64,000 nucleotides of DNA from Glaciimonas sp. PAMC28666 (lineage in GTDB: Bacteria > Pseudomonadota > Gammaproteobacteria > Burkholderiales > Burkholderiaceae_D). Where the stretch lies: contig NZ_CP070304.1 in the NCBI RefSeq assembly GCF_016917355.1, positions 2,604,001 through 2,668,000 of the forward strand. Direction: 5' to 3'. Shown here in pieces: positions 1 to 64,000 of this stretch. The notes beneath the pieces were generated by a model. The model was not told the origin of the DNA and searched no databases. It worked only from the letters and a program-made list of their open reading frames with translations. Numbering within the stretch: the stretch's first letter is position 1; each line of letters starts with the position of its first letter. The translations under genes were made by a program, and so were the position numbers.

Positions 1-120
1 AACATGGCCGCGCAGTCTTCCTATATTTGGTATTCGGCCGAAAAACTGATGGATGCGCCATTACCAGCACCGGTCAAAAAATTGTTGCTGGCAGTGTTCC
101 GTCAAAACGACCTTTTTTGA
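1..120 (+). CDS. mutY: 3' end of adenine DNA glycosylase MutY (partial)
   Basis: Frame 1 is open from the window edge to a TGA at 118-120 and gives 39 residues ending LLLAVFRQNDLF. The segment APLPAPVKKLL resembles the extreme C-terminus of bacterial MutY, the glycosylase that removes adenine mispaired with 8-oxoguanine. The catalytic and Fe-S domains lie outside the window, so the name rests on this short tail and on position: mutY is commonly convergent with the rapZ-hprK-ptsN block in Burkholderiales. Confidence 0.55.
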   Translation, partial: NMAAQSSYIWYSAEKLMDAPLPAPVKKLLLAVFRQNDLF

Positions 121-185
121 TGGTTACGCAATGCTCCTTCCCACAATGATGAGGAAAGGGTTCGTACGCATTCCGAAGAATTGAC

Positions 186-1049
186 CTAACTCAGCTGTCG
201 ATGACGTCGCACCACTTGTTCTGTGGTTTCAAAGTGTTGCGCCAGATGCTCCACCATGTACACAGATCGATGTTGGCCGCCGGTGCAACCAATGGCGACT
301 GTCAAATAACTCCGATTATCGTTCTTGAAAGAAGGTAACCATTTTGAGATGAAACCGGCGATGTCGTGCAGCAACTCCGCGACCAGCGGCAACTCATCAA
401 GAAAGTCGATCACTGGTTGGTCTCGTCCATTGAGTGGGCGCAAGATGGGATCGTAATGCGGATTAGGCAGCATGCGGACGTCAAATACCAGATCGGCGTC
501 AAGCGGAACACCCTGTTTAAAAGCGAACGACTCAAACAATAATGTTAACGGCGCGTGTTCGGTATCCAGCAGACCTTTTATCCAGCTGCGTAATTTGTTC
601 GTGCTCAAATCAGACGTATCGATGATATGGCCAAGGCCCTCAATATCGACCAACAGTTCCCGTTCGTTAATAATGCACTCGGTCAGGGTCAGGCGATCAG
701 ACGGATTTTGGCCAGGACGCAAGCGATGCGATAACGGATGGCTGCGGCGCGTCTCAGAGAAACGCGCAATCAGCGCTTCGGTCTGCGCGGTCAGGAAGAT
801 CACCTTGACGTCGTGACCTTGCGCCTTGAGTTGTTGAATGTCGGAAGGAAGTCTTGCTAACGAATCGGCGCTGCGCGCATCGGTGGCGACCGCCAGCATT
901 TGAATACCCTCGTTCACGCGCGTGGCGACCAGCTCACGTAATAAAGTTGGCGGCAGATTATCGACGCAAAAGTAGCCTGCATCTTCCAAAACGCGCAGGG
1001 CGACAGATTTGCCGGAGCCGGAAATACCAGTGATGAGGATTATTCGCAT
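186..1049 (-). CDS. rapZ: RNase adapter protein RapZ (P-loop nucleotide-binding)
   Basis: The 287-residue product has the usual RapZ/YvcJ length. It carries a Walker A motif at its N-terminus ([12 protein letters not shown], residues 8-19) and the conserved C-terminal segment [19 protein letters not shown]. In enterobacteria RapZ binds the sRNA GlmZ and guides RNase E to it, controlling glucosamine-6-phosphate synthase; in other lineages the target is less clear. It follows hprK and ptsN on the same strand, the standard arrangement of this nitrogen-PTS cluster. A gap of about 280 bp separates it from hprK, so it may have its own promoter. Confidence 0.95.
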
Positions 1050-1275
1050 AGTCTATGGTGATGCATCCGTTGGTGTGCAGGAATTGGCCGATGCTCGTTG
1101 TGCGATTAAGCGTTTTCCGGAGTCATCACAGTCATCGAAATCGAAGGAGCCAACTCGCGCCGCAAATGGTTTTGAACTACAAACATAACATACCTCGCGC
1201 GATAATTTCACATTTGGAAGGCGCGCAGACACATATGGATGCTTTCAGCGCATTATCTCGCAGAAATTTTTGGTA

Positions 1276-1331
1276 AGTGACGTGCCAATATCGGTAGTGA
1301 CTCAGTAGTGACTCAGTGACGTGCCGATATC
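1276..1331. repeat. short direct and tandem repeats at the 3' end of hprK
   Basis: A 17-bp segment, AGTGACGTGCCAATATC, at 1276-1292 recurs with one mismatch at 1315-1331, where it overlaps the hprK stop codon. Between the copies, TAGTGACTCAG is repeated twice in tandem (1295-1305 and 1306-1316). It looks like a small duplication of the gene's 3' end; no function is evident. Confidence 0.7.
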
Positions 1332-2280
1332 AGTAAATATCGCTTTCGCTATCCATCACTGCGCGTTGGCGAGCTATGAAGTCTTTGAGTGTGTCGATCC
1401 CACGTAATTGCAAGATGGTGTTACGAACCGCAGCTTCAAGTAGCACCGCGATATTTCGTCCGGCTGCCACCGGTATGATGACCTTGCGCACAGGCAGCCC
1501 TAGTACATCGTCGTAATGGGCATCAAGCGGCAAGCGTTCATAGTTTTCTTCCAGCGTGGCACGACGCACCAGATGGACGATTAATTTTAAGCGCATTTTA
1601 CGACGGACCGCAGTCTCACCAAATATCGTCTTGATATCCAACAGACCCAGGCCTCGCACCTCTAGCAGATTCTGTAGTAACGGAGGGCAACGACCCTCGA
1701 TCATGTTCGGCGCAATTCGCGCAAACTCGACCGCATCATCGGCCACCAGGCCGTGACTACGTGAAATCAGTTCAAGCCCAAGCTCACTTTTGCCGAGACC
1801 CGATTCGCCGGTAATCAGGACGCCAACCCCAAGTACGTCCATAAACACACCATGCATAGTGATGCGTTGCGCTAATTTTTTTGACAGATAGACCCGCAAA
1901 TAATCGATTACCTGCGCAGCCGGAAGCGGTGTCGAAAATAAAGGAATATTTTTTTCGTCGCAGATATCGAGGATGTCGGGCGGCGTCGCCAACCCTTGCG
2001 CGATGATAAATGCAGGCGGCGCACCGGCGACCAACTCTGAGGTCTGATAGGCGCGCGATGTCTCGGACAGACGCTTATAGTATTGGGTTTCCTGGTGGCC
2101 AAAAACCTGAATCCGTCCAGGATGGATCAAATTTAAATGGCCGACCTGATCTGCAGCGGATGCGGCATCCCCTGAAATCAGCCGCTCTCCACCCGGAAAA
2201 CCAGCAAACCATCCGAGCTGCAGTGACTCGCGATTGTCTTCGTAGAGTTGTTGAATGGAGAGAGGCGTACTTGAAGGCAT
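1330..2280 (-). CDS. hprK: HPr kinase/phosphorylase
   Basis: The enzyme phosphorylates and dephosphorylates HPr on a serine, setting PTS regulatory output; in proteobacteria with an incomplete PTS it usually modulates the nitrogen-PTS branch. The N-terminal HPrK domain is followed by the kinase domain with Walker [16 protein letters not shown]. The C-terminal signature region includes [11 protein letters not shown] and the following helix rich in R and K. I chose the ATG at 2280 (316 residues, near the family norm of about 310-330). A TTG further upstream at 2346 would add 22 residues that do not look like the family. ptsN lies immediately upstream on the same strand. Confidence 0.93.
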
Positions 2281-2372
2281 AGTAGGGCGTGGATGCGCGT
2301 CGATTGCTGAGTTGAGGAAATGAACTTCTGCAAATTTTCTAACCAATCAATTATGGCCTATTTTGCATTGTT

Positions 2373-2849
2373 TCAGTTCGCGTTTTCAGCACTCATTGGC
2401 TGCCAGGCGATAAGTCTTGCGTGAATCGAAACCGGGTCAGGATCGGTGCTGAGTATTTCCCTGAAAGCATCGCTGGAAAACATTTCCGCGACTTCCGAGA
2501 GAATTTCGAGGTGGTGCTGCGTCGCGTGATCAGGTACCAGCAAAAACACCAGGAGACTGACCGGCTCTCCATCCGGTGACTCAAACGGAATCGGCTGGGC
2601 CAGACGGACAAAAGCAGCGAGGGGTGCTTTCAAGCCTTTCACACGTCCGTGCGGTACCGCCACGCCATGACCCAGTCCGGTGGAGCCAAGCCTTTCGCGT
2701 GCAAAAAGGTTATCAGAGACGGTTGAACGCGCAATGCCGCAATTGTTTTCGAACATCAGTCCTGCTTGCTCGAAGGCACGCTTTTTACTGGAAACTTCCA
2801 GATCCAGCACAACATTTTGAGCTGGTAAGATTTTTGCGAGATTAGTCAT
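2373..2849 (-). CDS. ptsN: Nitrogen-PTS EIIA protein PtsN
   Basis: The 158-residue protein is an EIIA of the fructose/mannitol type. The phosphoryl-accepting histidine is in GVAVPHGRVKGL, and the ligand-facing segment SLLVFLLVPDHATQHHLEILS matches PtsN. It accepts phosphate from NPr and regulates potassium and nitrogen functions by protein contact rather than by sugar transport. It is the first gene of the ptsN-hprK(-rapZ) transcription unit. In most Burkholderiales rpoN and the hibernation factor gene lie directly upstream; here pagP is upstream instead. Confidence 0.93.
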   Translation of the reverse strand: MTNLAKILPAQNVVLDLEVSSKKRAFEQAGLMFENNCGIARSTVSDNLFARERLGSTGLGHGVAVPHGRVKGLKAPLAAFVRLAQPIPFESPDGEPVSLLVFLLVPDHATQHHLEILSEVAEMFSSDAFREILSTDPDPVSIHARLIAWQPMSAENAN

Positions 2850-3027
2850 TTTTACGAATCAGTTTGCTACACCGTAGTGATGTTGTGCAGAATTATAGGC
2901 CTGAATCTCGCCCGTAGCACCTAGTTGCCGTAATGGTTTTGTGGGGTTTTACGATTACGCGCTTATTTCTGGTGAATTAACTGTTTCAGCAGCAAATTAA
3001 TAGTTAATTTGTTTTTTATGCAACGAA

Positions 3028-3633
3028 TTAATTGAGCTCAAAACGGGCAAATATCAACAAGACGTCGCCGTTACCTTTGTTGCCTGACAGGCGGGGGACG
3101 TATGAAAACATTAATTTACCTTTTTTTGTTCCTATTCCTGCAATCGGTAACGGCAGTGGAAAGGGAAAGCCGCCAAAATAATCCTGGCGACTCACCAGCA
3201 TTGCAGTGTACCCCGCGCTTACCTCGATGGGACTTTTTGGCACATCAAAGACCCACTCGTATGCGTACCCCGCCATTAATTGAGGTTTGAAATGTGAATC
3301 CCGAATTCCGAAGAAATATAGTGATTCATCGTTTCCATCGGCATTGCGGAAGGTGCGTCCACCGCCTATACCCCAGGCTTTTTCGTTTAATTCCCGGATA
3401 CGTTCGGCTGAATAAGTATCGCGACCATGATAAGCGTAACCGGATAAATAGACTTCCTCTGCGCCATTGTCGGCGATATTTTCGAGTCGATTCTTTGTTT
3501 GTTGCCACCAACTAGCGCTATCGCTGGGGACTTGCGCTGAGGGCGCTAGCTGGGCGTGCGCGGTCGATATAGATAATAGTGTGAACAGGGGGATCATTGC
3601 CAAGTGGCCAAATGAAGTTTTTTTACGGTACAT
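3028..3633 (-). CDS. pagP: Lipid A palmitoyltransferase PagP
   Basis: This outer-membrane enzyme moves palmitate from a phospholipid to lipid A, tightening the outer membrane and altering immune recognition. The product has a cleavable signal peptide ending near STAHA-Q, then the PagP features: the segment VYLSGYAYHGR holds the catalytic-type His, and FFGIRDSHFKPQ holds the Asp-Ser pair corresponding to D76/S77 of the E. coli enzyme. The barrel ends with the aromatic/hydrophobic strand LLIFARFELN. The ATG at 3633 gives 201 residues with a sensible signal peptide; a longer frame opens upstream to 3696. In enterobacteria it is PhoPQ-regulated; no such box was recognised here. Confidence 0.88.
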   Translation of the reverse strand: MYRKKTSFGHLAMIPLFTLLSISTAHAQLAPSAQVPSDSASWWQQTKNRLENIADNGAEEVYLSGYAYHGRDTYSAERIRELNEKAWGIGGGRTFRNADGNDESLYFFGIRDSHFKPQLMAGYAYEWVFDVPKSPIEVSAGYTAMLVSRQDYFGGFPFPLPLPIAGIGTKKGKLMFSYVPRLSGNKGNGDVLLIFARFELN

Positions 3634-3815
3634 AAGAGACTCTTTTTGAAGTAACAAAGGGAGCAGAAATAGTAGATTCCCACTCGACAACGTCATTCTT
3701 TTGGCGCAACAAAGCCACCATGACGGTCAATTTGAATTTTTTGCACACATGCATCAAATTAAGAATGCGGCGGTTGTGCTGATGCTTCAGGCGCTATTGG
3801 TCGGTGAATCCGATA

Positions 3816-4652
3816 TTACTGGCGCGCAAGACGTCGATTTGATGGTGGTGGACCTGAAAAGTTGCAACGCCACGGGTTTATATCTAATCCACCACGGCGG
3901 GTATAGCGGGCGTATACGGATAACTTTTGCGGTGCGCACTGGTGCATTATGTCCATAAAAATGCGTTCGACGCATTGCTCATGAAATTCATTGTGATCGC
4001 GGAAACTAATCAGATAGCGCAGTAGACCTTCTTGATCTATCGGTGTGCCAACATATTGTATCTGCACGCTGCCCCAATCCGGTTGGCCGGTGACCAGGCA
4101 ATTTGATTTTAGTAAATGCGAGATCAGCGTTTCACTAACGGGAATGGCATGTCGATCGGTTTTCAACAAAGTCGGCTTCGGTTGATAGTCGGCAACCTCA
4201 ATATCCAACCGATCCAGCAATATTCCTGTTGGTTCTTTGATGATCTGGGTGGAGAATGCATCCGCTGTCGTGAGCGCAACCTGGACAGTCGCACCAAAAC
4301 CAAGCGACAAGTCGGCGCGTAACAACGCCAGCAAAGCATCGGTATCCGCCAATTTAGTTTGATTGAAGGAATTCAAATATAGTTTGAAAGACTTCGATTC
4401 CACGATGTTGGGGGAGTCTGCAGGTGCTGTAATGGTGGCGATCGCTACTTGCGGTTTGCCGCGCAGGTTCAGCCACGACACCTCGTAGGCATTCCAGATA
4501 TCGACCCCAAAAAATGGCAACGTGCCGTGAATCCCAATTTCTTCTCGCTTGGCCGTACGCGCAATGGAAAATAATAATGTTGGGTCGTATTCGGCCTTGT
4601 AAGTGGCAACTTTGCCCAATGGCGATAATTCCGGGGTAGTAGAAGCAGTCAT
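3816..4652 (-). CDS. queF: NADPH-dependent 7-cyano-7-deazaguanine reductase QueF
   Basis: QueF reduces preQ0 to preQ1 in queuosine tRNA modification. The protein is the long two-domain (YqcD/E. coli) form. The catalytic cysteine lies in [13 protein letters not shown] with the adjacent aspartate, and the NADPH-side [12 protein letters not shown] motif is present in the first half. I took the ATG at 4652 (278 residues, close to the 270-285 usual for this form) rather than the longer open frame to 4709. It is a single-gene unit between pagP and ilvA on the same strand. Confidence 0.95.
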
Positions 4653-4777
4653 GATTTTGGCGGTGCGTAAATAAAAATTCTGATAGTTTACCGGTGAGCC
4701 AAAATGCACTCTGCCGAAGTTCTGAGAAAGAAAAAGTTGAAGAGATGCAAGGAAGGTGCAGCCTCAGTATAGCCGCG

Positions 4778-4804
4778 ATAACGATCCAATAACGATCCAA
4801 TAAC
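4778..4804. repeat. 11-bp tandem repeat
   Basis: ATAACGATCCA is present twice in tandem (4778-4788 and 4789-4799), followed by a partial third copy, in the gap between queF and ilvA. It resembles other 10-11-bp micro-tandems in this window. Confidence 0.7.
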
Positions 4805-4930
4805 AAGCATACTGCTCGGGAGGCTATTCATCCCATATCATCGTCGACGCTGGGAGGAAAATGCAATCCCGATAAAAGTCGTTCAACCATTTCGTGGTGA
4901 AATTGGCGTCCAGAAGTCCGCCGCATAAGC

Positions 4931-6457
4931 TTATCCCAAAAACAGTTTATAGACCGGATTATCACTCTCGTCCCAATACCGATAGCCGAGATTTCCAAGA
5001 AAACTACGGAACGCCTTCATTTCTTTTTTCGGTACCTGCAGGCCAATCAAAATGCGGCCGACATCGCCACCCTGGCTACGATAATGGAACAGGCTTATAT
5101 TCCAGTTCGGGGCCATGCAATCAAGAAAGCGCATCAATGCGCCGGGGCGCTCAGGGAATTCAAAGCGATACAACAGCTCATCATGCGCCAACGGGCTCTT
5201 GCCACCCACCAGATGACGAATATGTACTTTAGCCAGTTCATCGTGAGTCAGATCGAGCGTATTGAATCCGTGTTTCTCGAAATTTTTAGCGATTTGTCCC
5301 GACTCAACGCTAGTGGAGGTCTGGACGCCGACAAAAACGTGCGCAGCCTTTTCATCGCTGATGCGGTAGTTGAATTCAGTAACATTACGATCACCGACCA
5401 GTTTACAAAAACGGGCAAAACTCCCGCGTTCTTCTGGTATCGTGACGGCAAAAACTGCCTCCCGCGATTGCCCGATGTCTGCCATTTCGGACACGAATCG
5501 CAATCGGTCAAAGTTCATATTGGCACCGGAAGCAATGGTGATCAGGGTTTGGTTCTTGATCGGCTTGCGTGTGCCTTTGGCGCGCTCGATGTACGCTTTG
5601 GCACCGGCGACTGATAAGGCGCCGGACGGCTCCAGAATGCTACGGGTGTCTTGAAATACATCTTTAATGGCCGTGCATACGGCAAAGGTATCCACCAGAA
5701 TAACCTCATCCACGTACAACTTTGCCAGCCTGAATGTTTCTTCTCCTACCAGTTTGACAGCGGTGCCATCGGCGAATAGTCCAACATCGGATAACGTAAC
5801 CCGGCGGCCAGCTTTAAGGCTGCGTGCCATGGCATCCGAATCGACGGTCTGTACACCGATAATCTTGATTTCCGGACGGACCGCTTTGACATACGCCGCA
5901 ATCCCGGCGATCAGGCCACCTCCGCCAATAGGAACAAAAATGGCATCAATCGGACCGGCATGCTGACGCAAGATTTCCATTCCAACCGTGCCCTGACCTG
6001 CGATAACATGCGGATCATCAAACGGATGCACAAAGGTTAGTTTATGTTTCTTTTCCAGCGTCAGCGCATGGTTATAGGCGTCTGTGTACGAATCGCCGAA
6101 CAGTACCACTTCACCACCGCGGGCGCGGACCGCTTCAACCTTGACCATCGGGGTGGTGGTCGGCATCACGATCATGGCGCGACAGCCCAACTTTGCCGCC
6201 GATAAGGCCAGACCCTGCGCGTGATTGCCCGCGGAGGCGCAAATGACGCCGCGTTTGAGTTGTTGCGGCGTCAGGCTAGCCATCTTGTTATAAGCACCGC
6301 GCAGCTTGAAACTGAACACGCTCTGCACATCTTCGCGCTTGAAATAAATCTTATTCTCCATTTTCAGAGAAAGCGTCGGCGCTAAGTCAAGTGGCGTTTC
6401 CTGCGCAACGTCATAGACGCGTGCGGTCAGGATTTTCTGCAAATAATCTGTAGTCAT
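4931..6457 (-). CDS. ilvA: Threonine ammonia-lyase, biosynthetic (IlvA)
   Basis: This PLP enzyme converts threonine to 2-oxobutanoate, the first step of isoleucine synthesis. The 508-residue length and the two C-terminal regulatory ACT-like (Thr_dehydrat_C) domains from about residue 330 identify the isoleucine-feedback-inhibited biosynthetic form rather than the short catabolic form. The PLP lysine is in FSFKLRGAYNKM near residue 60, the phosphate-binding loop is GGGGLIAG near residue 190, and SAGNHAQG is present. It is transcribed alone, divergent from the YqaA-like gene. Confidence 0.96.
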   Translation of the reverse strand: MTTDYLQKILTARVYDVAQETPLDLAPTLSLKMENKIYFKREDVQSVFSFKLRGAYNKMASLTPQQLKRGVICASAGNHAQGLALSAAKLGCRAMIVMPTTTPMVKVEAVRARGGEVVLFGDSYTDAYNHALTLEKKHKLTFVHPFDDPHVIAGQGTVGMEILRQHAGPIDAIFVPIGGGGLIAGIAAYVKAVRPEIKIIGVQTVDSDAMARSLKAGRRVTLSDVGLFADGTAVKLVGEETFRLAKLYVDEVILVDTFAVCTAIKDVFQDTRSILEPSGALSVAGAKAYIERAKGTRKPIKNQTLITIASGANMNFDRLRFVSEMADIGQSREAVFAVTIPEERGSFARFCKLVGDRNVTEFNYRISDEKAAHVFVGVQTSTSVESGQIAKNFEKHGFNTLDLTHDELAKVHIRHLVGGKSPLAHDELLYRFEFPERPGALMRFLDCMAPNWNISLFHYRSQGGDVGRILIGLQVPKKEMKAFRSFLGNLGYRYWDESDNPVYKLFLG

Positions 6458-6710
6458 GGTCAGGTCAAATTAGCGCGCTGCGGCCAATCAGGAAGTTTTT
6501 TGGTCGCTAGCGTGAGGTCAAGTTTCAAAGTCTATCCGATCAAGACAGCCGATCATTATAATGGACGCGCTCATGAAAGTCGGACTTACGCAAAACCGCA
6601 CCATCCGCGTTGCGCTTGCTCATGACCGGTTAGCAGACATTAATAGGTATTTTGGCAATTTTTTGGCTTCTTTCCAAAGAAGCTCCGTTCCCCACTATTT
6701 TTTTATACTT

Positions 6711-7202
6711 ATGATTGAAACAGCTGTTTTATGGGCTTTAGGCGTGCTGGCGATACCCACCGTCGGGTTGTGGTCAGTGTTTATTGTCAGTTTTGTATCA
6801 GCGACTTTGTTGCCGATGGGCTCCGAACCCGCCGTATTTGCCGTCATCAAGGCCAACGGCTCCCTTTATTGGGCGGTAATAGTCGTCGCAACCGTTGGAA
6901 ATACGCTGGGCGGCGCTTTAGATTACTGGATGGGTTACAGCGCCAAGCAGGCGTTTGCACGGGAGCGCAAAAGCCGCTGGTTCCATTGGTTGGAACATTA
7001 CGGCCCAAAAACCATGTTATTGAGTTGGTTACCGATTATCGGCGATCCCATCTGCACCCTGGCCGGATGGTTACATTTACCTTTTTGGCCAAGCGTCATG
7101 TATATGGCAATCGGAAAATTTCTGCGCTATATCGCTATGACGTGGATATTAATGTCTTTGCCGGATGGATTCTGGCGGCAGGTCGCACATTGGTTGTTTT
7201 AA
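6711..7202 (+). CDS. YqaA/DedA-like inner-membrane protein
   Basis: The product is a multi-spanning membrane protein of the SNARE-associated/YqaA group. The family signature SATLLPMGSEPAVFAVIK is followed by the re-entrant-loop segment GNTLGGALDYWMGY, then further membrane helices. Family members are about 140-170 residues; starting at the ATG at 6711 gives 163 residues. The frame is open back to an ATG at 6561, but a TATAAT box at 6557-6562 overlaps that codon, so the longest start is unlikely. An ATG at 6573 with a nearby GGA is a possible intermediate. The substrate is unknown; related DedA proteins affect membrane lipid distribution. Confidence 0.75.
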   Translation: MIETAVLWALGVLAIPTVGLWSVFIVSFVSATLLPMGSEPAVFAVIKANGSLYWAVIVVATVGNTLGGALDYWMGYSAKQAFARERKSRWFHWLEHYGPKTMLLSWLPIIGDPICTLAGWLHLPFWPSVMYMAIGKFLRYIAMTWILMSLPDGFWRQVAHWLF

Positions 7203-7240
7203 GCGCCCGTGGACCCGAACAATTTATTAATCGGTTTAGC

Positions 7241-7396
7241 TTATGCCATTAGCCCATGCAAAACAACGCCAGCTAACGCAGGAGTTAATAGCAGCATCAC
7301 CAATGGCGGCACAATACGAACTTGCCAGGGTTGTGCGTTAAGCAGGTGAGATATGCCGGAATAGCGATTATTAAGAACCTGGTTGCGCTTGATCAT
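7241..7396 (-). CDS. small hypothetical membrane peptide (51 aa)
   Basis: A 51-residue frame begins with a charged segment, MIKRNQVLNN, and has a hydrophobic C-terminal stretch (VPPLVMLLLTPALAGVVLHG, about residues 29-48) that could span the membrane. GGAA lies about 8 nt before the ATG. It is convergent with the YqaA-like gene. No family was recognised; the composition is plausible for a real small protein, but there is no independent support. Confidence 0.3.
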   Translation of the reverse strand: MIKRNQVLNNRYSGISHLLNAQPWQVRIVPPLVMLLLTPALAGVVLHGLMA

Positions 7397-7805
7397 GATG
7401 AATTCCAATTTATTGAAAAGTTAGCTAAAACGACTGTCAGCCCTTGCATTGCGCGTATTCAGCCAGAGTGACGGCGATATTATCGATGATGACGATCATT
7501 AATCGATGCCACATAGTTGCTCTCAGTAAGGTTGTGTGATGGATCGAGTATAGATTAATACTATTGATTTTTGAAAGTTGATTGTATTTATCGATTTCAT
7601 TGTTAATTGCTATCGTACAATTTTGCAAAACGGTTCCGTCGAAATGGTGGCGTGATGCTGTTGTTTTTTTATTCAAAAAGCTGATTCTCCTTAGAAATAC
7701 TGCGGCTACAGGCAAATTGATGTCGCGCAAACACTAGCTCGCCGTCGCGACTCTTCGCTATAGGCTAAAATGCTTATTCAGCGGCAGCGCACTCTCTCCA
7801 TACAC
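7397..7805. other. AT-rich intergenic stretch, mostly non-coding
   Basis: This 400-bp gap is much richer in A+T than its neighbours. It contains a possible 25-codon minus-strand frame (7514 to 7437, starting MWHRLMIVIIDN) with a GAGAG sequence before its ATG, immediately upstream of the 51-residue frame. A longer minus-strand frame (7730 to 7437) has no family resemblance. The region presumably carries the promoter of the oxidoreductase gene that starts at 7806. Confidence 0.4.
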
Positions 7806-10800
7806 ATGAACGCCCCAGTACAAATTCAAGCCTTAGTTACAGATGCGCCCCACGGCGCAACCCCAACGCGCGTGCGCGAGATTCCCTACAATTACACGTC
7901 TTTTTCAGATCGTGAAATTGTCATTCGCCTTCTCGGCGAAGCCTCGTGGGCGTTATTAGACGATTTACGCTCCAAGCGCCAGACCGGTCGATCGGCACGT
8001 ATGCTGTACGAAGTATTGGGCGACATTTGGGTAGTGCGCCGCAATCCGTATTTGCAAGACGACATGCTCGACAATCCAAAACGTCGGCAAGCCTTGATTG
8101 ATGCATTGAATCATCGTCTGGCCGAGGTCGATAAACGTCGGCTGGATATCGCCCATGCCGAAGAGAATGACGACGACGCGAAGCAGCGTAGTGTGAAGGT
8201 TGAAGCATTAGTGCAGGCTGCACGTTTGGCAATCACCAAGTTTTCAGACGAGTTCCGTCAGACTTATGATCTGCGTAAGCGTACGCATAAAATTCTGGGC
8301 CGCTATACCGCCAAAGACAACATCAAATTCGACGGGCTTTCGCGTGTTTCGCACGTGACGGACGCCACCGATTGGCGCGTTGAGTATCCGTTTGTGGTCC
8401 TCACGCCCGACGGCGAAGACGAAATGGCCGGATTGGTAAAAGGCTGTATCGAGCTGGGTCTGACCATCATCCCACGCGGCGGCGGAACCGGTTACACCGG
8501 CGGGGCTATCCCACTGACGCCTTTTTCGGCGGTGATCAACACCGAAAAGCTGGAGCAGCTAGGCGCAGTCGAAATGGCCGTGTTGCCAGGCCTGCAGACC
8601 GAATATGCGACGATTTTCTCGGGTGCGGGTGTGGTCACCAAACGCGTTGCCGACGCCGCTGAAAAGGCCGGTTTCGTCTTTGCGGTAGACCCAACTTCAG
8701 CCTCTGCATCTTGCATCGGCGGTAACATCGCCATGAATGCGGGCGGCAAAAAAGCCCTGTTGTGGGGTACTGCCATTGACAATCTGGCAAGCTGGCGCAT
8801 GGTCGATCCGAACGGTGACTGGCTCGATTGCACCCGCCTGGATCACAATCTCGGCAAAATTCATGACACGCCATTAGCGCGTTTCAAGCTGGAATGGCGA
8901 CATCCGGCGGCAAAGGGGCACCCTGCAGAAGCGGTTTTCAAGACCGAAATTCTTGAAATACCTGGCGGTACTTTCCGCAAGGAAGGCCTGGGAAAAGATG
9001 TTACCGATAAATTCTTAGCGGGGTTGCCAGGCATTCAGAAAGAAGGTTGCGACGGACTGATTACCTCCGGCGTATGGATTTTGCACAAAATGCCGAAGTT
9101 CACGCGCACCGTCTGTCTGGAATTTTTCGGCCAGGCGCGCGACGCGATTCCATCGATTGTTGAGATCAAAACTTATCTCGATGGCCTACCTGCAAAAGGC
9201 GGGGGATTCACCTCCATTCGTTTGGCTGGTCTGGAGCATCTGGATGAGCGTTATTTGCGCGCCGTCGGTTACTCCACCAAGAGCAAACGCGGCGTTTTGC
9301 CGAAAATGGCCTTGTTTGGCGACATCGTCGGCGATGACGAAAATGCTGTGGCACACGCGGCCTCAGAGGTCGTGCGTCTGGCAAATAATCGCGTTGGCGA
9401 AGGCTTCGTGGCGGTTAGCCCGGAAGCGCGCAAAAAATTCTGGCTGGATCGTTCGCGCACTGCGGCAATTTCCAAACATACCAACGCCTTTAAAATTAAT
9501 GAAGACGTGGTCATTCCGCTCAATCGGATGGGGGAATATACCGACGGTATCGAGCGCATCAATATCGAATTATCGATCAAAAACAAACTGCAACTGCTGG
9601 ACCAGTTACAAGAGTTCATCGGCAAAGGCAATTTGCCGTTAGGCAAAAGCGAAGAATCCGACGGCGATGATATTGCAGGCGCAGAGCTCATGGAGCAGCG
9701 CGTACCGCAAGCCGAGGAACTGCTGGCGAAGGCTAAATTGCGTTGGACTTACTTGTTACAGCAACTCGACGCACCGCTGGCCGATATAAAGGCTGAACTT
9801 GCTGCACTCGGCCTGGATAAACTCAGCGAGACGTTTGAGCAGCGCCTGATTCAGCAACCGGACGCACGCCTGTTTGACGTGGTGCAGGATCGGACTATCA
9901 GCATTTCCTGGAAACAGGAAGTGCGGGCCCATTTGCGCCAAATTTTTAATGGCGGCGCGTTCAAATTGATTTTGGACGAATGCACGGCGATCCACAAAAA
10001 AGTACTGCGCGGTCGCGTGTTCGTGGCGCTTCACATGCACGCCGGTGATGGCAACGTGCATACCAATTTGCCGGTTAATTCCGATCATTACGAGATGTTG
10101 CAGGATGCCCATGCTGCGGTTGCGCGCATCATGAAGTTGGCGCGTTCACTGGATGGTGTGATTTCGGGCGAGCATGGTATCGGAATTACCAAGCTTGAGT
10201 TTCTGACTGAAGATGAAATTAAGGATTTCCGCGATTACAAATTACGGGTCGATCCTGAAGGCCGTTTTAACAAAGGCAAGCTGTTGAATTTGCCAGGGCT
10301 CGAAGCTGATTTGAGCAACGCCTACACACCGTCGTTCGGCCTGATGGGACACGAATCGCTGATCATGCAGCAGAGCGATATTGGTGCGATTGCCACGAGT
10401 ATCAAGGACTGTCTGCGTTGCGGTAAATGTAAGCCGGTTTGTGCCACGCACGTGCCACGCGCCAACTTACTGTATTCGCCGCGTAACAAAATTCTGGCGA
10501 CTTCATTGCTGGTCGAAGCCTTCTTGTATGAAGAGCAGACGCGACGCGGCATCTCGATTAAGCACTGGGAAGAATTTGAAGACGTTGCTGACCATTGCAC
10601 CGTATGTCACAAGTGTTTGACGCCATGCCCAGTCGATATCGACTTCGGTGAAGTCTCGATGAACATGCGCAATTTGCTGCGCAAGATGAACAAAAAATCG
10701 TTTAATCCGGGCACCTCGGCGGCGATGTTTTTCTTGAATGCTAAAGATCCCGCGACGATCAACATGACGCGTAAAGTCATGACCGACTGGGGTTTCAAAG

Positions 10801-11822
10801 CGCAACGACTTGGCAACGACGTGCTGAAAAAGTTTGCCAAAAAGCAGACCAAAGCACCGCCGTCGACCATCGGTAAGGCACCGATAAAAGAACAGGTTAT
10901 CCACTTCATTAACAAGAAGATGCCGGGCAATCTGCCGAAGAAAACCGCGCGCGCGTTGCTGGATATTGAAGACGATAAGGTGATCCCGATCATCCGTGAT
11001 CCCCACACCACGACGGCGGAAACTGAAGCAGTGTTCTACTTCCCCGGATGTGGTTCCGAGCGGCTGTTTTCACAGGTTGGTTTAGCGACGCAGGCAATGT
11101 TATGGCACGTCGGCGTCCAGACGGTATTGCCGCCTGGTTACCTGTGCTGCGGCTACCCGCAACGCGGCTCCGGCGATTTCGACAAGGCTGAAAAGATCAT
11201 CACCGATAATCGGGTGCTGTTCCATCGCATGGCGAATACCTTGAACTACCTCGATATCAAAACCGTCGTGGTGTCATGTGGTACTTGCTATGATCAGCTG
11301 CAAGGTTATGAATTCGAAAAAATCTTCCCCGGCTGTCGTATCATCGACATCCACGAATATTTATTGGAAAAAAACCTTAAGCTGGAAGGCGTCAACGGCA
11401 CGCGTTATATGTATCACGATCCTTGCCATTCTCCGATGAAATTGCAGGACCCGTTGAAAACCGTGAACGCGTTAATCACGACCATTGATAATCAGAAGAT
11501 TGAAAAAAATGATCGCTGCTGCGGCGAGTCAGGTACCTTCGGCGTCAGCCGTCCGGACGTGTCCACGCAAGTGCGCTTCCGCAAGGAAGAAGAAATGATC
11601 AGCGGAGCCGATAAAGTGCGTGCTGATGGATTCTCCGGGGAAGTCAAAATTCTGACGTCGTGCCCATCTTGCTTGCAAGGGCTAACGCGCTACAACGATG
11701 ATTCCGGCACCACCGCAGATTACATCGTGGTCGAAATGGCGAAGCATTTATTGGGCGAAAACTGGTTGCCGGATTACGTCAATCGCGCCAATAACGGCGG
11801 TATTGAGCGGGTGCTGGTATAG
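7806..11822 (+). CDS. FAD-linked oxidoreductase fused to Fe-S/CCG domains (DUF3683 family)
   Basis: A 1,338-residue protein resembling GlcD/Dld flavin dehydrogenases fused to a GlcF/LldE-type Fe-S subunit. In order: an N-terminal DUF3683-like segment (to about 180); an FAD-binding fold with [15 protein letters not shown] near 222; a C-terminal FAD-oxidase domain with [14 protein letters not shown] and GEHGIG; two 4Fe-4S motifs ([11 protein letters not shown] near 869, [12 protein letters not shown] near 931); and two CCG domains (FPGCGSE near 1079, HDPCHSP near 1205). It probably oxidises a 2-hydroxy acid such as D-lactate at the inner membrane and passes electrons to quinone; the substrate cannot be read from sequence. 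Start at ATG 7806; an in-frame ATG at 7770 is less likely. The HIT gene follows after 4 bp. Confidence 0.88.
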
Positions 11823-11826
11823 CCTC

Positions 11827-12249
11827 ATGATGAACTCTGCGGATTGCGCATTGTGTGCAGGTGACGGTGGCGAAATATTATTTCGGACCGACAAATATCG
11901 CGTGGTATTGGTCGATGATAACCAATACCCGGGATTTTGTCGGGTCGTCTGGCACGAACATGTGAAGGAAATGACCGACTTATCGGCCGCTGACCGGGAT
12001 GTGTTCATGCAGGCAGTGTGGCGGGTCGAACAGGTGTTACGTGCCGTCATGCAGCCCGAGAAAATCAATCTGGCCTGCTTTGGGAATATGACGCCGCACT
12101 TGCACTGGCACGTGATTCCACGCTATCTGGATGATGTGCATTTTCCGCAACCGGTGTGGGGCACGCTTCAACAAACGACACCGGCAGTAGCGCTCGCAAC
12201 ACGGCATGCGCTGTTGCCGACCTTGCGTGCAGCGCTGCTGCGTGCATAA
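11827..12249 (+). CDS. HIT-family nucleotide hydrolase/transferase
   Basis: A 140-residue histidine-triad protein. The triad is HLHWHVIPR near residue 95 (form H-x-H-x-H). An N-terminal CALC pair (residues 7-10) is typical of the zinc-free or Ap4A-type bacterial HIT group. Family members cleave nucleotide-phosphate bonds such as AMP-lysine or dinucleoside polyphosphates. It starts 4 bp after the oxidoreductase stop, so the two are almost certainly co-transcribed; the same neighbour pair is seen in other Burkholderiales. Confidence 0.88.
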   Translation: MMNSADCALCAGDGGEILFRTDKYRVVLVDDNQYPGFCRVVWHEHVKEMTDLSAADRDVFMQAVWRVEQVLRAVMQPEKINLACFGNMTPHLHWHVIPRYLDDVHFPQPVWGTLQQTTPAVALATRHALLPTLRAALLRA

Positions 12250-12269
12250 ATTTTAGACACGGATAAAAC

Positions 12270-12701
12270 ATGCTTGGCTCGAAACAATCTGCACCAGTTC
12301 CCATTCCCGTCGCGTTTACCGCGCATCAAAAATCAGGCGTTCTGGAAGTCGCATTTGATGATGGCAAGACGTTCTCTTTGCCGTTCGAAATGATGCGCGT
12401 TTATTCGCCTTCGGCCGAAGTGCAAGGTCATGGGGAAGGACAGGAGACGTTGCAAATAGGCAAGCGCGGCATTACTTTGGCAGCGCTTGATCCGGTAGGT
12501 AATTATGCGGTCAAGCCCACCTTTTCGGACGGACACGAAAGTGGCATTTTCACCTGGACCTATTTGTACAAATTAGGTATGGAACAGGATGCACTGTGGG
12601 AAGATTATTTGCGGCGTCTGGATGATGCCGGAATTGGACGTGAGGCTGGCCGCGATTTGTCGATGATCGTCAAAAAAGCGGGTGGCCACGGTTGCGGTTA
12701 A
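12270..12701 (+). CDS. DUF971 (GBBH-like N-terminal domain) protein
   Basis: The 143-residue product matches the small DUF971 family, related to the N-terminal domain of gamma-butyrobetaine hydroxylase; the core reads FDDGKTFSLPFEMMRVYSPS followed by DGHESGIFTWTYLY. Family members often ride next to Fe-S assembly or ubiquinone genes, and ubiE lies two genes downstream. A role in metal or Fe-S handling is an inference. It sits 20 bp after the HIT gene in the same orientation. Confidence 0.85.
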   Translation: MLGSKQSAPVPIPVAFTAHQKSGVLEVAFDDGKTFSLPFEMMRVYSPSAEVQGHGEGQETLQIGKRGITLAALDPVGNYAVKPTFSDGHESGIFTWTYLYKLGMEQDALWEDYLRRLDDAGIGREAGRDLSMIVKKAGGHGCG

Positions 12702-12759
12702 GTCGCGTTGCCAAGTGAAAACAGCGTTTTTTTGTGCCGAACTTACGGAGTCTGATTAA

Positions 12760-13329
12760 ATGTTGTCGATACCTGAAATTTGCCAATTGTTTGACGATGG
12801 TGGGGACGCCATGTATTCGGGCGAAGCTGTTTCGCAGCGTGCCCATGCCTTGCAAACGGCAACGCTAGCTGAACAAGCGGGTGCATCGGCAGAATTGATC
12901 ACCGCCGCGTTGCTGCACGATCTTGGGCATCTTTTAAACCCGCAAGGCGAAACGCCGTCGGAACGGGGAATTGACGATACGCATCAATACTTTGCGATCC
13001 CGTATTTGCGCGGACTATTTAGTCCGGCTGTATTGGAGCCGATCCGGATGCACGTGGATGCCAAGCGTTATTTGTGCGCCACGGATGTCGCCTATTACGA
13101 CAAGCTCTCGGCCGACTCCAAACGCAGCCTCGCCTTGCAAGGCGGCGTCTTTTCCGGTGACGCAGCGACAGCGTTCATCGCTCGGCCTTACGCTGCAGAT
13201 GCAGTGCGTTTGCGCCTGTGGGATGATTTGGCGAAGGACGCTGCGATGGTCACGTCAGCGCTGGCTTATTTTGCGGGATTGATGGCTGGTTGTTCGCTGA
13301 CTCCCGGTAATATCGCTGATAGTCGCTGA
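12760..13329 (+). CDS. PhnZ/TmpB-like HD-domain oxygenase
   Basis: A 189-residue HD-domain protein. The motif YSGEAVSQRAHALQTA matches the Y-x-G-E-x-x-x-Q-x-x-H signature that distinguishes the mixed-valent diiron oxygenases PhnZ and TmpB from ordinary HD phosphohydrolases. The metal ligands continue with LLHDLGHL, then DDTHQY, MHVDAKRYLC and a late WDDLAKD. PhnZ cleaves the C-P bond of 2-amino-1-hydroxyethylphosphonate, but no phosphonate genes are nearby, so the substrate is open. The stop codon lies inside a 10-bp tandem repeat. Confidence 0.75.
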   Translation: MLSIPEICQLFDDGGDAMYSGEAVSQRAHALQTATLAEQAGASAELITAALLHDLGHLLNPQGETPSERGIDDTHQYFAIPYLRGLFSPAVLEPIRMHVDAKRYLCATDVAYYDKLSADSKRSLALQGGVFSGDAATAFIARPYAADAVRLRLWDDLAKDAAMVTSALAYFAGLMAGCSLTPGNIADSR

Positions 13330-13370
13330 TAGTCGCTGATAGGCGTTGATAGTCGTTGATAGTCGCTGAA
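13312..13370. repeat. 10-bp tandem repeat spanning the stop codon of the HD gene
   Basis: Six tandem copies of a 10-bp unit (AGTCGCTGAT with one- or two-base variants) run from the last codons of the HD-domain gene, through its TGA, into the downstream gap. The unit includes TGA, so any read-through frame would meet repeated stop codons. Confidence 0.85.
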
Positions 13371-13576
13371 TGGGCGAGGTTGGTGAGAGACAAAAGCGCA
13401 ATCCCAACGCTTTTAGCCTGGAATTAACACCGATTTTTTGCCGAATTAATGCCGATGACGGACTGTTCTTTGCCTGATCAGATCAATTGCCGTAGGGAAG
13501 ACTGCCGATTTATCTTCCCAGCGAGCCGTTCGCTTTACGCTGCTGCAGTATTAACAGGCTTCCTGGCCAGCTTTCA

Positions 13577-13653
13577 TATAATGAACTGTCGTTGTTAGTC
13601 GATGTCTGCTATTTGTCCTTTGACAACAACATCCTTCAACGGGCTTGTATAAT
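13577..13653 (+). promoter_or_regulatory. candidate promoters upstream of ubiE
   Basis: Two perfect TATAAT boxes lie ahead of ubiE, at 13577-13582 and 13648-13653. A perfect TTGACA at 13620-13625 precedes the second, but with 22 bp between them (17 is ideal), so that pair is suboptimal. The 230-bp gap after the HD gene and these boxes suggest the ubi genes start a new transcript here. Confidence 0.4.
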
Positions 13654-13681
13654 GCAACCCTGCTTTAATAAGGTTATCAAT

Positions 13682-14416
13682 ATGACCAATACTACCCATT
13701 TCGGTTACGAAACCGTCGCTGAAGAAGACAAGGTGCATAAAGTTGCCGAGGTTTTCCATTCGGTCGCGGCCAAATATGACGTCATGAACGATCTGATGTC
13801 GGCTGGCATGCATCGTCTGTGGAAAGCCTTCACTATCGCCCAAGCTGCAATCCGCCCTGGATTTAAGGTGCTGGATATTGCGGGCGGAACCGGAGATCTG
13901 GCCAAAGCCTTCGCAAAACGTGCCGGTTCGACCGGTGAAGTCTGGCTCACTGACATTAACGAGTCGATGCTGCGGGTTGGGCGCGATCGTGTCTTGAATA
14001 GTGGCTTATCCACCCCCACTTTGCTTTGTGATGCGGAGAAATTGCCGTTTCCCGACAACTACTTCGATCGCGTGTCGGTAGCGTTCGGTTTGCGCAATAT
14101 GACCCATAAGGATGTCGCGTTGTCCGAAATGCGTCGGGTGCTCAAGCCAGGCGGCAAATTGTTGGTACTAGAATTCTCTAAAGTCTGTGAGCAGCTCAAA
14201 AAGCCCTATGACGTGTATTCGTTTTCAGTATTGCCCTGGTTGGGTAAAAAAATCGCCAACGATGCTGAAAGCTACCGCTATCTGGCCGAGTCAATCCGTA
14301 TGCATCCGGATCAGGAAACCCTGAAACAGATGATGCAGGACGCAGGGCTTGCGCGTGTGCAGTATTTTAATTTAACCGCTGGTGTGGCCGCATTGCATAC
14401 CGGGATCAAACTGTAA
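13682..14416 (+). CDS. ubiE: Ubiquinone/menaquinone C-methyltransferase UbiE
   Basis: A 244-residue class I SAM methyltransferase that methylates C2 of the demethoxy-quinol ring in ubiquinone biosynthesis. The SAM-binding motif [12 protein letters not shown] is near residue 60, and the UbiE-specific segments [30 protein letters not shown] and [15 protein letters not shown] are present. The ATG at 13682 gives the family N-terminus ([12 protein letters not shown]); an upstream open frame from 13592 is not homologous. ubiJ and ubiB follow on the same strand, separated by the Tim44-like gene. Confidence 0.96.
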
Positions 14417-14436
14417 GTATTCTGCCTGGAGGCAGC

Positions 14437-15360
14437 ATGAAAAAATTATTCGTTGTATTGATGTTGATAGTGAGTGCTTTGTCGCTGACTATTTCAAGTG
14501 CGGAAGCCCGACGTCTGGGCGGCGGCGGATCGTTTGGCCGCCAATCGTCCGGCATTTCACGTTCGGTCCCGAATAGCCCGTCTCAACAAAATTTTGCGCG
14601 TCCCGCTACACCAGCGCCAGCCGCAGCGCCTGGCATAGCGCCTAAACCAGCTAGCCCGCTGAGAGGCATCATCGGGGGCGCATTATTAGGCTTGGGTCTG
14701 GGAGCGATGATGTCGCATTTCGGCCTTGGCGGCGCAGGAGGATCATTTCTGATGATCATTCTGTTAGCGTTCGTTGTGATATTCGTGGTGCGAATGGTGA
14801 TGCGCCGCAACAGCGACGCAGCGCCAGCCTATCCGAATGCCTATTCCAACAGCCCCGGCAGCACCTCCAACGATAACAACCATCAAAGTTTCACGCCGGA
14901 GATCGGCTCGCGTCTTGAGCCAGCGCGGCCGGTTGCCTTCCAGGCCGAACCAACCGCAGCAGGACATGCAAACGTTCCGTGGGGAATTCCGCCGGACTTT
15001 GATGTGCCGGGTTTCGTAAGAAACGCCAAAACCTATTTCATTCGGTTACAGGCCGCGTGGGATAAAGCCGACGCTAACGACATCAGAGAATTCACCACGC
15101 CGGAAATGTTTGGCGAGTTGAAAATGCAATTACAAGAACGCGGTGCTTCGGCCAACAACACCGACGTGGTGCAACTTGACGGTGAGCTAATGGGTATTGA
15201 AATGGTCAATGACCATTATCTGGCCAGCGTTAAATTCAGCGGCTTGATCAAGGAAGTGCCGGAGGCGTCGGCCGAGCCATTCACAGAAGTATGGAATCTC
15301 TCCAAGCCGGCATCAGGGCCGGGTGGATGGATCCTGGCGGGGATTCAGCAGGTTAATTAG
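14437..15360 (+). CDS. Tim44-like domain membrane protein
   Basis: A 307-residue protein with a signal-type hydrophobic N-terminus (to about residue 25), a Ser/Pro/Ala-rich linker, a glycine-rich hydrophobic region with a second membrane segment (about residues 75-125) and a C-terminal Tim44-like fold (about 175-305) with the repeated pattern of short helices and strands. It sits between ubiE and ubiJ, a conserved position in this order. Function unknown; a role in the membrane-bound Ubi complex is inference from location only. AGGCAG precedes the ATG by a few bases. Confidence 0.82.
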   Translation: MKKLFVVLMLIVSALSLTISSAEARRLGGGGSFGRQSSGISRSVPNSPSQQNFARPATPAPAAAPGIAPKPASPLRGIIGGALLGLGLGAMMSHFGLGGAGGSFLMIILLAFVVIFVVRMVMRRNSDAAPAYPNAYSNSPGSTSNDNNHQSFTPEIGSRLEPARPVAFQAEPTAAGHANVPWGIPPDFDVPGFVRNAKTYFIRLQAAWDKADANDIREFTTPEMFGELKMQLQERGASANNTDVVQLDGELMGIEMVNDHYLASVKFSGLIKEVPEASAEPFTEVWNLSKPASGPGGWILAGIQQVN

Positions 15361-15526
15361 TCTGGGTGGCGCGACGCGAAGATAGCGCCGCTAAATATAG
15401 GGCTATAAGGTTATAGGGCCATTTTTGCGGGTGCCGGTATATGCTGCCTTAACCAGGTATTTTCCCGCAAGAAATAACCTGATGCGATATACGCCGTCAG
15501 TTTTAAACCGCTTCTGATAAACTTGG

Positions 15527-15559
15527 ACCGCCCCTGACTTTCACGGGCGGTTTTGTTTT
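15527..15559 (+). terminator. rho-independent terminator after the Tim44-like gene
   Basis: ACCGCCC (15527-15533) pairs with GGGCGGT (15545-15551), followed by a T-rich run (TTTGTTTT). It lies immediately before the ubiJ start, so part of the ubiE transcript may end here. Confidence 0.75.
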
Positions 15560-15577
15560 GTGACCAGGACATCTGCT

Positions 15578-16204
15578 TTGAATTTTACGCCCCTCACCGC
15601 CGCCGTTAATCATCTGCTAGCGCAGGAGCCTTGGGCACAGCGCAAGCTTGCCACGCATGCTGGCAAGATTGCTTTCATTGACGCCGCTGCATTTGTGCTC
15701 AAATGGCAAGTCACTGCCGATGGCATGTTGCAAGCGCCCGCAGCAGAAAATGATGCCGATCCCTCGCCCAATGTCACCATCAGGATGAAGTTGTCCGATT
15801 TGCCATTGATGGCGCAAAATCCTGAGCGCGCATTCTCTTATGTCAACATTCAGGGCGATGCGGATTTCGCCAGTGCGATTTCACAAATCGGCCTCGGTCT
15901 GCGCTGGGATGCGGAGCAGGATTTAAGTAAGTTGGTGGGGGACATTGCTGCCGTGCGTCTGGTTTCAGCAGCAAGGGCGACGTTCCAGACGGTGCAGACC
16001 ACCCACAAAAAATTGGCAGAAAATCTGGCCGAATATTTTCTTGAGGAGAAACCTTTATTGGTGCGCCCTCATGTTGTTTCTGAATTTACGCAAAATGTCA
16101 CGACCTTGCGGGATGATCTGGAACGTTTAATCAAGCGCATTGAGCGCATTGAACGGAGTGAGCGGATTGACCGTACAAAGGACGATCCTGCCTCCATGCC
16201 CTAG
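15578..16204 (+). CDS. ubiJ: Ubiquinone biosynthesis accessory factor UbiJ (SCP2 domain)
   Basis: A protein of about 208 residues with an N-terminal SCP2 sterol-carrier-like domain (to about residue 110) that binds lipid intermediates in the soluble Ubi complex, and a charged C-terminal coiled region. I prefer the TTG at 15578: AGGA at 15566-15569 sits 8 nt ahead and the upstream GTG at 15560 abuts the T-run of a terminator. UbiJ partners UbiK and supports aerobic ubiquinone hydroxylations. ubiB follows 198 bp downstream. Confidence 0.85.
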   Translation: MNFTPLTAAVNHLLAQEPWAQRKLATHAGKIAFIDAAAFVLKWQVTADGMLQAPAAENDADPSPNVTIRMKLSDLPLMAQNPERAFSYVNIQGDADFASAISQIGLGLRWDAEQDLSKLVGDIAAVRLVSAARATFQTVQTTHKKLAENLAEYFLEEKPLLVRPHVVSEFTQNVTTLRDDLERLIKRIERIERSERIDRTKDDPASMP

Positions 16205-16402
16205 AGGCAAGGTCAATACGACTACGGCGAGCGCAACGAATAGAATGCCATGCAGCGAATAGAATGACTCTGAAGACATGAGGATTGCCGGTATCAGGAT
16301 GGCAACCGCCGCGTAACTCGGTTGCACCTTGCACCAGTCGCACCGCGCATGTGATTTCCAAAGAGATCAAATGCAACACACCAAGTTGAAGGCCGGGTAC
16401 CA

Positions 16403-17980
16403 ATGATTTTAAAATTTCTACGGGTTATAAAAATTGCGCGGGTCGCCATACGCTATGGTTTAGACGATATCGTGATGTCGGGCTTCGACAAGCCGCGCAT
16501 TTCCAAGTTAATCAATACATTGCTATTTTGGCGCGACTTGTCCGCTCCACGCGGTGAGCGCCTGCGTAAATCGCTTGAAGAGTTGGGTCCGATTTTCGTT
16601 AAGTTCGGGCAGGTACTGTCGACCCGTCGAGACTTGTTACCGGGCGATATCGTCGACGAACTGGCCGGCTTGCAGGATCGGGTGCCACCATTCAGTTCTG
16701 ACCTGGCGATTGCGCAAATTCAAAAATCGCTGAAAGCACATCCGGATCAGCTCTTCGCCAGTTTTGATCGCGAGCCGGTGGCTTCCGCTTCGATTGCGCA
16801 AGTCCACTTCGCCATGCTTAAAAATGGCCGAGAGGTGGCGGTAAAGGTGTTGCGTCCTGGCATGAAAAAATCCATCGACGAGGATGTGGCGTTGATGCAT
16901 CTGGCCGCTGAGCTGGTCGAAAAACTATGGGCAGATGGCAAACGCCTGAAAGCGCGTGAAGTGGTTGGCGAGTTCGATAAGTACCTGCATGATGAACTCG
17001 ACCTGATGCGCGAAGCGGCTAATGGTAGTCAATTACGCCGCAATTTTGCGGATTCCGATCTGCTCATGGTGCCGGAAATGTTTTGGGACTATTGCTCATC
17101 GTCAGTCATCGTGATGGAGCGCATGCACGGTATTCCGATTTCGCAGCTGGAGCGTTTACGCGCGGCTGGCGTCGACATGAAAAAACTGTCCAGCGATGGA
17201 GTGGAAATTTTCTTCACCCAAGTTTTTCGGGATGGATTTTTCCACGCGGATATGCATCCCGGAAATATCCTGGTATCAGTCGCGCCTGCCACCTTCGGAC
17301 GTTACATCGCGCTCGATTTCGGGATTGTCGGAACGCTTAACGATTTCGACAAAGACTACCTCTCGCAAAATTTTCTGGCTTTTTTTCAGCGCGATTACAA
17401 ACGCGTGGCCGAAGCGCATATCGAGTCTGGCTGGGCACCAAAAGAAACCCGTGTGGATGAACTGGAATCGGCGGTGCGGGCTTGTTGCGAGCCGATCTTT
17501 GATCGCCCTCTGAAAGATATTTCTTTCGGTCAGGTTCTCCTGCGATTGTTCCAGACTTCACGCCGTTTCAATGTCGAAGTGCAACCGCAACTCGTGCTAT
17601 TGCAAAAGACGTTGTTGAACGTTGAGGGCCTTGGACGCCAATTAGACCCCGAGCTGGATTTGTGGAAAACCGCGAAGCCGTATCTGGAACGCTGGATGAG
17701 CGAACAGATCGGTTGGCGGGGTTTGGTGCAACATTTGAAAATGGAAGCGCCGCGCTACAGTAAATTGTTACCGCAGCTGCCACGGTTGATTCATCAGGCG
17801 TTGTCTCAAGCGGTTGATGGACCCAAAGGTCAAGATGAAAAATTGTTGCTGATGGCACTGGCGGAGCAAAAGAGGACCAATCATTTGTTAGGTATTCTGG
17901 TGTATTTCGGTGGTGGATTAATGGGGGGAGTATTGCTGACCCTGATCTTCCAGCGCTGGGGCTATCTTTATTTCGGTTGA
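16403..17980 (+). CDS. ubiB: Ubiquinone biosynthesis kinase-like protein UbiB
   Basis: A 525-residue atypical kinase (ABC1/ADCK family) with the hallmark KxGQ motif in the N-terminal extension ([16 protein letters not shown]) and a protein-kinase-like core. The core includes the Ala-rich nucleotide loop region ([13 protein letters not shown]), the catalytic [11 protein letters not shown] and the metal-binding DFGIVG. Two C-terminal membrane helices are present (about 470-525). It helps extract membrane quinone precursors for the Ubi complex. Length and order match the family. Confidence 0.96.
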
Positions 17981-18047
17981 TGACGGCAGTCGCGTTCACG
18001 CCTCTTATTTGTCGCACAATTTTTTGAGGTTAAGAAAATAGATCACC

Positions 18048-18692
18048 ATGACAATACCAAACTCCGCTCCGAACTCCGTTCCTTTAGCGTCAGCGATTCC
18101 AACATTTACAACCCGCGATTCAGCTAAACCCGATTTTTGGAGTGAGCGCTTTGAGCATGCCTTCACGCCTTGGGACAAAGGGGGGGCACCTTTGGCGCTG
18201 CAGGATTACATCAAACGCTCGGCCCCGGCAGTAACGTTGATTCCTGGGTGCGGCGTCGGATATGAAGTTGCCTATTTCGCCCACGCTGGCTGGGATGTTA
18301 CAGCGATCGATTTTTCCGAGGCAGCGGTACGCGCAGCGCAGGCGGTGCTAGGTCCGTTGGGTTCTCGCGTCATAGAAGCTGACTTTTTTAAATTTGAGCC
18401 AGCGGCGCCGGTTGGCTTGATCTATGAGCGGGCCTTCTTCTGTGCGTTGCCGCCAGCAATGCGTCCTGCTGTGGTTGCGCGCTGGGCTGCGTTGCTGGCA
18501 CCGGGCGCAACGTTAGCCGGTTTTTTCTTTTTTAGCGATACACCAAAAGGGCCGCCGTTCGGCATAGACCGCCTCGTGTTGGAGCAGATGTTGCAGCCGT
18601 ATTTTGAATTGATGGAAGATCACCCCGTCGCCGATTCCATTCCTGCATTTGTTGGCAAAGAGCGCTGGCTGGTCTGGCGCAGACGCTCGTAG
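18048..18692 (+). CDS. TPMT-family SAM-dependent methyltransferase
   Basis: A 214-residue class I methyltransferase of the thiopurine S-methyltransferase group. The N-terminal FWSERFEHAFTPWDKGGAP motif is characteristic of that family, and the SAM loop reads LIPGCGVGYEVAYF near residue 65. Bacterial members methylate tellurite, selenite or small thiols, but the substrate cannot be assigned. It lies between ubiB and the transporter genes, in the same orientation but with independent spacing. Confidence 0.85.
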   Translation: MTIPNSAPNSVPLASAIPTFTTRDSAKPDFWSERFEHAFTPWDKGGAPLALQDYIKRSAPAVTLIPGCGVGYEVAYFAHAGWDVTAIDFSEAAVRAAQAVLGPLGSRVIEADFFKFEPAAPVGLIYERAFFCALPPAMRPAVVARWAALLAPGATLAGFFFFSDTPKGPPFGIDRLVLEQMLQPYFELMEDHPVADSIPAFVGKERWLVWRRRS

Positions 18693-18799
18693 CTGCGCCG
18701 CTGCAGGCAACACTTATTTCGTTCGGTTATAGGGTAAGTCTGCGACGATGAGTATTCTTTTTGCTACAATCGGCGCTTTCGCTTTCCAGGTCAAACTTC

Positions 18800-19885
18800 A
18801 TGGCTTTGCTCGAAATTCGTAACGTTAGTCGCTGCTTTGGCGACTTTGTCGCCGTCAATAACATCAGTTTATCGATTGAGGCAGGTGAGTTTTTTACGTT
18901 ACTGGGCCCATCCGGTTGTGGCAAGACCACCTTACTGCGCATGATCGCCGGGTTTGACTTACCCAACGCCGGGCAAATATTGCTCGATGGCGTGGACCTT
19001 ATCGGCATTCCGCCTGAGAAACGGCCGGTATGTACCGTTTTTCAGAATTATGCGTTGTTCCCGCACATGACGGTGAGCGGCAATATCGCTTTCCCGCTCA
19101 AAATGGCAAAGTTGCCGCCGGAACAAGTAAAAGAAAAAGTAGCAGAAGCGCTGGAAGATGTCCGCCTGGTCGGTTTTGGTGCGCGTTATCCGCACGAATT
19201 GTCCGGCGGTCAGCGTCAGCGGGTCGCGGTGGCGCGTGCGCTGGTATCCCGGCCTAAATTACTGTTGCTGGACGAACCGCTATCGGCGATGGATGCCAAG
19301 TTGCGCGAGCAGATGCAGATTGAACTCATCAATTTACAAAAGGAAGTGGGGATTACGTTCGTCTATGTCACGCATGACCAGACTGAAGCATTGGCCTTGT
19401 CGCATCGGATCGCCGTGCTGAATCACGGTCAGGTTGAGCAACTGGACGAGCCTTCCCGTATTTACAGTTTTCCAAAAACGCGGTTTGTTGCCGATTTTAT
19501 TGGAACCTGCAATCTTCTGGATGGCGTCATTGAGGCCATTGACGACGCCACGATGTCTCTCACGGTGGCCGGGCTGGGGCAGGTGAGGGCCGCGCTACCG
19601 GCCGACGCCGCGATTGGGCGCAAGGGAACGTTAGCGTTACGTCCTGAAAAAATTCTGATCAGTGCCGCAGTCAGCGGTCATAGCGCTGAAAATCATTTCA
19701 AGGGCTACGTGAAAGAGCTGCTATATCTCGGTGACGTGACGGTCTACATCGTTCAAACCGAAGGGGGCGCCGCGCTAGAAGCATTGTTGGCGAATTCGGC
19801 CGCGGGGCGTGCCAAATTTTTTGAGGTAGGCGACACGGTCGATGTCGCGTGGAGTTTTGAGGCCGGACATTTCCTGTATGAATAA
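18800..19885 (+). CDS. Polyamine ABC transporter ATP-binding protein (PotA/PotG-like)
   Basis: A 361-residue ATPase with Walker A GPSGCGKTTLLRMIAG, signature LSGGQRQRVAVARAL, Walker B LLLLDEPLSAMD and a C-terminal TOBE domain. It energises uptake through the two permeases encoded downstream. The ATG at 18800 fits the family start (MALLEIRN). A TACAAT box about 35 bp upstream may be the operon promoter. The next gene overlaps its last codons, showing translational coupling. Confidence 0.92.
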   Translation: MALLEIRNVSRCFGDFVAVNNISLSIEAGEFFTLLGPSGCGKTTLLRMIAGFDLPNAGQILLDGVDLIGIPPEKRPVCTVFQNYALFPHMTVSGNIAFPLKMAKLPPEQVKEKVAEALEDVRLVGFGARYPHELSGGQRQRVAVARALVSRPKLLLLDEPLSAMDAKLREQMQIELINLQKEVGITFVYVTHDQTEALALSHRIAVLNHGQVEQLDEPSRIYSFPKTRFVADFIGTCNLLDGVIEAIDDATMSLTVAGLGQVRAALPADAAIGRKGTLALRPEKILISAAVSGHSAENHFKGYVKELLYLGDVTVYIVQTEGGAALEALLANSAAGRAKFFEVGDTVDVAWSFEAGHFLYE

Positions 19886-20804
19886 AGCGCCGTCGCCGCC
19901 CTCATTGTTGCCCCCGCGCTCAACGCCTGCAAGTGGTCGACTGGCACGTTGGCTGATTAGCGGGCCGCCGCTCGTCTACCTGCTGGTGTTTTTCGCGATT
20001 CCCAGCCTGATTATGATCTTCGCGTCATTTCGTTATGCTGGCGATTACGGTGGACTGGACCCCATCTTCGATGCGGCGGGCAAGCTTAATCTGACCTTCG
20101 AAAGCTATACGCGTTTTGCTTCCGATTATATTTACACAGCGATTTTTTTGAAGTCGCTAATGTACGCGCTGATCACGACCTTTTGCTGTTTGCTCATGGC
20201 TTATCCGGTGGCCATACTCATCGCCCGGAGTGCCAAAAAATATCGTGATTTACTCATCCTGTTAGTGATTCTGCCGTTCTGGAGTAACTTCTTGATTCGC
20301 GTGTATGCCTGGATGATCATCCTTGGCCCGCAGTCGGGTTTGACCCGCGCACTTAATTACGTATTGGGACTGATCGGCGTACAGCCGGTGACGTTGCTAT
20401 TCACCGCATTTTCCGTCATTGTTGGTCTGGTGTATGTTCACCTGCCGTTTATGGTGTTGCCGCTTTATGCTAATTTGGAAAAACATGATCCAGCCTTGCT
20501 GGACGCCGCGCAAGACTTGGGCGCGTCGGCCTGGCAACGCTTTTGGCGCATTACTTTTCCGTTATCATTGCCCGGAGTGTACGCTGGCGCGGCGCTGGTT
20601 TTCATTCCGGCATTGGGTATTTTTGCGGTGTCAGACATACTCGGCGGCACCGGCGGCATGATGATCGGTAACGTGATCAAGCAGCAGTTCCTGGAAACCC
20701 GCGATTGGCCATTTGGTAGCGTATTGTCGATTGTGCTGACGGCCGCTGCATTGGCGGTGGCCGGTGTCGCTGTGCTTGCGTCAAAACCACGACGACAGGG
20801 ATGA
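19878..20804 (+). CDS. Polyamine ABC transporter permease (PotB/PotH-like)
   Basis: A 308-residue inner-membrane permease with six predicted helices and the EAA-type loop, here LLDAAQDLGASAWQRFWRI, that contacts the ATPase. The ATG at 19878 overlaps the end of the ATPase gene by 8 bp. The N-terminal 30 residues are proline-rich and cytoplasmic. Together with the next gene it forms the heterodimeric channel for spermidine or putrescine. Confidence 0.92.
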   Translation: MNKAPSPPSLLPPRSTPASGRLARWLISGPPLVYLLVFFAIPSLIMIFASFRYAGDYGGLDPIFDAAGKLNLTFESYTRFASDYIYTAIFLKSLMYALITTFCCLLMAYPVAILIARSAKKYRDLLILLVILPFWSNFLIRVYAWMIILGPQSGLTRALNYVLGLIGVQPVTLLFTAFSVIVGLVYVHLPFMVLPLYANLEKHDPALLDAAQDLGASAWQRFWRITFPLSLPGVYAGAALVFIPALGIFAVSDILGGTGGMMIGNVIKQQFLETRDWPFGSVLSIVLTAAALAVAGVAVLASKPRRQG

Positions 20805-20811
20805 AGCCAAT

Positions 20812-21633
20812 ATGACTACGCTGACTACGATGATGAAGATGCCTGCGCTCAGCGGTGTGAACAAACGCACCTACGCGTTATGGACAGCCGCGGTATTGGT
20901 GTTCGCTTTTTTATATGTGCCGTTAATCATCGTGATGGTGTATTCGTTCAATGATTCTCAACTCAATGCTGAGTGGGTCGGCTTCACTTTTGCATGGTAT
21001 CGCAAGCTGTTTAGCGATCAGGAGATGCTAAACGCCGCAGGAAATTCGCTCATGATCGCGGTGGTGGCGAGTGCGGTCGCGACGGTACTTGGCACCATGG
21101 CCGGTTTTGCGATGCATCGTTATAAATTGAAATTATTACCGTTGTTGGTGCTCACGCCAATCGCCATTCCGGAAATCCTGATCGGCGTGTCGCTGCTGAT
21201 CTTCTTTGTGATGCTCAATATCACCCTAGGGTTGGTATCCATCACGCTGGCCCATATCGCTTTCTGCATCGGTTTTGTGGCTATCGTGGTGCGCTCGCGC
21301 TTATCCGGCATGGACGAAAGCCTGACCGAAGCGGCGCGGGACTGTGGCGCGACGCCATTTCAAGCTTTCCGGTTGGTGACGCTGCCGTTGATCATGCCCG
21401 GTGTGCTTGCGGGAGCGCTGATGGCGTTTACGTTATCGATCGACGATTTTGTCATTACCTTTTTCACCGCTGGTGCGAATGCATCGACTTTGCCATTGCA
21501 AATTTATTCAATGATCAAGATCGCAGTCACTCCCGAAGTCAATGCGGTCTCAACCCTGTTAATGGCGCTGACACTATTTCTTATTATTGTCGCGTCCAAA
21601 TTGGCACCGAGCGCGTTGCGCTCATCCTCTTAG
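20812..21633 (+). CDS. Polyamine ABC transporter permease (PotC/PotI-like)
   Basis: A 273-residue second permease of the same transporter; the EAA loop is LTEAARDCGATPFQAFRLV. The N-terminal helix follows a short basic segment. The ATG at 20812 is 8 bp after the previous gene; a frame opening further upstream overlaps that gene and is not preferred. Confidence 0.92.
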   Translation: MTTLTTMMKMPALSGVNKRTYALWTAAVLVFAFLYVPLIIVMVYSFNDSQLNAEWVGFTFAWYRKLFSDQEMLNAAGNSLMIAVVASAVATVLGTMAGFAMHRYKLKLLPLLVLTPIAIPEILIGVSLLIFFVMLNITLGLVSITLAHIAFCIGFVAIVVRSRLSGMDESLTEAARDCGATPFQAFRLVTLPLIMPGVLAGALMAFTLSIDDFVITFFTAGANASTLPLQIYSMIKIAVTPEVNAVSTLLMALTLFLIIVASKLAPSALRSSS

Positions 21634-21724
21634 CGACCGTTGCAGTTGCCAAATTGCCAGATTGCCGAGTTACCATTTTATTTGCGTTAGCATCTACCCA
21701 TCCTCATCATCCTTAAGGATTGTC

Positions 21725-22807
21725 ATGAAAAAAATGTTTTCCAATGTCGCGTTACTGATTGCAAGCGTTGTCGGTGCCACTGCCGGGGTCTCAGCGCAAG
21801 CGGCTGACGAATTGCATTTATATAATTGGAATAACTATATTGCGCCTGAGACGGTGCAGCGCTTCGAGGCATCATGTAAATGCAAAGTGGTCCAGACCTA
21901 CTATGGCGACAACGAGGAAATGCTTGCCAAACTGGCTGCGGGTGCAAAGGGGTACGACATTATTGTTCCCACGGGCAACGCGCTGGATGCCTTGATTAAG
22001 CAAAAGGCGTTGAAGCCACTGGACAAGTCACAGCTGCCGAATTTGAAGAATATGAATCCGGCGTATATGAATAAGGATTTCGATAAGGGAAATCTCTACT
22101 CGGTGCCGTATGCCTACACGATCACGTTGCTGGGTTACAACGATCAAAAAATAAAAGAACTCGGGATTCCAGTCGATAGTTGGGCAACTATTTTTGATCC
22201 GGCCGTTCTTGCCAAGATTAAAGGCAAAGTGACGGTGTTGGACTCTGCCAACGAATTAATTGCAGCTGCCCTGAAATATCGCGGTTATTCGGCCAATGAC
22301 ACCGATGAGAAACATTGGGAAGAGGCTAAGAATGTGATTTTGCGCGCGAAACCTTATTGGGCCGCGTTCAATGGCAGTAGCTATATCAAAGAACTCACCG
22401 TTGGCAACGTTTGGGTGGTGCACGGGTATTCCAGCGATATCTTTCAGGCCGACGTGGATGCGCAAAAGGCCGGTCGGAAATTTCGTATTCGGGCAGCGCT
22501 CCCTAAGGAAGGCGCTGTGTTAGCCCTGGATAGCATGGTGATTCATAAAGATGCGCCGCGCCCAGACCTGGCGCTAAAGTTTATCAATTTCATGCTGGAC
22601 GGAAAAAATGCGGCGGAACTGACTAATTTAATCGGCACAGGTAATCCGAATGCCGACGCGGCGCAGTACATTAATCCCGAGATCGCAAAGAATGCAGCCA
22701 TCTTCCCGACCAAAGTGACTGTTGCGAAATTGGAAATGTTGAGGGATCTTGACGGAAAACAACGCCGGGCATTGAATCGCTTATGGACCGAAATTCGCGC
22801 CCGCTGA
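21725..22807 (+). CDS. Polyamine-binding periplasmic protein (PotF/PotD-like)
   Basis: A 360-residue solute-binding protein with a signal peptide (residues 1-26, cleavage after SAQA). The mature start ADELHLYNWNNYIAPETVQRFE is the conserved polyamine-binding signature, whose aromatic and acidic residues line the ligand pocket. It delivers putrescine or spermidine to the upstream permease pair. It is the last gene of the four-gene operon. Specificity between putrescine and spermidine cannot be decided by eye. Confidence 0.93.
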   Translation: MKKMFSNVALLIASVVGATAGVSAQAADELHLYNWNNYIAPETVQRFEASCKCKVVQTYYGDNEEMLAKLAAGAKGYDIIVPTGNALDALIKQKALKPLDKSQLPNLKNMNPAYMNKDFDKGNLYSVPYAYTITLLGYNDQKIKELGIPVDSWATIFDPAVLAKIKGKVTVLDSANELIAAALKYRGYSANDTDEKHWEEAKNVILRAKPYWAAFNGSSYIKELTVGNVWVVHGYSSDIFQADVDAQKAGRKFRIRAALPKEGAVLALDSMVIHKDAPRPDLALKFINFMLDGKNAAELTNLIGTGNPNADAAQYINPEIAKNAAIFPTKVTVAKLEMLRDLDGKQRRALNRLWTEIRAR

Positions 22808-22879
22808 TCAATTACCTATTGCGCATTTAGTTAGCACTTACTGAGTACTTCACGATCAATTAGCCATCAACTTACGCTT

Positions 22880-22946
22880 AATTAACGGTCAATTAACGGT
22901 CAAATAACGGTCAAATAGCGGTCAAATAGCGGGCAAAAAAACGGTC
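22880..22946. repeat. 11-bp tandem repeat after the polyamine operon
   Basis: Six near-tandem copies of an 11-bp unit (AATTAACGGTC drifting to AAATAGCGGTC) occupy most of a 283-bp gap. The run is bracketed by the longer phrase CAATTAGCCATC on both sides. Nothing else is seen in this gap except a weak GCCGG/CCGGC hairpin near 22960. Confidence 0.85.
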
Positions 22947-23090
22947 AATTAGCCATCGCCGGCAGGGTACCCGGCTTTCAATGGCAGATGTTTATCATAT
23001 TCCCTGCGACCGGCGCAGGAATGCAACGGTGTGGATTCCGTAAAAACCTTTATAATTCAGGGTTTTACACGCTTTTCGCGGAGTTTTACC

Positions 23091-23540
23091 ATGCCAATTT
23101 ATGCCTATCGCTGCGAAGCTTGTGGTTTTGCTAAAGATGTATTGCAAAAAATGTCGGATGCGCAGTTGACGGTCTGCCCGACGTGCCACCAAGAGTCCTT
23201 CAAAAAACAAGTGACTGCTGCCGGTTTTCAGCTAAAAGGAACGGGTTGGTACGTCACCGATTTCCGTGGCGGGGCGGCAACTGGAAAATCAACGGGTGGT
23301 GGCAGCGACGATGCGTCCTCGTCCTCCTCAAGTGCTGACAGCGCTAGCGATGCGAAGCCGGGCACTCCTGCGGCGACCCCAGCGACCGGGGCAAGCGGCG
23401 CAGCAACCAGCGGCGCAAGTTCGGCAGCGAATGCGGCCTCAAGTTCAGCCTCAGGCACTTCGACCAGCACCAGCGCTGGAACTGCGTCAAGCTCTGGCAC
23501 TTCCACAGCCAGCAAAACACCTTCTTCCGCAGCGACCTGA
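23091..23540 (+). CDS. FmdB-family zinc-ribbon protein with Ser/Ala-rich tail
   Basis: The first 65 residues are a FmdB/CxxC_CxxC_SSSS zinc ribbon (MPIYAYRCEACGF, then VCPTCHQESFKKQ) with four cysteines for one zinc. The remaining ~80 residues are low-complexity Ser/Ala/Thr/Gly. Most relatives are 80-110 residues, so this tail is extended. A TATAAT at 23051-23056 lies just upstream. DUF502 and aspS follow, a common trio in Burkholderiales. Function unknown; regulatory roles have been proposed for FmdB. Confidence 0.88.
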   Translation: MPIYAYRCEACGFAKDVLQKMSDAQLTVCPTCHQESFKKQVTAAGFQLKGTGWYVTDFRGGAATGKSTGGGSDDASSSSSSADSASDAKPGTPAATPATGASGAATSGASSAANAASSSASGTSTSTSAGTASSSGTSTASKTPSSAAT

Positions 23541-23616
23541 CAGCACTGCGACGAGCATTTAAACAATCTGTCTTGGGTCGTGCTGGCAACTGTAGTGCGA
23601 CCCGTTGAAGAAAAAC

Positions 23617-24240
23617 ATGCGCAAATATTTCATCACAGGCTTACTGGTTTTGGTTCCTCTGGCAATTACGCTTTGGGTACTCAATCTCATCATCGGCACA
23701 ATGGATCAATCATTATTGTTCCTACCTGCAGAGTGGCGTCCAAAAGCCCTGATCGGTTTTAATATTCCGGGTCTGGGTACGATTTTGACCTTGTTGATCA
23801 TATTTTTTACCGGATTGGCAACGCACAACTTTATTGGCCGCCAGGTGGTGGCGTTGTGGGAGGCGGTCTTAACCCGCATCCCGGTCGTCAATTCGATTTA
23901 CTCCAGTGTCAAGCAAGTGTCGGATACGTTGTTTTCATCGTCTGGAAACGCCTTCCGCAAGGCTTTGCTGGTGGAATATCCTCGGCAGGGATCGTGGACC
24001 ATCGCATTTTTAACTGGCGTTCCCGGCGGTGATGTAAAAAATCACCTGCAAGGCGATTATGTCAGCGTGTATATCCCGACGACACCAAATCCGACTTCGG
24101 GATTTTTCCTAATGGTTCCCCGCGCCGACACCGTAGAGTTGAATATGAGCGTGGACGAAGCATTGAAGTACATCATCTCGATGGGCGTCGTATCGCCGCC
24201 AGATCATGTGGAAAAAAAACGCATTACGGATTCCATATAG
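23617..24240 (+). CDS. DUF502 inner-membrane protein
   Basis: A 207-residue protein with two N-terminal membrane helices (ITGLLVLVPLAITLWVLNLI, about residues 6-25, and a second near 50-72), then a cytoplasmic domain with the DUF502 motifs IPVVNSIYSSVKQVSDTLFS and SGFFLMVPRADTVELNMS. The ATG at 23617 matches relatives (MRKYFITGLL); a TTG four codons earlier is less likely. Its role is not established. It sits directly before aspS. Confidence 0.88.
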   Translation: MRKYFITGLLVLVPLAITLWVLNLIIGTMDQSLLFLPAEWRPKALIGFNIPGLGTILTLLIIFFTGLATHNFIGRQVVALWEAVLTRIPVVNSIYSSVKQVSDTLFSSSGNAFRKALLVEYPRQGSWTIAFLTGVPGGDVKNHLQGDYVSVYIPTTPNPTSGFFLMVPRADTVELNMSVDEALKYIISMGVVSPPDHVEKKRITDSI

Positions 24241-24368
24241 ACGATTGGCTGGCGCATGTGCGCTCAAGGCCGGTTGTCAGCATCAGCAGACTTAAAAGAT
24301 GCAAAGTAAGCATCCCTTATAATTGCCCTAACATTGAACTTAACACCTGAACTTCGGAAGAATTGAAT

Positions 24369-26174
24369 ATGTCCATGCGAACCCATTATTGCGGCCTCAC
24401 CACCGAGGCACTTCTCGATCAGACAGTCAGCCTGTGCGGCTGGGTACACCGTCGGCGCGACCATGGCGGCGTCATCTTTATTGACTTGCGCGACCGCGAA
24501 GGTCTGGTGCAGATTGTCTGCGATCCAGACCGTGTCGACGTCTTCAAAAATGCAGAAGTCGTCCGTAACGAATTCTGCCTGCGCATCACCGGCGTAGTCC
24601 GCAATCGTCCTGACGGCACCGTCAACAATAACCTGAAATCAGGCAAGATCGAAGTATTGGCCCACACGTTGGAAGTCTTGAATGCTTCTGTGACGCCGCC
24701 GTTTCAGTTGGATGATGACAACCTGTCGGAAACCACACGCCTGACGCATCGCGTACTGGATCTGCGTCGTCCGCAGATGCAAAACAATTTGCGCCTGCGT
24801 TACAAGGTGACGATGGAAGTGCGGAAGTTCCTCGATGCGAACGGCTTTATCGATATCGAAACACCGATGCTGACCAAGTCGACGCCAGAGGGCGCACGCG
24901 ATTACCTGGTGCCGTCACGCGTCAATGCAGGGCATTTCTTTGCGTTGCCGCAGTCCCCGCAACTGTTCAAACAGTTGTTGATGGTGGCAAACTTTGATCG
25001 TTATTATCAAATCGTAAAATGCTTCCGTGATGAAGATTTACGCGCTGATCGCCAGCCTGAATTTACCCAGATCGATTGCGAAACATCCTTTATGTCCGAG
25101 CAAGAAATTCGCGACATGTTTGAAGGCATGATCCGTCTGGTATTCAAGAACGCACTCGATATTGACTTGCCGAATCCGTTCCCGGTAATGGATTTTGCGA
25201 CAGCGATGGCGATGTATGGCTCCGACAAGCCTGATATGCGCGTCAAGCTCGAATTCACCGACCTGACCACAGTGATGAAAGATGTCGACTTCAAAGTGTT
25301 CTCGGGTGCCGCGAATATGGAAAACGGTCGCGTGGTTGGCTTACGTGTTCCTGGTGGCGCTGCGATGCCACGCTCCGAAATTGATGCTTATACGCAATTC
25401 GTCGCGATTTATGGCGCACGCGGTCTGGCATACATCAAAGTCAACGAAATTGCCAAGGGCCGCGAAGGTCTGCAATCGCCAATCGTTAAAAACTTGCACG
25501 ACGCTGCATTGGCGCAAATTCTTGCACAAACCGGTGCACAAGATGGCGATCTGATTTTCTTCGGTGCGGACAAGGCGAAAGTGGTCAACGACGCCATCGG
25601 TGCATTGCGCGTGAAAATCGGTCATAGCGATTTCGGCAAAAAAGGTGGTTTGTTTGACGATGCATGGCGTCCGCTATGGGTGGTCGATTTCCCGATGTTT
25701 GAATACGACGAAGCTGGCGAACGCTGGAGCGCGTGTCACCATCCGTTTACAGCACCTAAAGACGGTCATGAAGATTATCTGGAAACCGATCCGGGCAAGT
25801 GTATCGCCAAAGCCTACGACATGGTATTAAACGGTTGGGAACTTGGCGGCGGATCAATCCGTATCCACCGGGCTGAAGTGCAAAGTAAAGTCTTCCGCGC
25901 ATTAAAGATTGATGCCGAAGAAGCGCAGCTGAAGTTCGGTTTCTTGCTGGACGCGTTGCAATACGGCGCGCCGCCGCACGGTGGTCTGGCTTTCGGTCTG
26001 GATCGTATTGTCACCATGATGACGGGTGCCGAATCGATTCGTGACGTGATTGCTTTCCCGAAAACGCAGCGGGCGCAATGTTTGTTGACGCAAGCACCTT
26101 CGGTCGTCGAAGAAAAGCAGTTGAAAGAGCTGCACATTCGTCTACGCGCGCCAGAAGTCAAAGTCGTTTCCTGA
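24369..26174 (+). CDS. aspS: Aspartyl-tRNA synthetase
   Basis: A 601-residue class II synthetase of bacterial type. The N-terminal OB fold binds the anticodon ([24 protein letters not shown]). The class II core carries [39 protein letters not shown] (motif 2) and the C-terminal [15 protein letters not shown] (motif 3). The bacterial GAD insertion lies near residues 290-410. A TATAAT box at 24318-24323 suggests its own promoter. Confidence 0.97.
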
Positions 26175-26509
26175 TAGGTTTTCCGAGCGGTCCGCCTTGT
26201 TTCATGCCAAAAATGTGGCCGCAGAATAGACAGTTTCAAAAGCGCGGTTTTCCGCGCTTTTTTTATGCGCGGACAGAATCGGTTTATAGTTGCACTATGG
26301 CTGAATTTTGTTCAATATCAAGACCGGCATTGGCGTTGATTTGATCGTTTTTGACGCGACAGGCGATAACCACCGCCGTGCGCCGCATTTGGTTTTAGTT
26401 CTGATCCGCCCGGTTGAATTGATCGATGAACGAAAGATAAATGCGCGGTGCTACCCGTTGATACCTCCGCTGCTTCTCAATATGATTTTTCTCTTTTCTT
26501 AGCGTGTGC
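26175..26509. other. gap between aspS and nudB
   Basis: This 335-bp gap contains the aspS terminator near its left end. A 64-codon plus-strand frame (26308-26502) has no recognisable family and no clear ribosome site, so I do not call it a gene. Nothing else is seen. Confidence 0.5.
26239..26264 (+). terminator. rho-independent terminator of aspS
   Basis: AGCGCGG, a TTTT loop and CCGCGCT form a perfect 7-bp stem, followed directly by a run of T residues. Confidence 0.9.
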
Positions 26510-26980
26510 ATGGATAAAATTCCTGAATCTGTTCTGGTTGTCATTCATACTGCTGATTTGCAGGTTTTAATGATTTCGCGTGCTGATAACGTCGATTTTT
26601 GGCAGTCTGTGACCGGCTCTAAAGATATGGTCGACGAGCCGCTGGTGCAAACGGCCATCCGGGAGGTCGCCGAAGAAACCGGCATCATCGTCTGCGATGG
26701 TCAAATCCCCCTGTCAAATCTGCGCGACTGGCAACTTTCCAACGTTTATGACATCTATCCTATGTGGCGACATCGGTATGCGCCGGGAGTGACGACCAAC
26801 ACGGAGTACGTATTTAGCTTGCAAGTACCTGCAGAGATTCCGATTGTATTGGCCCCTCGCGAACATGTGGAATACCGATGGATGCCGCACAGGGAGGCGG
26901 CAGACCTGTGTTTCTCTCCCTCGAATGCAGAGGCGATATTGCAACTTCCTCATCGGCTGCGGGATATGAAAATAGTATAA
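26510..26980 (+). CDS. nudB: Dihydroneopterin triphosphate diphosphatase NudB
   Basis: A 156-residue Nudix hydrolase that removes pyrophosphate from dihydroneopterin triphosphate in folate synthesis. The Nudix box is GSKDMVDEPLVQTAIREVAEETGI split over residues 36-59; the early Glu position is Asp here, but the catalytic REVAEETG core is complete. The segment FWQSVTGS before the box is typical of NudB. An ATG at 26510 is chosen over a GTG two codons earlier. Location after aspS is the usual one in Burkholderiales. Confidence 0.88.
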   Translation: MDKIPESVLVVIHTADLQVLMISRADNVDFWQSVTGSKDMVDEPLVQTAIREVAEETGIIVCDGQIPLSNLRDWQLSNVYDIYPMWRHRYAPGVTTNTEYVFSLQVPAEIPIVLAPREHVEYRWMPHREAADLCFSPSNAEAILQLPHRLRDMKIV

Positions 26981-27041
26981 TTCGGCACCATCCTGACCCT
27001 AACCCAGTCATAGCGGCACACTCTCATTTAGATCAAAAGCG

Positions 27042-27860
27042 ATGAAAATACGTATTGCGACCTATAACATCCATAAAGGCGTCTCTTCTATCGGAAGCCG
27101 TCCCAGGGTGCATGCCTTAAAGCAAGCACTGGCATTGATGGAAGCGGATGTATTTTTTCTGCAAGAAGTGCAGGGACGCCACGATTTGATGGCTGCGCGT
27201 CACTCGGCCCATTGGCCGGAACAGTCCCAGCAAGATTTTTTGGCCGGTGATTCACATCATGCTGCGTACGGGATGAATGCGGTATACGACCATGGTCATC
27301 ACGGTAATGCCCTTTTAAGTCGTTTTGAGATTGCTTCGCAGACCAATCAGGATGTGTCGGATCATGCCTACGAAGCCCGTGGAATCCTGCATTGCGTTTT
27401 AAAAACACCGCAGGCAGACGTCCATTGCTACGTGGTACATTTGGGTTTGTTCGGTGGCGGTCGGCGCAGACAGACGGCGGCGTTAATTGAAGCGGTACGT
27501 AGCTCCTCGCCCCCGGACGCGCCGTTAATCATTGCCGGTGACTTCAATGACTGGGGCAATCGATTAAGTGAATTATTACGCGAACGGCTTGGCGTCTCTG
27601 AAATTTTTGACGAACGGATTGCTGCACATGGTCTCGGCTTTTATTTGCGCAAGCTGATGGGACGCGAGCCAAGCGTCAAAACCGATTCGACGGCCAAAAT
27701 CAAGCCCGCCCGAACATTCCCGGCGGCGCTGCCATGGTTACGCCTTGACCGCATCTATCTGCGGGGCTTTACGGTAGAGTCGGCACAGGTATTGCACGGT
27801 CCGGCGTGGGCCAGGTTATCGGATCACGCGCCGATTGTGGCGACGTTACAGTTGAAATAG
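27042..27860 (+). CDS. Endonuclease/exonuclease/phosphatase (EEP) family protein
   Basis: A 272-residue EEP-fold protein. Catalytic motifs include ATYNIHKG at the N-terminus, FLQEVQGR, GDFNDWGNRL near residue 166 and SDHAPIVATL at the C-terminus (the conserved SDH). Members cleave phosphodiester bonds in nucleic acids, phospholipids or small molecules. The next gene encodes a phospholipid synthase, as in E. coli where ybhP precedes clsB, so a lipid-related role is possible. Confidence 0.88.
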   Translation: MKIRIATYNIHKGVSSIGSRPRVHALKQALALMEADVFFLQEVQGRHDLMAARHSAHWPEQSQQDFLAGDSHHAAYGMNAVYDHGHHGNALLSRFEIASQTNQDVSDHAYEARGILHCVLKTPQADVHCYVVHLGLFGGGRRRQTAALIEAVRSSSPPDAPLIIAGDFNDWGNRLSELLRERLGVSEIFDERIAAHGLGFYLRKLMGREPSVKTDSTAKIKPARTFPAALPWLRLDRIYLRGFTVESAQVLHGPAWARLSDHAPIVATLQLK

Positions 27861-28069
27861 AGGCCTCAATAGATCCTTTTAATAGAGGCTTTTAATCGAT
27901 TTTTAATACAGACTGACGGCCGATAGCGCGGAATAACCACATTATTAATGCACAGATCATCAAAGCCTCTGCCTGGCGATGTCGTAGCTAATCAAGTGCT
28001 GGATGCATGGCGACCAGTGCGTATTTCTTAAACAGCTTTCACTATGACAATCTGCATCCTGTTTGGCCT

Positions 28070-29233
28070 ATGCGCACGGTAAATTTTACCGCTGACAATC
28101 ATATCGACCTCTTGCAAAGTGGCGCGGAATTTTTCCCAGCGTTAATCGCCGCCATTGAAAGTGCGCGCCACGAAGTCTATTTGGAAACCTATATTTTTGC
28201 TGCAGACGGATCGGCGCAAAAGGTCAAGACTGCTCTGATGGACGCTGCAAAAAGAGGTGTCTCGGTCAGGGTGGTGACCGACTGGCTAGGAACTGGTCGG
28301 GCGCACAACACCTTATTAACGGAAGAGTTTCTTCACACCCCGATCAAGCATCGGATTTTTAATCCCTGGTTTCGACGCGGCATGGTGCGCACGCATCGTA
28401 AGTTGTGTGTGGTGGATCGTCAAATCGCTTTCGTCGGCGGCATCAATATCAATGACGACATGTTTACCGATGACGCCAGGCACTTGCCATTGCCCGCGCC
28501 GCGCTGGGATTTTTCAGTCCGCATTATCGGGCCACTGGTACCCACCGTGCACGCCGAACTGGAAGCGCAATGGATGCGGATGGGCGGTCTTAAATTACGG
28601 GCACGCTGGGATGAGTTCAAGCGCGCGCGCGTAAAAATCAGCCTCGCTTCACAGGGTGCAGCCTCGGCGGGACTGGTTATTCGCGACAATTTACGCAATC
28701 GGAGAACCATCCAGCGCGCTTACATGCAAGCACTGGGACATGCACGCGACAGCGCTTTGTTGGCGAACCCTTACTTTGCACCAGGCCGCAAATTACGGCA
28801 GGCGCTGGTGTCTGCCGCGCAACGTGGTGTTAAGGTGACTTTGCTACTCGGAGTAGGGCACTACCGCCTGCAAGATGCGGTGACGCATTCGTATTATCCT
28901 AAACTGCTCAAAGCCGGCATCAGAATAGTCGAATATCGCAAGACCGCGCTCCACGCCAAAGTCGCAGTCGTGGACGACGAATGGTCTACCGTGGGATCAA
29001 GCAATTATGATGGTTTGAGTCTGTTGGTGAACCAGGAGGCGAACGTCGTGATTCGCGATGCGCGCTTTACAAATATGCTGCGGCAAAAAATTGAAGCAGG
29101 TATTGCGGATGGTGTGGAAGTGCAATCGACGGAATTTGGCAAACCATCGTGGTATCGGCGGCTGTGGTACGGATCGGCCTTTTTTGTTTATCGTTTTGCG
29201 ATGCGCATTATGACCCTGGGTAATAGCTCCTGA
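28070..29233 (+). CDS. clsB: Cardiolipin synthase B-type phospholipase D protein
   Basis: A 387-residue protein with two phospholipase D HKD motifs: HRKLCVVDRQIAFVGGIN and HAKVAVVDDEWSTVGSSN. No N-terminal membrane helices are present, which fits ClsB rather than ClsA. It joins phosphatidylglycerol with a second lipid to form cardiolipin. An ATG at 28007 would add 21 residues; the conserved start MRTVNFTADNHIDLL favours 28070. The EEP gene lies upstream, as with E. coli ybhP-clsB. Confidence 0.88.
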   Translation: MRTVNFTADNHIDLLQSGAEFFPALIAAIESARHEVYLETYIFAADGSAQKVKTALMDAAKRGVSVRVVTDWLGTGRAHNTLLTEEFLHTPIKHRIFNPWFRRGMVRTHRKLCVVDRQIAFVGGININDDMFTDDARHLPLPAPRWDFSVRIIGPLVPTVHAELEAQWMRMGGLKLRARWDEFKRARVKISLASQGAASAGLVIRDNLRNRRTIQRAYMQALGHARDSALLANPYFAPGRKLRQALVSAAQRGVKVTLLLGVGHYRLQDAVTHSYYPKLLKAGIRIVEYRKTALHAKVAVVDDEWSTVGSSNYDGLSLLVNQEANVVIRDARFTNMLRQKIEAGIADGVEVQSTEFGKPSWYRRLWYGSAFFVYRFAMRIMTLGNSS

Positions 29234-29275
29234 ATTCACCGACCTGCTGGTAAGCCGTGAGGAGCCTGCTAATAA

Positions 29276-29305
29276 GTAACGGCGCATCTTCCAATGCGCC
29301 GTTAC
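29276..29305. terminator. perfect inverted repeat between convergent clsB and anti-sigma genes
   Basis: GTAACGGCGCAT (29276-29287) and its perfect complement (29294-29305) flank a 6-nt loop. It lies in the 91-bp gap between two convergent genes and probably acts as a bidirectional terminator, although there is no strong T run. Confidence 0.7.
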
Positions 29306-29324
29306 GCGGTTTACGCAGGTTAGC

Positions 29325-30050
29325 TTAGATTTGTACCCATGCGCCTTTGAATACAACCGGTCCGGTCGGTCCGTTTGGATTCGGTGAGCCGCCCTTAGGT
29401 TCTAACGTTACAGCCAATAGCGGTATCGACTGCGGTGTGGCATTCGCCGGTAGAGGCAAGGTCACACTGCCATTTGCCGCAACCAGACCCAACGAACGCG
29501 GTGGACCTTCTTTTGGCACCGCCCACAGTTCCAGACTCTTATCAGCCGCCACCGATTGCGGCGCAATGACTTTCACCACCATCTGGCCGTTCTGCCCTGC
29601 AGTCACCACCGCGATTGGTGTTGCCTTATCATCACTCAACATGGCGACATAAGACGTGACCGGTGCAACCGGAATCGGCGCCAATTGTTTAGTCATCAGC
29701 AAAGATACCAAAATCAAGGCCGCCGTCGTAGAGACTAAACCGAGGCCACGCCAGAAACTCAGATCTTCTCGCAACGAAAGCCAGAACGATGCTTTACGTT
29801 TGCGTGCACTCAGTATTTGTAGTCCGAGGCGTTTTTCAATAGCAAGCCAGACGCGGGCTGATGGCTTTGCCACGGGTGCCAGTTCAATTATCGGATACAA
29901 ACGATCTCGCCACTCCGCAACCGTCAGTCGCAATGTGGCACTGTCGGGCAAGTAACTTTCAAAGCGTCGGCGAGCTCCGCCGCGCAGTGTGCCAAGCACA
30001 TACTCTGCTGCTAACTTTTCTAATAATGCTTGGTTTTGAAGAATATTCAT
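29325..30050 (-). CDS. Anti-sigma factor, RskA/ChrR-like, membrane-anchored
   Basis: A 241-residue protein. The N-terminal part (residues 1-75, AAEYVLGTLRGGARRRFES) is an anti-sigma zinc-free domain of the RskA type. One membrane helix follows (about residues 98-120, STTAALILVSLLM). The C-terminal RskA domain is periplasmic (SLELWAVPKEGPPRSLGLV). Its start overlaps the stop of the sigma gene by one base (TAATG), so the pair is coupled. It presumably holds the sigma factor at the membrane until a signal frees it. Confidence 0.9.
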   Translation of the reverse strand: MNILQNQALLEKLAAEYVLGTLRGGARRRFESYLPDSATLRLTVAEWRDRLYPIIELAPVAKPSARVWLAIEKRLGLQILSARKRKASFWLSLREDLSFWRGLGLVSTTAALILVSLLMTKQLAPIPVAPVTSYVAMLSDDKATPIAVVTAGQNGQMVVKVIAPQSVAADKSLELWAVPKEGPPRSLGLVAANGSVTLPLPANATPQSIPLLAVTLEPKGGSPNPNGPTGPVVFKGAWVQI

Positions 30051-30664
30051 TAATTTTGCTCCAGCTTGCCTAGGCAGGTCCGTAATCGCTCTAATCCTCG
30101 CCGGATCCAAGTTTTAATGGTCCCGATGGGGAGCTTCATTTGATCTGCGACCTCACTGTGTGAGAGGTCATGAAAAAAAGATAACGCTATTGCTTGTCGG
30201 TGCAGCCCCTCAAGCTGCGATAAACAGCCTGCGAGCGCTTTCGAGTCAGCGCTCAGTTGCAATGCTTCCAACGGCGTCGGATCTGCACTTTCCATGGCGG
30301 TAATGACCTCCTTGTCAAAAGTATCCGCATCTATTTCAACGTCATGGTCAGTGCGTCGCAAAATATCGAAGGCTTTATTACGTACGATCGTCGTCATCCA
30401 CGTCATTGGCGCAGCAAGACCCGGCTGATAACTGCCGGCGTTGTTCCAGATGTTGATGAAACTCTCTTGTAAAACCTCTTCTGCCGCCTCCCGCTTAACT
30501 AATATACGCAGCGCGAAGCCAAACAGTTTCGATGATGTTGCATCGTAGAGAGAACGGAAGGCGCTGGCGTCCTTTTGGGCAACGGCGGCAAGCCAGATTT
30601 TCAATTGTGCCGGTTGTAGATCAGTGGAAGACAATTCGATTTCCTTCGCAAGATATTGGGTCAT
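30050..30664 (-). CDS. ECF RNA polymerase sigma factor (SigK-like)
   Basis: A 204-residue ECF sigma factor. Region 2 spans about residues 30-95 (FALRILVKREAAEEVLQESF). Region 4 is about 140-195 (ALSFFHDLSHSEVADQMKLPIGT, then IKTWIRRGLERLR). Such factors switch on stress regulons, usually including their own operon. The anti-sigma gene follows with a 1-bp overlap. The 355-bp upstream gap should hold the autoregulated promoter. Confidence 0.92.
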   Translation of the reverse strand: MTQYLAKEIELSSTDLQPAQLKIWLAAVAQKDASAFRSLYDATSSKLFGFALRILVKREAAEEVLQESFINIWNNAGSYQPGLAAPMTWMTTIVRNKAFDILRRTDHDVEIDADTFDKEVITAMESADPTPLEALQLSADSKALAGCLSQLEGLHRQAIALSFFHDLSHSEVADQMKLPIGTIKTWIRRGLERLRTCLGKLEQN

Positions 30665-31019
30665 TCAGCATTTGCTTAATATCCGGAGGCAAGCCTACGT
30701 ACCGGGGTAGCCCTTCGATGAGCAATCAGGGATTATTAATGTCTGCGTGGTGCCTGTTGTTGAAGCTGTCAGAGGACTAGATTAGCGCAAGCTTGTTCAC
30801 AGGGCAACTTTATACTGTTTTTTTTTGCATCTTGCTTGTTTAGTTGCCATCAACAAAAAGCCCGTCTGATGAACGGGCTTCCACGAGGCGGTCGGCAAAC
30901 CTTCAGGTTTTTAACGACGGTTGCGAATCAACTAAAGGGTCATTGATTAATCAACAAAATAATTAGTGAGCAATAAGTGAACCATTCAACCGGCGGTACC
31001 CGTTTGATGTTCGCTTCGT
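30665..31019. other. gap between the sigma gene and mscL
   Basis: This 355-bp stretch holds the presumed promoter of the sigma/anti-sigma pair at its left side and the mscL terminator. No further gene was seen. Confidence 0.45.
30855..30880 (-). terminator. rho-independent terminator of mscL
   Basis: On the minus strand AAGCCCGT pairs with ACGGGCTT across a 7-nt loop and is followed by TTT, correctly placed 140 bp after the mscL stop. Confidence 0.85.
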
Positions 31020-31424
31020 TTATTTTTTGAGAGAGTCGCGAATCTCTCGAAGCAACACCGTACTTTCCGGATCCGCAGCTGGCGGTGCGGCTGTCCTAAC
31101 CTTGTTTACCAGGCGCACCATTTGAAAAATAATAAAAGCCAGGATAAGGAAATTCAATAAGATGGTGATAAAGTTGCCGTATGCCAACACTGCCCCCGCC
31201 TTTTTTGCCTCGGCCAATGTCATCGAAGTTGCCTGTCCATTGAGGGCAACATAGTAATTGGAGAAATCCAGGCCTCCGAAAATTCTGCCGACGATCGGCA
31301 TGATGATGTCCTGCACGAGAGAATCGACAATTTTACCGAACGCGGCGCCAATGATCACACCGACGGCGAGATCAATGACGTTACCTTTGACTGCAAACGC
31401 CTTGAATTCTTCCAGCATACTCAT
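31020..31424 (-). CDS. mscL: Large-conductance mechanosensitive channel MscL
   Basis: A 134-residue pentameric inner-membrane channel that opens under membrane tension to release solutes. The pore helix has the family signature [20 protein letters not shown], and a second helix ([13 protein letters not shown]) precedes the charged C-terminal bundle. GGAG lies 9 nt before the ATG at 31424, which fits better than a GTG five codons upstream. Confidence 0.95.
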
Positions 31425-31635
31425 AATGGCAATCTCCACGTGATCTTGTAATAAAAAGCCATTTTATATCGCGATCAGATATTGATGTGTTATCCGACTA
31501 TGCCTTTTTCGTCCAACTTGGTGCAGCGACATCTCAAAAGCATGTTTCAAAACGGAAAAGAAACCGCAATTTCGATGTTTATATGCGGATATTAAAAAAA
31601 GTTCCGTGAATTTAAGTGTCAAAGTATCTATTTCC

Positions 31636-31664
31636 TTTAAAACAGCGGTCAGCTTCGTTATAAT
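31636..31664 (+). promoter_or_regulatory. candidate promoter of petABC
   Basis: TATAAT at 31659-31664 is preceded by TTTAAA (31636-31641) at 17-bp spacing. It lies 56 bp ahead of the petA ATG at the end of an AT-rich region. Confidence 0.5.
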
Positions 31665-31719
31665 CTAGGGTTGCTAGAAGTTTCACGCAGGTTTCGTATT
31701 TTGACTGATTGGGGTTGGT

Positions 31720-32340
31720 ATGAGTATCGAAAAGCAGGTCGATTCAAGTCGACGTGGTTTGCTCGTCGCTACATGTGCGGTGGGTGGTGTGGCAGGTTTG
31801 GCCACAGCGGGGGCCTTTGTGTCTACCTTTCAGCCGTCTGAGCGCGCTAAAGCCGCGGGAGCACCAGTAGAAGTAGATATATCCGGCATTAACCCCGGAG
31901 AAATGAAAGTTTTTGAGTGGCGCGGTAAGCCAGTATGGATCATGAAGCGTACCCCGGAGCAAATGAAGGGGCTGGAGCATACTGCCTCCGAAGTCGCTGA
32001 TCCGGAATCGCTCAAACCATACACAATGGACCTTCCTGACTATTGCAAGAATAAAGCAAATAATCGCGGTCACGTGGGTCATGAATCAACCTTGGTACTG
32101 GTCGGAATTTGCCCGCATCTCGGTTGCTCACCTTCTTCCAAGTTTACGCCCGGCGCACAACCTTCGCTGCCAGATGACTGGGAAGGCGGTTTCCTTTGCC
32201 CATGTCATGGCTCGACCTTTGATTTGGCCGGTCGTGTATTCAAGAACAAGCCTGCACCAAACAATCTCGATGTTCCGCGTCATATGTATTTGTCGGATAC
32301 CAAGATACTGATTGGTAAAGACGAGAAAGGTGAGGCTTAA
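31720..32340 (+). CDS. petA: Ubiquinol-cytochrome c reductase Rieske iron-sulfur subunit
   Basis: A 206-residue protein with a twin-arginine-type N-terminal anchor (SSRRGLLVA, then hydrophobic residues 15-38). The Rieske 2Fe-2S motifs are CPHLGCSP and CPCHGSTFD. It transfers electrons from ubiquinol at the Qo site to cytochrome c1. petB follows after 2 bp. Confidence 0.96.
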   Translation: MSIEKQVDSSRRGLLVATCAVGGVAGLATAGAFVSTFQPSERAKAAGAPVEVDISGINPGEMKVFEWRGKPVWIMKRTPEQMKGLEHTASEVADPESLKPYTMDLPDYCKNKANNRGHVGHESTLVLVGICPHLGCSPSSKFTPGAQPSLPDDWEGGFLCPCHGSTFDLAGRVFKNKPAPNNLDVPRHMYLSDTKILIGKDEKGEA

Positions 32341-32342
32341 TC

Positions 32343-33746
32343 ATGGCATTTCACGAAAAGAAGCTACCGGCCAACGCGCCGATTGCCGACAAAGCGCTAA
32401 ACTGGGTTGACGCTCGTTTTCCGCTGACCCCCACCTGGAAGGCACACCTTTCCGAATATTACGCACCTAAGAATTTCAACTTCTGGTACGCATTTGGTTC
32501 GCTTGCACTGCTAGTGTTAGTGATTCAGATCGTCACCGGTATTTTCCTGGTCATGCATTACAAGCCAGATGCAACGCTCGCCTTCGCATCGGTGGAATAC
32601 ATCATGCGCGACGTGCCTTGGGGCTGGTTAGTGCGTTACATGCACTCGACCGGTGCATCGGCATTCTTCATCGTGGTTTATCTGCATATGGTGCGCGGCC
32701 TGTTATACGGTTCGTACCGCAAACCGCGTGAGCTGGTCTGGCTATTCGGTGTCGGCATTTTCTTGTGCCTGATGGGCGAAGCGTTCATGGGCTATCTGTT
32801 GCCATGGGGCCAGATGTCCTATTGGGGCGCACAAGTGATCGTCAACCTGTTTGGCGCTATCCCATTTATTGGTCCTGACTTGTCGCTATGGATTCGCGGT
32901 GACTATGTTGTCTCTGACGCAACCCTGAACCGCTTCTTCGCGTTTCACGTCATTGCTATTCCGCTGGTATTGATTGGCCTCGTCGTTGCGCATATTATTG
33001 CATTACACGAAGTTGGTTCAAACAATCCGGACGGCGTTGAAATCAAAGACACAGTAGACGCTAACGGCATTCCGCTGGATGGTATCCCGTTCCATCCGTA
33101 CTACTCGGTGCATGATGTCATGGCAGTTGCTGTGTTCCTGATTGTATTTAGTACAGTCGTCTTCTTCGGTCCGGAAATGGGCGGGTATTTCCTTGAGTAC
33201 AATAACTTTGTGCCCGCTGATTCGCTCAAAACGCCGCCGCATATCGCACCGGTTTGGTACTTCACACCGTATTATTCGATTCTCCGCGCTGTGACATCCG
33301 ACTTTATTATTTACCTGCAAGCTGGCGTCGCCGCATTTATTGCTTTGCTATGGTTAAGGTCAAGTCTGACCTCAATGGTAAAGCTTGCCGCTTCCGTGAT
33401 CGGTTTAGCGATCATCGCGGCAATGTTTGTCCTGGATGCAAAATTCTTTGGTGTGGTGGCGATGGGTGTCTCAGTTGTCATTCTGGCCGGTTTGCCATGG
33501 CTGGATCACTCAAAGGTCAAATCGATCCGTTATCGTCCGGACTGGCATAAATATGTCTACATACTGTTCGGCATTACGTTTGTCATTCTTGGCTACCTTG
33601 GCGTGCAACCGCCATCGGCTATCGGCGCGGTTGTGTCGAAAGTGTGCACTTTCATTTACTTTGGCTTCTTCTTGTTGATGCCATGGTGGAGCGCAATGGG
33701 CACATTCAAAAAAGTGCCTGATCGCGTTACTTATCATCCGCATTAA
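32343..33746 (+). CDS. petB: Ubiquinol-cytochrome c reductase cytochrome b
   Basis: A 467-residue integral membrane protein with two haem-ligand histidine pairs on helices B and D (RYMHSTGASAFF... HMVRG and FAFHVIAIPL... HIIALHEVG). The Qo-site motif reads PVWY instead of the mitochondrial PEWY; this variant is known in beta- and gammaproteobacteria. The length exceeds mitochondrial cytochrome b because of extra C-terminal helices, as in related bacteria. It is the membrane core of the bc1 complex. Confidence 0.96.
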   Translation: MAFHEKKLPANAPIADKALNWVDARFPLTPTWKAHLSEYYAPKNFNFWYAFGSLALLVLVIQIVTGIFLVMHYKPDATLAFASVEYIMRDVPWGWLVRYMHSTGASAFFIVVYLHMVRGLLYGSYRKPRELVWLFGVGIFLCLMGEAFMGYLLPWGQMSYWGAQVIVNLFGAIPFIGPDLSLWIRGDYVVSDATLNRFFAFHVIAIPLVLIGLVVAHIIALHEVGSNNPDGVEIKDTVDANGIPLDGIPFHPYYSVHDVMAVAVFLIVFSTVVFFGPEMGGYFLEYNNFVPADSLKTPPHIAPVWYFTPYYSILRAVTSDFIIYLQAGVAAFIALLWLRSSLTSMVKLAASVIGLAIIAAMFVLDAKFFGVVAMGVSVVILAGLPWLDHSKVKSIRYRPDWHKYVYILFGITFVILGYLGVQPPSAIGAVVSKVCTFIYFGFFLLMPWWSAMGTFKKVPDRVTYHPH

Positions 33747-33765
33747 GCCGCTAATAGGACATTAC

Positions 33766-34530
33766 ATGAAATTGCTAAAAAGTTTGATTGCGACTCTTGT
33801 GCTACTGCCGGCGTTAGCTTTTGCTGCCGAAGGCGGTTATCCACTTGATAAGGCGCCGGATCGCACCAAAGACATGTCGGCCCTGCAAAGTGGTGCCAAG
33901 CTGTTTGTTAACTATTGCTTGAACTGCCACTCGGCATCGTCGATGCGTTATAACCGCCTGCGCGATATCGGTTTAACTGAAGATCAGATCAAAACCAACT
34001 TATTGTTTACGAGCGATAAAGTCGGTGATCTGATGCACGTCGCGATGTCGCCTAAGGATGCCAAAGAATGGTTTGGCGCCGCACCACCGGATTTATCGGT
34101 CATTGCGCGTGCCAAAGCGTCTGAAGCAGGTTCGGGTCCAGATTGGCTCTATACCTATCTGCGTACCTTCTACAAGGATGACACACGTCCAACTGGCTGG
34201 AACAACATGGTTTTCCCGAACGTCGGAATGCCACATGTGTTGTGGGAGTTGGAAGGTGTTCGTACTGCCAAGTATGAAGACGTCAAAGACCCTGAAGAAG
34301 AGGGCAAAGTTGAACATAAGTTCATCAAGTTCGAGCAAGCAACACCGGGAACAATGACGCGTCTGGAGTATGACGTTGCAGTTGCCAACCTGGTGTCATA
34401 TCTTGAATGGATGGGCGAGCCAACACAAAATACCCGTAAGCGTCTGGGTGTGTGGGTTCTACTATTCCTCGGATTGTTTTTCGTTCTGGCATGGCGTCTG
34501 AATGCGTCGTACTGGAAAGAAGTGAAATAA
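33766..34530 (+). CDS. petC: Ubiquinol-cytochrome c reductase cytochrome c1
   Basis: A 254-residue c-type cytochrome with a signal peptide (to about residue 20), the haem motif CLNCHSASSMRYNRL and a C-terminal anchor helix (VWVLLFLGLFFVLAWRL). It receives electrons from the Rieske protein and passes them to soluble cytochrome c. It is the last gene of petABC; sspA follows 84 bp later. Confidence 0.96.
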   Translation: MKLLKSLIATLVLLPALAFAAEGGYPLDKAPDRTKDMSALQSGAKLFVNYCLNCHSASSMRYNRLRDIGLTEDQIKTNLLFTSDKVGDLMHVAMSPKDAKEWFGAAPPDLSVIARAKASEAGSGPDWLYTYLRTFYKDDTRPTGWNNMVFPNVGMPHVLWELEGVRTAKYEDVKDPEEEGKVEHKFIKFEQATPGTMTRLEYDVAVANLVSYLEWMGEPTQNTRKRLGVWVLLFLGLFFVLAWRLNASYWKEVK

Positions 34531-34614
34531 CATTTCATGCTCGCGATTTTGCGAGTGTGCGTTTTCGGGTGAGTCGTATCGCGCCTCACCCCTTTGTTTT
34601 TAAGGAACTATAAA

Positions 34615-35226
34615 ATGATGGTTCTCTATTCAGGTACAACCTGCCCATTTTCGCAACGTTGCCGTCTCGTATTGTTCGAGAAAGGCATGGACTTTGAAAT
34701 CCGCGATGTTGATTTATTCAACAAGCCCGAAGATATCTCGACCATGAATCCATACGGCCAGGTGCCGATTCTGGTTGAGCGCGATCTGATCTTGTATGAG
34801 TCCAACATCATCAACGAATACATCGATGAGCGTTTTCCACATCCACAACTGATGCCAGCTGATCCGTTGATGCGCGCACGTGCACGTCTGATGCTATTCA
34901 ATTTTGAAAAAGAATTGTTTGTTCACGTTCACGTTCTGGAAAACGAAAAAACCAAAGGCGCAGAAAAAAGTCATCAAGTCGCACGCGCAGAAATTCGCGA
35001 TCGCCTGACGACACTGGCACCTTTGTTTTTGAAGAACAAATACATGCTCGGTGATGAATTCTCGATGCTGGATGTCGCTATCGCGCCATTGCTGTGGCGT
35101 CTGGATCACTACGGTATCGAGTTGTCGAAGACAGCAGCGCCGTTGATGAAATACGCTGAACGCATATTCTCGCGTCCAGCCTACATCGAAGCGTTGACCC
35201 CGTCGGAAAAAGTAATGCGTCGTTAA
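34615..35226 (+). CDS. sspA: Stringent starvation protein A (GST fold)
   Basis: A 203-residue glutathione-S-transferase-fold protein. The N-terminal thioredoxin-like domain (YSGTTCPFSQRCRLVLFEKG) and helical C-terminal domain match SspA, which binds RNA polymerase and affects stress and virulence genes. AAGGA precedes the ATG at 34615 by 8 nt, supporting this start. Linkage petABC-sspA-sspB is conserved in this group. Confidence 0.93.
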   Translation: MMVLYSGTTCPFSQRCRLVLFEKGMDFEIRDVDLFNKPEDISTMNPYGQVPILVERDLILYESNIINEYIDERFPHPQLMPADPLMRARARLMLFNFEKELFVHVHVLENEKTKGAEKSHQVARAEIRDRLTTLAPLFLKNKYMLGDEFSMLDVAIAPLLWRLDHYGIELSKTAAPLMKYAERIFSRPAYIEALTPSEKVMRR

Positions 35227-35517
35227 TCGACGGTTTTAAATAGCCGATAAGTGCGACCAAAAAAAGCCGTGTGGATCAGGCCTGCCAACGCAAGCAGCAC
35301 GCAGGTGCGACAAAAAGGTATTGCAAGATCCACCCGGTTTTTTGGTTACGCTTAAAAATAGGTTATATTGTGCAGTTGCTGGCCCAGCAGCTGCACGATT
35401 TGTATTTGGCCCATCTTCAGATATTCCCGTAGGTGCCGTATTCAATATTGCACGTTACGCACTTGATTTAGCGCACATACCAAATCCTCAGTTCACAATT
35501 GCACTTCCTTCGTATTG

Positions 35518-36030
35518 ATGATGTCCGAAACTTCTACTAAACCCTACTTGCTACGCGCCATTTACGAATGGTGCACCGACAACGGCTTCACCCCTTATCT
35601 GGCGGCCAAGGTCGACGCCAACACGCGCGTACCGCAGCAGTTCGTAAAAAACGGTGAGATCGTCCTCAACATCAGTTTTGAGGCGACCAGTAGTCTCAAA
35701 ATGGACAATGAATTCGTTAATTTTAACGCCCGCTTCGGCGGTGTCTCACGTGAGATCTCGGTACCGGTCGAAAACGTCATCGCCATTTATGCTCGTGAAA
35801 ACGGGCAGGGCATGGCGTTCGAAGTCACCAAGACAGCCGAACAAAAGCCGTCCAAACCGGACGAGCAAAACGCGCCGACGAAGTCCCCAGCGACTGCGGG
35901 ATTCCCCGCATTAGCATCGGTTCCGTCGCCCGGCACAAGCTCGGGCGATAAAGCAAACGGCGAAGATCCAGAAAAAGATCCAGAACCGCCAAAAAAAGGT
36001 GGAAGACCCACCCTAACGCGAATTAAGTAA
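35518..36030 (+). CDS. sspB: ClpXP protease adaptor SspB
   Basis: A 170-residue adaptor. Residues 1-110 form the SspB fold that binds ssrA-tagged peptides (YLLRAIYEWCTDNGFTPYLAAK, NISFEATSSLKM, ISVPVENVIAIYARENGQGM). The tail is Pro/Lys-rich and ends RPTLTRIK, equivalent to the ClpX-binding motif. Consecutive ATG codons at 35518 and 35521 are both possible starts. It delivers tagged incomplete proteins to ClpXP. Confidence 0.92.
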   Translation: MMSETSTKPYLLRAIYEWCTDNGFTPYLAAKVDANTRVPQQFVKNGEIVLNISFEATSSLKMDNEFVNFNARFGGVSREISVPVENVIAIYARENGQGMAFEVTKTAEQKPSKPDEQNAPTKSPATAGFPALASVPSPGTSSGDKANGEDPEKDPEPPKKGGRPTLTRIK

Positions 36031-36055
36031 TGTATAATTCTGTTCTCGCACTTTA

Positions 36056-36131
36056 GCTGGCTTAGCTCATCTGGTAGAGCACCTGACTTGTAATCAGGGG
36101 GTGGCGGGTTCAAGTCCTGCAGCCAGCACCA
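36056..36131 (+). tRNA. tRNA-Thr (anticodon TGT)
   Basis: A 76-nt cloverleaf: acceptor strands GCTGGCT and AGCCAGC pair fully; the 3' end is ACCA (CCA encoded). The anticodon stem CCTGA/TCAGG encloses CTTGTAA with TGT at 36089-36091, and the T arm has GGTTCAAGTCC. TATAAT at 36033-36038 is the likely -10 box. An integrase gene begins just beyond its 3' end, marking this tRNA as the integration site. Confidence 0.97.
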
Positions 36132-36137
36132 ATATTT

Positions 36138-36171
36138 AAAAGGCCCACAGCTATGTGGGCCTTTTTCTTTT
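36138..36171 (+). terminator. rho-independent terminator after tRNA-Thr
   Basis: AAAGGCCCACA pairs with TGTGGGCCTTT over a short loop and is followed by TTCTTTT. It lies 7 bp beyond the tRNA CCA end, so it would travel with the integrated element if the crossover is at the tRNA 3' end. Confidence 0.9.
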
Positions 36172-36202
36172 GTTCCGCAAAACGGCGTTTGTTCCGCAAA
36201 AC
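36170..36202. repeat. 14-bp direct repeat beside the integrase (possible arm sites)
   Basis: TTGTTCCGCAAAAC occurs at 36170-36183 and again at 36189-36202, between the tRNA terminator and the integrase stop codon. Paired short direct repeats in this position are typical of integrase arm-binding sites; binding itself is inferred. Confidence 0.5.
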
Positions 36203-36203
36203 C

Positions 36204-37232
36204 TCATTTTGTTGGCTTAACCAGCTTTCCTCTGCGATGTCGGACGTAGCGTGCTGTCATGGTCGCTGTAGCATGTCCCAGCTGATCTTGGGCTGCAGAC
36301 ATACCGCTAATCTCCTCTTTATCAGTCCCCGCTTTTGCCCGTAGGTCTCGGAACTGGAATTCCTTTATCGCTTTGGCTAGTTCCGGATGTGTGTCGGTGG
36401 CGATCTCTCTTGCACGGGTGAATAAACTGCGCAAAGTAGAGGCGTTCATTGGATAACCGAGTTTGTTATTGATGATGATCATACTTGTCGCCTTCCGACC
36501 GTATGCCCGTTCAATAACAGTTTCCAGATCGCCTTCAATTGCGATACGTAATTTTTTGCCAGTTTTGTTTTGCTCAATATGCAGCGCGCCATCTTTAATA
36601 TCATTTCGTGAAAGCTTGAGCACATCAGCAGGGCGCTGTCCAGTTAAGTAGGCTAGGTCGAGTGCGTCCCGCAATGGTTCTTCAGCGGCATCCCAGACCG
36701 CACGATATACCGCATCACTAATATAGACGTCCCGCCCGGCTTCTCGAAAGCCTTTGATTCCTGCACACGGATTCGGTTTGTTGGTTAAGCCCGTCTGTCT
36801 TGCAAAATTCCAGATATGACTAAATAAGGCCTTTTCACGATTCGCGCCCACTTTGGAAGTGTGCCGCCAGTCCAGGTATTGTCGAATATTGAGCGGTTCT
36901 ATGCTATCGAGAGGGGCAGGTGGGTCATCATAAAATTTATATAACCATGCCAGTTCCAACAGATTGTTTTTTTGAGTGCGTGGCGCTTTTTGTGGCAGAA
37001 CCTCTCTTTGATACCGTTCGGCCACATAACGAAACGTGATCAAATCAGAACGATGGTCGTTACTAACTGTTAATTCGGCCCATTTTTTTACAGCCAGCAC
37101 GTAATCTGAACCGAGGCCTATTTCCTTGCGAGGTCGTGCGCCGGTATCGAGATAGTAATAAATTTTTGTCTTGCGGTGGCGTGCGCGCATGCCAGCCGGA
37201 AGATTCTTGTTTCTGGTAGGTGTACGGCCCAT
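36204..37232 (-). CDS. int: Phage/island tyrosine integrase
   Basis: A 342-residue site-specific recombinase. The N-terminal region is an arm-binding domain, followed by a core-binding domain (about residues 65-150). The catalytic residues are visible in AYLTGQRPADVLKL (Arg), NKTGKKL (Lys), QFRDLRAKAGT (Arg, with Arg in the usual His position) and LGHATATMTARYVR (His, nucleophilic Tyr). The ATG at 37232 (MGRTPTRNKNLP) is preferred over an upstream frame start. It lies 72 bp from the tRNA-Thr 3' end, its probable attachment site. It is the last gene of a long minus-strand phage operon. Confidence 0.95.
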   Translation of the reverse strand: MGRTPTRNKNLPAGMRARHRKTKIYYYLDTGARPRKEIGLGSDYVLAVKKWAELTVSNDHRSDLITFRYVAERYQREVLPQKAPRTQKNNLLELAWLYKFYDDPPAPLDSIEPLNIRQYLDWRHTSKVGANREKALFSHIWNFARQTGLTNKPNPCAGIKGFREAGRDVYISDAVYRAVWDAAEEPLRDALDLAYLTGQRPADVLKLSRNDIKDGALHIEQNKTGKKLRIAIEGDLETVIERAYGRKATSMIIINNKLGYPMNASTLRSLFTRAREIATDTHPELAKAIKEFQFRDLRAKAGTDKEEISGMSAAQDQLGHATATMTARYVRHRRGKLVKPTK

Positions 37233-37234
37233 AG

Positions 37235-37435
37235 TTATTTCGCCCTCAAAACACTTGGTACCCAACCGCGCTTAACCGGCTCTTGCTTACCGCCTTCAAT
37301 GGTGGAGCGGGCAATCACTGGTCGTCCGACTGCATTGACGAAGAAAGGCAGTCCCATCTGTTGAAGAGCCCTGACTTGGTGACCTTTCATTTTTCGGCCA
37401 GTCAACGTCGTAATCTCGCTTTCACTTAAAAACAT
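37235..37435 (-). CDS. DUF4224 small phage protein (possible excisionase)
   Basis: A 66-residue protein starting MFLSESEITTLTGRK, the signature of the DUF4224 family found directly before integrases in proteobacterial prophages. The helix-turn-helix-like pattern and location suggest a recombination directionality or control role; this is inferred. Its stop is 3 bp from the integrase start and its start overlaps the preceding gene by 14 bp. Confidence 0.8.
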   Translation of the reverse strand: MFLSESEITTLTGRKMKGHQVRALQQMGLPFFVNAVGRPVIARSTIEGGKQEPVKRGWVPSVLRAK

Positions 37436-37640
37436 GTCGTTGCTCCAGATTTATTAGCGAATATAATTTTTCAAGAGAAACTGTATGAACAATTTGCGCT
37501 GGATATGTAGTGATATTTATCAATGCAAATTGCTCACCGTTGGAGATGTCGCGCCTGATAGCCATGACCTCGCCAGTGTGGAAGCCATGGTCATTTTCAA
37601 AATCAACGACCGCGCCAATGTCAGGTATAACTTTATCCAA
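37422..37640 (-). CDS. hypothetical phage protein (72 aa)
   Basis: A 72-residue frame starting at TTG 37640 with GGGAGCTGGGA just ahead as ribosome site. The sequence (PDIGAVVDFENDHGFHTGEVMAIRRD) looks like a small beta-rich domain; no family was recognised. It overlaps genes on both sides by 8 and 14 bp, which supports it as a coupled member of the operon. Confidence 0.55.
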   Translation of the reverse strand: MDKVIPDIGAVVDFENDHGFHTGEVMAIRRDISNGEQFALINITTYPAQIVHTVSLEKLYSLINLEQRHVFK

Positions 37641-37824
37641 TCCCAGCTCCCCACAACATTCCGTTCAGCAGGCTGTACATCACTGCCCCAGTCAGCACCC
37701 CGTTAATCACGGCATGGAAGCGCAGTTTCCATCGATCAAGCATCAAGTGCAGGGCATCAGAAATCCCCCGTATTGCAAAAAACATAAATAAAAAGACGCA
37801 CGTCTGCATAAGCAATCTCATCAT
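37633..37824 (-). CDS. small membrane protein (63 aa)
   Basis: A 63-residue protein with two hydrophobic segments (LLMQTCVFLFMFFAIRG at the start; VINGVLTGAVMYSLLNGMLWG near the end) separated by a basic loop, so two membrane helices are likely. Its ATG overlaps the gpA stop (ATGA). No family recognised; position suggests a phage accessory protein. Confidence 0.55.
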   Translation of the reverse strand: MMRLLMQTCVFLFMFFAIRGISDALHLMLDRWKLRFHAVINGVLTGAVMYSLLNGMLWGAGIG

Positions 37825-39665
37825 TCCTTCCTTTCATCAAAAATTCGGGGATAAGGACAGGCATTCAGCGCTGCCCATGCATCAATGAGCTCGGATCTGG
37901 ACTCCAGAGGGAATTTACTCACATCAGGAAACGACCAGTCCGGCTGTTTTTCTCTCGGCACCGGTTCGGGGTGCGTACAGTTATTTACACGAGTCCGAGG
38001 AAGGGCAACTGCCGCCCCGTCGCATGCGGTGGCTGCCGATGCAACTGGCGTCCAACTATGCCGTACCGACTTAAACACCACCCCAAACAAGGCCGCGCAA
38101 TGCACGCCGTACGGTGTCGATTTGATCGTCTCGCCATAGCGTCCGATGCAGGTCGTGACATCCTTGGCCAGCGTAATGATCAGATCCTTACGGGCCACGA
38201 TGGGACCGCCTTGTGCCCGCATATACTCGGCAAAGTCAGCGCGTTTGCTGGTCACTTCGTCGCCTTCAATTTTTTGCGCGGCATTCCATGCACGACGCAT
38301 CGGTTCCGGTGCTTCCACCAGCATGTCGTCTTTAATCCGGCGTAATTCGCGCCAGACCGTGACCGGTGCACCGCCCCATTGCTGAAACTGACGGATGCCC
38401 CAGCATGCGGCCCATGCTTCAATCCGCGCCGACGGAACCAGTTCCACGTCGCCGACGCAATCCGGCACCACCACATAGCCGTCCTTGGTTTTATGTTCGC
38501 CCACATGCGCGCCGTCGATATTCTTCGCGACATATTTCGCGATATAACCGGCAGCGGTGCCCAGGTTCCAGTCAATTCGGACGACTTTCAGGCGGCGCTC
38601 AAATGCACCTCGCTCGCCACGTTCTGCGGTCCACGCATAACGTTTCATCAGGCGCGTCGCACGGCTGGCCACATCCACAATGTGCGGCGTTTTATAGTTG
38701 GCGGCTGATCGCACAAATAACAGCATATGCCAGTGCGGGGTGGCGTCGTGATGCGGCTCGGCAATCCGAAAGCCATACAACCCAATCCCGCGTCGAGCCA
38801 GTGCGGACCGGAAACGCGCCGTTACTTTTTGCAGATACGCATTTGCTTCTCGGGGTGTAGCCCCGCTAAACTTCGGGTTCGGCTTGCCGTTATGCAACGT
38901 CGCATGAAAGTGAGATGGACAGGTCCACGTCACAAACAAGCCTTCATCGCCCAGTTCTTTTGCAATCGTTTCAAAGCCATTTAATCGCAGCATCAACTCT
39001 CCTCGTCGTATCGCCTTATTTGCCGTGGTGGTACCGGCCAGTTCAGCCAGCGTGAATTGCTGACCAAGTTCGTTTTCTAATTTTTGGCCGTCCAGCGCCA
39101 GTTCGTTACGGCGGTTTTGCGCCAGTCGGGCGATCACCGTGTCGTGGCTGGCATAGGGTTCGCCGTGATAGTGGACATAGCCGAGGCGGATGTTGCCCGC
39201 CTCAAAGGCCCGACCGATGCGCTTACGTAACTGACCGCGCCACCAGTGCGGATTCACCGCCCGTGCGATCACATCTTTGAGTTCGTCAAATTCCGGTGCA
39301 TCAATCCCGTATTCGGCACATTCGCAGCGGATGACCTGCAACGCATGCAGGTCCGATTGCGCGCCCCATAGCGCCTCGACCACATGCGCCGCCGCTTTCT
39401 TCGCCGTTGCCACAATGTCCGCATCGTGCTGCGACAGATCAACACCAGCGGGCACATAGCGGTCGGCAAACTCGCGGACAAAGTCCGTTGCCACCGACTC
39501 ATAAATTTTGTACCAGGAGGACCACGCCATTTTGTCGAGTGCCTGACCGATGACGCGCTTGCGCCACTTGTAAGGCAACCGCGCCAATTCCGGCGCAAAG
39601 CGTTCCGATTGTAAAAAAGAAAGGTGCCGTTGACGGGCTGGCAGAACGACGTGTTTAGACTGCAT
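37821..39665 (-). CDS. P2 gpA-type replication initiation endonuclease
   Basis: A 614-residue HUH-superfamily nickase of the phage replication gene A family. The metal-binding HUH motif is PHWHMLLFV near residue 310 and the paired tyrosines are in YIAKYVAKNID near 373. P2 gpA nicks the phage origin, joins the 5' end through a tyrosine and drives rolling-circle replication; it acts in cis and cuts within its own gene. Full length with no break. It overlaps neighbours on both sides (11 bp upstream, 4 bp downstream). Confidence 0.93.
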   Translation of the reverse strand: MQSKHVVLPARQRHLSFLQSERFAPELARLPYKWRKRVIGQALDKMAWSSWYKIYESVATDFVREFADRYVPAGVDLSQHDADIVATAKKAAAHVVEALWGAQSDLHALQVIRCECAEYGIDAPEFDELKDVIARAVNPHWWRGQLRKRIGRAFEAGNIRLGYVHYHGEPYASHDTVIARLAQNRRNELALDGQKLENELGQQFTLAELAGTTTANKAIRRGELMLRLNGFETIAKELGDEGLFVTWTCPSHFHATLHNGKPNPKFSGATPREANAYLQKVTARFRSALARRGIGLYGFRIAEPHHDATPHWHMLLFVRSAANYKTPHIVDVASRATRLMKRYAWTAERGERGAFERRLKVVRIDWNLGTAAGYIAKYVAKNIDGAHVGEHKTKDGYVVVPDCVGDVELVPSARIEAWAACWGIRQFQQWGGAPVTVWRELRRIKDDMLVEAPEPMRRAWNAAQKIEGDEVTSKRADFAEYMRAQGGPIVARKDLIITLAKDVTTCIGRYGETIKSTPYGVHCAALFGVVFKSVRHSWTPVASAATACDGAAVALPRTRVNNCTHPEPVPREKQPDWSFPDVSKFPLESRSELIDAWAALNACPYPRIFDERKE

Positions 39666-40012
39666 GCATCACCCGTTCAAACATACCGACCGAGGCCACG
39701 ACCGCCGCCCGGATTGCGGCCCGTTCCGATGGGGTAAAAGAATGAATCGGACTTTGCCACCGCGTCATCGGTAAACCAGCCACAAACAGCACATAACGCC
39801 GTGCATGCTCTGGTGTCGTTCCCCACGATTGCGCCGTCAGGCGTTGCAAGCGCGACGCATCCTGACGTGGCTTGATCAACTGACGCGCAGCTAATAATTT
39901 GGCCCGTGCATGATCCGGGGTCGTCAGCGTGGCCGTTGCGCCATCCCACTCGGCAAACAAGTCTGTGACCGGCATAAACGACGGATGGTGATCAATCAGC
40001 GAAACGCCCATC
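39655..40012 (-). CDS. hypothetical phage protein (118 aa)
   Basis: The start ATG at 40012 overlaps the preceding stop (TGATG), giving 118 residues beginning MGVSLIDHHPSFMPVTDLFAEWDG. The C-terminal half is helical and rich in Arg/Ala. No family was recognised. It directly precedes gpA with an 11-bp overlap. Confidence 0.6.
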
Positions 40013-40184
40013 ACCAGACCGCCGCCATGCCACCCAACCGCGCAATACAAAGGGCCAGCTGTTCATCCAGCACCTCGCACACCGCCACGCGATGGCTGTC
40101 GTTCAACAAATGCGACCGCGACATAAACCAGTTGCGCAGGTCCAGTTTGTCGATCAGGACGGCGTAGGTGCTTTTGGTGAACAT
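40011..40184 (-). CDS. hypothetical phage protein (57 aa)
   Basis: A 57-residue frame (MFTKSTYAVLIDKLDLRNWF) from 40184 to the TGA at 40011. It follows the 32-residue membrane peptide after 3 bp and overlaps the next gene by 2 bp, consistent with a compact phage operon. No family recognised. Confidence 0.55.
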   Translation of the reverse strand: MFTKSTYAVLIDKLDLRNWFMSRSHLLNDSHRVAVCEVLDEQLALCIARLGGMAAVW

Positions 40185-40187
40185 GGC

Positions 40188-40286
40188 TTAGCCTTTGACC
40201 CAGCCGAGCGCGACCGCCAACGCGGGGGCAAACATGACAAAGCCACATAACAGGCCAGAGCCGAACGTTTTGAGATGGGTTTTCAT
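40188..40286 (-). CDS. small membrane peptide (32 aa)
   Basis: A 32-residue frame with one hydrophobic helix (SGLLCGFVMFAPALAVALGW). A strong AAGGA lies 7 nt ahead of the ATG at 40286, and the next gene starts 3 bp after its stop. It is too short for most gene finders but the ribosome site and spacing support it. Confidence 0.5.
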   Translation of the reverse strand: MKTHLKTFGSGLLCGFVMFAPALAVALGWVKG

Positions 40287-40309
40287 AGGGCTTTCCTTAT
40301 TTCAGGGCG

Positions 40310-40340
40310 AAAAAATCCCGCATGCCTGAAAGCAGGCATG
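40310..40340 (-). terminator. terminator after the Ogr-like gene
   Basis: CATGCCTG and CAGGCATG form a perfect 8-bp stem (40321-40340); on the minus strand it is followed by CGGGATTTTTT. It separates the regulatory genes from the replication genes and could act as an attenuator within the operon. Confidence 0.65.
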
Positions 40341-40421
40341 ACCGGGTACAACGTAAAAAAGGGAAAAGCGCTAGCGGAGGATTACGGCGGCGCGAGAATA
40401 TGAGGAGCGTTCATGGTGGCC

Positions 40422-40679
40422 TTAGTCATTCCGGAATAAAGCCAGCTGATTGGCACACGCGTTTCGGACGTGCTGCGACAAATGGATTTGTACATCCGGG
40501 TTCGGCATCGCAGACATCGACAACGTACGCAATACTTCGAGACTCGCCACAAAGGTATGCCCACAGTCCGGGTTCTGGCACATGTACGTGATCTCTTTCA
40601 TCAGGGTCGACATCGTGCGGCTTTTAGCGGCGCGCACACGGTGTTGGCAATGGGGGCAAGGTAAGCTAATGACCCTCAC
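40422..40679 (-). CDS. Ogr/Delta-family zinc-finger transcription activator
   Basis: An 85-residue protein with the Ogr/Delta zinc pattern: CPHC near residue 8 and CQNPDCGHTF near 34. P2 Ogr and satellite P4 Delta activate P2 late promoters. Here the gene lies inside the early/replication operon, as in satellites and some phiCTX-like phages. The start is GTG at 40679, overlapping the upstream stop (GTGA). Confidence 0.85.
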   Translation of the reverse strand: MRVISLPCPHCQHRVRAAKSRTMSTLMKEITYMCQNPDCGHTFVASLEVLRTLSMSAMPNPDVQIHLSQHVRNACANQLALFRND

Positions 40680-40822
40680 TTTGGTAGTCTGCCGACCGGA
40701 TACAGTACTTGGCCTTCCCCAGATATTTGTTTCGATCGCTTACGCAAATGCGACTTAACAAGCCACTCTAACGCAAGCTCTACAGAGTGCAGCTCTTGCA
40801 GATGACGTACGTGGTGCAACAT
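40676..40822 (-). CDS. hypothetical phage protein (48 aa)
   Basis: A 48-residue frame (MLHHVRHLQELHSVELALEW) with AAGGA 8 nt before the ATG at 40822, starting 12 bp after the stop of the RHH gene and overlapping the Ogr-like gene. Basic C-terminal half. No family recognised. Confidence 0.5.
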   Translation of the reverse strand: MLHHVRHLQELHSVELALEWLVKSHLRKRSKQISGEGQVLYPVGRLPK

Positions 40823-40834
40823 GACAGCGTCCTT

Positions 40835-41068
40835 TTATTGATGACTGGGAAATGGTATTCGGCTAGAAGGCTTAGCCAAATGTGCAGTATTTTGTTCATA
40901 GGCATCCAGGCCGAGTAACGCGACCATGGGAAGGAAATTGGCACGTGAGCGCCTTTCATTAAAAACATGTCGTTCCACCCGCGCCGTCTCGTCGCTTCTT
41001 AACCGGATGTGCGAGGGGCCATTCAGAATATTTTTCGGTGAACGACTCATTTTATTAGCTATTCTCAT
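40835..41068 (-). CDS. small ribbon-helix-helix-like DNA-binding protein
   Basis: A 77-residue protein whose central segment (SHIRLRSDETARVERHVFNE, then RSRANFLPMVALLGLD) has the strand-helix-helix pattern of Arc/MetJ-type regulators. It is the first gene of the minus-strand phage operon and is divergent from the repressor, the place of Cox/Cro in P2-like switches. Family assignment is by pattern only. Confidence 0.55.
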   Translation of the reverse strand: MRIANKMSRSPKNILNGPSHIRLRSDETARVERHVFNERRSRANFLPMVALLGLDAYEQNTAHLAKPSSRIPFPSHQ

Positions 41069-41107
41069 GGTGTATTATTTGTCTTCCCACTCAACGGACC
41101 TCAATAT

Positions 41108-41125
41108 AGTTCAATAAAACGAACT
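41108..41125. promoter_or_regulatory. candidate phage switch operator
   Basis: AGTTC and GAACT form an inverted repeat with 8 bp between, inside the 70-bp region separating the divergent RHH and repressor genes. This is where a lysogeny switch operator would lie. Confidence 0.4.
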
Positions 41126-41138
41126 TTTAAATAAAATT

Positions 41139-41777
41139 ATGGATGATTTTGCGAACCTATTTGGCGGTAGACTCCGAGATGAACGCAAGCGTCTAGCTCT
41201 GAATCAAGATAATTTTGCAGCTACTGGTGGTGTGAACAAGGCGACCCAAATTTCGTATGAAAAGGGAAAGCGCTCTCCGGATGTTGCATATATGCATGCA
41301 ATTTCGTCTTTAGGAGTCGATATTGCCTATATCTTGACAGGCAAAAAAATACGCACTGAGATATCAAGGGAAGAAAACATTTTGCTCGGCGCTTACAACG
41401 AGGCGCCGTTAGCTGTCCGGCAAGCTGCCTTGGCGGCATTGATTTTTGGTTCTGGGCGTCAAACATTTAACGAAAATTATTCAGGTGTCGAGCCAGTACG
41501 GAATAATGTATTGGAGGTCAATATTGAGGAAGAAGTCTACGAATCATTCTCTGAGATAGCGCTACTGACTGGGGAATCGATACCTGATACGATCAGAATG
41601 TTAGTTATTAAGCGTGCAAAAATACTTTTGGCGGAGGTTGACCCATTGGCACTAGAAACTATAACTAAAGCCGCCGCAAAAGATATGGAAGCGCGTCGTA
41701 TTAATCGAGACAATAAAATAGAGAATCAATCCGTTACGAACAGTAGTGGAGCGAAAAAAAGTACGTCCTCGGATTGA
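41139..41777 (+). CDS. HTH (XRE-type) phage repressor-like protein
   Basis: A 212-residue protein with an N-terminal helix-turn-helix domain (LRDERKRLALNQDNFAATGGVNKATQISYEKGKR, residues 11-45) typical of phage repressors of the XRE class. The C-terminal half lacks a recognisable S24 peptidase site, so it is probably not cleaved by RecA. It is divergent from the operon it presumably represses. No good ribosome site precedes the ATG. Confidence 0.8.
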   Translation: MDDFANLFGGRLRDERKRLALNQDNFAATGGVNKATQISYEKGKRSPDVAYMHAISSLGVDIAYILTGKKIRTEISREENILLGAYNEAPLAVRQAALAALIFGSGRQTFNENYSGVEPVRNNVLEVNIEEEVYESFSEIALLTGESIPDTIRMLVIKRAKILLAEVDPLALETITKAAAKDMEARRINRDNKIENQSVTNSSGAKKSTSSD

Positions 41778-42145
41778 AATTTACTTGTTGGTTCCTTAGT
41801 TCTCTACACCTCGAAAATATAAGAGTGTCAGTTTGGCTACCGCGATGAACTTCAAAAAAATGGTTGCACAGCGAGGGCGAACATTTTTTAATCGCGTAAA
41901 AAAATTCTAAAATTTTGAGGTATTCAAAGATCTGGAACGATGGTAATCCGATCATATTGGTTCGTCCGTCGCTATTCGGAGTGGAGTCGATGACCTTGCA
42001 AACATTGCAAAATCTATTAATTGACGAACTGATTAAGGCGTAGTGTGGGAATGGCGATAGATATCTAATTGTAAGGTCGCGTATATGGTCGACCAGGTCT
42101 GCCAACGGTCAATTACTTTATGAGTTGTCTCAGGTGATTCCCTAG
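41778..42145. other. gap between the repressor and the IS element
   Basis: This 368-bp AT-rich stretch shows no convincing gene. A 17-codon plus-strand frame (MTLQTLQNLLIDELIKA, near 41990) resembles the start of YciE/YciF-type DUF892 proteins but stops at once, so it may be a remnant. A 123-codon minus-strand frame overlaps the repressor end and looks spurious. Confidence 0.4.
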
Positions 42146-43364
42146 GGAAGCGCTGATTTATTCGACAGAAATGGTTTCGGTGATTTACAGAAGCTGAGAC
42201 AATAATGTATCCCTTTTCATTGACGAATCGTTTATGCAAAAAAGCTTCTCCGACCTTGAGTACGCGGCAAAAAAAGAAACGTACGCGGCGTGACCGTTTC
42301 CTGAGCGAGATCGATACAGCTACGCCCTGGGCGGCACTGTGGAACGAAATTGAACCGTTTTATCCGAAAGGCGAAGGTCCTGGTCGCCCGCCCGCCGATT
42401 GGTCTTGCACGGATGCTTCGGATGTATGTTGCACAGCCGTGTTTTGGTTTGTCTGACGAGGGCATTGAGGATGCGATTTACGACAGTCAGGCGATCCGCG
42501 GTTTTGTCGGTATCGATCTGAACCGGGAGTCGGCACCGGATGCCACGACACTGTTGAAATTTCGCCGTCTGCTGGAAAAGCATGACCTGACCCGCAGGAT
42601 TTTTGAGGTGATCAATGCGCATTTGGCCGCCAAAGGTTTGCTTATGCATGAAGGGACCATAGTGGATGCCACCTTGATTGCTGCGCCACCATCGACCAAA
42701 AACAAGGATAAGACTCGCGACCCGGACATGCATCAGTCGAAGAAAGGCAATGACTGGCACTTTGGCATGAAAGCCCATATCGGCGTTGATGCTGCCTCTG
42801 GGCTGGTACACACCGTGATCGGAACGGCTGGCAATGTGTCTGACGTGACGCAAGCGCATGCATTGCTGCATGGCGATCAGATTGCAGCGCTGGGCGATGC
42901 GGGCTATCAAGGGGTGGAAAAACGCGAAGAAAATAAAACCCCCTCCGTTACCTGGCACGTCGCGATGCGCCGCTCCAAACGCAAGGCGCTGCCGAAAAAT
43001 AAACTCGGGCGCATGCGCGAGAAACTGGCGTTTCTCAAAGCCAGCGTCAGGGCAAAAGTGGAGCATCCGTTTCATGTCATCAAGAACCTGTTTCGGCATC
43101 GTAAAACGCGCTATCGGGGCCTGGCCAAGAACACTGTGCAGTTGTTCTCGCTGTTCAGATTTGCCAATCTGGTGCTTGCTGGCAGGCGCTTTGTGATCAA
43201 TGACACCCGAAAACCATCCTGAGTGAAGCAAGGGACGATAAGAGCGTCATATTTGCTCAAAAAACCGTTTGTTGCGCTCATGGTTGCAGAAACTCAACCG
43301 TGGGTGAAAATTTTATTTTTAAAACTAACGCCATGATCAAGATCATCAATTGATCAGCGCTTCC
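42146..43364 (+). mobile_element. IS5-family (IS5 group) insertion sequence
   Basis: A 1,219-bp element with terminal inverted repeats starting GGAAGCGCTGAT at both ends, flanked by the 4-bp direct repeat CTAG (42142-42145 and 43365-43368). This matches the YTAR-type target duplications of the IS5 group. It encodes one transposase, broken by frameshifts. It lies 50 bp outside the last repeat of the CRISPR array. Confidence 0.92.
42234..43222 (+). pseudogene. IS5-group transposase, frameshifted
   Basis: The product begins MQKSFSDLEYAAKK and is typical of IS5-group transposases, with catalytic DDE segments GTIVDATLI, IGDAGYQG-like ALGDAGYQGVEKRE and the C-terminal RAKVEHPFHVIKNLF. The reading frame breaks twice: at a run of seven A residues near 42271 (one extra A), and near 42385 where a CCCG unit appears duplicated. 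The catalytic part alone is open from 42350. Either the IS is dead or there are sequencing errors in simple repeats. Confidence 0.85.
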
Positions 43365-43592
43365 CTAGGACGTTTGCAGGACGACTTTCATGCTGCCCCT
43401 ACCAATCTATCGGGTTACTTCTAAGCCGCGCGCATGGCGGCTGACGCTTGCTGGTCAGGGGTTGAACCACAAACCGCCGAAAATTCCGTTAGCCAGTCAA
43501 CTTAGACCTGTACGCCCAGTTCCCGCTAATTGCTCAAGCGGCTCACGTCTTAGCCACACTCAAGTAAGAAAAAGTGCATGAGTCCAATTTTT

Positions 43593-43946
43593 TCAACGAT
43601 TCAGTAGTTCACGAAGTGCCTTGGGTATCTCTTGAAACTTGCTTTCATTCTCAAATAGGTGGCAATTCTCCGCCGCAACTATCTCTGGCTGTTTTCCAAT
43701 AATTGAAAACAACTTTTCACCATCGCACCGAAGTGATGCAACTCTTCTTTTCGTTTTCTTGTTCTTAACTTCTGCTACCCAACACATATCGGCCATTCCG
43801 CATGAATGGTATTCAAGTATTTCTGTCGTGGGCTTCCATTCATCAATGCGCGTGATGGGCTTGCCACGTGCAGCTATTGCTTGTCCGGTGAATGCCAATA
43901 GCATGAAAGCTAATACTGATACTGATACTGGATTGTTAGATTTCAT
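43593..43946 (-). CDS. secreted hypothetical protein, transposon passenger
   Basis: A 117-residue protein with a clear signal peptide (SVLAFMLLAFTGQAIAA, cleavage near residue 26). The mature part has four cysteines (CGMADMCW, LRCDGE, ENCHLF) that could form two disulfides in the periplasm. It overlaps the stop of the upstream gene (ATGA), so the two are coupled. No family recognised; nearby location to the tnpR break marks it as cargo. Confidence 0.65.
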   Translation of the reverse strand: MKSNNPVSVSVLAFMLLAFTGQAIAARGKPITRIDEWKPTTEILEYHSCGMADMCWVAEVKNKKTKRRVASLRCDGEKLFSIIGKQPEIVAAENCHLFENESKFQEIPKALRELLNR

Positions 43947-44290
43947 TTGTATTCCTTCCCACCCGTTGCAGTGATGTATTCCTTCGGATGGCTCCAAAAG
44001 ATGGTGCTGCCATGAGCGGCGGTTGAAACCCAAACCGCGTCGTAGCGACCTCGTTCGCCACCGTCAACAATTTGACCAGTTTTTTTGTTTTTAATCTTCC
44101 AGCGAACAATAATCTCTCGCTTTTTTTCCTGAACTTTGAATATATTGTGAGATGGTTCTCCGAACTTAAATCCATCAATAACTTTTGGACGGCTACTGTA
44201 CTGAGTTTTGAAGTCCAATCCGTCCCACCAAAGGGCACCATTTGATGGATCTGTGCCCTTGTTCACGATTGGCGGTCGGCCACAAGCCAT
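43943..44290 (-). CDS. hypothetical transposon passenger protein, probably 5'-truncated
   Basis: The frame ends at 43943 and reads GALWWDGLDFKTQYSS, then a Lys-rich beta-like segment (EKKREIIVRWKIKNKKTG) and AHGSTIFWSHPKEY. The ATG at 44290 gives 115 residues, but its first dozen are antisense to the resolvase fragment, so the native start was probably lost at the junction near 44265. It is coupled to the secreted protein downstream. No family recognised. Confidence 0.45.
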   Translation of the reverse strand: MACGRPPIVNKGTDPSNGALWWDGLDFKTQYSSRPKVIDGFKFGEPSHNIFKVQEKKREIIVRWKIKNKKTGQIVDGGERGRYDAVWVSTAAHGSTIFWSHPKEYITATGGKEYK

Positions 44291-44444
44291 CACTGGCGAG
44301 AGGCTGGATGCGATCACCGCCGCGCTCGACGGTGGAATGTCCAAGGCTGCTGTGTGCCGTAACTTCGGCGTTAAGCGCACCACCTTGATTGATACCCTGG
44401 CACGGGTTGGTTGGACAGGTTCGCACGCAGAGCCGCCGCAATGA
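44208..44444 (+). pseudogene. tnpR: remnant of Tn3 resolvase TnpR (C-terminal HTH only)
   Basis: Only the resolvase C-terminal DNA-binding helix-turn-helix remains (GRPQAITGERLDAITAALDG, then MSKAAVCRNFGVKRTTLIDT). The serine-recombinase catalytic domain is missing; sequence left of about 44265 belongs to the passenger genes. The stop overlaps the tnpA start (ATGA), keeping the ancestral tnpR-tnpA coupling. Confidence 0.8.
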
Positions 44445-47400
44445 CCGCGAAGAGCGAGCGCTTGCGCGTCCTGTCGGATGCCGAAGAGGAGGCCTTGTAC
44501 GGCCTTCCCAACTTTGACGATGGCCAGCAACTGGAATACCTTGCGCTGTCTGAGGCGGAATTGGCACTGGCCACCGACCGCACCGGCCTGCACGCTCAGG
44601 TGCATTGCATCTTGCAAATCGGTTACTTCAAAGCCAAACGCGCCTTCTTCGCGTTCGACTGGGACGAGGTATTCGAGGACTGTGTTTTTGTCATCAGCCG
44701 GTATTTCCAAGACCACGCGGTGCCTCTGCTTCCCATATCCAAACACGAACGCTATGCTCAGCGGGAGGGTATCACGGCACTGGCCGGGTACCAAGCATGG
44801 TCTTCGGCCTGTTTGCCCTGGTTGGGCTCGAAGGCTGCGCAACTGGTGCGCCGTGATGTGACGCCCAGCTTCGTGGCCATGGAATTGGTCGCCGCCCTGG
44901 GCGAGCGCAAGATCATCCGTCCGGGCTACACCACCTTGCAGGAAATTGTCAGTGGCGCATTGACCGCCGAGCGCCGCCGTCTTGGGGCCTTGCTCGATGG
45001 CCTGTTGGACGAACCGCTTAAGGCAATGTTGGCACAGTTGTTGGTGCACGAAGACACCCTCTCTGATTTGGCTGTACTCAAGCAGGACGCCAAGAACTTT
45101 GGCCACCAGCACATGAGCCGCGAGCGCGACAAGCGCGAAATGCTGGCACCGTTGCACCACGCCGCCAAGGATCTGCTGCCCCGGCTGGAGATCTCCCGCC
45201 AGAACCTTCTGTACTACGCCAGCCTGGTGAATTACTACACCGTCTTTGACCTGCGCCGCCTCAAGCCCGGGCAAACGCGCTTGTACCTGCTGTGCTTTGC
45301 GTGGCTGCGCTACCGACAATTCACGGACAACCTATTAGCGGCAATGTACCACCTTGTGCGCCACTACGAGGCTGAAACCAAGGCGCACGCGCAAAAGCGT
45401 ACCCTACATGAACATGCGGTGCAGTTGCGCAATAACCGCAAGGTCGGGCGGCTACTCCTACTGTACGTGGACGACCAGGTATCCGACAGTGAATTGTTTG
45501 GTACGGTGCGCCGCCGCGCCTGGCGGATCATGGGCAAGGATGAGGTTTTGGCAGTAGGTGAGCATATGAGCACCAAGCAGCTCAGCTCACTGGCGCTGCG
45601 CTGGGAGGCCATTGACAAGCTGGGCGTGCGGGTGCGCCTGAACCTGCGGCCCATCTTTGCGACCGTAGACTTTTGCGGTGAACCGGACAACCCCTGGCTG
45701 CAAGCGCTGGCGTGGATCAATTCCGTGTTTGCATGTCAGCAACGACTATCCCAGCGTCCCTTGTCAGAGTGCCCGGTAGCCACATTGCCGGTACGCCTGC
45801 GTTCCTTCCTGCTGGACTGCGATGACACAGGCAACCCGTTAGCCATCAACGATGTGCGCTATGAGTTCTGGCTGTACCACCAGCTTACTAAACGGCTCCG
45901 CACTGGTGACATTTACATCGACGACAGTTTGCAGCACCGCCGCTTGGCCGACGAGCTGGTGCCGCTGGACGAGTATGCCCCGCTATTGGCACAAATGGAC
46001 GCGGACATTACATGGTTGCACCAACCCGTTGGGCCACGCTTAGAGGCCTTGGCCGAGGAATTACGCAAGCAGTGGCACATCTTCAATTCGGAGCTGCGCC
46101 GTGGGAAGCTGCCGCACTTGGAGTTTGACTCGGCACGCCAGCGACTGGTTTGGCATAAGCCCAAGGCCGAGGACAGCCCCGATGCGCCGGACTGCTTTTA
46201 TGGACGTTTGCCCCTGACCGACATTGCCGACGTGCTGCGCTTCGTGGGTGGTCAGTGCCAATTCCTGTCGGCCCTCACGCCACTGCAACCGCGCTACGTC
46301 AAGCACGGAGCCGAAGCCAATAGCCTTCTGGCAGTCATTACGGCGATGGCCATGAATCACGGTATCCGCGTTATGGCGCGCACCAGCGACATATCCCACC
46401 GTGTCCTGGAGAACACCCACCGTCAGTATCTACGCCTATCCACGCTGCAAGCAGCTAATGACTGCATCAGCAATGCCATCGCCCAGTTGCCGATCTTCGA
46501 GCACTTCTCGTTTGATATGGGTGTGCTATACGGCAGTGTGGATGGGCAGAAATTCAGCATGGAGCGGCCTAATATCCAGGCTCGGTATTCGCGTAAATAC
46601 TTCGGACGTGGCAAGGGTGTGGTGGCCTACACGCTGCTGTGCAACCATGTGCCTCTGCAAGGCTGGGTGATTGGGGCGCATGAATACGAGGGTCACTATG
46701 CCTTTGACGTGTGGTACCGCAACACCTCGGACATCAAGCCCACGGTGGTCACGGGTGATATGCACAGCGTCAACAAGGCCAACTTTGCCATCTTCGACTG
46801 GTTTGGTGGGGCCTTTGCGCCACGCTTTACCGACGCCAATGCCCAGCTCAAGGAGTTGTACTGCGTTGATGATCCGGCACAGTATGAAAAGTACCTTGTT
46901 AAACCCGCTGGGCGCATCGACTTGCAAGCCATTGAGGAAGAAAGGGAAGGCATCGACCAGATAGTGGCCACGCTGGCGCTCAAGGACATGACGCAGGCGG
47001 CGCTCGTCCGCAAAATTTGCACCTACAGCACGTCAAATCCCACGCGACGGGCGGTCTTTGAGTACGACAAGCTCATCCGCAGCATTTACACGTTGCGCTA
47101 CTTGCGTGACCCGCAGTTGCAACGCAATGTGCACCGTTCACAAAACCGCCTTGAGTCCTACCACCAGTTGCGTGCGGCCATTGCCCAAGTTGGCGGCAAG
47201 AAGGAGCTGACAGGACAGACGGACGTCGATATCGAAATCAGTAATCAGTGTGGGCGTCTGGTGGCCAACGCCGTCATCTATTACAACGCAGCTATCCTGT
47301 CGCGGTTACTGGAGCGCTTCAAAGACAAGCCCAAGGCTTGGGCTTTCATCATGTCCACCTCGCCGGTGGCATGGCGGCATTTGCTACTGGGTGGGCATTA

Positions 47401-47467
47401 CACATTCGATGACCAGGGCAAAACGATAGACCTAGATGCTCTACTTGCTGGCCTAGATTTTGAGTGA
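44441..47467 (+). CDS. tnpA: Tn3-family transposase TnpA
   Basis: A 1,008-residue transposase, the usual length. The N-terminal region recognises the inverted repeats. The DDE catalytic residues lie in VLYGSVDGQKFS (about 700), VVTGDMHSVNKANF (about 770) and NRLESYHQLRAAI (about 903). The frame is unbroken and stops 31 bp before the right inverted repeat ends. It catalyses replicative transposition, producing cointegrates that a resolvase would normally separate. Confidence 0.96.
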   Translation: MTAKSERLRVLSDAEEEALYGLPNFDDGQQLEYLALSEAELALATDRTGLHAQVHCILQIGYFKAKRAFFAFDWDEVFEDCVFVISRYFQDHAVPLLPISKHERYAQREGITALAGYQAWSSACLPWLGSKAAQLVRRDVTPSFVAMELVAALGERKIIRPGYTTLQEIVSGALTAERRRLGALLDGLLDEPLKAMLAQLLVHEDTLSDLAVLKQDAKNFGHQHMSRERDKREMLAPLHHAAKDLLPRLEISRQNLLYYASLVNYYTVFDLRRLKPGQTRLYLLCFAWLRYRQFTDNLLAAMYHLVRHYEAETKAHAQKRTLHEHAVQLRNNRKVGRLLLLYVDDQVSDSELFGTVRRRAWRIMGKDEVLAVGEHMSTKQLSSLALRWEAIDKLGVRVRLNLRPIFATVDFCGEPDNPWLQALAWINSVFACQQRLSQRPLSECPVATLPVRLRSFLLDCDDTGNPLAINDVRYEFWLYHQLTKRLRTGDIYIDDSLQHRRLADELVPLDEYAPLLAQMDADITWLHQPVGPRLEALAEELRKQWHIFNSELRRGKLPHLEFDSARQRLVWHKPKAEDSPDAPDCFYGRLPLTDIADVLRFVGGQCQFLSALTPLQPRYVKHGAEANSLLAVITAMAMNHGIRVMARTSDISHRVLENTHRQYLRLSTLQAANDCISNAIAQLPIFEHFSFDMGVLYGSVDGQKFSMERPNIQARYSRKYFGRGKGVVAYTLLCNHVPLQGWVIGAHEYEGHYAFDVWYRNTSDIKPTVVTGDMHSVNKANFAIFDWFGGAFAPRFTDANAQLKELYCVDDPAQYEKYLVKPAGRIDLQAIEEEREGIDQIVATLALKDMTQAALVRKICTYSTSNPTRRAVFEYDKLIRSIYTLRYLRDPQLQRNVHRSQNRLESYHQLRAAIAQVGGKKELTGQTDVDIEISNQCGRLVANAVIYYNAAILSRLLERFKDKPKAWAFIMSTSPVAWRHLLLGGHYTFDDQGKTIDLDALLAGLDFE

Positions 47468-50400
47468 CGGAAATTTCGTCGGTTTGTGGTTCAACCCCCT
47501 GGTCAGACGGTTGATCTCCCGGACTCTTCTAAGCCGCGCGCATGGCGGCTGACTCTATTCATGCCCGACACCGACTTTTCACCACCTTCTAAGCCGCGCG
47601 CATGGCGGCTGACAAATATGGGCGTCGTTGCCAGGTGCAGGATACCTTCTAAGCCGCGCGCATGGCGGCTGACTTTGTCCTGTAAGTGGCGGCTCAGCCG
47701 ATCAACTTCTAAGCCGCGCGCATGGCGGCTGACGGCAGTGCGATTTCAGCGACCGGTTCGGGTGTCTTCTAAACCGCGCGCATGGCGGCTGACTGCTTTA
47801 TGGCCGTCGTCGCTGGCACGCTAATCTTCTAAGCCGCGCGCATGGCGGCTGACGCTACGATGGATAGAACGCGACGGTTGGATTTCTTCTAAGCCGCGCG
47901 CATGGCGGCTGACAAATTCTTACTCGTTTTGTAAACTTTACTCATCTTCTAAGCCGCGCGCATGGCGGCTGACTGTTTACATTCGTAAGCAATAATCGTA
48001 CTAAACTTCTAAGCCGCGCGCATGGCGGCTGACTTTTCATAAACAAAGCGGCTTTGTCGCACACTCTTCTAAGCCGCGCGCATGGCGGCTGACTACCGCG
48101 CTGATATGACGCCAGGAACGTATGACTTCTAAGCCGCGCGCATGGCGGCTGACATTCATAATCAATATAACCCTTTACCGCCTCTCTTCTAAGCCGCGCG
48201 CATGGCGGCTGGCAAGCAAATAAACCAAAGACCGTGCGCGGTTTTCTTCTAAGCCGCGCGCATGGCGGCTGACAGGGATTTGCAAGCAACGCTGACACCG
48301 AAAGACTTCTAAGCCGCGCGCATGGCGGCTGACGAGTTAACCCCCCGCGTAGGGCTTATCTACGGCTTCTAAGCCGCGCGCATGGCGGCTGACGGACAAC
48401 CAGTCGAAAAAGCGTTTTTGTACACCTTCTAAGCCGCGCGCATGGCGGCTGACTTTTCACAGTTGCAAACGCAATCCGGTGGCTTCTTCTAAGCCGCGCG
48501 CATGGCGGCTGACAATAGTCCGATGTATAGAGGGGCGTCGGTCATCTTCTAAGCCGCGCGCATGGCGGCTGACCTTGGCGCGTATTTCGAGCATGGTCAT
48601 AGAGTCTTCTAAGCCGCGCGCATGGCGGCTGACGACTGCTGTGCTGCGGCCCATGTTTCAAAGATCTTCTAAGCCGCGCGCATGGCGGCTGACTTGCGGG
48701 CTTACCTGACACCTAAACTTGCACACTTCTAAGCCGCGCGCATGGCGGCTGACGACGAGCTAGCCGCTGTGATGGCTAAATGGAACTTCTAAGCCGCGCG
48801 CATGGCGGCTGACTCTTCAACATCTTCAGAATCATATTTAATCGCCTTCTAAGCCGCGCGCATGGCGGCTGACGATTTATACAAGTACCTTGGCAACACT
48901 TGCGACTTCTAAGCCGCGCGCATGGCGGCTGACTCATCAGCAGTCAGTGCTTGCATTTCCTTGATCTTCTAAGCCGCGCGCATGGCGGCTGACGCTGGCG
49001 AGTTTGCTAAACATCAATTGGAATTCTTCTAAGCCGCGCGCATGGCGGCTGACTGCGGCGGTCATGCCACCACCTGCGCTGCAATCTTCTAAGCCGCGCG
49101 CATGGCGGCTGACGCGACGCATCAGCCGGACGTGTCGATTAATGCCTTCTAAGCCGCGCGCATGGCGGCTGACCCTGCAAGCGTAGAGCCGTAGATAGCC
49201 TAGAACTTCTAAGCCGCGCGCATGGCGGCTGACTGGTATCCCATGGGCGTTAAGCCAGTTCGGGTCTTCTAAGCCGCGCGCATGGCGGCTGACGAGCATA
49301 TATCTGCCATCGGGATCTTTTTGCACTTCTAAGCCGCGCGCATGGCGGCTGACCCAGTAACTGTTGGACCCAAGCCCCGCTAGTCCTTCTAAGCCGCGCG
49401 CATGGCGGCTGACCACCAAGTATGCTTGCTTCTTCGCTGGGTTAACTTCTAAGCCGCGCGCATGGCGGCTGACATGTGCACGCGTCCCAAGACAATTTAT
49501 TTACACTTCTAAGCCGCGCGCATGGCGGCTGACGTTAGCGAGTTTTTCGCGGGTTTGGTCTTATAGCTTCTAAGCCGCGCGCATGGCGGCTGACACCCCT
49601 GCTGCGATATAACCAAACATTTTAACCTTCTAAGCCGCGCGCATGGCGGCTGACAATCATTTTTGTGGTGCGCAAGCGCTCTACATGCTTCTAAGCCGCG
49701 CGCATGGCGGCTGACTGCCTACTTCGGATTCAATCGGTATTATTACACTTCTAAGCCGCGCGCATGGCGGCTGACGATGAGATTTACAACCCCGACTCAC
49801 AGGACAACTTCTAAGCCGCGCGCATGGCGGCTGACTTTCGCATCGGTGATGATGTCGCCCTTGATGTCTTCTAAGCCGCGCGCATGGCGGCTGACCAATG
49901 TCTGTGCCTGTTCTGCGGTGACTCCTCCTTCTAAGCCGCGCGCATGGCGGCTGACACTCAAGCGGCGATGGCGGCGCATCTGATGATCTTCTAAGCCGCG
50001 CGCATGGCGGCTGACTTTGCGATTCATGATCTCCATGTGATCGGCGTCTTCTAAGCCGCGCGCATGGCGGCTGACGATGGCGATTCGCAGTCTGTGCCGA
50101 GCATTAACTTCTAAGCCGCGCGCATGGCGGCTGACGATTTGGCTCATTTCTGTCATCCTAAGATAGTCTTCTAAGCCGCGCGCATGGCGGCTGACTAACC
50201 AACCTGCGCCCTACTCCATATTACCGACTTCTAAGCCGCGCGCATGGCGGCTGACGTTATCCGATGCAACGGGAGATGGCCCTTACTCTTCTAAGCCGCG
50301 CGCATGGCGGCTGACGAACCGAAACTGTCTAATCTATTTCAGCCGATCTTCTAAGCCGCGCGCATGGCGGCTGACAAAATCCAAGCCGAAAAGCTCCTTG

Positions 50401-51156
50401 AGCTTATCTTCTAAGCCGCGCGCATGGCGGCTGACTGACGCAGCGCGGGCTATGCGAATTGATCGAACTTCTAAGCCGCGCGCATGGCGGCTGACGCCAT
50501 CCCACCCAAATAAGATCTAACTCTCTGCTTCTAAGCCGCGCGCATGGCGGCTGACCTGACCGGAGTGCTTCCAGCCACAGTGCTTTACTTCTAAGCCGCG
50601 CGGATGGCGGCTGACGTGCCGAGACCCGACTAAATCCGCAATTTCACGCTTCTAAGCCGCGCGCATGGCGGCTGACTGCAAGCAGATGGATGGCCGCCCC
50701 GGTGTTGACTTCTAAGCCGCGCGCATGGCGGCTGACTAATTCTGGCTGCTCAGCATCGCGCTTGTTTACTTCTAAGCCGCGCGCATGGCGGCTGACCAAC
50801 GCTAATGGTCGGCATCCACGAGCTGAGTCTTCTAAGCCGCGCGCATGGCGGCTGACGAATTGTCCGTGACATCAACGGCAACACAGTACTTCTAAGCCGC
50901 GCGCATGGCGGCTGACAAGTCGCAACGCCATCAAGTAAACCATCGATTCTTCTAAGCCGCGCGCATGGCGGCTGACAACGTAAAACCGATTCCGTGAGTT
51001 CCCTTGGCCTTCTAAGCCGCGCGCATGGCGGCTGACACTTGCCGGATCGGTTTCTTTGACGATCTGCACTTCTAAGCCGCGCGCATGGCGGCTGACTCCA
51101 ATTGTTGTCAATCGTGTTCGCAAAGTGTCTTCTAAGCCGCGCGCATGGCGGCTGAC

Positions 51157-51228
51157 CGTTCTAAAAAACAAAATATTTTAATTAAAACAAGGAGTTGGAC
51201 GAAAGCTAAGAAAAATACATGACTATTT
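51157..51228 (-). promoter_or_regulatory. CRISPR leader
   Basis: A 72-bp AT-rich stretch separates the newest repeat from the cas1 stop codon. It contains TTTTAATTAAAATATTTTG next to the first repeat. No strong promoter was recognised, and since cas1 runs in the same direction the array may be partly co-transcribed with the cas operon. Confidence 0.65.
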
Positions 51229-52272
51229 CTATTTTTCCGTAACTATTTGATTTTTATGAATATTTTCGATGATACAAGATTTGATGTTTTCGATCAGGGT
51301 ATCGATGACTTCGGCTTGCAGGCATTGATCTATTAATTCATTACGAAACTCTTGGTCTGTCGCGTTACCAGAACCCATCTCGAAGGCCAAGGGCATAACA
51401 ATCGCATCTTTGAAAAGGTCAGCAACGTCAAAAACTAGTGCCCCGCGTCTAGTTTTTCCGTGCAATACCGGTAACGCAAATGAAATGCCTAAGGCATAAA
51501 TCGCCACGGCAGCGTATCCATAGGCAATATAATTTCCATGATCAAGGAAAGAATTAATTCTCTCTTCGGGCGATCCCTTTCCTCGCTTTCCACTTTCGCG
51601 TTTAAATCCATTAGCTTCGAAGGCAGAGCGCAGTCTGGCGTAAAGCATCCGTGACCAAACTGCTTCTGCTGACAACATTTCATCTGTAGTTTGGGCTCGC
51701 TGAACTGCAAGTTCAAACTTCTGTGTGTCAGCATCGTCTATGCTTGCAGAAAGAGACGATAATACCGGATTTTTTTTCCATGCAGTTTGTACCCATTTTG
51801 ATCGAACCGCCATGAATTGACGGCCCATTGCGAGACGTCTTGGTTCTTCGAGCCACATGCGCATCCAGTCTTGCATGTATTCAGTGGGGCGATATTCACT
51901 CTGTGGCGTCATAAACACAGGATCGACGGCACTAAGAAGTGGTGAACCGCCTGTTCCCACAAAACCGACCATGACACCGCTTTCTGCCAATAGTCTGACG
52001 GCCGATTCAGTGATCGATGTACCAAGACCCAGTAGCAAGAACGCAGTATTTTTATATGGAATGTTAAAGAACTGTTCAATTTCTTCCCCACGTTGTGTGA
52101 GGAATAGGAGACGACCGTCTTTTTGCATGACCCGCGCACGCTCTATCAAAAACGCATTTGCGCGCTTGCTGAGTAGAATGGCCCGCGATGTGGGATCAGA
52201 TTTTTTAAGCCCTGACGTCGGTTTCAATCTGTTGCTACCGGTTCGGTATTCGTCATCCTTCCCACTGGCCAT
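51229..52272 (-). CDS. cas1: Cas1 integrase, subtype I-F
   Basis: A 347-residue Cas1f. Markers include LLSKRANAFLIERARVMQKD, LLLGLGTSITESAVRLLAES, and the catalytic region ERINSFLDHGNYIAYG and LPVLHGKTRRGALVFDVADL (His and Asp). With the Cas2 part of Cas2-3 it inserts new spacers at the leader. It overlaps cas6f by 49 bp, placing it last in the minus-strand operon rather than first, as in the standard I-F order. Confidence 0.95.
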   Translation of the reverse strand: MASGKDDEYRTGSNRLKPTSGLKKSDPTSRAILLSKRANAFLIERARVMQKDGRLLFLTQRGEEIEQFFNIPYKNTAFLLLGLGTSITESAVRLLAESGVMVGFVGTGGSPLLSAVDPVFMTPQSEYRPTEYMQDWMRMWLEEPRRLAMGRQFMAVRSKWVQTAWKKNPVLSSLSASIDDADTQKFELAVQRAQTTDEMLSAEAVWSRMLYARLRSAFEANGFKRESGKRGKGSPEERINSFLDHGNYIAYGYAAVAIYALGISFALPVLHGKTRRGALVFDVADLFKDAIVMPLAFEMGSGNATDQEFRNELIDQCLQAEVIDTLIENIKSCIIENIHKNQIVTEK

Positions 52273-52862
52273 GCATCTTCGGGAGTGACTGGCAACGCAA
52301 AACGTCTGGTAAAAACTGATAACCCATATACGTCAGGTTCAAACGTCACCAGTGTTCCTTCCGCGCATAGTGCTGTTTCGTGATGAATTGGCTTGAGGAA
52401 CAAACTGAAGCCATGACCAGATGTTGAGCTATTAAGTCGCAGATGTGGAAGTGAATCTGCTTCCGCCATGCGCTTGGCACGTGACGCTTCCAGTCGGCTT
52501 TTTCGATTCGGCACACGGTATCGTCGATACTCAACGAAGGCAGTTGGTTTGAAATCAGAAGGTAGCACTTTGACCCTACCGATATTGACATAGTCACGGA
52601 TGAACTGCTGCTTCTCCAGTTCATCTGCCAGTGTTTCAAGTGACTCGCGTGCCAGCGCAAACACTCTTGCATGATTTCCAGGACTTGGTCGCGCACCTAT
52701 TTTTGCCTGAGGGAAAGCCACTGCGTGCTTAAACCCCTGACGTGCTGCGATCGCATGTGTGAATTTAATGAGCAGCGCCATGACATCATGCGCCGTACCA
52801 TTTGGGCGATCTGACTTGAGCGATGAAATTACGCGCAGGTCAATATAAGCCTGCGGTTGCAT
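52224..52862 (-). CDS. cas6f: Cas6f/Csy4 crRNA endoribonuclease
   Basis: A 212-residue Cas6f that cuts pre-crRNA below the repeat hairpin and stays bound to the 3' stem. The N-terminal ferredoxin-like half (YIDLRVISSLKSDRPNGTAHDVMALLIK) holds the likely catalytic His; the Arg-rich helix (RRYRVPNRKSRLEASRAKRM) matches the RNA-binding helix of Csy4. It overlaps cas7f by 1 bp and cas1 by 49 bp. Confidence 0.92.
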   Translation of the reverse strand: MQPQAYIDLRVISSLKSDRPNGTAHDVMALLIKFTHAIAARQGFKHAVAFPQAKIGARPSPGNHARVFALARESLETLADELEKQQFIRDYVNIGRVKVLPSDFKPTAFVEYRRYRVPNRKSRLEASRAKRMAEADSLPHLRLNSSTSGHGFSLFLKPIHHETALCAEGTLVTFEPDVYGLSVFTRRFALPVTPEDAWPVGRMTNTEPVATD

Positions 52863-53989
52863 CAGGACACCTCGCCTTGTGCTTCGTTTGCTTCATTATC
52901 CATGGTCGATTCTGTCTTGGCGTTAGCTTTTACTTCTGCCTTCTCGGAGCCGCCGCTGTAGACGCCACCGCGAATCATCGAACCAATGCAGAACATTCCT
53001 TCGGGCGAACTTGGATCGATCTGATTCAGCCTCGACAACATACTGAAGGCAGTCGATTTTCCACTGCGGAAAAAACTCATCAAGTCGATGGAGGCACCAT
53101 TGGGTTCCACCGGTAGCGGTTTTCCAACGATATCAAATGCATCGTACCAGGTATCGATCGTACGGAGGCGGTTACTGATTTTTTGATCACGCAAGGCCGC
53201 TTGTCCCATCACTGTCTGGTGATCGATGCCGTTGGCGTGAGGTACCTCTGCGGTCAGCTTGTAGAGCGGTCGAGCGAAGCCTTTTGGTTTGTTTTCAACA
53301 TAGGCTTGGGAGGGATAGACTTCGACGGCGCCTTTCACGCCAAAATCTACGCGTGCCATCACTTCAATGGCGGCATCGCGATTTCCCCTCAGTCCGTCGG
53401 CGATGATTTCTGATAATGTTATTTCGTCGGCACTGTAATCGCCGAAGGAGGACAACGGAATACCGAGGGCATTGAATGTCAGCGTGTTTCCGTTAAAGAT
53501 GGTGGTGATCGACACCGATTTTGCGAGCACCCGGTTGCGCCACAGGAAGGACCCGTTGGCAACATTACGTGCGATTCGGCGCGATACTTCCTTCAAGCCG
53601 TCGCTGGATTTCGCCCGTGCTACAAAGTCGACAACGCTTTCACGTACCAATTTGGCTAGTTCCCGATCTCCTGAGGCACATGCAAAAAGGGCGCTATCCA
53701 GATCGACCATGCGCAAGCCGAATTTCACGACTAACGCATCAGCGCGATGGTCGAGTAACGCCGTTTCTGTTTGTTGAATATTTGAAACGTCACGATCTTT
53801 CGTACCTTTGGCAGTATCGCCTGCTTCGCTCACGTTTTGTGTGCCACGCAATCCGTGGCGCACTACGTAAAGCGGTGAAAGGTCGTTTTGACCTGCTATA
53901 TCATTAAAAAATGCACCCGCGCTCACGATCATTGAACGCTGAAAGGAAAAAACGCTGGGAACCTTGGAAAATGTTTGTGTGCTAGTCAT
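52862..53989 (-). CDS. cas7f: Cas7f/Csy3 backbone subunit
   Basis: A 375-residue Csy3, six copies of which coat the crRNA spacer in the Csy complex. The N-terminus TQTFSKVPSVFSFQRSMIVS and the segments FGLRMVDLDSALFACASGD and VEVYPSQAYVENKPKGF-like AVEVYPSQAYVE are characteristic. AGGATACC before the ATG at 53989 supports this start over an upstream frame to 54055. Confidence 0.94.
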   Translation of the reverse strand: MTSTQTFSKVPSVFSFQRSMIVSAGAFFNDIAGQNDLSPLYVVRHGLRGTQNVSEAGDTAKGTKDRDVSNIQQTETALLDHRADALVVKFGLRMVDLDSALFACASGDRELAKLVRESVVDFVARAKSSDGLKEVSRRIARNVANGSFLWRNRVLAKSVSITTIFNGNTLTFNALGIPLSSFGDYSADEITLSEIIADGLRGNRDAAIEVMARVDFGVKGAVEVYPSQAYVENKPKGFARPLYKLTAEVPHANGIDHQTVMGQAALRDQKISNRLRTIDTWYDAFDIVGKPLPVEPNGASIDLMSFFRSGKSTAFSMLSRLNQIDPSSPEGMFCIGSMIRGGVYSGGSEKAEVKANAKTESTMDNEANEAQGEVS

Positions 53990-54041
53990 GTTGGTATCCT
54001 GAAAAAATGCACTACAAGTTGAAAGTTTGGCCTGATTTAGC

Positions 54042-54845
54042 TCAATGCCCAACAAGGAAAACGCGTTCGGAGGGTCTTTCGTACTTCCACGTCGGGATAA
54101 ATGTATCTTTTAAGGATTTGAGCTGGACCAGTCCGACCAGCGGTTCGGCAAAAGCATGCGGATGTCCATCGCGGGTCCAGACACGATCACGAATGTCAGT
54201 CACGGTAACGAACCCCATCGTTGCTGGCATTAACCATGGCGAGGCCTGGCGTTGTTCGGTTGTCGGCAACGTCGCACTTAACAAGGCATCCAATGCGTCT
54301 TCCCCCTCTGCAGGCACCATCAGGTCATTTCGCGCATGTAATGCAAAACCGGTTTTGAGATGATTTTTTACCTCTCGCATGTTTTCGAGGGTGATTGGCT
54401 TTGGCGAGTCCATTGCCACTGCACCACCCGCCATACGGGCGTTGCGCAGAAAAATTTCAACGTAATCCATATTGACACTTGCACCTTCGTCAAATACGAT
54501 CGCCAGTGATACGGTCATATCGCACCGGGCAGTGGGCTGAAGCGAAAGCGCGTTCTTGTTTTTAGAAGAATAATCGTCAGTATTAATCAAGGCGGCAGCG
54601 CGCAACTGGTGAGGAAGTAACGAGTACGCTCCGTTGACTTTCTCGGCGCGCAGGCGATAGTCATGAATGACCGTACCGACACCTATAAATTGATGTGCCA
54701 ACTCCGGTGGCAGGCATTTCAAAGCCAACGCCTGTCCGAATCCGACGTAGGCAGTGGGGCTGGGTGGGGCGAGAAACCACCACGCAGAGAGAGCATTGGC
54801 GCCGGTGACTTCCATGCGTGGCAGCAGGACGATAAAACGGCTCAT
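54042..54845 (-). CDS. cas5f: Cas5f/Csy2 subunit
   Basis: A 267-residue Csy2 that caps the 5' handle of the crRNA together with Csy1. Family features include the start MSRFIVLLPRMEVTGANALS and the segment AFAEPLVGLVQLKSLKDT near the C-terminus. It is on the short side for Csy2 (often about 300). It overlaps cas8f by 4 bp (ATGA). Confidence 0.92.
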   Translation of the reverse strand: MSRFIVLLPRMEVTGANALSAWWFLAPPSPTAYVGFGQALALKCLPPELAHQFIGVGTVIHDYRLRAEKVNGAYSLLPHQLRAAALINTDDYSSKNKNALSLQPTARCDMTVSLAIVFDEGASVNMDYVEIFLRNARMAGGAVAMDSPKPITLENMREVKNHLKTGFALHARNDLMVPAEGEDALDALLSATLPTTEQRQASPWLMPATMGFVTVTDIRDRVWTRDGHPHAFAEPLVGLVQLKSLKDTFIPTWKYERPSERVFLVGH

Positions 54846-56020
54846 CCGACCACCTCTTCAGCATCCGAGATGAGTGCCGATAGTTCGCCATCCCCACTGA
54901 CTACGTATTCGTTTTTTCCATCCTTGAATTTGAACCGCTCAATGCTGCTGATGAGCTTGCGGGCGAAGTCTTTTTTGAAGTTTCTGTCGCGCAACGTCGG
55001 GTCGATCATCGCTCTCAAAAAAGGATCTAGCGTTGGTGTGGTGAGTCCGTTGATATGCTCCAGATTCTGCTCAAGAATATGACGAGCAGAGGCTGCGGCA
55101 GCTAGGGCTGCACAAGCAATTGCGTGAATATGCGTAACCTCCTTTAACCGGATGGCTGCGTTACTAGGCATTGCTTGCGCATTTGCGTTACGCATTCCGT
55201 GTCGCCAGAGTGCGAAGGCCAGCGTTTCTTTATAGGGTGCAGCGAAGGCAAGACCCCGCAGATGGCCTTTGAAGTGCAGAGCATAAGCAAGACGAACGCT
55301 TCGGTCTTCTTTTGGTGCGTCAAATACTAATGGGCGCTGCATGGATCGCACATACCGCCCGACATTTTGGGGATTCGATCCACCGATGCCGAGGATGGCA
55401 TCGCGTCGATTGATACTGCTTTTGCCGTTTTTCTGATTAATATGTCGCGCTTTTTCAATTACCAGTCGGTTACGAATTGCTTCACTGAGACCACTGCTTT
55501 GCAGTGGCGTTAAAGCGATCCATGGCATTGATTTTTCGCCACTAGGCCATAGAACTTGACGTAAGCGAGGATCGATGAATCCAGTGCCGACCGAGGCAGC
55601 AGATAACATCAATGGCCCCATTTGTTCAACCATGGCGCGCTGCTCGGGATCTATATTTGTGAATAAGTCGTCACAAGTTTTATCAAGAATGCTGGTAATT
55701 TGTTTAAGCGGACCAGCGTCTGTGGCACCCAGCACATAATCGACCGGAATGCGCGCACTATCTAGGGTACTGATAGCGACAAAAGGAAGAGAAAGTCGTT
55801 CTGCCGAGCTCACGCGTATACCGACCGCCGAAGCATTCGAATTAATACTTTTCGAGGAAAGATGCGATGCTGTCTTGATCGATTTCAGACAAGCTTCTCT
55901 CGTTAGCGTCGGCCATATCTTTTTCTCGATAGGTTTTACTAGTTTTAGTTTTGGCACCTTCGGCACCCTCACAACACCAGATTTTTTAACCTGCCTCGGA
56001 ATTTCGTCAGGCTTTAACAT
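54842..56020 (-). CDS. cas8f: Cas8f/Csy1 large subunit
   Basis: A 392-residue Csy1. It is expected to read the PAM and help recruit Cas2-3. The segment SNPQNVGRYVRSMQRPLVF-type GGSNPQNVGRYVR is a Csy1 marker, as is FARKLISSIERFKF near the C-terminus. The first 60 residues are Lys/Ser-rich. It is first in the minus-strand operon cas8f-cas5f-cas7f-cas6f-cas1. Confidence 0.92.
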   Translation of the reverse strand: MLKPDEIPRQVKKSGVVRVPKVPKLKLVKPIEKKIWPTLTREACLKSIKTASHLSSKSINSNASAVGIRVSSAERLSLPFVAISTLDSARIPVDYVLGATDAGPLKQITSILDKTCDDLFTNIDPEQRAMVEQMGPLMLSAASVGTGFIDPRLRQVLWPSGEKSMPWIALTPLQSSGLSEAIRNRLVIEKARHINQKNGKSSINRRDAILGIGGSNPQNVGRYVRSMQRPLVFDAPKEDRSVRLAYALHFKGHLRGLAFAAPYKETLAFALWRHGMRNANAQAMPSNAAIRLKEVTHIHAIACAALAAAASARHILEQNLEHINGLTTPTLDPFLRAMIDPTLRDRNFKKDFARKLISSIERFKFKDGKNEYVVSGDGELSALISDAEEVVG

Positions 56021-56510
56021 GGGTTTTCTTCCAATCTTTGTATTGTGAGTGATATCATTGTTACAACAACATAGTAATGTATTTTGTATATTATTGAATG
56101 GTAATTTTTCAATATTTTTTTATCACTTTAGTATGACTTAATTTTCCTCGGCAATGACAAATCACAATGGAAACATTTCCTTTGAAGTGGCCTTTGGCAG
56201 CAACGCCAATCAACGTGTCTGGCGGATTCTCAAAGCTTCAAAGGATCGCTGATCTGAATAAATCCACTTGGATTTCTCAAGGGAAATTTCGTCGAGTGTA
56301 AAAATTATTGGCCATGAATTGCCACTTGCATCGAAAGGCGGATCAAAAGGAGGCGGGACTAATCAATCGGCCATGAAATAACATAGTTATGGTTTATAAA
56401 AATAGTTGAGATATCCACGAACTCCAAATTTGTTCTTGTGATCGTACCGTCGGAGATGGCACGATCTGGGTACCGCTAACGCATTGAAAACCAATTGAGC
56501 AAAACCTCCC
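56021..56510. promoter_or_regulatory. divergent control region between cas8f and cas2-3
   Basis: This 490-bp gap separates the two divergent cas units and must hold both promoters. The part next to cas8f is strongly AT-rich. A 32-codon plus-strand frame (56154-56252, MTNHNGNISFEVAFGSNANQ) is present without a good ribosome site; its status is unclear. Confidence 0.5.
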
Positions 56511-59500
56511 ATGCATATCGTGCTTGTGTCGCAGTGTGAAAAAAAAGCTATCCTCAGAACGGCTAAAGTCCTTGATGCCTATGCAGTCCGGCACGGTGAT
56601 CGTACCTGGATAACGCCCATTACAAAGAACGGGCTCGATGCACTTTACCTGGAGCTACGCAGTCGCGGCACCCGGCAAACAGCCGTTTCCTGCTACGTCA
56701 ACGACGGCAAACGTAGACTCAAACTGTTATGGGTGGTAGGCAGGAAAGGAACTTTCGGATTGGGCGGTGCCGTTGCCGTAGCGACCAAAGAGCACTCCCA
56801 GAAAAGCCAGATGCCAGCGCTTTCTGCTGCTGCGCGTTTAGCTTGTCTGCTGGCTGAATGTGCCGGCTTGATTCACGATTTTGGCAAATATGGAGAGGTT
56901 TTTCAAAAAAAACTCGACTCGCTAATCCCGTCAGGAGATCCTATTCGCCATGAGTGGATCTCATTGCAGGTATTGCTTGGCCTCTTTGAGGGGAAAAGCT
57001 GGACCGAAAGCTGGTGTCGTACGAGACCTTTGCGTATGCCAGAATACCTCACCCACGCCCATGGCATAGGCAAAGGGTTGAACACTGTCGAGGCCGTGCT
57101 GGCTTTCTTAGTGATGTCGCATCATCGCCTGCCCAGATGGCAAAAAGGCGGTCGCGGCAGCACTGCTAGCCCATCCGTTCCAAGCGACGGGGAGTACTTT
57201 CGAGATGATGCGTGCCGTCCTGATGGCTCAGAAAGCAGAGCGAATCCATTTCTCCGCCAACCAACCTTGTTGGCGGCAAAACGTGTCGAGCATTTGCTAT
57301 CGAGAATTCGCCAGTACGCCCTGCCCGACACCAGTCCTGAAGCACTTCGTGCGATTGCATCACTTGCCCGCATGGCACTCATTCTTGCCGATCATCACGT
57401 CTCTGGTATTGATAAAACGCAGTCAGAAGGACATGGGCCTCATTTAGAGGGGCTCGAGGGAGCGGTATTCGCCAACACACATAAACATGGCGGCCTCCGG
57501 CTGAAGAATCAAGAGTTGGGCTGGCACCTAACCCAAGTTGGAAATGAAGCTGGCGCAATGGTTCAACGCATGTTGTCATTCCGGCCGCCTGGGTTGAGCG
57601 GTGATGCAATTGTCATCCTCCGAAAAAGGTCTGGTGACCGCTTCCAATGGCAAAACCTATGTGCCGATGAAATCGAGAGGGTTCAATCAGAGCGGTTTCT
57701 TCCGACACTTGTAATTAATATTGCGGGAACGGGGAGCGGGAAAACGCGCATGAACATGCGCGCCGTAGCGGCATTGCATCCTCCCGGTAACGATGGTTTT
57801 CAGGAGCCTCTTCGGGTCGCCGCCGCACTCAACTTACGCACGCTGACGTTGCAGACGCGAGACGCTTATGCGGAGCAACTAGGATTAAATAAAGAGCAGT
57901 TGGCGTGTGTCATGGGAAGTCGTATTGCTATTCAACTACATGATGCTGGAAAAAAAACTGCGGAGCTGTTTGACGAAGATGAAAATGAGCCTGAAGAATT
58001 ATTCGATTTCGAAGGTGGAGGTGTTGAACCACCGGATTGGTTAAAGGGATTCCTGGATAAAAAGCCAGTTTTGCAACCGTTGCTTATGTCTCCGGTCGTT
58101 GTGTCCACTATCGATTTTCTTATTAATGCAGGTGAACCTAATAAGCAAGGGAATCATGGTCTCGCTATGCTGCGTATGATGCACAGTGACCTCATCTTGG
58201 ACGAAATTGATGCCTACGATCCAAAGGCGATGGTTGCCGTCGCACGGTTGGTCACTGCATCGGCTATGTGGGGACGTCACGTTATTGCCTCTTCCGCGAC
58301 ATTGTCCGCTCCCGTTGCAAAGGTGCTTTACGAGGCTTTTGCGCTTGGGGTTCGTTTGTACAATGCCCTCCACGAAAAACAAACCACATGGCGTCAAGTT
58401 GTCATTGATGACCGAGTTGCACCATTGATTTTATCTAGCGCTACGGATGTTACGTTTATAGAAGCTTTTAACGACCATCTCCATTTGATGATGGCTTCAA
58501 TGGGTAATCAACTTTTCCGTCCGGCAGAATTACAAAACGTCTCGCGTCATGGAGGGACTAAGGACGGTGAAAAGCACTTCTTTGCTGGCGTGGAGGCGGC
58601 TTGTCTTCGCTTACAAGAGCGGCATGCATGGGCCGCGCCGAAGAATGCTGCCGGTTTCACCGGAAAAATATCGATAGGACTCGTTCGGGTCGCTAACATT
58701 CGTATTGCCATTGCGATAGCGCGGCGTTTGGCAACAATCCTGCCCCATGTGCGGGTGTGTTGTTACCACTCGCAGGTTGGGTTGCTCCAGCGTTGGAATA
58801 TTGAACGCACGCTTGATCAAATTCTTACTCGTAAAGCAGATGAATGGGCATCCCACACGGTTCAAAATCCTTTCGTCCTTGAGGCTCTGTACAGAGCAGT
58901 GGAAAAGGGCGAAAACCGCGTTCACTTCATCGTTATTGCGACCCCGGTCGAGGAAATTGGTCGTGATCACGATTTTGATTGGGCAGTTATTGAACCGTCC
59001 AGTTCTCAATCCATTGTACAAACATCTGGTCGGGTCAATCGACATCGTCTGGCCAATGTGGACACCCCTAACATCGCAGTCTTGCAATTCAATTACAGGA
59101 CTTGCGTGCAACAGGAAGGGGTGCCGGTATTTTGCCGCCCGGGCCTTGAATCAGATGAAAGTTTTGGTGACGATGGCAAAAGTGATTATGGTGATCATGA
59201 TCTGGCAAAACTGGTAAATTGGTCGACCTTGGAGAAGGCCGGCCAGATTGATGCACGTTTGCGATATCAGACACAGGTGCATCCTTTCGCAGGTGCGGAT
59301 GACCGTGCCCTTAACGTTGCAGTACAGCGCCATATGAAGAATTTCACGACGTCCAATGAATGCGCCTGGCTTATAAAAGATACCTATACAAACGCGCCAT
59401 TGAGGGACAAAAACGGGGCCACCCATGAAGAGTGGTTCATTGATGAAAATGGGGCTTACTTCAAGCGTGAGCCCAGGGGAAGAATCGGGTGGGGCTTCGA

Positions 59501-59714
59501 AGATACTCCCAGAAGTCCAAATGATATCGTTCCGACGCACCATAATGATTGGCTTGTTTTGTCTTTTGATGAGACATGCGCTCTCGCAAAAAAACATGGA
59601 ATTGCAATCAAGGCCGCAACGTCCGTGCAGGTGCTGTCATATGGTGATAGCGGCGAAACGCTTATGTTGAAGGATTGCTCGTTTGGATACTCAACCAAGC
59701 GAAACAAAGCGTAA
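56511..59714 (+). CDS. cas3: Cas2-3 fusion: adaptation/effector nuclease-helicase
   Basis: A 1,067-residue I-F Cas2-3. Residues 1-90 are the Cas2-like domain (MHIVLVSQCEKKAILRTAKV). An HD nuclease domain follows (GLIHDFGKYGEVFQKKL near 120). The SF2 helicase has Walker A AGTGSGKTRMN (about 404), DEID Walker B LILDEIDAYDP (about 561), SSATLS and motif VI QTSGRVNRHR (about 836). It degrades targeted DNA and supports Cas1 in adaptation. It is transcribed away from the csy genes, unlike the usual cas1-cas2-3-csy order. Confidence 0.96.
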   Translation: MHIVLVSQCEKKAILRTAKVLDAYAVRHGDRTWITPITKNGLDALYLELRSRGTRQTAVSCYVNDGKRRLKLLWVVGRKGTFGLGGAVAVATKEHSQKSQMPALSAAARLACLLAECAGLIHDFGKYGEVFQKKLDSLIPSGDPIRHEWISLQVLLGLFEGKSWTESWCRTRPLRMPEYLTHAHGIGKGLNTVEAVLAFLVMSHHRLPRWQKGGRGSTASPSVPSDGEYFRDDACRPDGSESRANPFLRQPTLLAAKRVEHLLSRIRQYALPDTSPEALRAIASLARMALILADHHVSGIDKTQSEGHGPHLEGLEGAVFANTHKHGGLRLKNQELGWHLTQVGNEAGAMVQRMLSFRPPGLSGDAIVILRKRSGDRFQWQNLCADEIERVQSERFLPTLVINIAGTGSGKTRMNMRAVAALHPPGNDGFQEPLRVAAALNLRTLTLQTRDAYAEQLGLNKEQLACVMGSRIAIQLHDAGKKTAELFDEDENEPEELFDFEGGGVEPPDWLKGFLDKKPVLQPLLMSPVVVSTIDFLINAGEPNKQGNHGLAMLRMMHSDLILDEIDAYDPKAMVAVARLVTASAMWGRHVIASSATLSAPVAKVLYEAFALGVRLYNALHEKQTTWRQVVIDDRVAPLILSSATDVTFIEAFNDHLHLMMASMGNQLFRPAELQNVSRHGGTKDGEKHFFAGVEAACLRLQERHAWAAPKNAAGFTGKISIGLVRVANIRIAIAIARRLATILPHVRVCCYHSQVGLLQRWNIERTLDQILTRKADEWASHTVQNPFVLEALYRAVEKGENRVHFIVIATPVEEIGRDHDFDWAVIEPSSSQSIVQTSGRVNRHRLANVDTPNIAVLQFNYRTCVQQEGVPVFCRPGLESDESFGDDGKSDYGDHDLAKLVNWSTLEKAGQIDARLRYQTQVHPFAGADDRALNVAVQRHMKNFTTSNECAWLIKDTYTNAPLRDKNGATHEEWFIDENGAYFKREPRGRIGWGFEDTPRSPNDIVPTHHNDWLVLSFDETCALAKKHGIAIKAATSVQVLSYGDSGETLMLKDCSFGYSTKRNKA

Positions 59715-60473
59715 TTGGAAGCGTTAGCATAGATGGTACGGACGTCTCGCTACAGGGACAATTAGCGCATCCGGACCGGCCTTTTCAACGAGCATGAGTA
59801 CGCGTCTGGATCGAGTCGCCCTGTCATCTAATGGATCCTGATGTGAATTAAAAAGTGTATCGCGTGGCTCAATGAAGCAGCGCCCCTATTTCGGCACAAG
59901 TATTACAAGAACAGCTCCCACGCCGGATTCATTTTTTACATGACCGATGCCGATGGCCAACAACGCCGACGTAGACAACTAGCGTCACGCAATGTCAGAC
60001 AGCAAAGTGCCGGATAACTTACGTAGCCTGTTTATGTACGTACTGAACTGTAAAAACACGACATCTATATTTTTCCCGTTTCGGATGTCGCTTCCACCCA
60101 TGAGTTTTTATTGTTAAAGGCGTGTTCCGCGACCACGAGATGCCATACGCCTGTGTAGATGGGCCGGGCAATAACCCGCCTCTCGCACCATGGTGTGCAC
60201 GCTGCTCGTACACCACGCCGCAACCGACCGCCGTGCGCGGTCTTTTTGTCGCCCCGCATTGCGTTATCTTTTTGATCTTATTGACCGCCGTCAGACCCTG
60301 CGCCGCGCACTACCCACCACGCCTGCGCTCTTCATTAGATACGCCGGTATTAACGCACCCTGAGGCACCGCCACAGACCCACCCAGCGCGGGGCATGGAG
60401 AGATATGCCCCGCATCAGCGTGACGCAGTTTGATGCACCTGGAGGCCTTTTACGCACGGGGGCATGGGAGGTA
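59715..60473. other. gene-poor region after cas2-3
   Basis: No intact gene was recognised in 760 bp. A plus-strand frame around 59860-60017 reads CIAWLNEAAPLFRHKYYKN and continues to RRRRQLASRN before a stop. It has coding-like composition but no start or family, so it may be the tail of a lost gene. Other frames conflict with one another. Confidence 0.4.
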
Positions 60474-60947
60474 TCACCCGGTCTTGCCGTTGATATGTTG
60501 TTCTTCTGCGGCATACCCGACCAGCGTCAATACATGGAATTGTATCTGTGCGCTCTGTTGCGGCGTGGCAGCCGCCAGACAGGCCGGGGTCAGACTCTCG
60601 CAGTACACACGAAGCACTTTGCCCCATCCGGTCTCCCCCAAAAGCGCTTGTCCGATCAGCGTTTGCGGTACAGGCAACCATCGATATAACTCCGCATCCG
60701 TAAAACGTAACATCACAACCTGCCCCTGTAAGGTCGCCACGCCAGACGTGCTATCGAGCAAGACGATCTGATGGGGCGCGTAAGTGCGGGTATGGCCGTT
60801 TTTATGCACCGACACGTTACCCGACACTGCCATGAGCAGATGATATGCCGGACCGGCAGGAAAGGTGTGCCATGGGGGCAGTGTCGGGAGTTCACTCGGG
60901 CGGTGTTGATCGCCGGGTCGGGCTGTTGTATGGCGTGCAGTGCGCAT
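60474..60947 (-). pseudogene. AraC-type regulator sensor domain lacking the HTH
   Basis: A 157-residue frame matches the N-terminal ligand-binding part of AraC/FeaR-type activators (YHLLMAVSGNVSVHKNGHTR, APHQIVLLDSTSGVATL). The frame stops after HINGKTG, and no AraC helix-turn-helix domain was found downstream in any frame. It is divergent from the TpsB gene and may be the remnant of its regulator. Confidence 0.55.
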
Positions 60948-61162
60948 CGATTATGTCTCCCCATGGTCGTATTCGCTCTCAGATTATCTCTCTTCATACT
61001 GCCAGATACATTGCCAGAGAAACAATTTTTGTTTCAAATAAACAACCAAGGGATATAACAATTGCGCCAGCACTGTGAACTCTTGTTACATAGTCATGTA
61101 TTTCCTATGGAACTCTTTCACCTTTAGCTACACTTCTCATCCAACTCACGAGGGCAGAATGG

Positions 61163-62926
61163 ATGAAAGGCATGCGACGCTGGTCTACCGCGATTAAACA
61201 ACTCAGCGTGGCCGTGGCATTGGCCAGTGCCTGTCACGAAGGCGGTGCGCAAAGCGTGCAGACCCCGGAAACCGAAGAACTGCGCCGCCGCAGTCAGGCC
61301 GAGGCCCAGGAACGTCAGCGCCAGCTGTCCCTGCCCAACGTGGTGGTGCAGACGCTGCCGCCGCTGGGGATCGTCCACGATTTGTCGCTGCCGGTGGAGT
61401 CCCCGTGTTTTACGATTGACCAGTTTATTCTCGACGTACCCGCTTCTTTACCGCTGGCGACCCGCGTGGCGGGCGCGAGCAATTTGCCGCTAGACCCGTT
61501 TCGCTTTGCGCAGAATGCGTTGCGCCACTACGCCGGTGCCTGTATCGGCACCGAAGGCGTCAATCTGATCGTCCGGCGTCTGCAAAGTCAATTTCTCGCC
61601 CGTGGCTACAGCACCACGCGTCTGGGGATTCCGCCGCAGGATTTATCCACCGGCGTATTGACACTCACCCTGATACCGGGCGTGATCCGCGCCATCCGTT
61701 TTACCGATCCGACCCTGTACGGCAGCTGGCACACCGCGTTTCCGACCGGCCCCGGCCAGCTGCTCACCGTCACCGATCTGGAGCAAGGACTCGAACAACT
61801 GCAACGCGTGCCGAGCCAGCAGGCGACCATGCAGATCGTCCCCGGCGAGGCACCCGGCGACAGTGATATCGTGGTCGACCTGCAACGCAAAAAACCATGG
61901 CGGCTGACCGCGACGGTAGACGACAGCGGTGCAGCGCCCACCGGTAAATGGCAGGCCGGTCTGGGACTGGCCGTCGATAATCTGCTCGGTCTCAACGACG
62001 TGCTGAACCTGGGCCTCACCACCGACGCCGAACGCCAAGGCAGCCAGCGCGGCACGGTCGGCGACAGCCTGTCCTACACGCTCCCTTACGGCAACTGGAA
62101 CGCGACGCTGTCAGGCAATAGCACGCATTTCCATCAATCGGTAGCGGGCGTGAATCAGACGTTTCTGTTTGGCGGCACCACGCGCAATGTCGCGCTGATG
62201 CTGTCGTACCTGTTCGAGCGCGATGCCGCGCAAAAGAACCGCCTGCAATTCACACTTGGCAAGCGCTGGAGCCATGCGACGATTGCCGACACTGAAATTA
62301 TTTCGCAGCGGCGCGACACCACCAGCGCCGAACTGGCGTGGGTCCATACCCATTATTGGGGCAACGCGCAGCTCGATGTGACCCTCGCCAACCGCTGGGG
62401 CGTCAACTGGGCCAACGGACAAGCGTATTTAACCGGTGCGAACGGTGCGCCCGACCCGACCAGCAACAATCTCCATAGCAGCGTGCAGACCCTGGACGCC
62501 ACGCTCAGCATCCCCTTTACCATCGCCCGCCAGCCGGTGACCTACACCGGCACCGTGCGCGGCCAGACCACCCATTCGCCGTTGTACCTGTCGGACCAGT
62601 TCAGTATCGGCAACCGCTACACGGTGCGCGGCTTTGATGGGGAGCTGACCTTAGCCGCCGAGCGCGGTGTGTACTGGCGTAACGAACTGGCTTTCCCGTT
62701 AGCCAACAGCGGCCAAGCCGCTTACGTCGGTCTCGATGTCGGCAAAGTCTTCGGCCCCAGCGTGGTCGATCTGGCTGGCAACACACTCGCCGGGACCGCA
62801 CTCGGTGTGCGCGGCAATCTCAAAGGCCTGACCTATGACGTCTTTTCCAGCTGGGCACTGGTGAAACCGCGTGGTTTCAGCACCGCGATGCCCGCCGTCG
62901 GCGTGTCACTCGCGGTCCAATATTAA
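61163..62926 (+). CDS. Two-partner secretion outer-membrane transporter (FhaC/ShlB family)
   Basis: A 587-residue TpsB. Signal peptide of about 28 residues, then a Gln/Arg/Glu-rich plug-like helix, two POTRA domains (about residues 75-220, including VNLIVRRLQSQFLARGYSTT) and a 16-strand ShlB barrel with the conserved YTVRGFDGE loop (VRGF motif) near 490. It ends in the aromatic SLAVQY expected for a barrel protein. GAGGG precedes the ATG. It exports the haemagglutinin-like protein encoded next. Confidence 0.95.
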   Translation: MKGMRRWSTAIKQLSVAVALASACHEGGAQSVQTPETEELRRRSQAEAQERQRQLSLPNVVVQTLPPLGIVHDLSLPVESPCFTIDQFILDVPASLPLATRVAGASNLPLDPFRFAQNALRHYAGACIGTEGVNLIVRRLQSQFLARGYSTTRLGIPPQDLSTGVLTLTLIPGVIRAIRFTDPTLYGSWHTAFPTGPGQLLTVTDLEQGLEQLQRVPSQQATMQIVPGEAPGDSDIVVDLQRKKPWRLTATVDDSGAAPTGKWQAGLGLAVDNLLGLNDVLNLGLTTDAERQGSQRGTVGDSLSYTLPYGNWNATLSGNSTHFHQSVAGVNQTFLFGGTTRNVALMLSYLFERDAAQKNRLQFTLGKRWSHATIADTEIISQRRDTTSAELAWVHTHYWGNAQLDVTLANRWGVNWANGQAYLTGANGAPDPTSNNLHSSVQTLDATLSIPFTIARQPVTYTGTVRGQTTHSPLYLSDQFSIGNRYTVRGFDGELTLAAERGVYWRNELAFPLANSGQAAYVGLDVGKVFGPSVVDLAGNTLAGTALGVRGNLKGLTYDVFSSWALVKPRGFSTAMPAVGVSLAVQY

Positions 62927-62944
62927 TCCCATCGGAACTCCCTC

Positions 62945-64000
62945 ATGAATACCCAAGCCTACCGCGTCATCTTTAATCGTCACCGCGGCATACAGATGGC
63001 GGTGGCCGAGAATGTCTCAGGGCAAGGTAAAGGGGGCAGCGCAGGCAGTCGTGCGCGTTCCATTTCCTCACCCGCTGCCGGTGTCTTACGCATGGTGACG
63101 CTCGGCGTGGTGATCGCTGCGCTGTTTGGCAGTGTCACAGTGGTCCACGCGCAAATCGTGGCCGACCCGAATGCCGCCGCACGGCGTCCGACGGTCACCC
63201 AAACCGCCAGCGGCTTACCGTTGGTGCAGATCACCACCCCGAACGCAGCAGGCCTCAGTCACAACCAGTACAACCAGTTCAGCGTGGGTGCCGCCGGGGC
63301 GATTCTGAACAATGCCACGGTGGTCACCACTACCCAGCAGGCAGGCTTCATCGCGGGTAATCCGAATCTGACCAATGGTAGCGCCCGCGTGATTCTCAAC
63401 GAAGTCACCGGCACGGCCCGTTCGCAATTGAACGGCTATATCGAGGTCGCCGGACAGCGCGCCGACGTGATTGTGGCCAATCCAAACGGACTGTCGGTGA
63501 GTGGCGGAGGATTTATCAATACCTCACGCGGCGTGCTGACCACCGGTACCCCGGTCATCGGCAGCGATGGCAGTCTGAGCGGATTACGCGTCACCGGTGG
63601 CGATATTGCCATTGGTAGCGGCGGGCTGAACGGCAATAATATGGACCAGCTCGATCTGATCGCCCGCAGTGTCGCGATCAACGGCCAACTGTGGGCCACC
63701 ACGCTCAACGTCGTCACCGGCACCAATCAGGTCAACTACAGTGACCTGACGACGCAGGCTATTACGGGCGACAATAACGTCCCGACCGTCAGCATCGATC
63801 TCGCCGCGCTCGGCAGCATCTACGCCAATAAAATCCGGTTAGTCGGCACCGAAGCCGGGGTCGGCGTGGTCAGCATGGGCAATCTGGCCGCGCAGGCCGG
63901 GGCCATCAGTATCGACAACAACGGGTTGGTCACGTTAGCGGGCAGCACCAGCGCCACCGGGCCGATCACGGTCAATGGCACCAGCGGCGTGACCAATAGC
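62945..64000 (+). CDS. Filamentous haemagglutinin/CdiA-like TpsA exoprotein (N-terminal part)
   Basis: The frame is open from the ATG at 62945 to the window end (352 codons). It starts with an extended signal peptide region (MNTQAYRVIFNRHRGIQMAV) followed by the hydrophobic core VTLGVVIAALFGSVTVVHAQ. The TPS secretion domain follows with NPNLTNGSARVILNEV and ANPNGLSVSGGGFINTS, the two asparagine-rich motifs of the family. Whether it is an adhesin or a contact-dependent toxin depends on the C-terminus outside the window. It lies 18 bp after its transporter gene. Confidence 0.93.
   Translation, partial: MNTQAYRVIFNRHRGIQMAVAENVSGQGKGGSAGSRARSISSPAAGVLRMVTLGVVIAALFGSVTVVHAQIVADPNAAARRPTVTQTASGLPLVQITTPNAAGLSHNQYNQFSVGAAGAILNNATVVTTTQQAGFIAGNPNLTNGSARVILNEVTGTARSQLNGYIEVAGQRADVIVANPNGLSVSGGGFINTSRGVLTTGTPVIGSDGSLSGLRVTGGDIAIGSGGLNGNNMDQLDLIARSVAINGQLWATTLNVVTGTNQVNYSDLTTQAITGDNNVPTVSIDLAALGSIYANKIRLVGTEAGVGVVSMGNLAAQAGAISIDNNGLVTLAGSTSATGPITVNGTSGVTNS

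Follow-up and report, generated by a model that had tools for sequence, protein, structure and literature searches.

Gene content of the locus

Within the window, the whole 64-kb stretch of DNA that was analysed, a tRNA-Thr gene is followed by a phage integration, replication and regulation module, a CRISPR-Cas locus with two transposable insertions beside and inside its array, a portal gene remnant and a TpsB/TpsA gene pair:

36056–36131, +, tRNA-Thr(TGT), the 3′ part of which is attL
36204–37265, −, tyrosine integrase (int A), 353 aa (PF00589, phrog_1)
37235–37435, −, DUF4224/excisionase-like protein (xis; PF13986; phrog_8896, excisionase in PHROG)
37821–39665, −, P2-type gpA replication endonuclease, 614 aa, open (PF05840, 7.5e-75; phrog_91, 3.5e-147)
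39655–40050, −, 131-aa ORF, conserved before gpA in the genome's own P2-like prophage
within frame 40425–40739 (start codon not fixed), −, Ogr/Delta-type zinc-finger late-gene activator (PF04606, 4.8e-18)
41139–41777, +, HTH protein, repressor-like (C), transcribed away from the replication genes (phrog_8 and other PHROG regulators)
42142–43368, +, IS5-family IS (transposase 42350–43222, PF01609/PF05598)
43418–43445, −, final (trailer-end) CRISPR repeat, separated by the transposon
43458–47498, +, Tn3-family transposon within spacer 61 (TnpA 44411–47467)
47526–51156, −, CRISPR array, 61 of 62 repeats (28 nt) with spacers of 32–33 nt, leader side adjoining cas1
51229–52272, −, cas1 (I-F; TIGR03637, 6.4e-108)
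52224–52862, −, cas6f (csy4), divergent (under the NCBIfam cut-off; PADLOC I-F model match)
52862–54055, −, csy3 (cas7f; TIGR02566)
54042–54845, −, csy2 (cas5f; NCBIfam and PADLOC profile matches)
54842–56020, −, csy1 (cas8f), divergent (PDLC01425, 7.3e-31; no NCBIfam match, Pfam below cut-off)
56511–59714, +, cas2/3 fusion (TIGR02562, 6.5e-202)
59822–60132, +, pseudogene remnant of a P2-type portal gene (Q) with stops, 1-bp indels and a 32-bp deletion
60287–60443, +, conserved non-coding DNA, shared with the P2-like prophages of G000 and G004, where it follows the portal gene; candidate cos area
61163–62926, +, TpsB-type outer-membrane transporter (ShlB/FhaC; PF03865, POTRA)
62945 to window-equivalent 71377, +, TpsA exoprotein (FHA/CDI-like), 2810 aa (TPS, ESPR, Fil_haemagg_2)

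The tRNA-Thr, integrase, DUF4224 protein, P2-type gpA and Ogr/Delta activator named in the first-pass annotation were confirmed by tRNA calling and by Pfam and PHROG profiles. Of its divergent repressor/RHH switch, the repressor stood on matches to PHROG regulators but the RHH protein did not, the ORF at 41139–41777 having no match to a Pfam family. The adjoining IS and complete I-F system were also borne out, the former being of IS5 type by its transposase domains (inverted repeats near 42137–42162 and 43348–43373, ends approximate) and the latter possessing six I-F cas genes. A portal gene had been called absent, which is correct for an intact copy but overlooks the decayed fragment at 59822–60132, and the region had been closed at 59714, while the element runs on with TpsB and TpsA. 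This CDI-like pair is located between the portal end and attR, and the two small ORFs following TpsA, where a CDI toxin tip and immunity protein were sought, matched no Pfam or PADLOC family.

Limits of the element

Identical 51-bp direct repeats occur at 36085–36135 (attL) and at window-equivalent 72581–72631 (attR), the second outside the 64-kb window at genome position C1:2676581–2676631, 36,496 bp away from attL and without a tRNA. An attR had been predicted downstream of the window and was found there; none was found before 42.1 kb, the only other exact copy in the genome being that at 72.6 kb. A genome pattern search with the att repeat returned these two exact copies and one distant copy with three mismatches. 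An attR within the window was rejected, as no second copy was present at up to three mismatches and a 15-mer att scan gave six matches, including the tRNA itself (2.1 expected), equal to the maximum among shuffles. The stretch from 36085 to window-equivalent 72631 is one integrated element, 36,496 bp long and bounded by att sites, known from one genome only. With attR at this distance from attL, the I-F locus falls within the att-bounded unit, which supports the earlier proposal of CRISPR-Cas within a tRNA-integrated mobile element. This architecture, with the CRISPR locus inside, is close to certain.

The tRNA-Thr site is a general island hotspot in the genus, where elements occur in tandem or alternate with one another. 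In G001 a type B integrase accompanies a type I RM system at the site, and in G004 it accompanies BREX; G004 also has an int A remnant beyond att2, and the element's own genome has an int B remnant beyond attR. At 2.3 kb beyond attR, a third, degenerate att-like stretch (genome 2678971–2679047, 84.6% over 78 bp) indicates a layered island history.

The CRISPR-Cas locus and its insertions

The locus is a complete type I-F CRISPR-Cas system with adaptation genes (cas1, cas2/3, csy1–3, cas6f and a 28/32 array). Its well-ordered array comprises 62 repeats and 61 spacers (43418–51156) with three single-base repeat variants; the lone repeat at 43418, on the far side of the Tn3 transposon that splits the array, had been missed at first. 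The transposon, bounded by 32-nt terminal inverted repeats (43458–43489 and 47467–47498, 94% complementary), was rejected as the carrier of the CRISPR locus because it inserted within spacer 61 with a 7-bp target duplication (43451–43457 and 47499–47505), splitting a spacer of an array already present. Given the IS5 and Tn3 insertions, the element has been stationary long enough to be hit.

Spacer 13 matched a temperate phage (prophage) of a sister species at 30/32 positions with a 5′-CC PAM, while spacer 30 reached 22/32 with 5′-CC, inside the range of the control, and spacer 14 reached 24/32 without 5′-CC. The whole array gave no match to the INPHARED phages in distant mode at E values up to 1. 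When compared with four P2-like prophages from the genus, the spacers matched at best 24/32, as did the reversed control, so there is no sign of targeting of a P2-like helper.

Cas1-f was present in one of five genus genomes, that of the window, and no relative was found with the CRISPR locus at the same place and the phage genes lacking. In a Cas1 tree the window's own Cas1 falls on a long branch, and its exact neighbour there may be false. Six of 92 loci were dropped from the tree (stop in match or <250 aa), namely the cas1-last loci L125, L128, L130, L134 and L135 together with L064, the closest family relative and also cas1-last, leaving 15 of the 21 known cas1-last rows. Cas1 relatives occurred at three loci in viral contigs, candidates for further prophage-borne systems; two of these are provirus records of 52–56 kb that have an integrase at the opposite end, and no att pair was found.

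Descent from a P2-like prophage

The P2-like prophages compared (n = 4; G000, G001, G003 and G004, with those of G002 left out) share the gene order Q-P-N-J-FI-FII-T-D-ogr-gpA. The element is colinear with them, with ogr-gpA at one end and the Q remnant at the other in native order and orientation; its gpA, Ogr and C repressor follow the P2-prophage order, and P, N, J, FI, FII, T and D were not detected in it at 1e-5. The I-F CRISPR-Cas stands where the terminase, capsid and tail genes lie in the prophages. Amino acid identity of gpA is 92% to the copy in the P2-like prophage of the same genome and 96% to that in the G004 prophage, and int A, which directly adjoins attL, is 62% identical to its counterpart in a prophage from a sister species. 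The element is descended from a P2-like prophage of its genus, with the virion genes missing. The first-pass alternative of a decayed P2/phiCTX-like prophage bordering the CRISPR locus was thus right as to P2-like descent but not as to mere adjacency, because prophage parts flank both sides in native order. Among viral sequences, one IMG/VR contig (L212) shows the arrangement D-ogr-gpA(78%)-xis(37%)-int(50%), and no cas match occurred near gpA (flank ≤10 kb) in the 80 best of 569 gpA-bearing viral relatives.

The portal remnant is 75% identical over 273 bp to the portal gene of the genome's own prophage, with identities of 0.781 to G004 and 0.745 to G000, compared to 0.915 between the G000 and G004 portals and values as low as 0.797 among other functional pairs. 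Divergence on the element branch is 0.195 in Q versus 0.044 in gpA. Four indels, counted by eye on the alignment, fall in about 350 bp of the remnant; at this rate about 46 would be expected in the ~3,990 bp of int, xis, gpA, Ogr and C, all five of which are open. Codon comparison points to strong purifying selection on gpA, with a dN/dS of 0.067 between the element and G004 (three prophage pairs: 0.062, 0.102 and 0.103) and 22 synonymous, six non-synonymous and zero frameshift changes private to the element branch, a signal that may in part be older than the decay or stem from recombination with prophages. Past the remnant, 60287–60443 is 73% identical to G000 (157 bp) and 81% to G004 (146 bp), with no match at 1e-3 in the G001 and G003 prophages; this conservation (0.73 and 0.81) is no better than that of the portal pseudogene itself (0.75 and 0.79, for G000 and G004 respectively). 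No functional cos was found in the element, where a P2 cos motif gave no match.

Mobility and alternative explanations

Though attR is no tRNA, it has 0/51 differences to attL, an outcome with a probability of 0.005–0.0003 had attR existed through 0.10–0.15 neutral divergence. The intact attR suggests that integration or re-integration came after the loss of the virion genes; its identity could also stem from att-copy conversion, or from the element having left and re-entered the site within a single lineage. A complete P2-like prophage of about 39.8 kb, a possible helper, lies about 30 kb beyond attR, and two P2-type capsid genes occur elsewhere in the genome. On balance, it is somewhat more likely than not that the element is still mobile without virion genes of its own, or was until recently; packaging by a P2-like helper is possible but rather unlikely.

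The overall working would be that of a mobile element that depends on a helper and is kept silent by the C repressor. Upon relief, Int and Xis would excise it via the 51-bp att sites and gpA would replicate it through nicking. Virions would come from a resident or infecting P2-like phage, the late genes of which Ogr may be able to activate, and a particle made for about 39.8 kb would have room for 36.5 kb. The CRISPR locus would earn its keep as a defence of the host, the element and the helper from unrelated temperate phages.

A P2-like prophage may instead have decayed at tRNA-Thr and become a landing pad for CRISPR-Cas and TpsBA, the island having since become a defence locus fixed in the chromosome. 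The portal pseudogene and lost virion genes, the IS5 and Tn3 insertions, the single occurrence in five genus genomes, the unlike GC among parts (phage module 0.516, cas 0.493, TpsBA 0.603) and the location in an island hotspot all agree with such an inert island, which is a real possibility though not the probable one, given that int, xis, gpA, Ogr and C are open against the indels expected, purifying selection on gpA is seen along the branch of the element itself and attR is unchanged. A second alternative, that the att repeats are those of some other element and that phage module and CRISPR inserted separately between the same repeats, would be in keeping with the tandem or alternate elements at tRNA-Thr (G001, G004 and the int remnants) and with the degenerate third att-like stretch. 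It is nevertheless very unlikely, as P2-prophage parts lie on both sides of the CRISPR locus in native order and orientation, no att copy (≤3 mismatches) occurs between the phage module and the portal remnant, and int A is directly beside attL. The P4-like satellite first proposed, with CRISPR-Cas in a defence hotspot, has an integrase at a tRNA, an Ogr/Delta homologue and the lack of virion genes in its favour, but is extremely improbable on these tests, since P4 alpha (PF03288) was not found in the genome while the control matched in 3/14, the size is 36.5 kb versus a 10-kb median, and gpA and the portal remnant show P2 descent (Psu, PF07455, gave no match in a search whose control also matched nowhere).

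As a whole, a P2-derived, helper-dependent mobile element carrying CRISPR-Cas is the best explanation, somewhat more likely than not. In its fullest form, which is tentative and rather unlikely in all its parts together, a P2-derived satellite would have shed its virion genes in favour of a full CRISPR-Cas system and CDI-like weaponry, kept a helper-sized genome (36.5 versus 39.8 kb) and its own gpA replication, and would use full-size particles of resident P2-like prophages to spread a 61-spacer adaptive immunity from one bacterium to another.

Comparison with known systems

P4-like satellites, for which PF03288 is the profile used for alpha and the median size is given as about 10 kb (PMC8628076), share with the element the tRNA-type integration module, an Ogr/Delta homologue and the absence of virion genes; the element differs from those described there in its 36,496 bp, in a P2-type gpA as replication protein and in that no alpha was found. 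With the E. coli P2/P4 elements of a 2022 survey (PMC9122126) it shares P2-type genes, Ogr, the helper logic and defence cargo in a phage-derived element. The hotspots reported in that survey span about 1–5 kb, and large defence systems are described there as missing and linked to packaging limits, whereas here a 16.3-kb CRISPR-Cas stretch (Tn3 included) replaces the virion genes. The I-Fa CRISPR-Cas of Acinetobacter baumannii, in which Csy1 is reported missing (PMC8825777), likewise has cas1 beside cas6 and cas2/3 at the opposite end; host and carrier are different, a divergent csy1 is present here, and the I-Fa genes were compared by description only. The cas1-last loci of other Acinetobacter species share one Cas1 clade with the window's own Cas1.

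The element suggests a way past the packaging limit on large defence systems, namely shedding virion genes. It also offers a specific and testable way in which an entire CRISPR-Cas locus, spacer memory included, might be transported on a phage-derived element. An immune system may thereby travel in virus-like form, if mobility and packaging, which we infer, hold. This is a favourable test case, since a prophage that may serve as helper lies on the same chromosome, the att sites are defined and one target phage has been identified.

ICP1 is a phage possessing its own virion genes, unlike the carrier here. It encodes an I-F CRISPR-Cas system (PMC6452262), and both are phage-related with a full I-F system used, as described for ICP1, in conflicts between elements. 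Searches of one open-access library, which covers part of the literature, returned no account of a P2-derived element with CRISPR-Cas.

Boundaries of the element at tRNA-Thr

The window covers 2604001–2668000 of the Glaciimonas sp. PAMC28666 genome (G000; one contig, 5,230,360 bp). The features named at this site by the first-pass annotation were found in the window, with the exception of the RHH part of the repressor, which was unconfirmed. An attR, proposed to lie downstream of the window, was located there as an exact copy of the tRNA-Thr 3' end (genome 2676607–2676627), at which ARAGORN called no tRNA. The att repeat spans 51 bp without a difference (36085–36135 and 72581–72631, the latter in window numbering continued past its end), giving the P2-derived element a length of 36,496 bp between flanks with GC contents of 0.504 and 0.528. 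The element is known from one genome, with few relatives compared. Beyond attR are an N-terminal remnant of a second integrase (type B, as in other islands at tRNA-Thr) and then an EamA-type transporter (names assigned by eye). A third, degenerate att-like stretch (84.6% over 78 bp), comprising the tRNA-Thr end and its terminator, occurs 2.3 kb past attR (genome 2678971–2679047; window-equivalent 74971–75047) and is likely the scar of an older integration. Within the element, 30 nt covering the start of the DUF4224 (xis) gene (37417–37446) are repeated at 80% upstream of the repressor (40950–40979); the repeat may represent a control site common to both places or else part of another xis copy.

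Descent from a P2-like prophage

Homologues of the element gpA occur in G004 (96% amino acid identity), the own genome (92%, at 2740187), G001 (86%), and G003 (83%), with more distant copies in G002 (57% and 45%), G001–G004 being the other genomes of the genus compared. The own-genome copy belongs to a complete 39.8 kb P2-like prophage (about 2706.2–2746.1 kb) with portal, terminase, and P2-family capsid genes, which begins about 30 kb past attR and is inserted between trpG and trpE (by eye); another P2-family capsid gene is present at 4617 kb. At the DNA level, the stretch of the element running from Ogr to beyond gpA is 86–88% identical to this prophage, positions 59862–60132 match its portal gene at 75%, and positions 60287–60443 match the DNA directly beyond that portal at 73%. 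P2-like prophages in G000, G001, G003, and G004 share the order Q-P-N-J-FI-FII-T-D-ogr-gpA, Q being the portal gene. The element retains the two ends of this order alone, with arrangement and orientation unchanged, and the gap between them is occupied by CRISPR-Cas and an IS5, the portal remnant starting 108 bp after the end of cas2/3. The integrase (int A) and xis type of the element also adjoin gpA in a P2-like viral contig (L212).

Portal decay and timing of integration

The portal remnant carries stops, 1-bp indels, and a 32-bp deletion, and its identity to the prophage portals (G004, 0.781; G000, 0.745; G001, 0.724; G003, 0.682) compares with 0.797 to 0.915 (G000–G004) among functional portals. 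The element gpA has no frameshifts, and its dN/dS values (0.067 against G004, dS 0.346; 0.086 against G000; 0.089 against G003) are close to those of three prophage gpA pairs (0.062, 0.102, and 0.103); its private codon changes are 22 synonymous and 6 non-synonymous. On the element branch, three-point estimates put divergence at 0.195 in the portal and at 0.044 in gpA. The attR, which is free of tRNA constraint, has 0 changes in 51 bp, an outcome with a probability of 0.005–0.0003 had it been present during 0.10–0.15 of portal decay. We infer that integration, or re-integration, of the element probably postdates the loss of its virion genes; alternatively, conversion between the att copies could explain the identity of attR.

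CRISPR array, spacer matches, and other cargo

The array, on the minus strand, consists of 62 repeats (three single-base variants) and 61 spacers. A Tn3-family transposon, ending in 32-nt inverted repeats and flanked by a 7-bp duplication, interrupts spacer 61, which measures 32 nt once the insertion is removed, as do the neighbouring spacers; the transposon therefore inserted into an array already in place. The interval separating TnpA from the left Tn3 repeat holds one or two small passenger ORFs (43593–44241); one of these, 146 aa long and beginning with a signal-like sequence, matched no family in Pfam, PHROG, or PADLOC.

Spacer 13 matches a prophage around G001:C29:181162 at 30/32 with an upstream CC, and spacers 14 (24/32, without CC) and 30 (22/32, with CC) match within 0.6 kb of that site. 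Over the same 35 kb, 610 shuffled spacers reached a maximum of 22 and 61 reversed spacers 23, placing spacers 13 and 14 above both controls and spacer 30 by itself not; spacer 40 also scores 22 elsewhere in this region. The integrase of the phage matched by spacer 13 is 62% identical to int A. The spacer 13 seed occurs in the own genome in the array only, and exactly in one viral contig. Against 194 kb including four P2-like prophages, the best real and reversed spacers both scored 24.

Further cargo consists of TpsB followed by a 2810-aa TpsA and two small ORFs lacking a Pfam or PADLOC match. Relatives of TpsB (52–62% identity) are present in 5/5 genus genomes, marking this cargo as of a local type.

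The tRNA-Thr site across the genus

Amongst the five genomes of the genus set (G000 included), the tRNA-Thr site is a hotspot for defence islands. G001 and G004 have islands with a type B integrase (about 25 and 36 kb, respectively), bounded by another att copy, and G004 retains a degenerate int A piece past att2. A PADLOC scan of nine ORFs from these islands (L048–L052) identified BREX in G004 (BrxA, BrxB, BrxC, PglZ, and BrxL) and, in G001, a type I methyltransferase and specificity subunit (type I RM), RT-Toprim, and a PD-Lambda-4-like protein. G003 is island-free over the 20 kb examined (tRNA-Thr, terminator, then MerR, aldo/keto reductase, and trp genes; by eye), and in G002 the tRNA-Thr is located after sspB. 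Cas1-f was found in G000 only (1/5), and in 11/392 family genomes (E ≤ 1e-40), the best of the remaining ten being G075 (49% identity).

Comparison with known systems

In the element, cas1 is the last cas gene, adjoining cas6f and the array, and cas2/3 is divergently oriented. Amongst the best 80 of at least 546 Cas1 relatives in named genomes, cas1 follows csy3 or cas6f in 16 loci (L121–L136; 46–55% identity), and wherever a cas2/3 match was detected in the remaining 64 it lies after cas1. The closest family relative (L064, in G075) is likewise cas1-last, and of the other 10 family loci nine have cas1 then cas2/3 and one is a fragment with neither order. In the Cas1 tree, from which 6 loci had been dropped, the cas1-last rows (n = 15) form one group (support 100/100). 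PMC8825777 gives the Acinetobacter I-Fa order as Cas1, Cas6, Csy3, Csy2, Cas3-Cas2, said to be without Csy1; the order in the element is the same except for Csy1, and the cas1-last order is thus already known. This separate I-F clade (L121–L136, L064, and viral records L201–L203) includes Acinetobacter, methanotrophs, Acidithiobacillus, Tepidimonas, Thiobaca, and others, a scattered host range that suggests horizontal spread. Two IMG/VR provirus records (L202 and L203; 56 and 52 kb), Acinetobacter-like by Cas1 placement, carry a cas1-last I-F locus and an integrase at opposite ends; in one record the integrase end abuts an apparent part of a tmRNA gene (by eye; ARAGORN called none).

Amongst the best 80 of 569 gpA-bearing viral loci, P2 structural genes were seen in 66 and none in the other 14, most of which are short; no cas match occurred within the DNA covered. 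Rousset et al. (PMC9122126) give the size of the defence hotspots adjoining cos in E. coli P2/P4 elements as about 1–5 kb. Compared with these hotspots and with the 80 viral loci, the element is new as a variant, a P2-derived unit with CRISPR-Cas in place of the virion genes.
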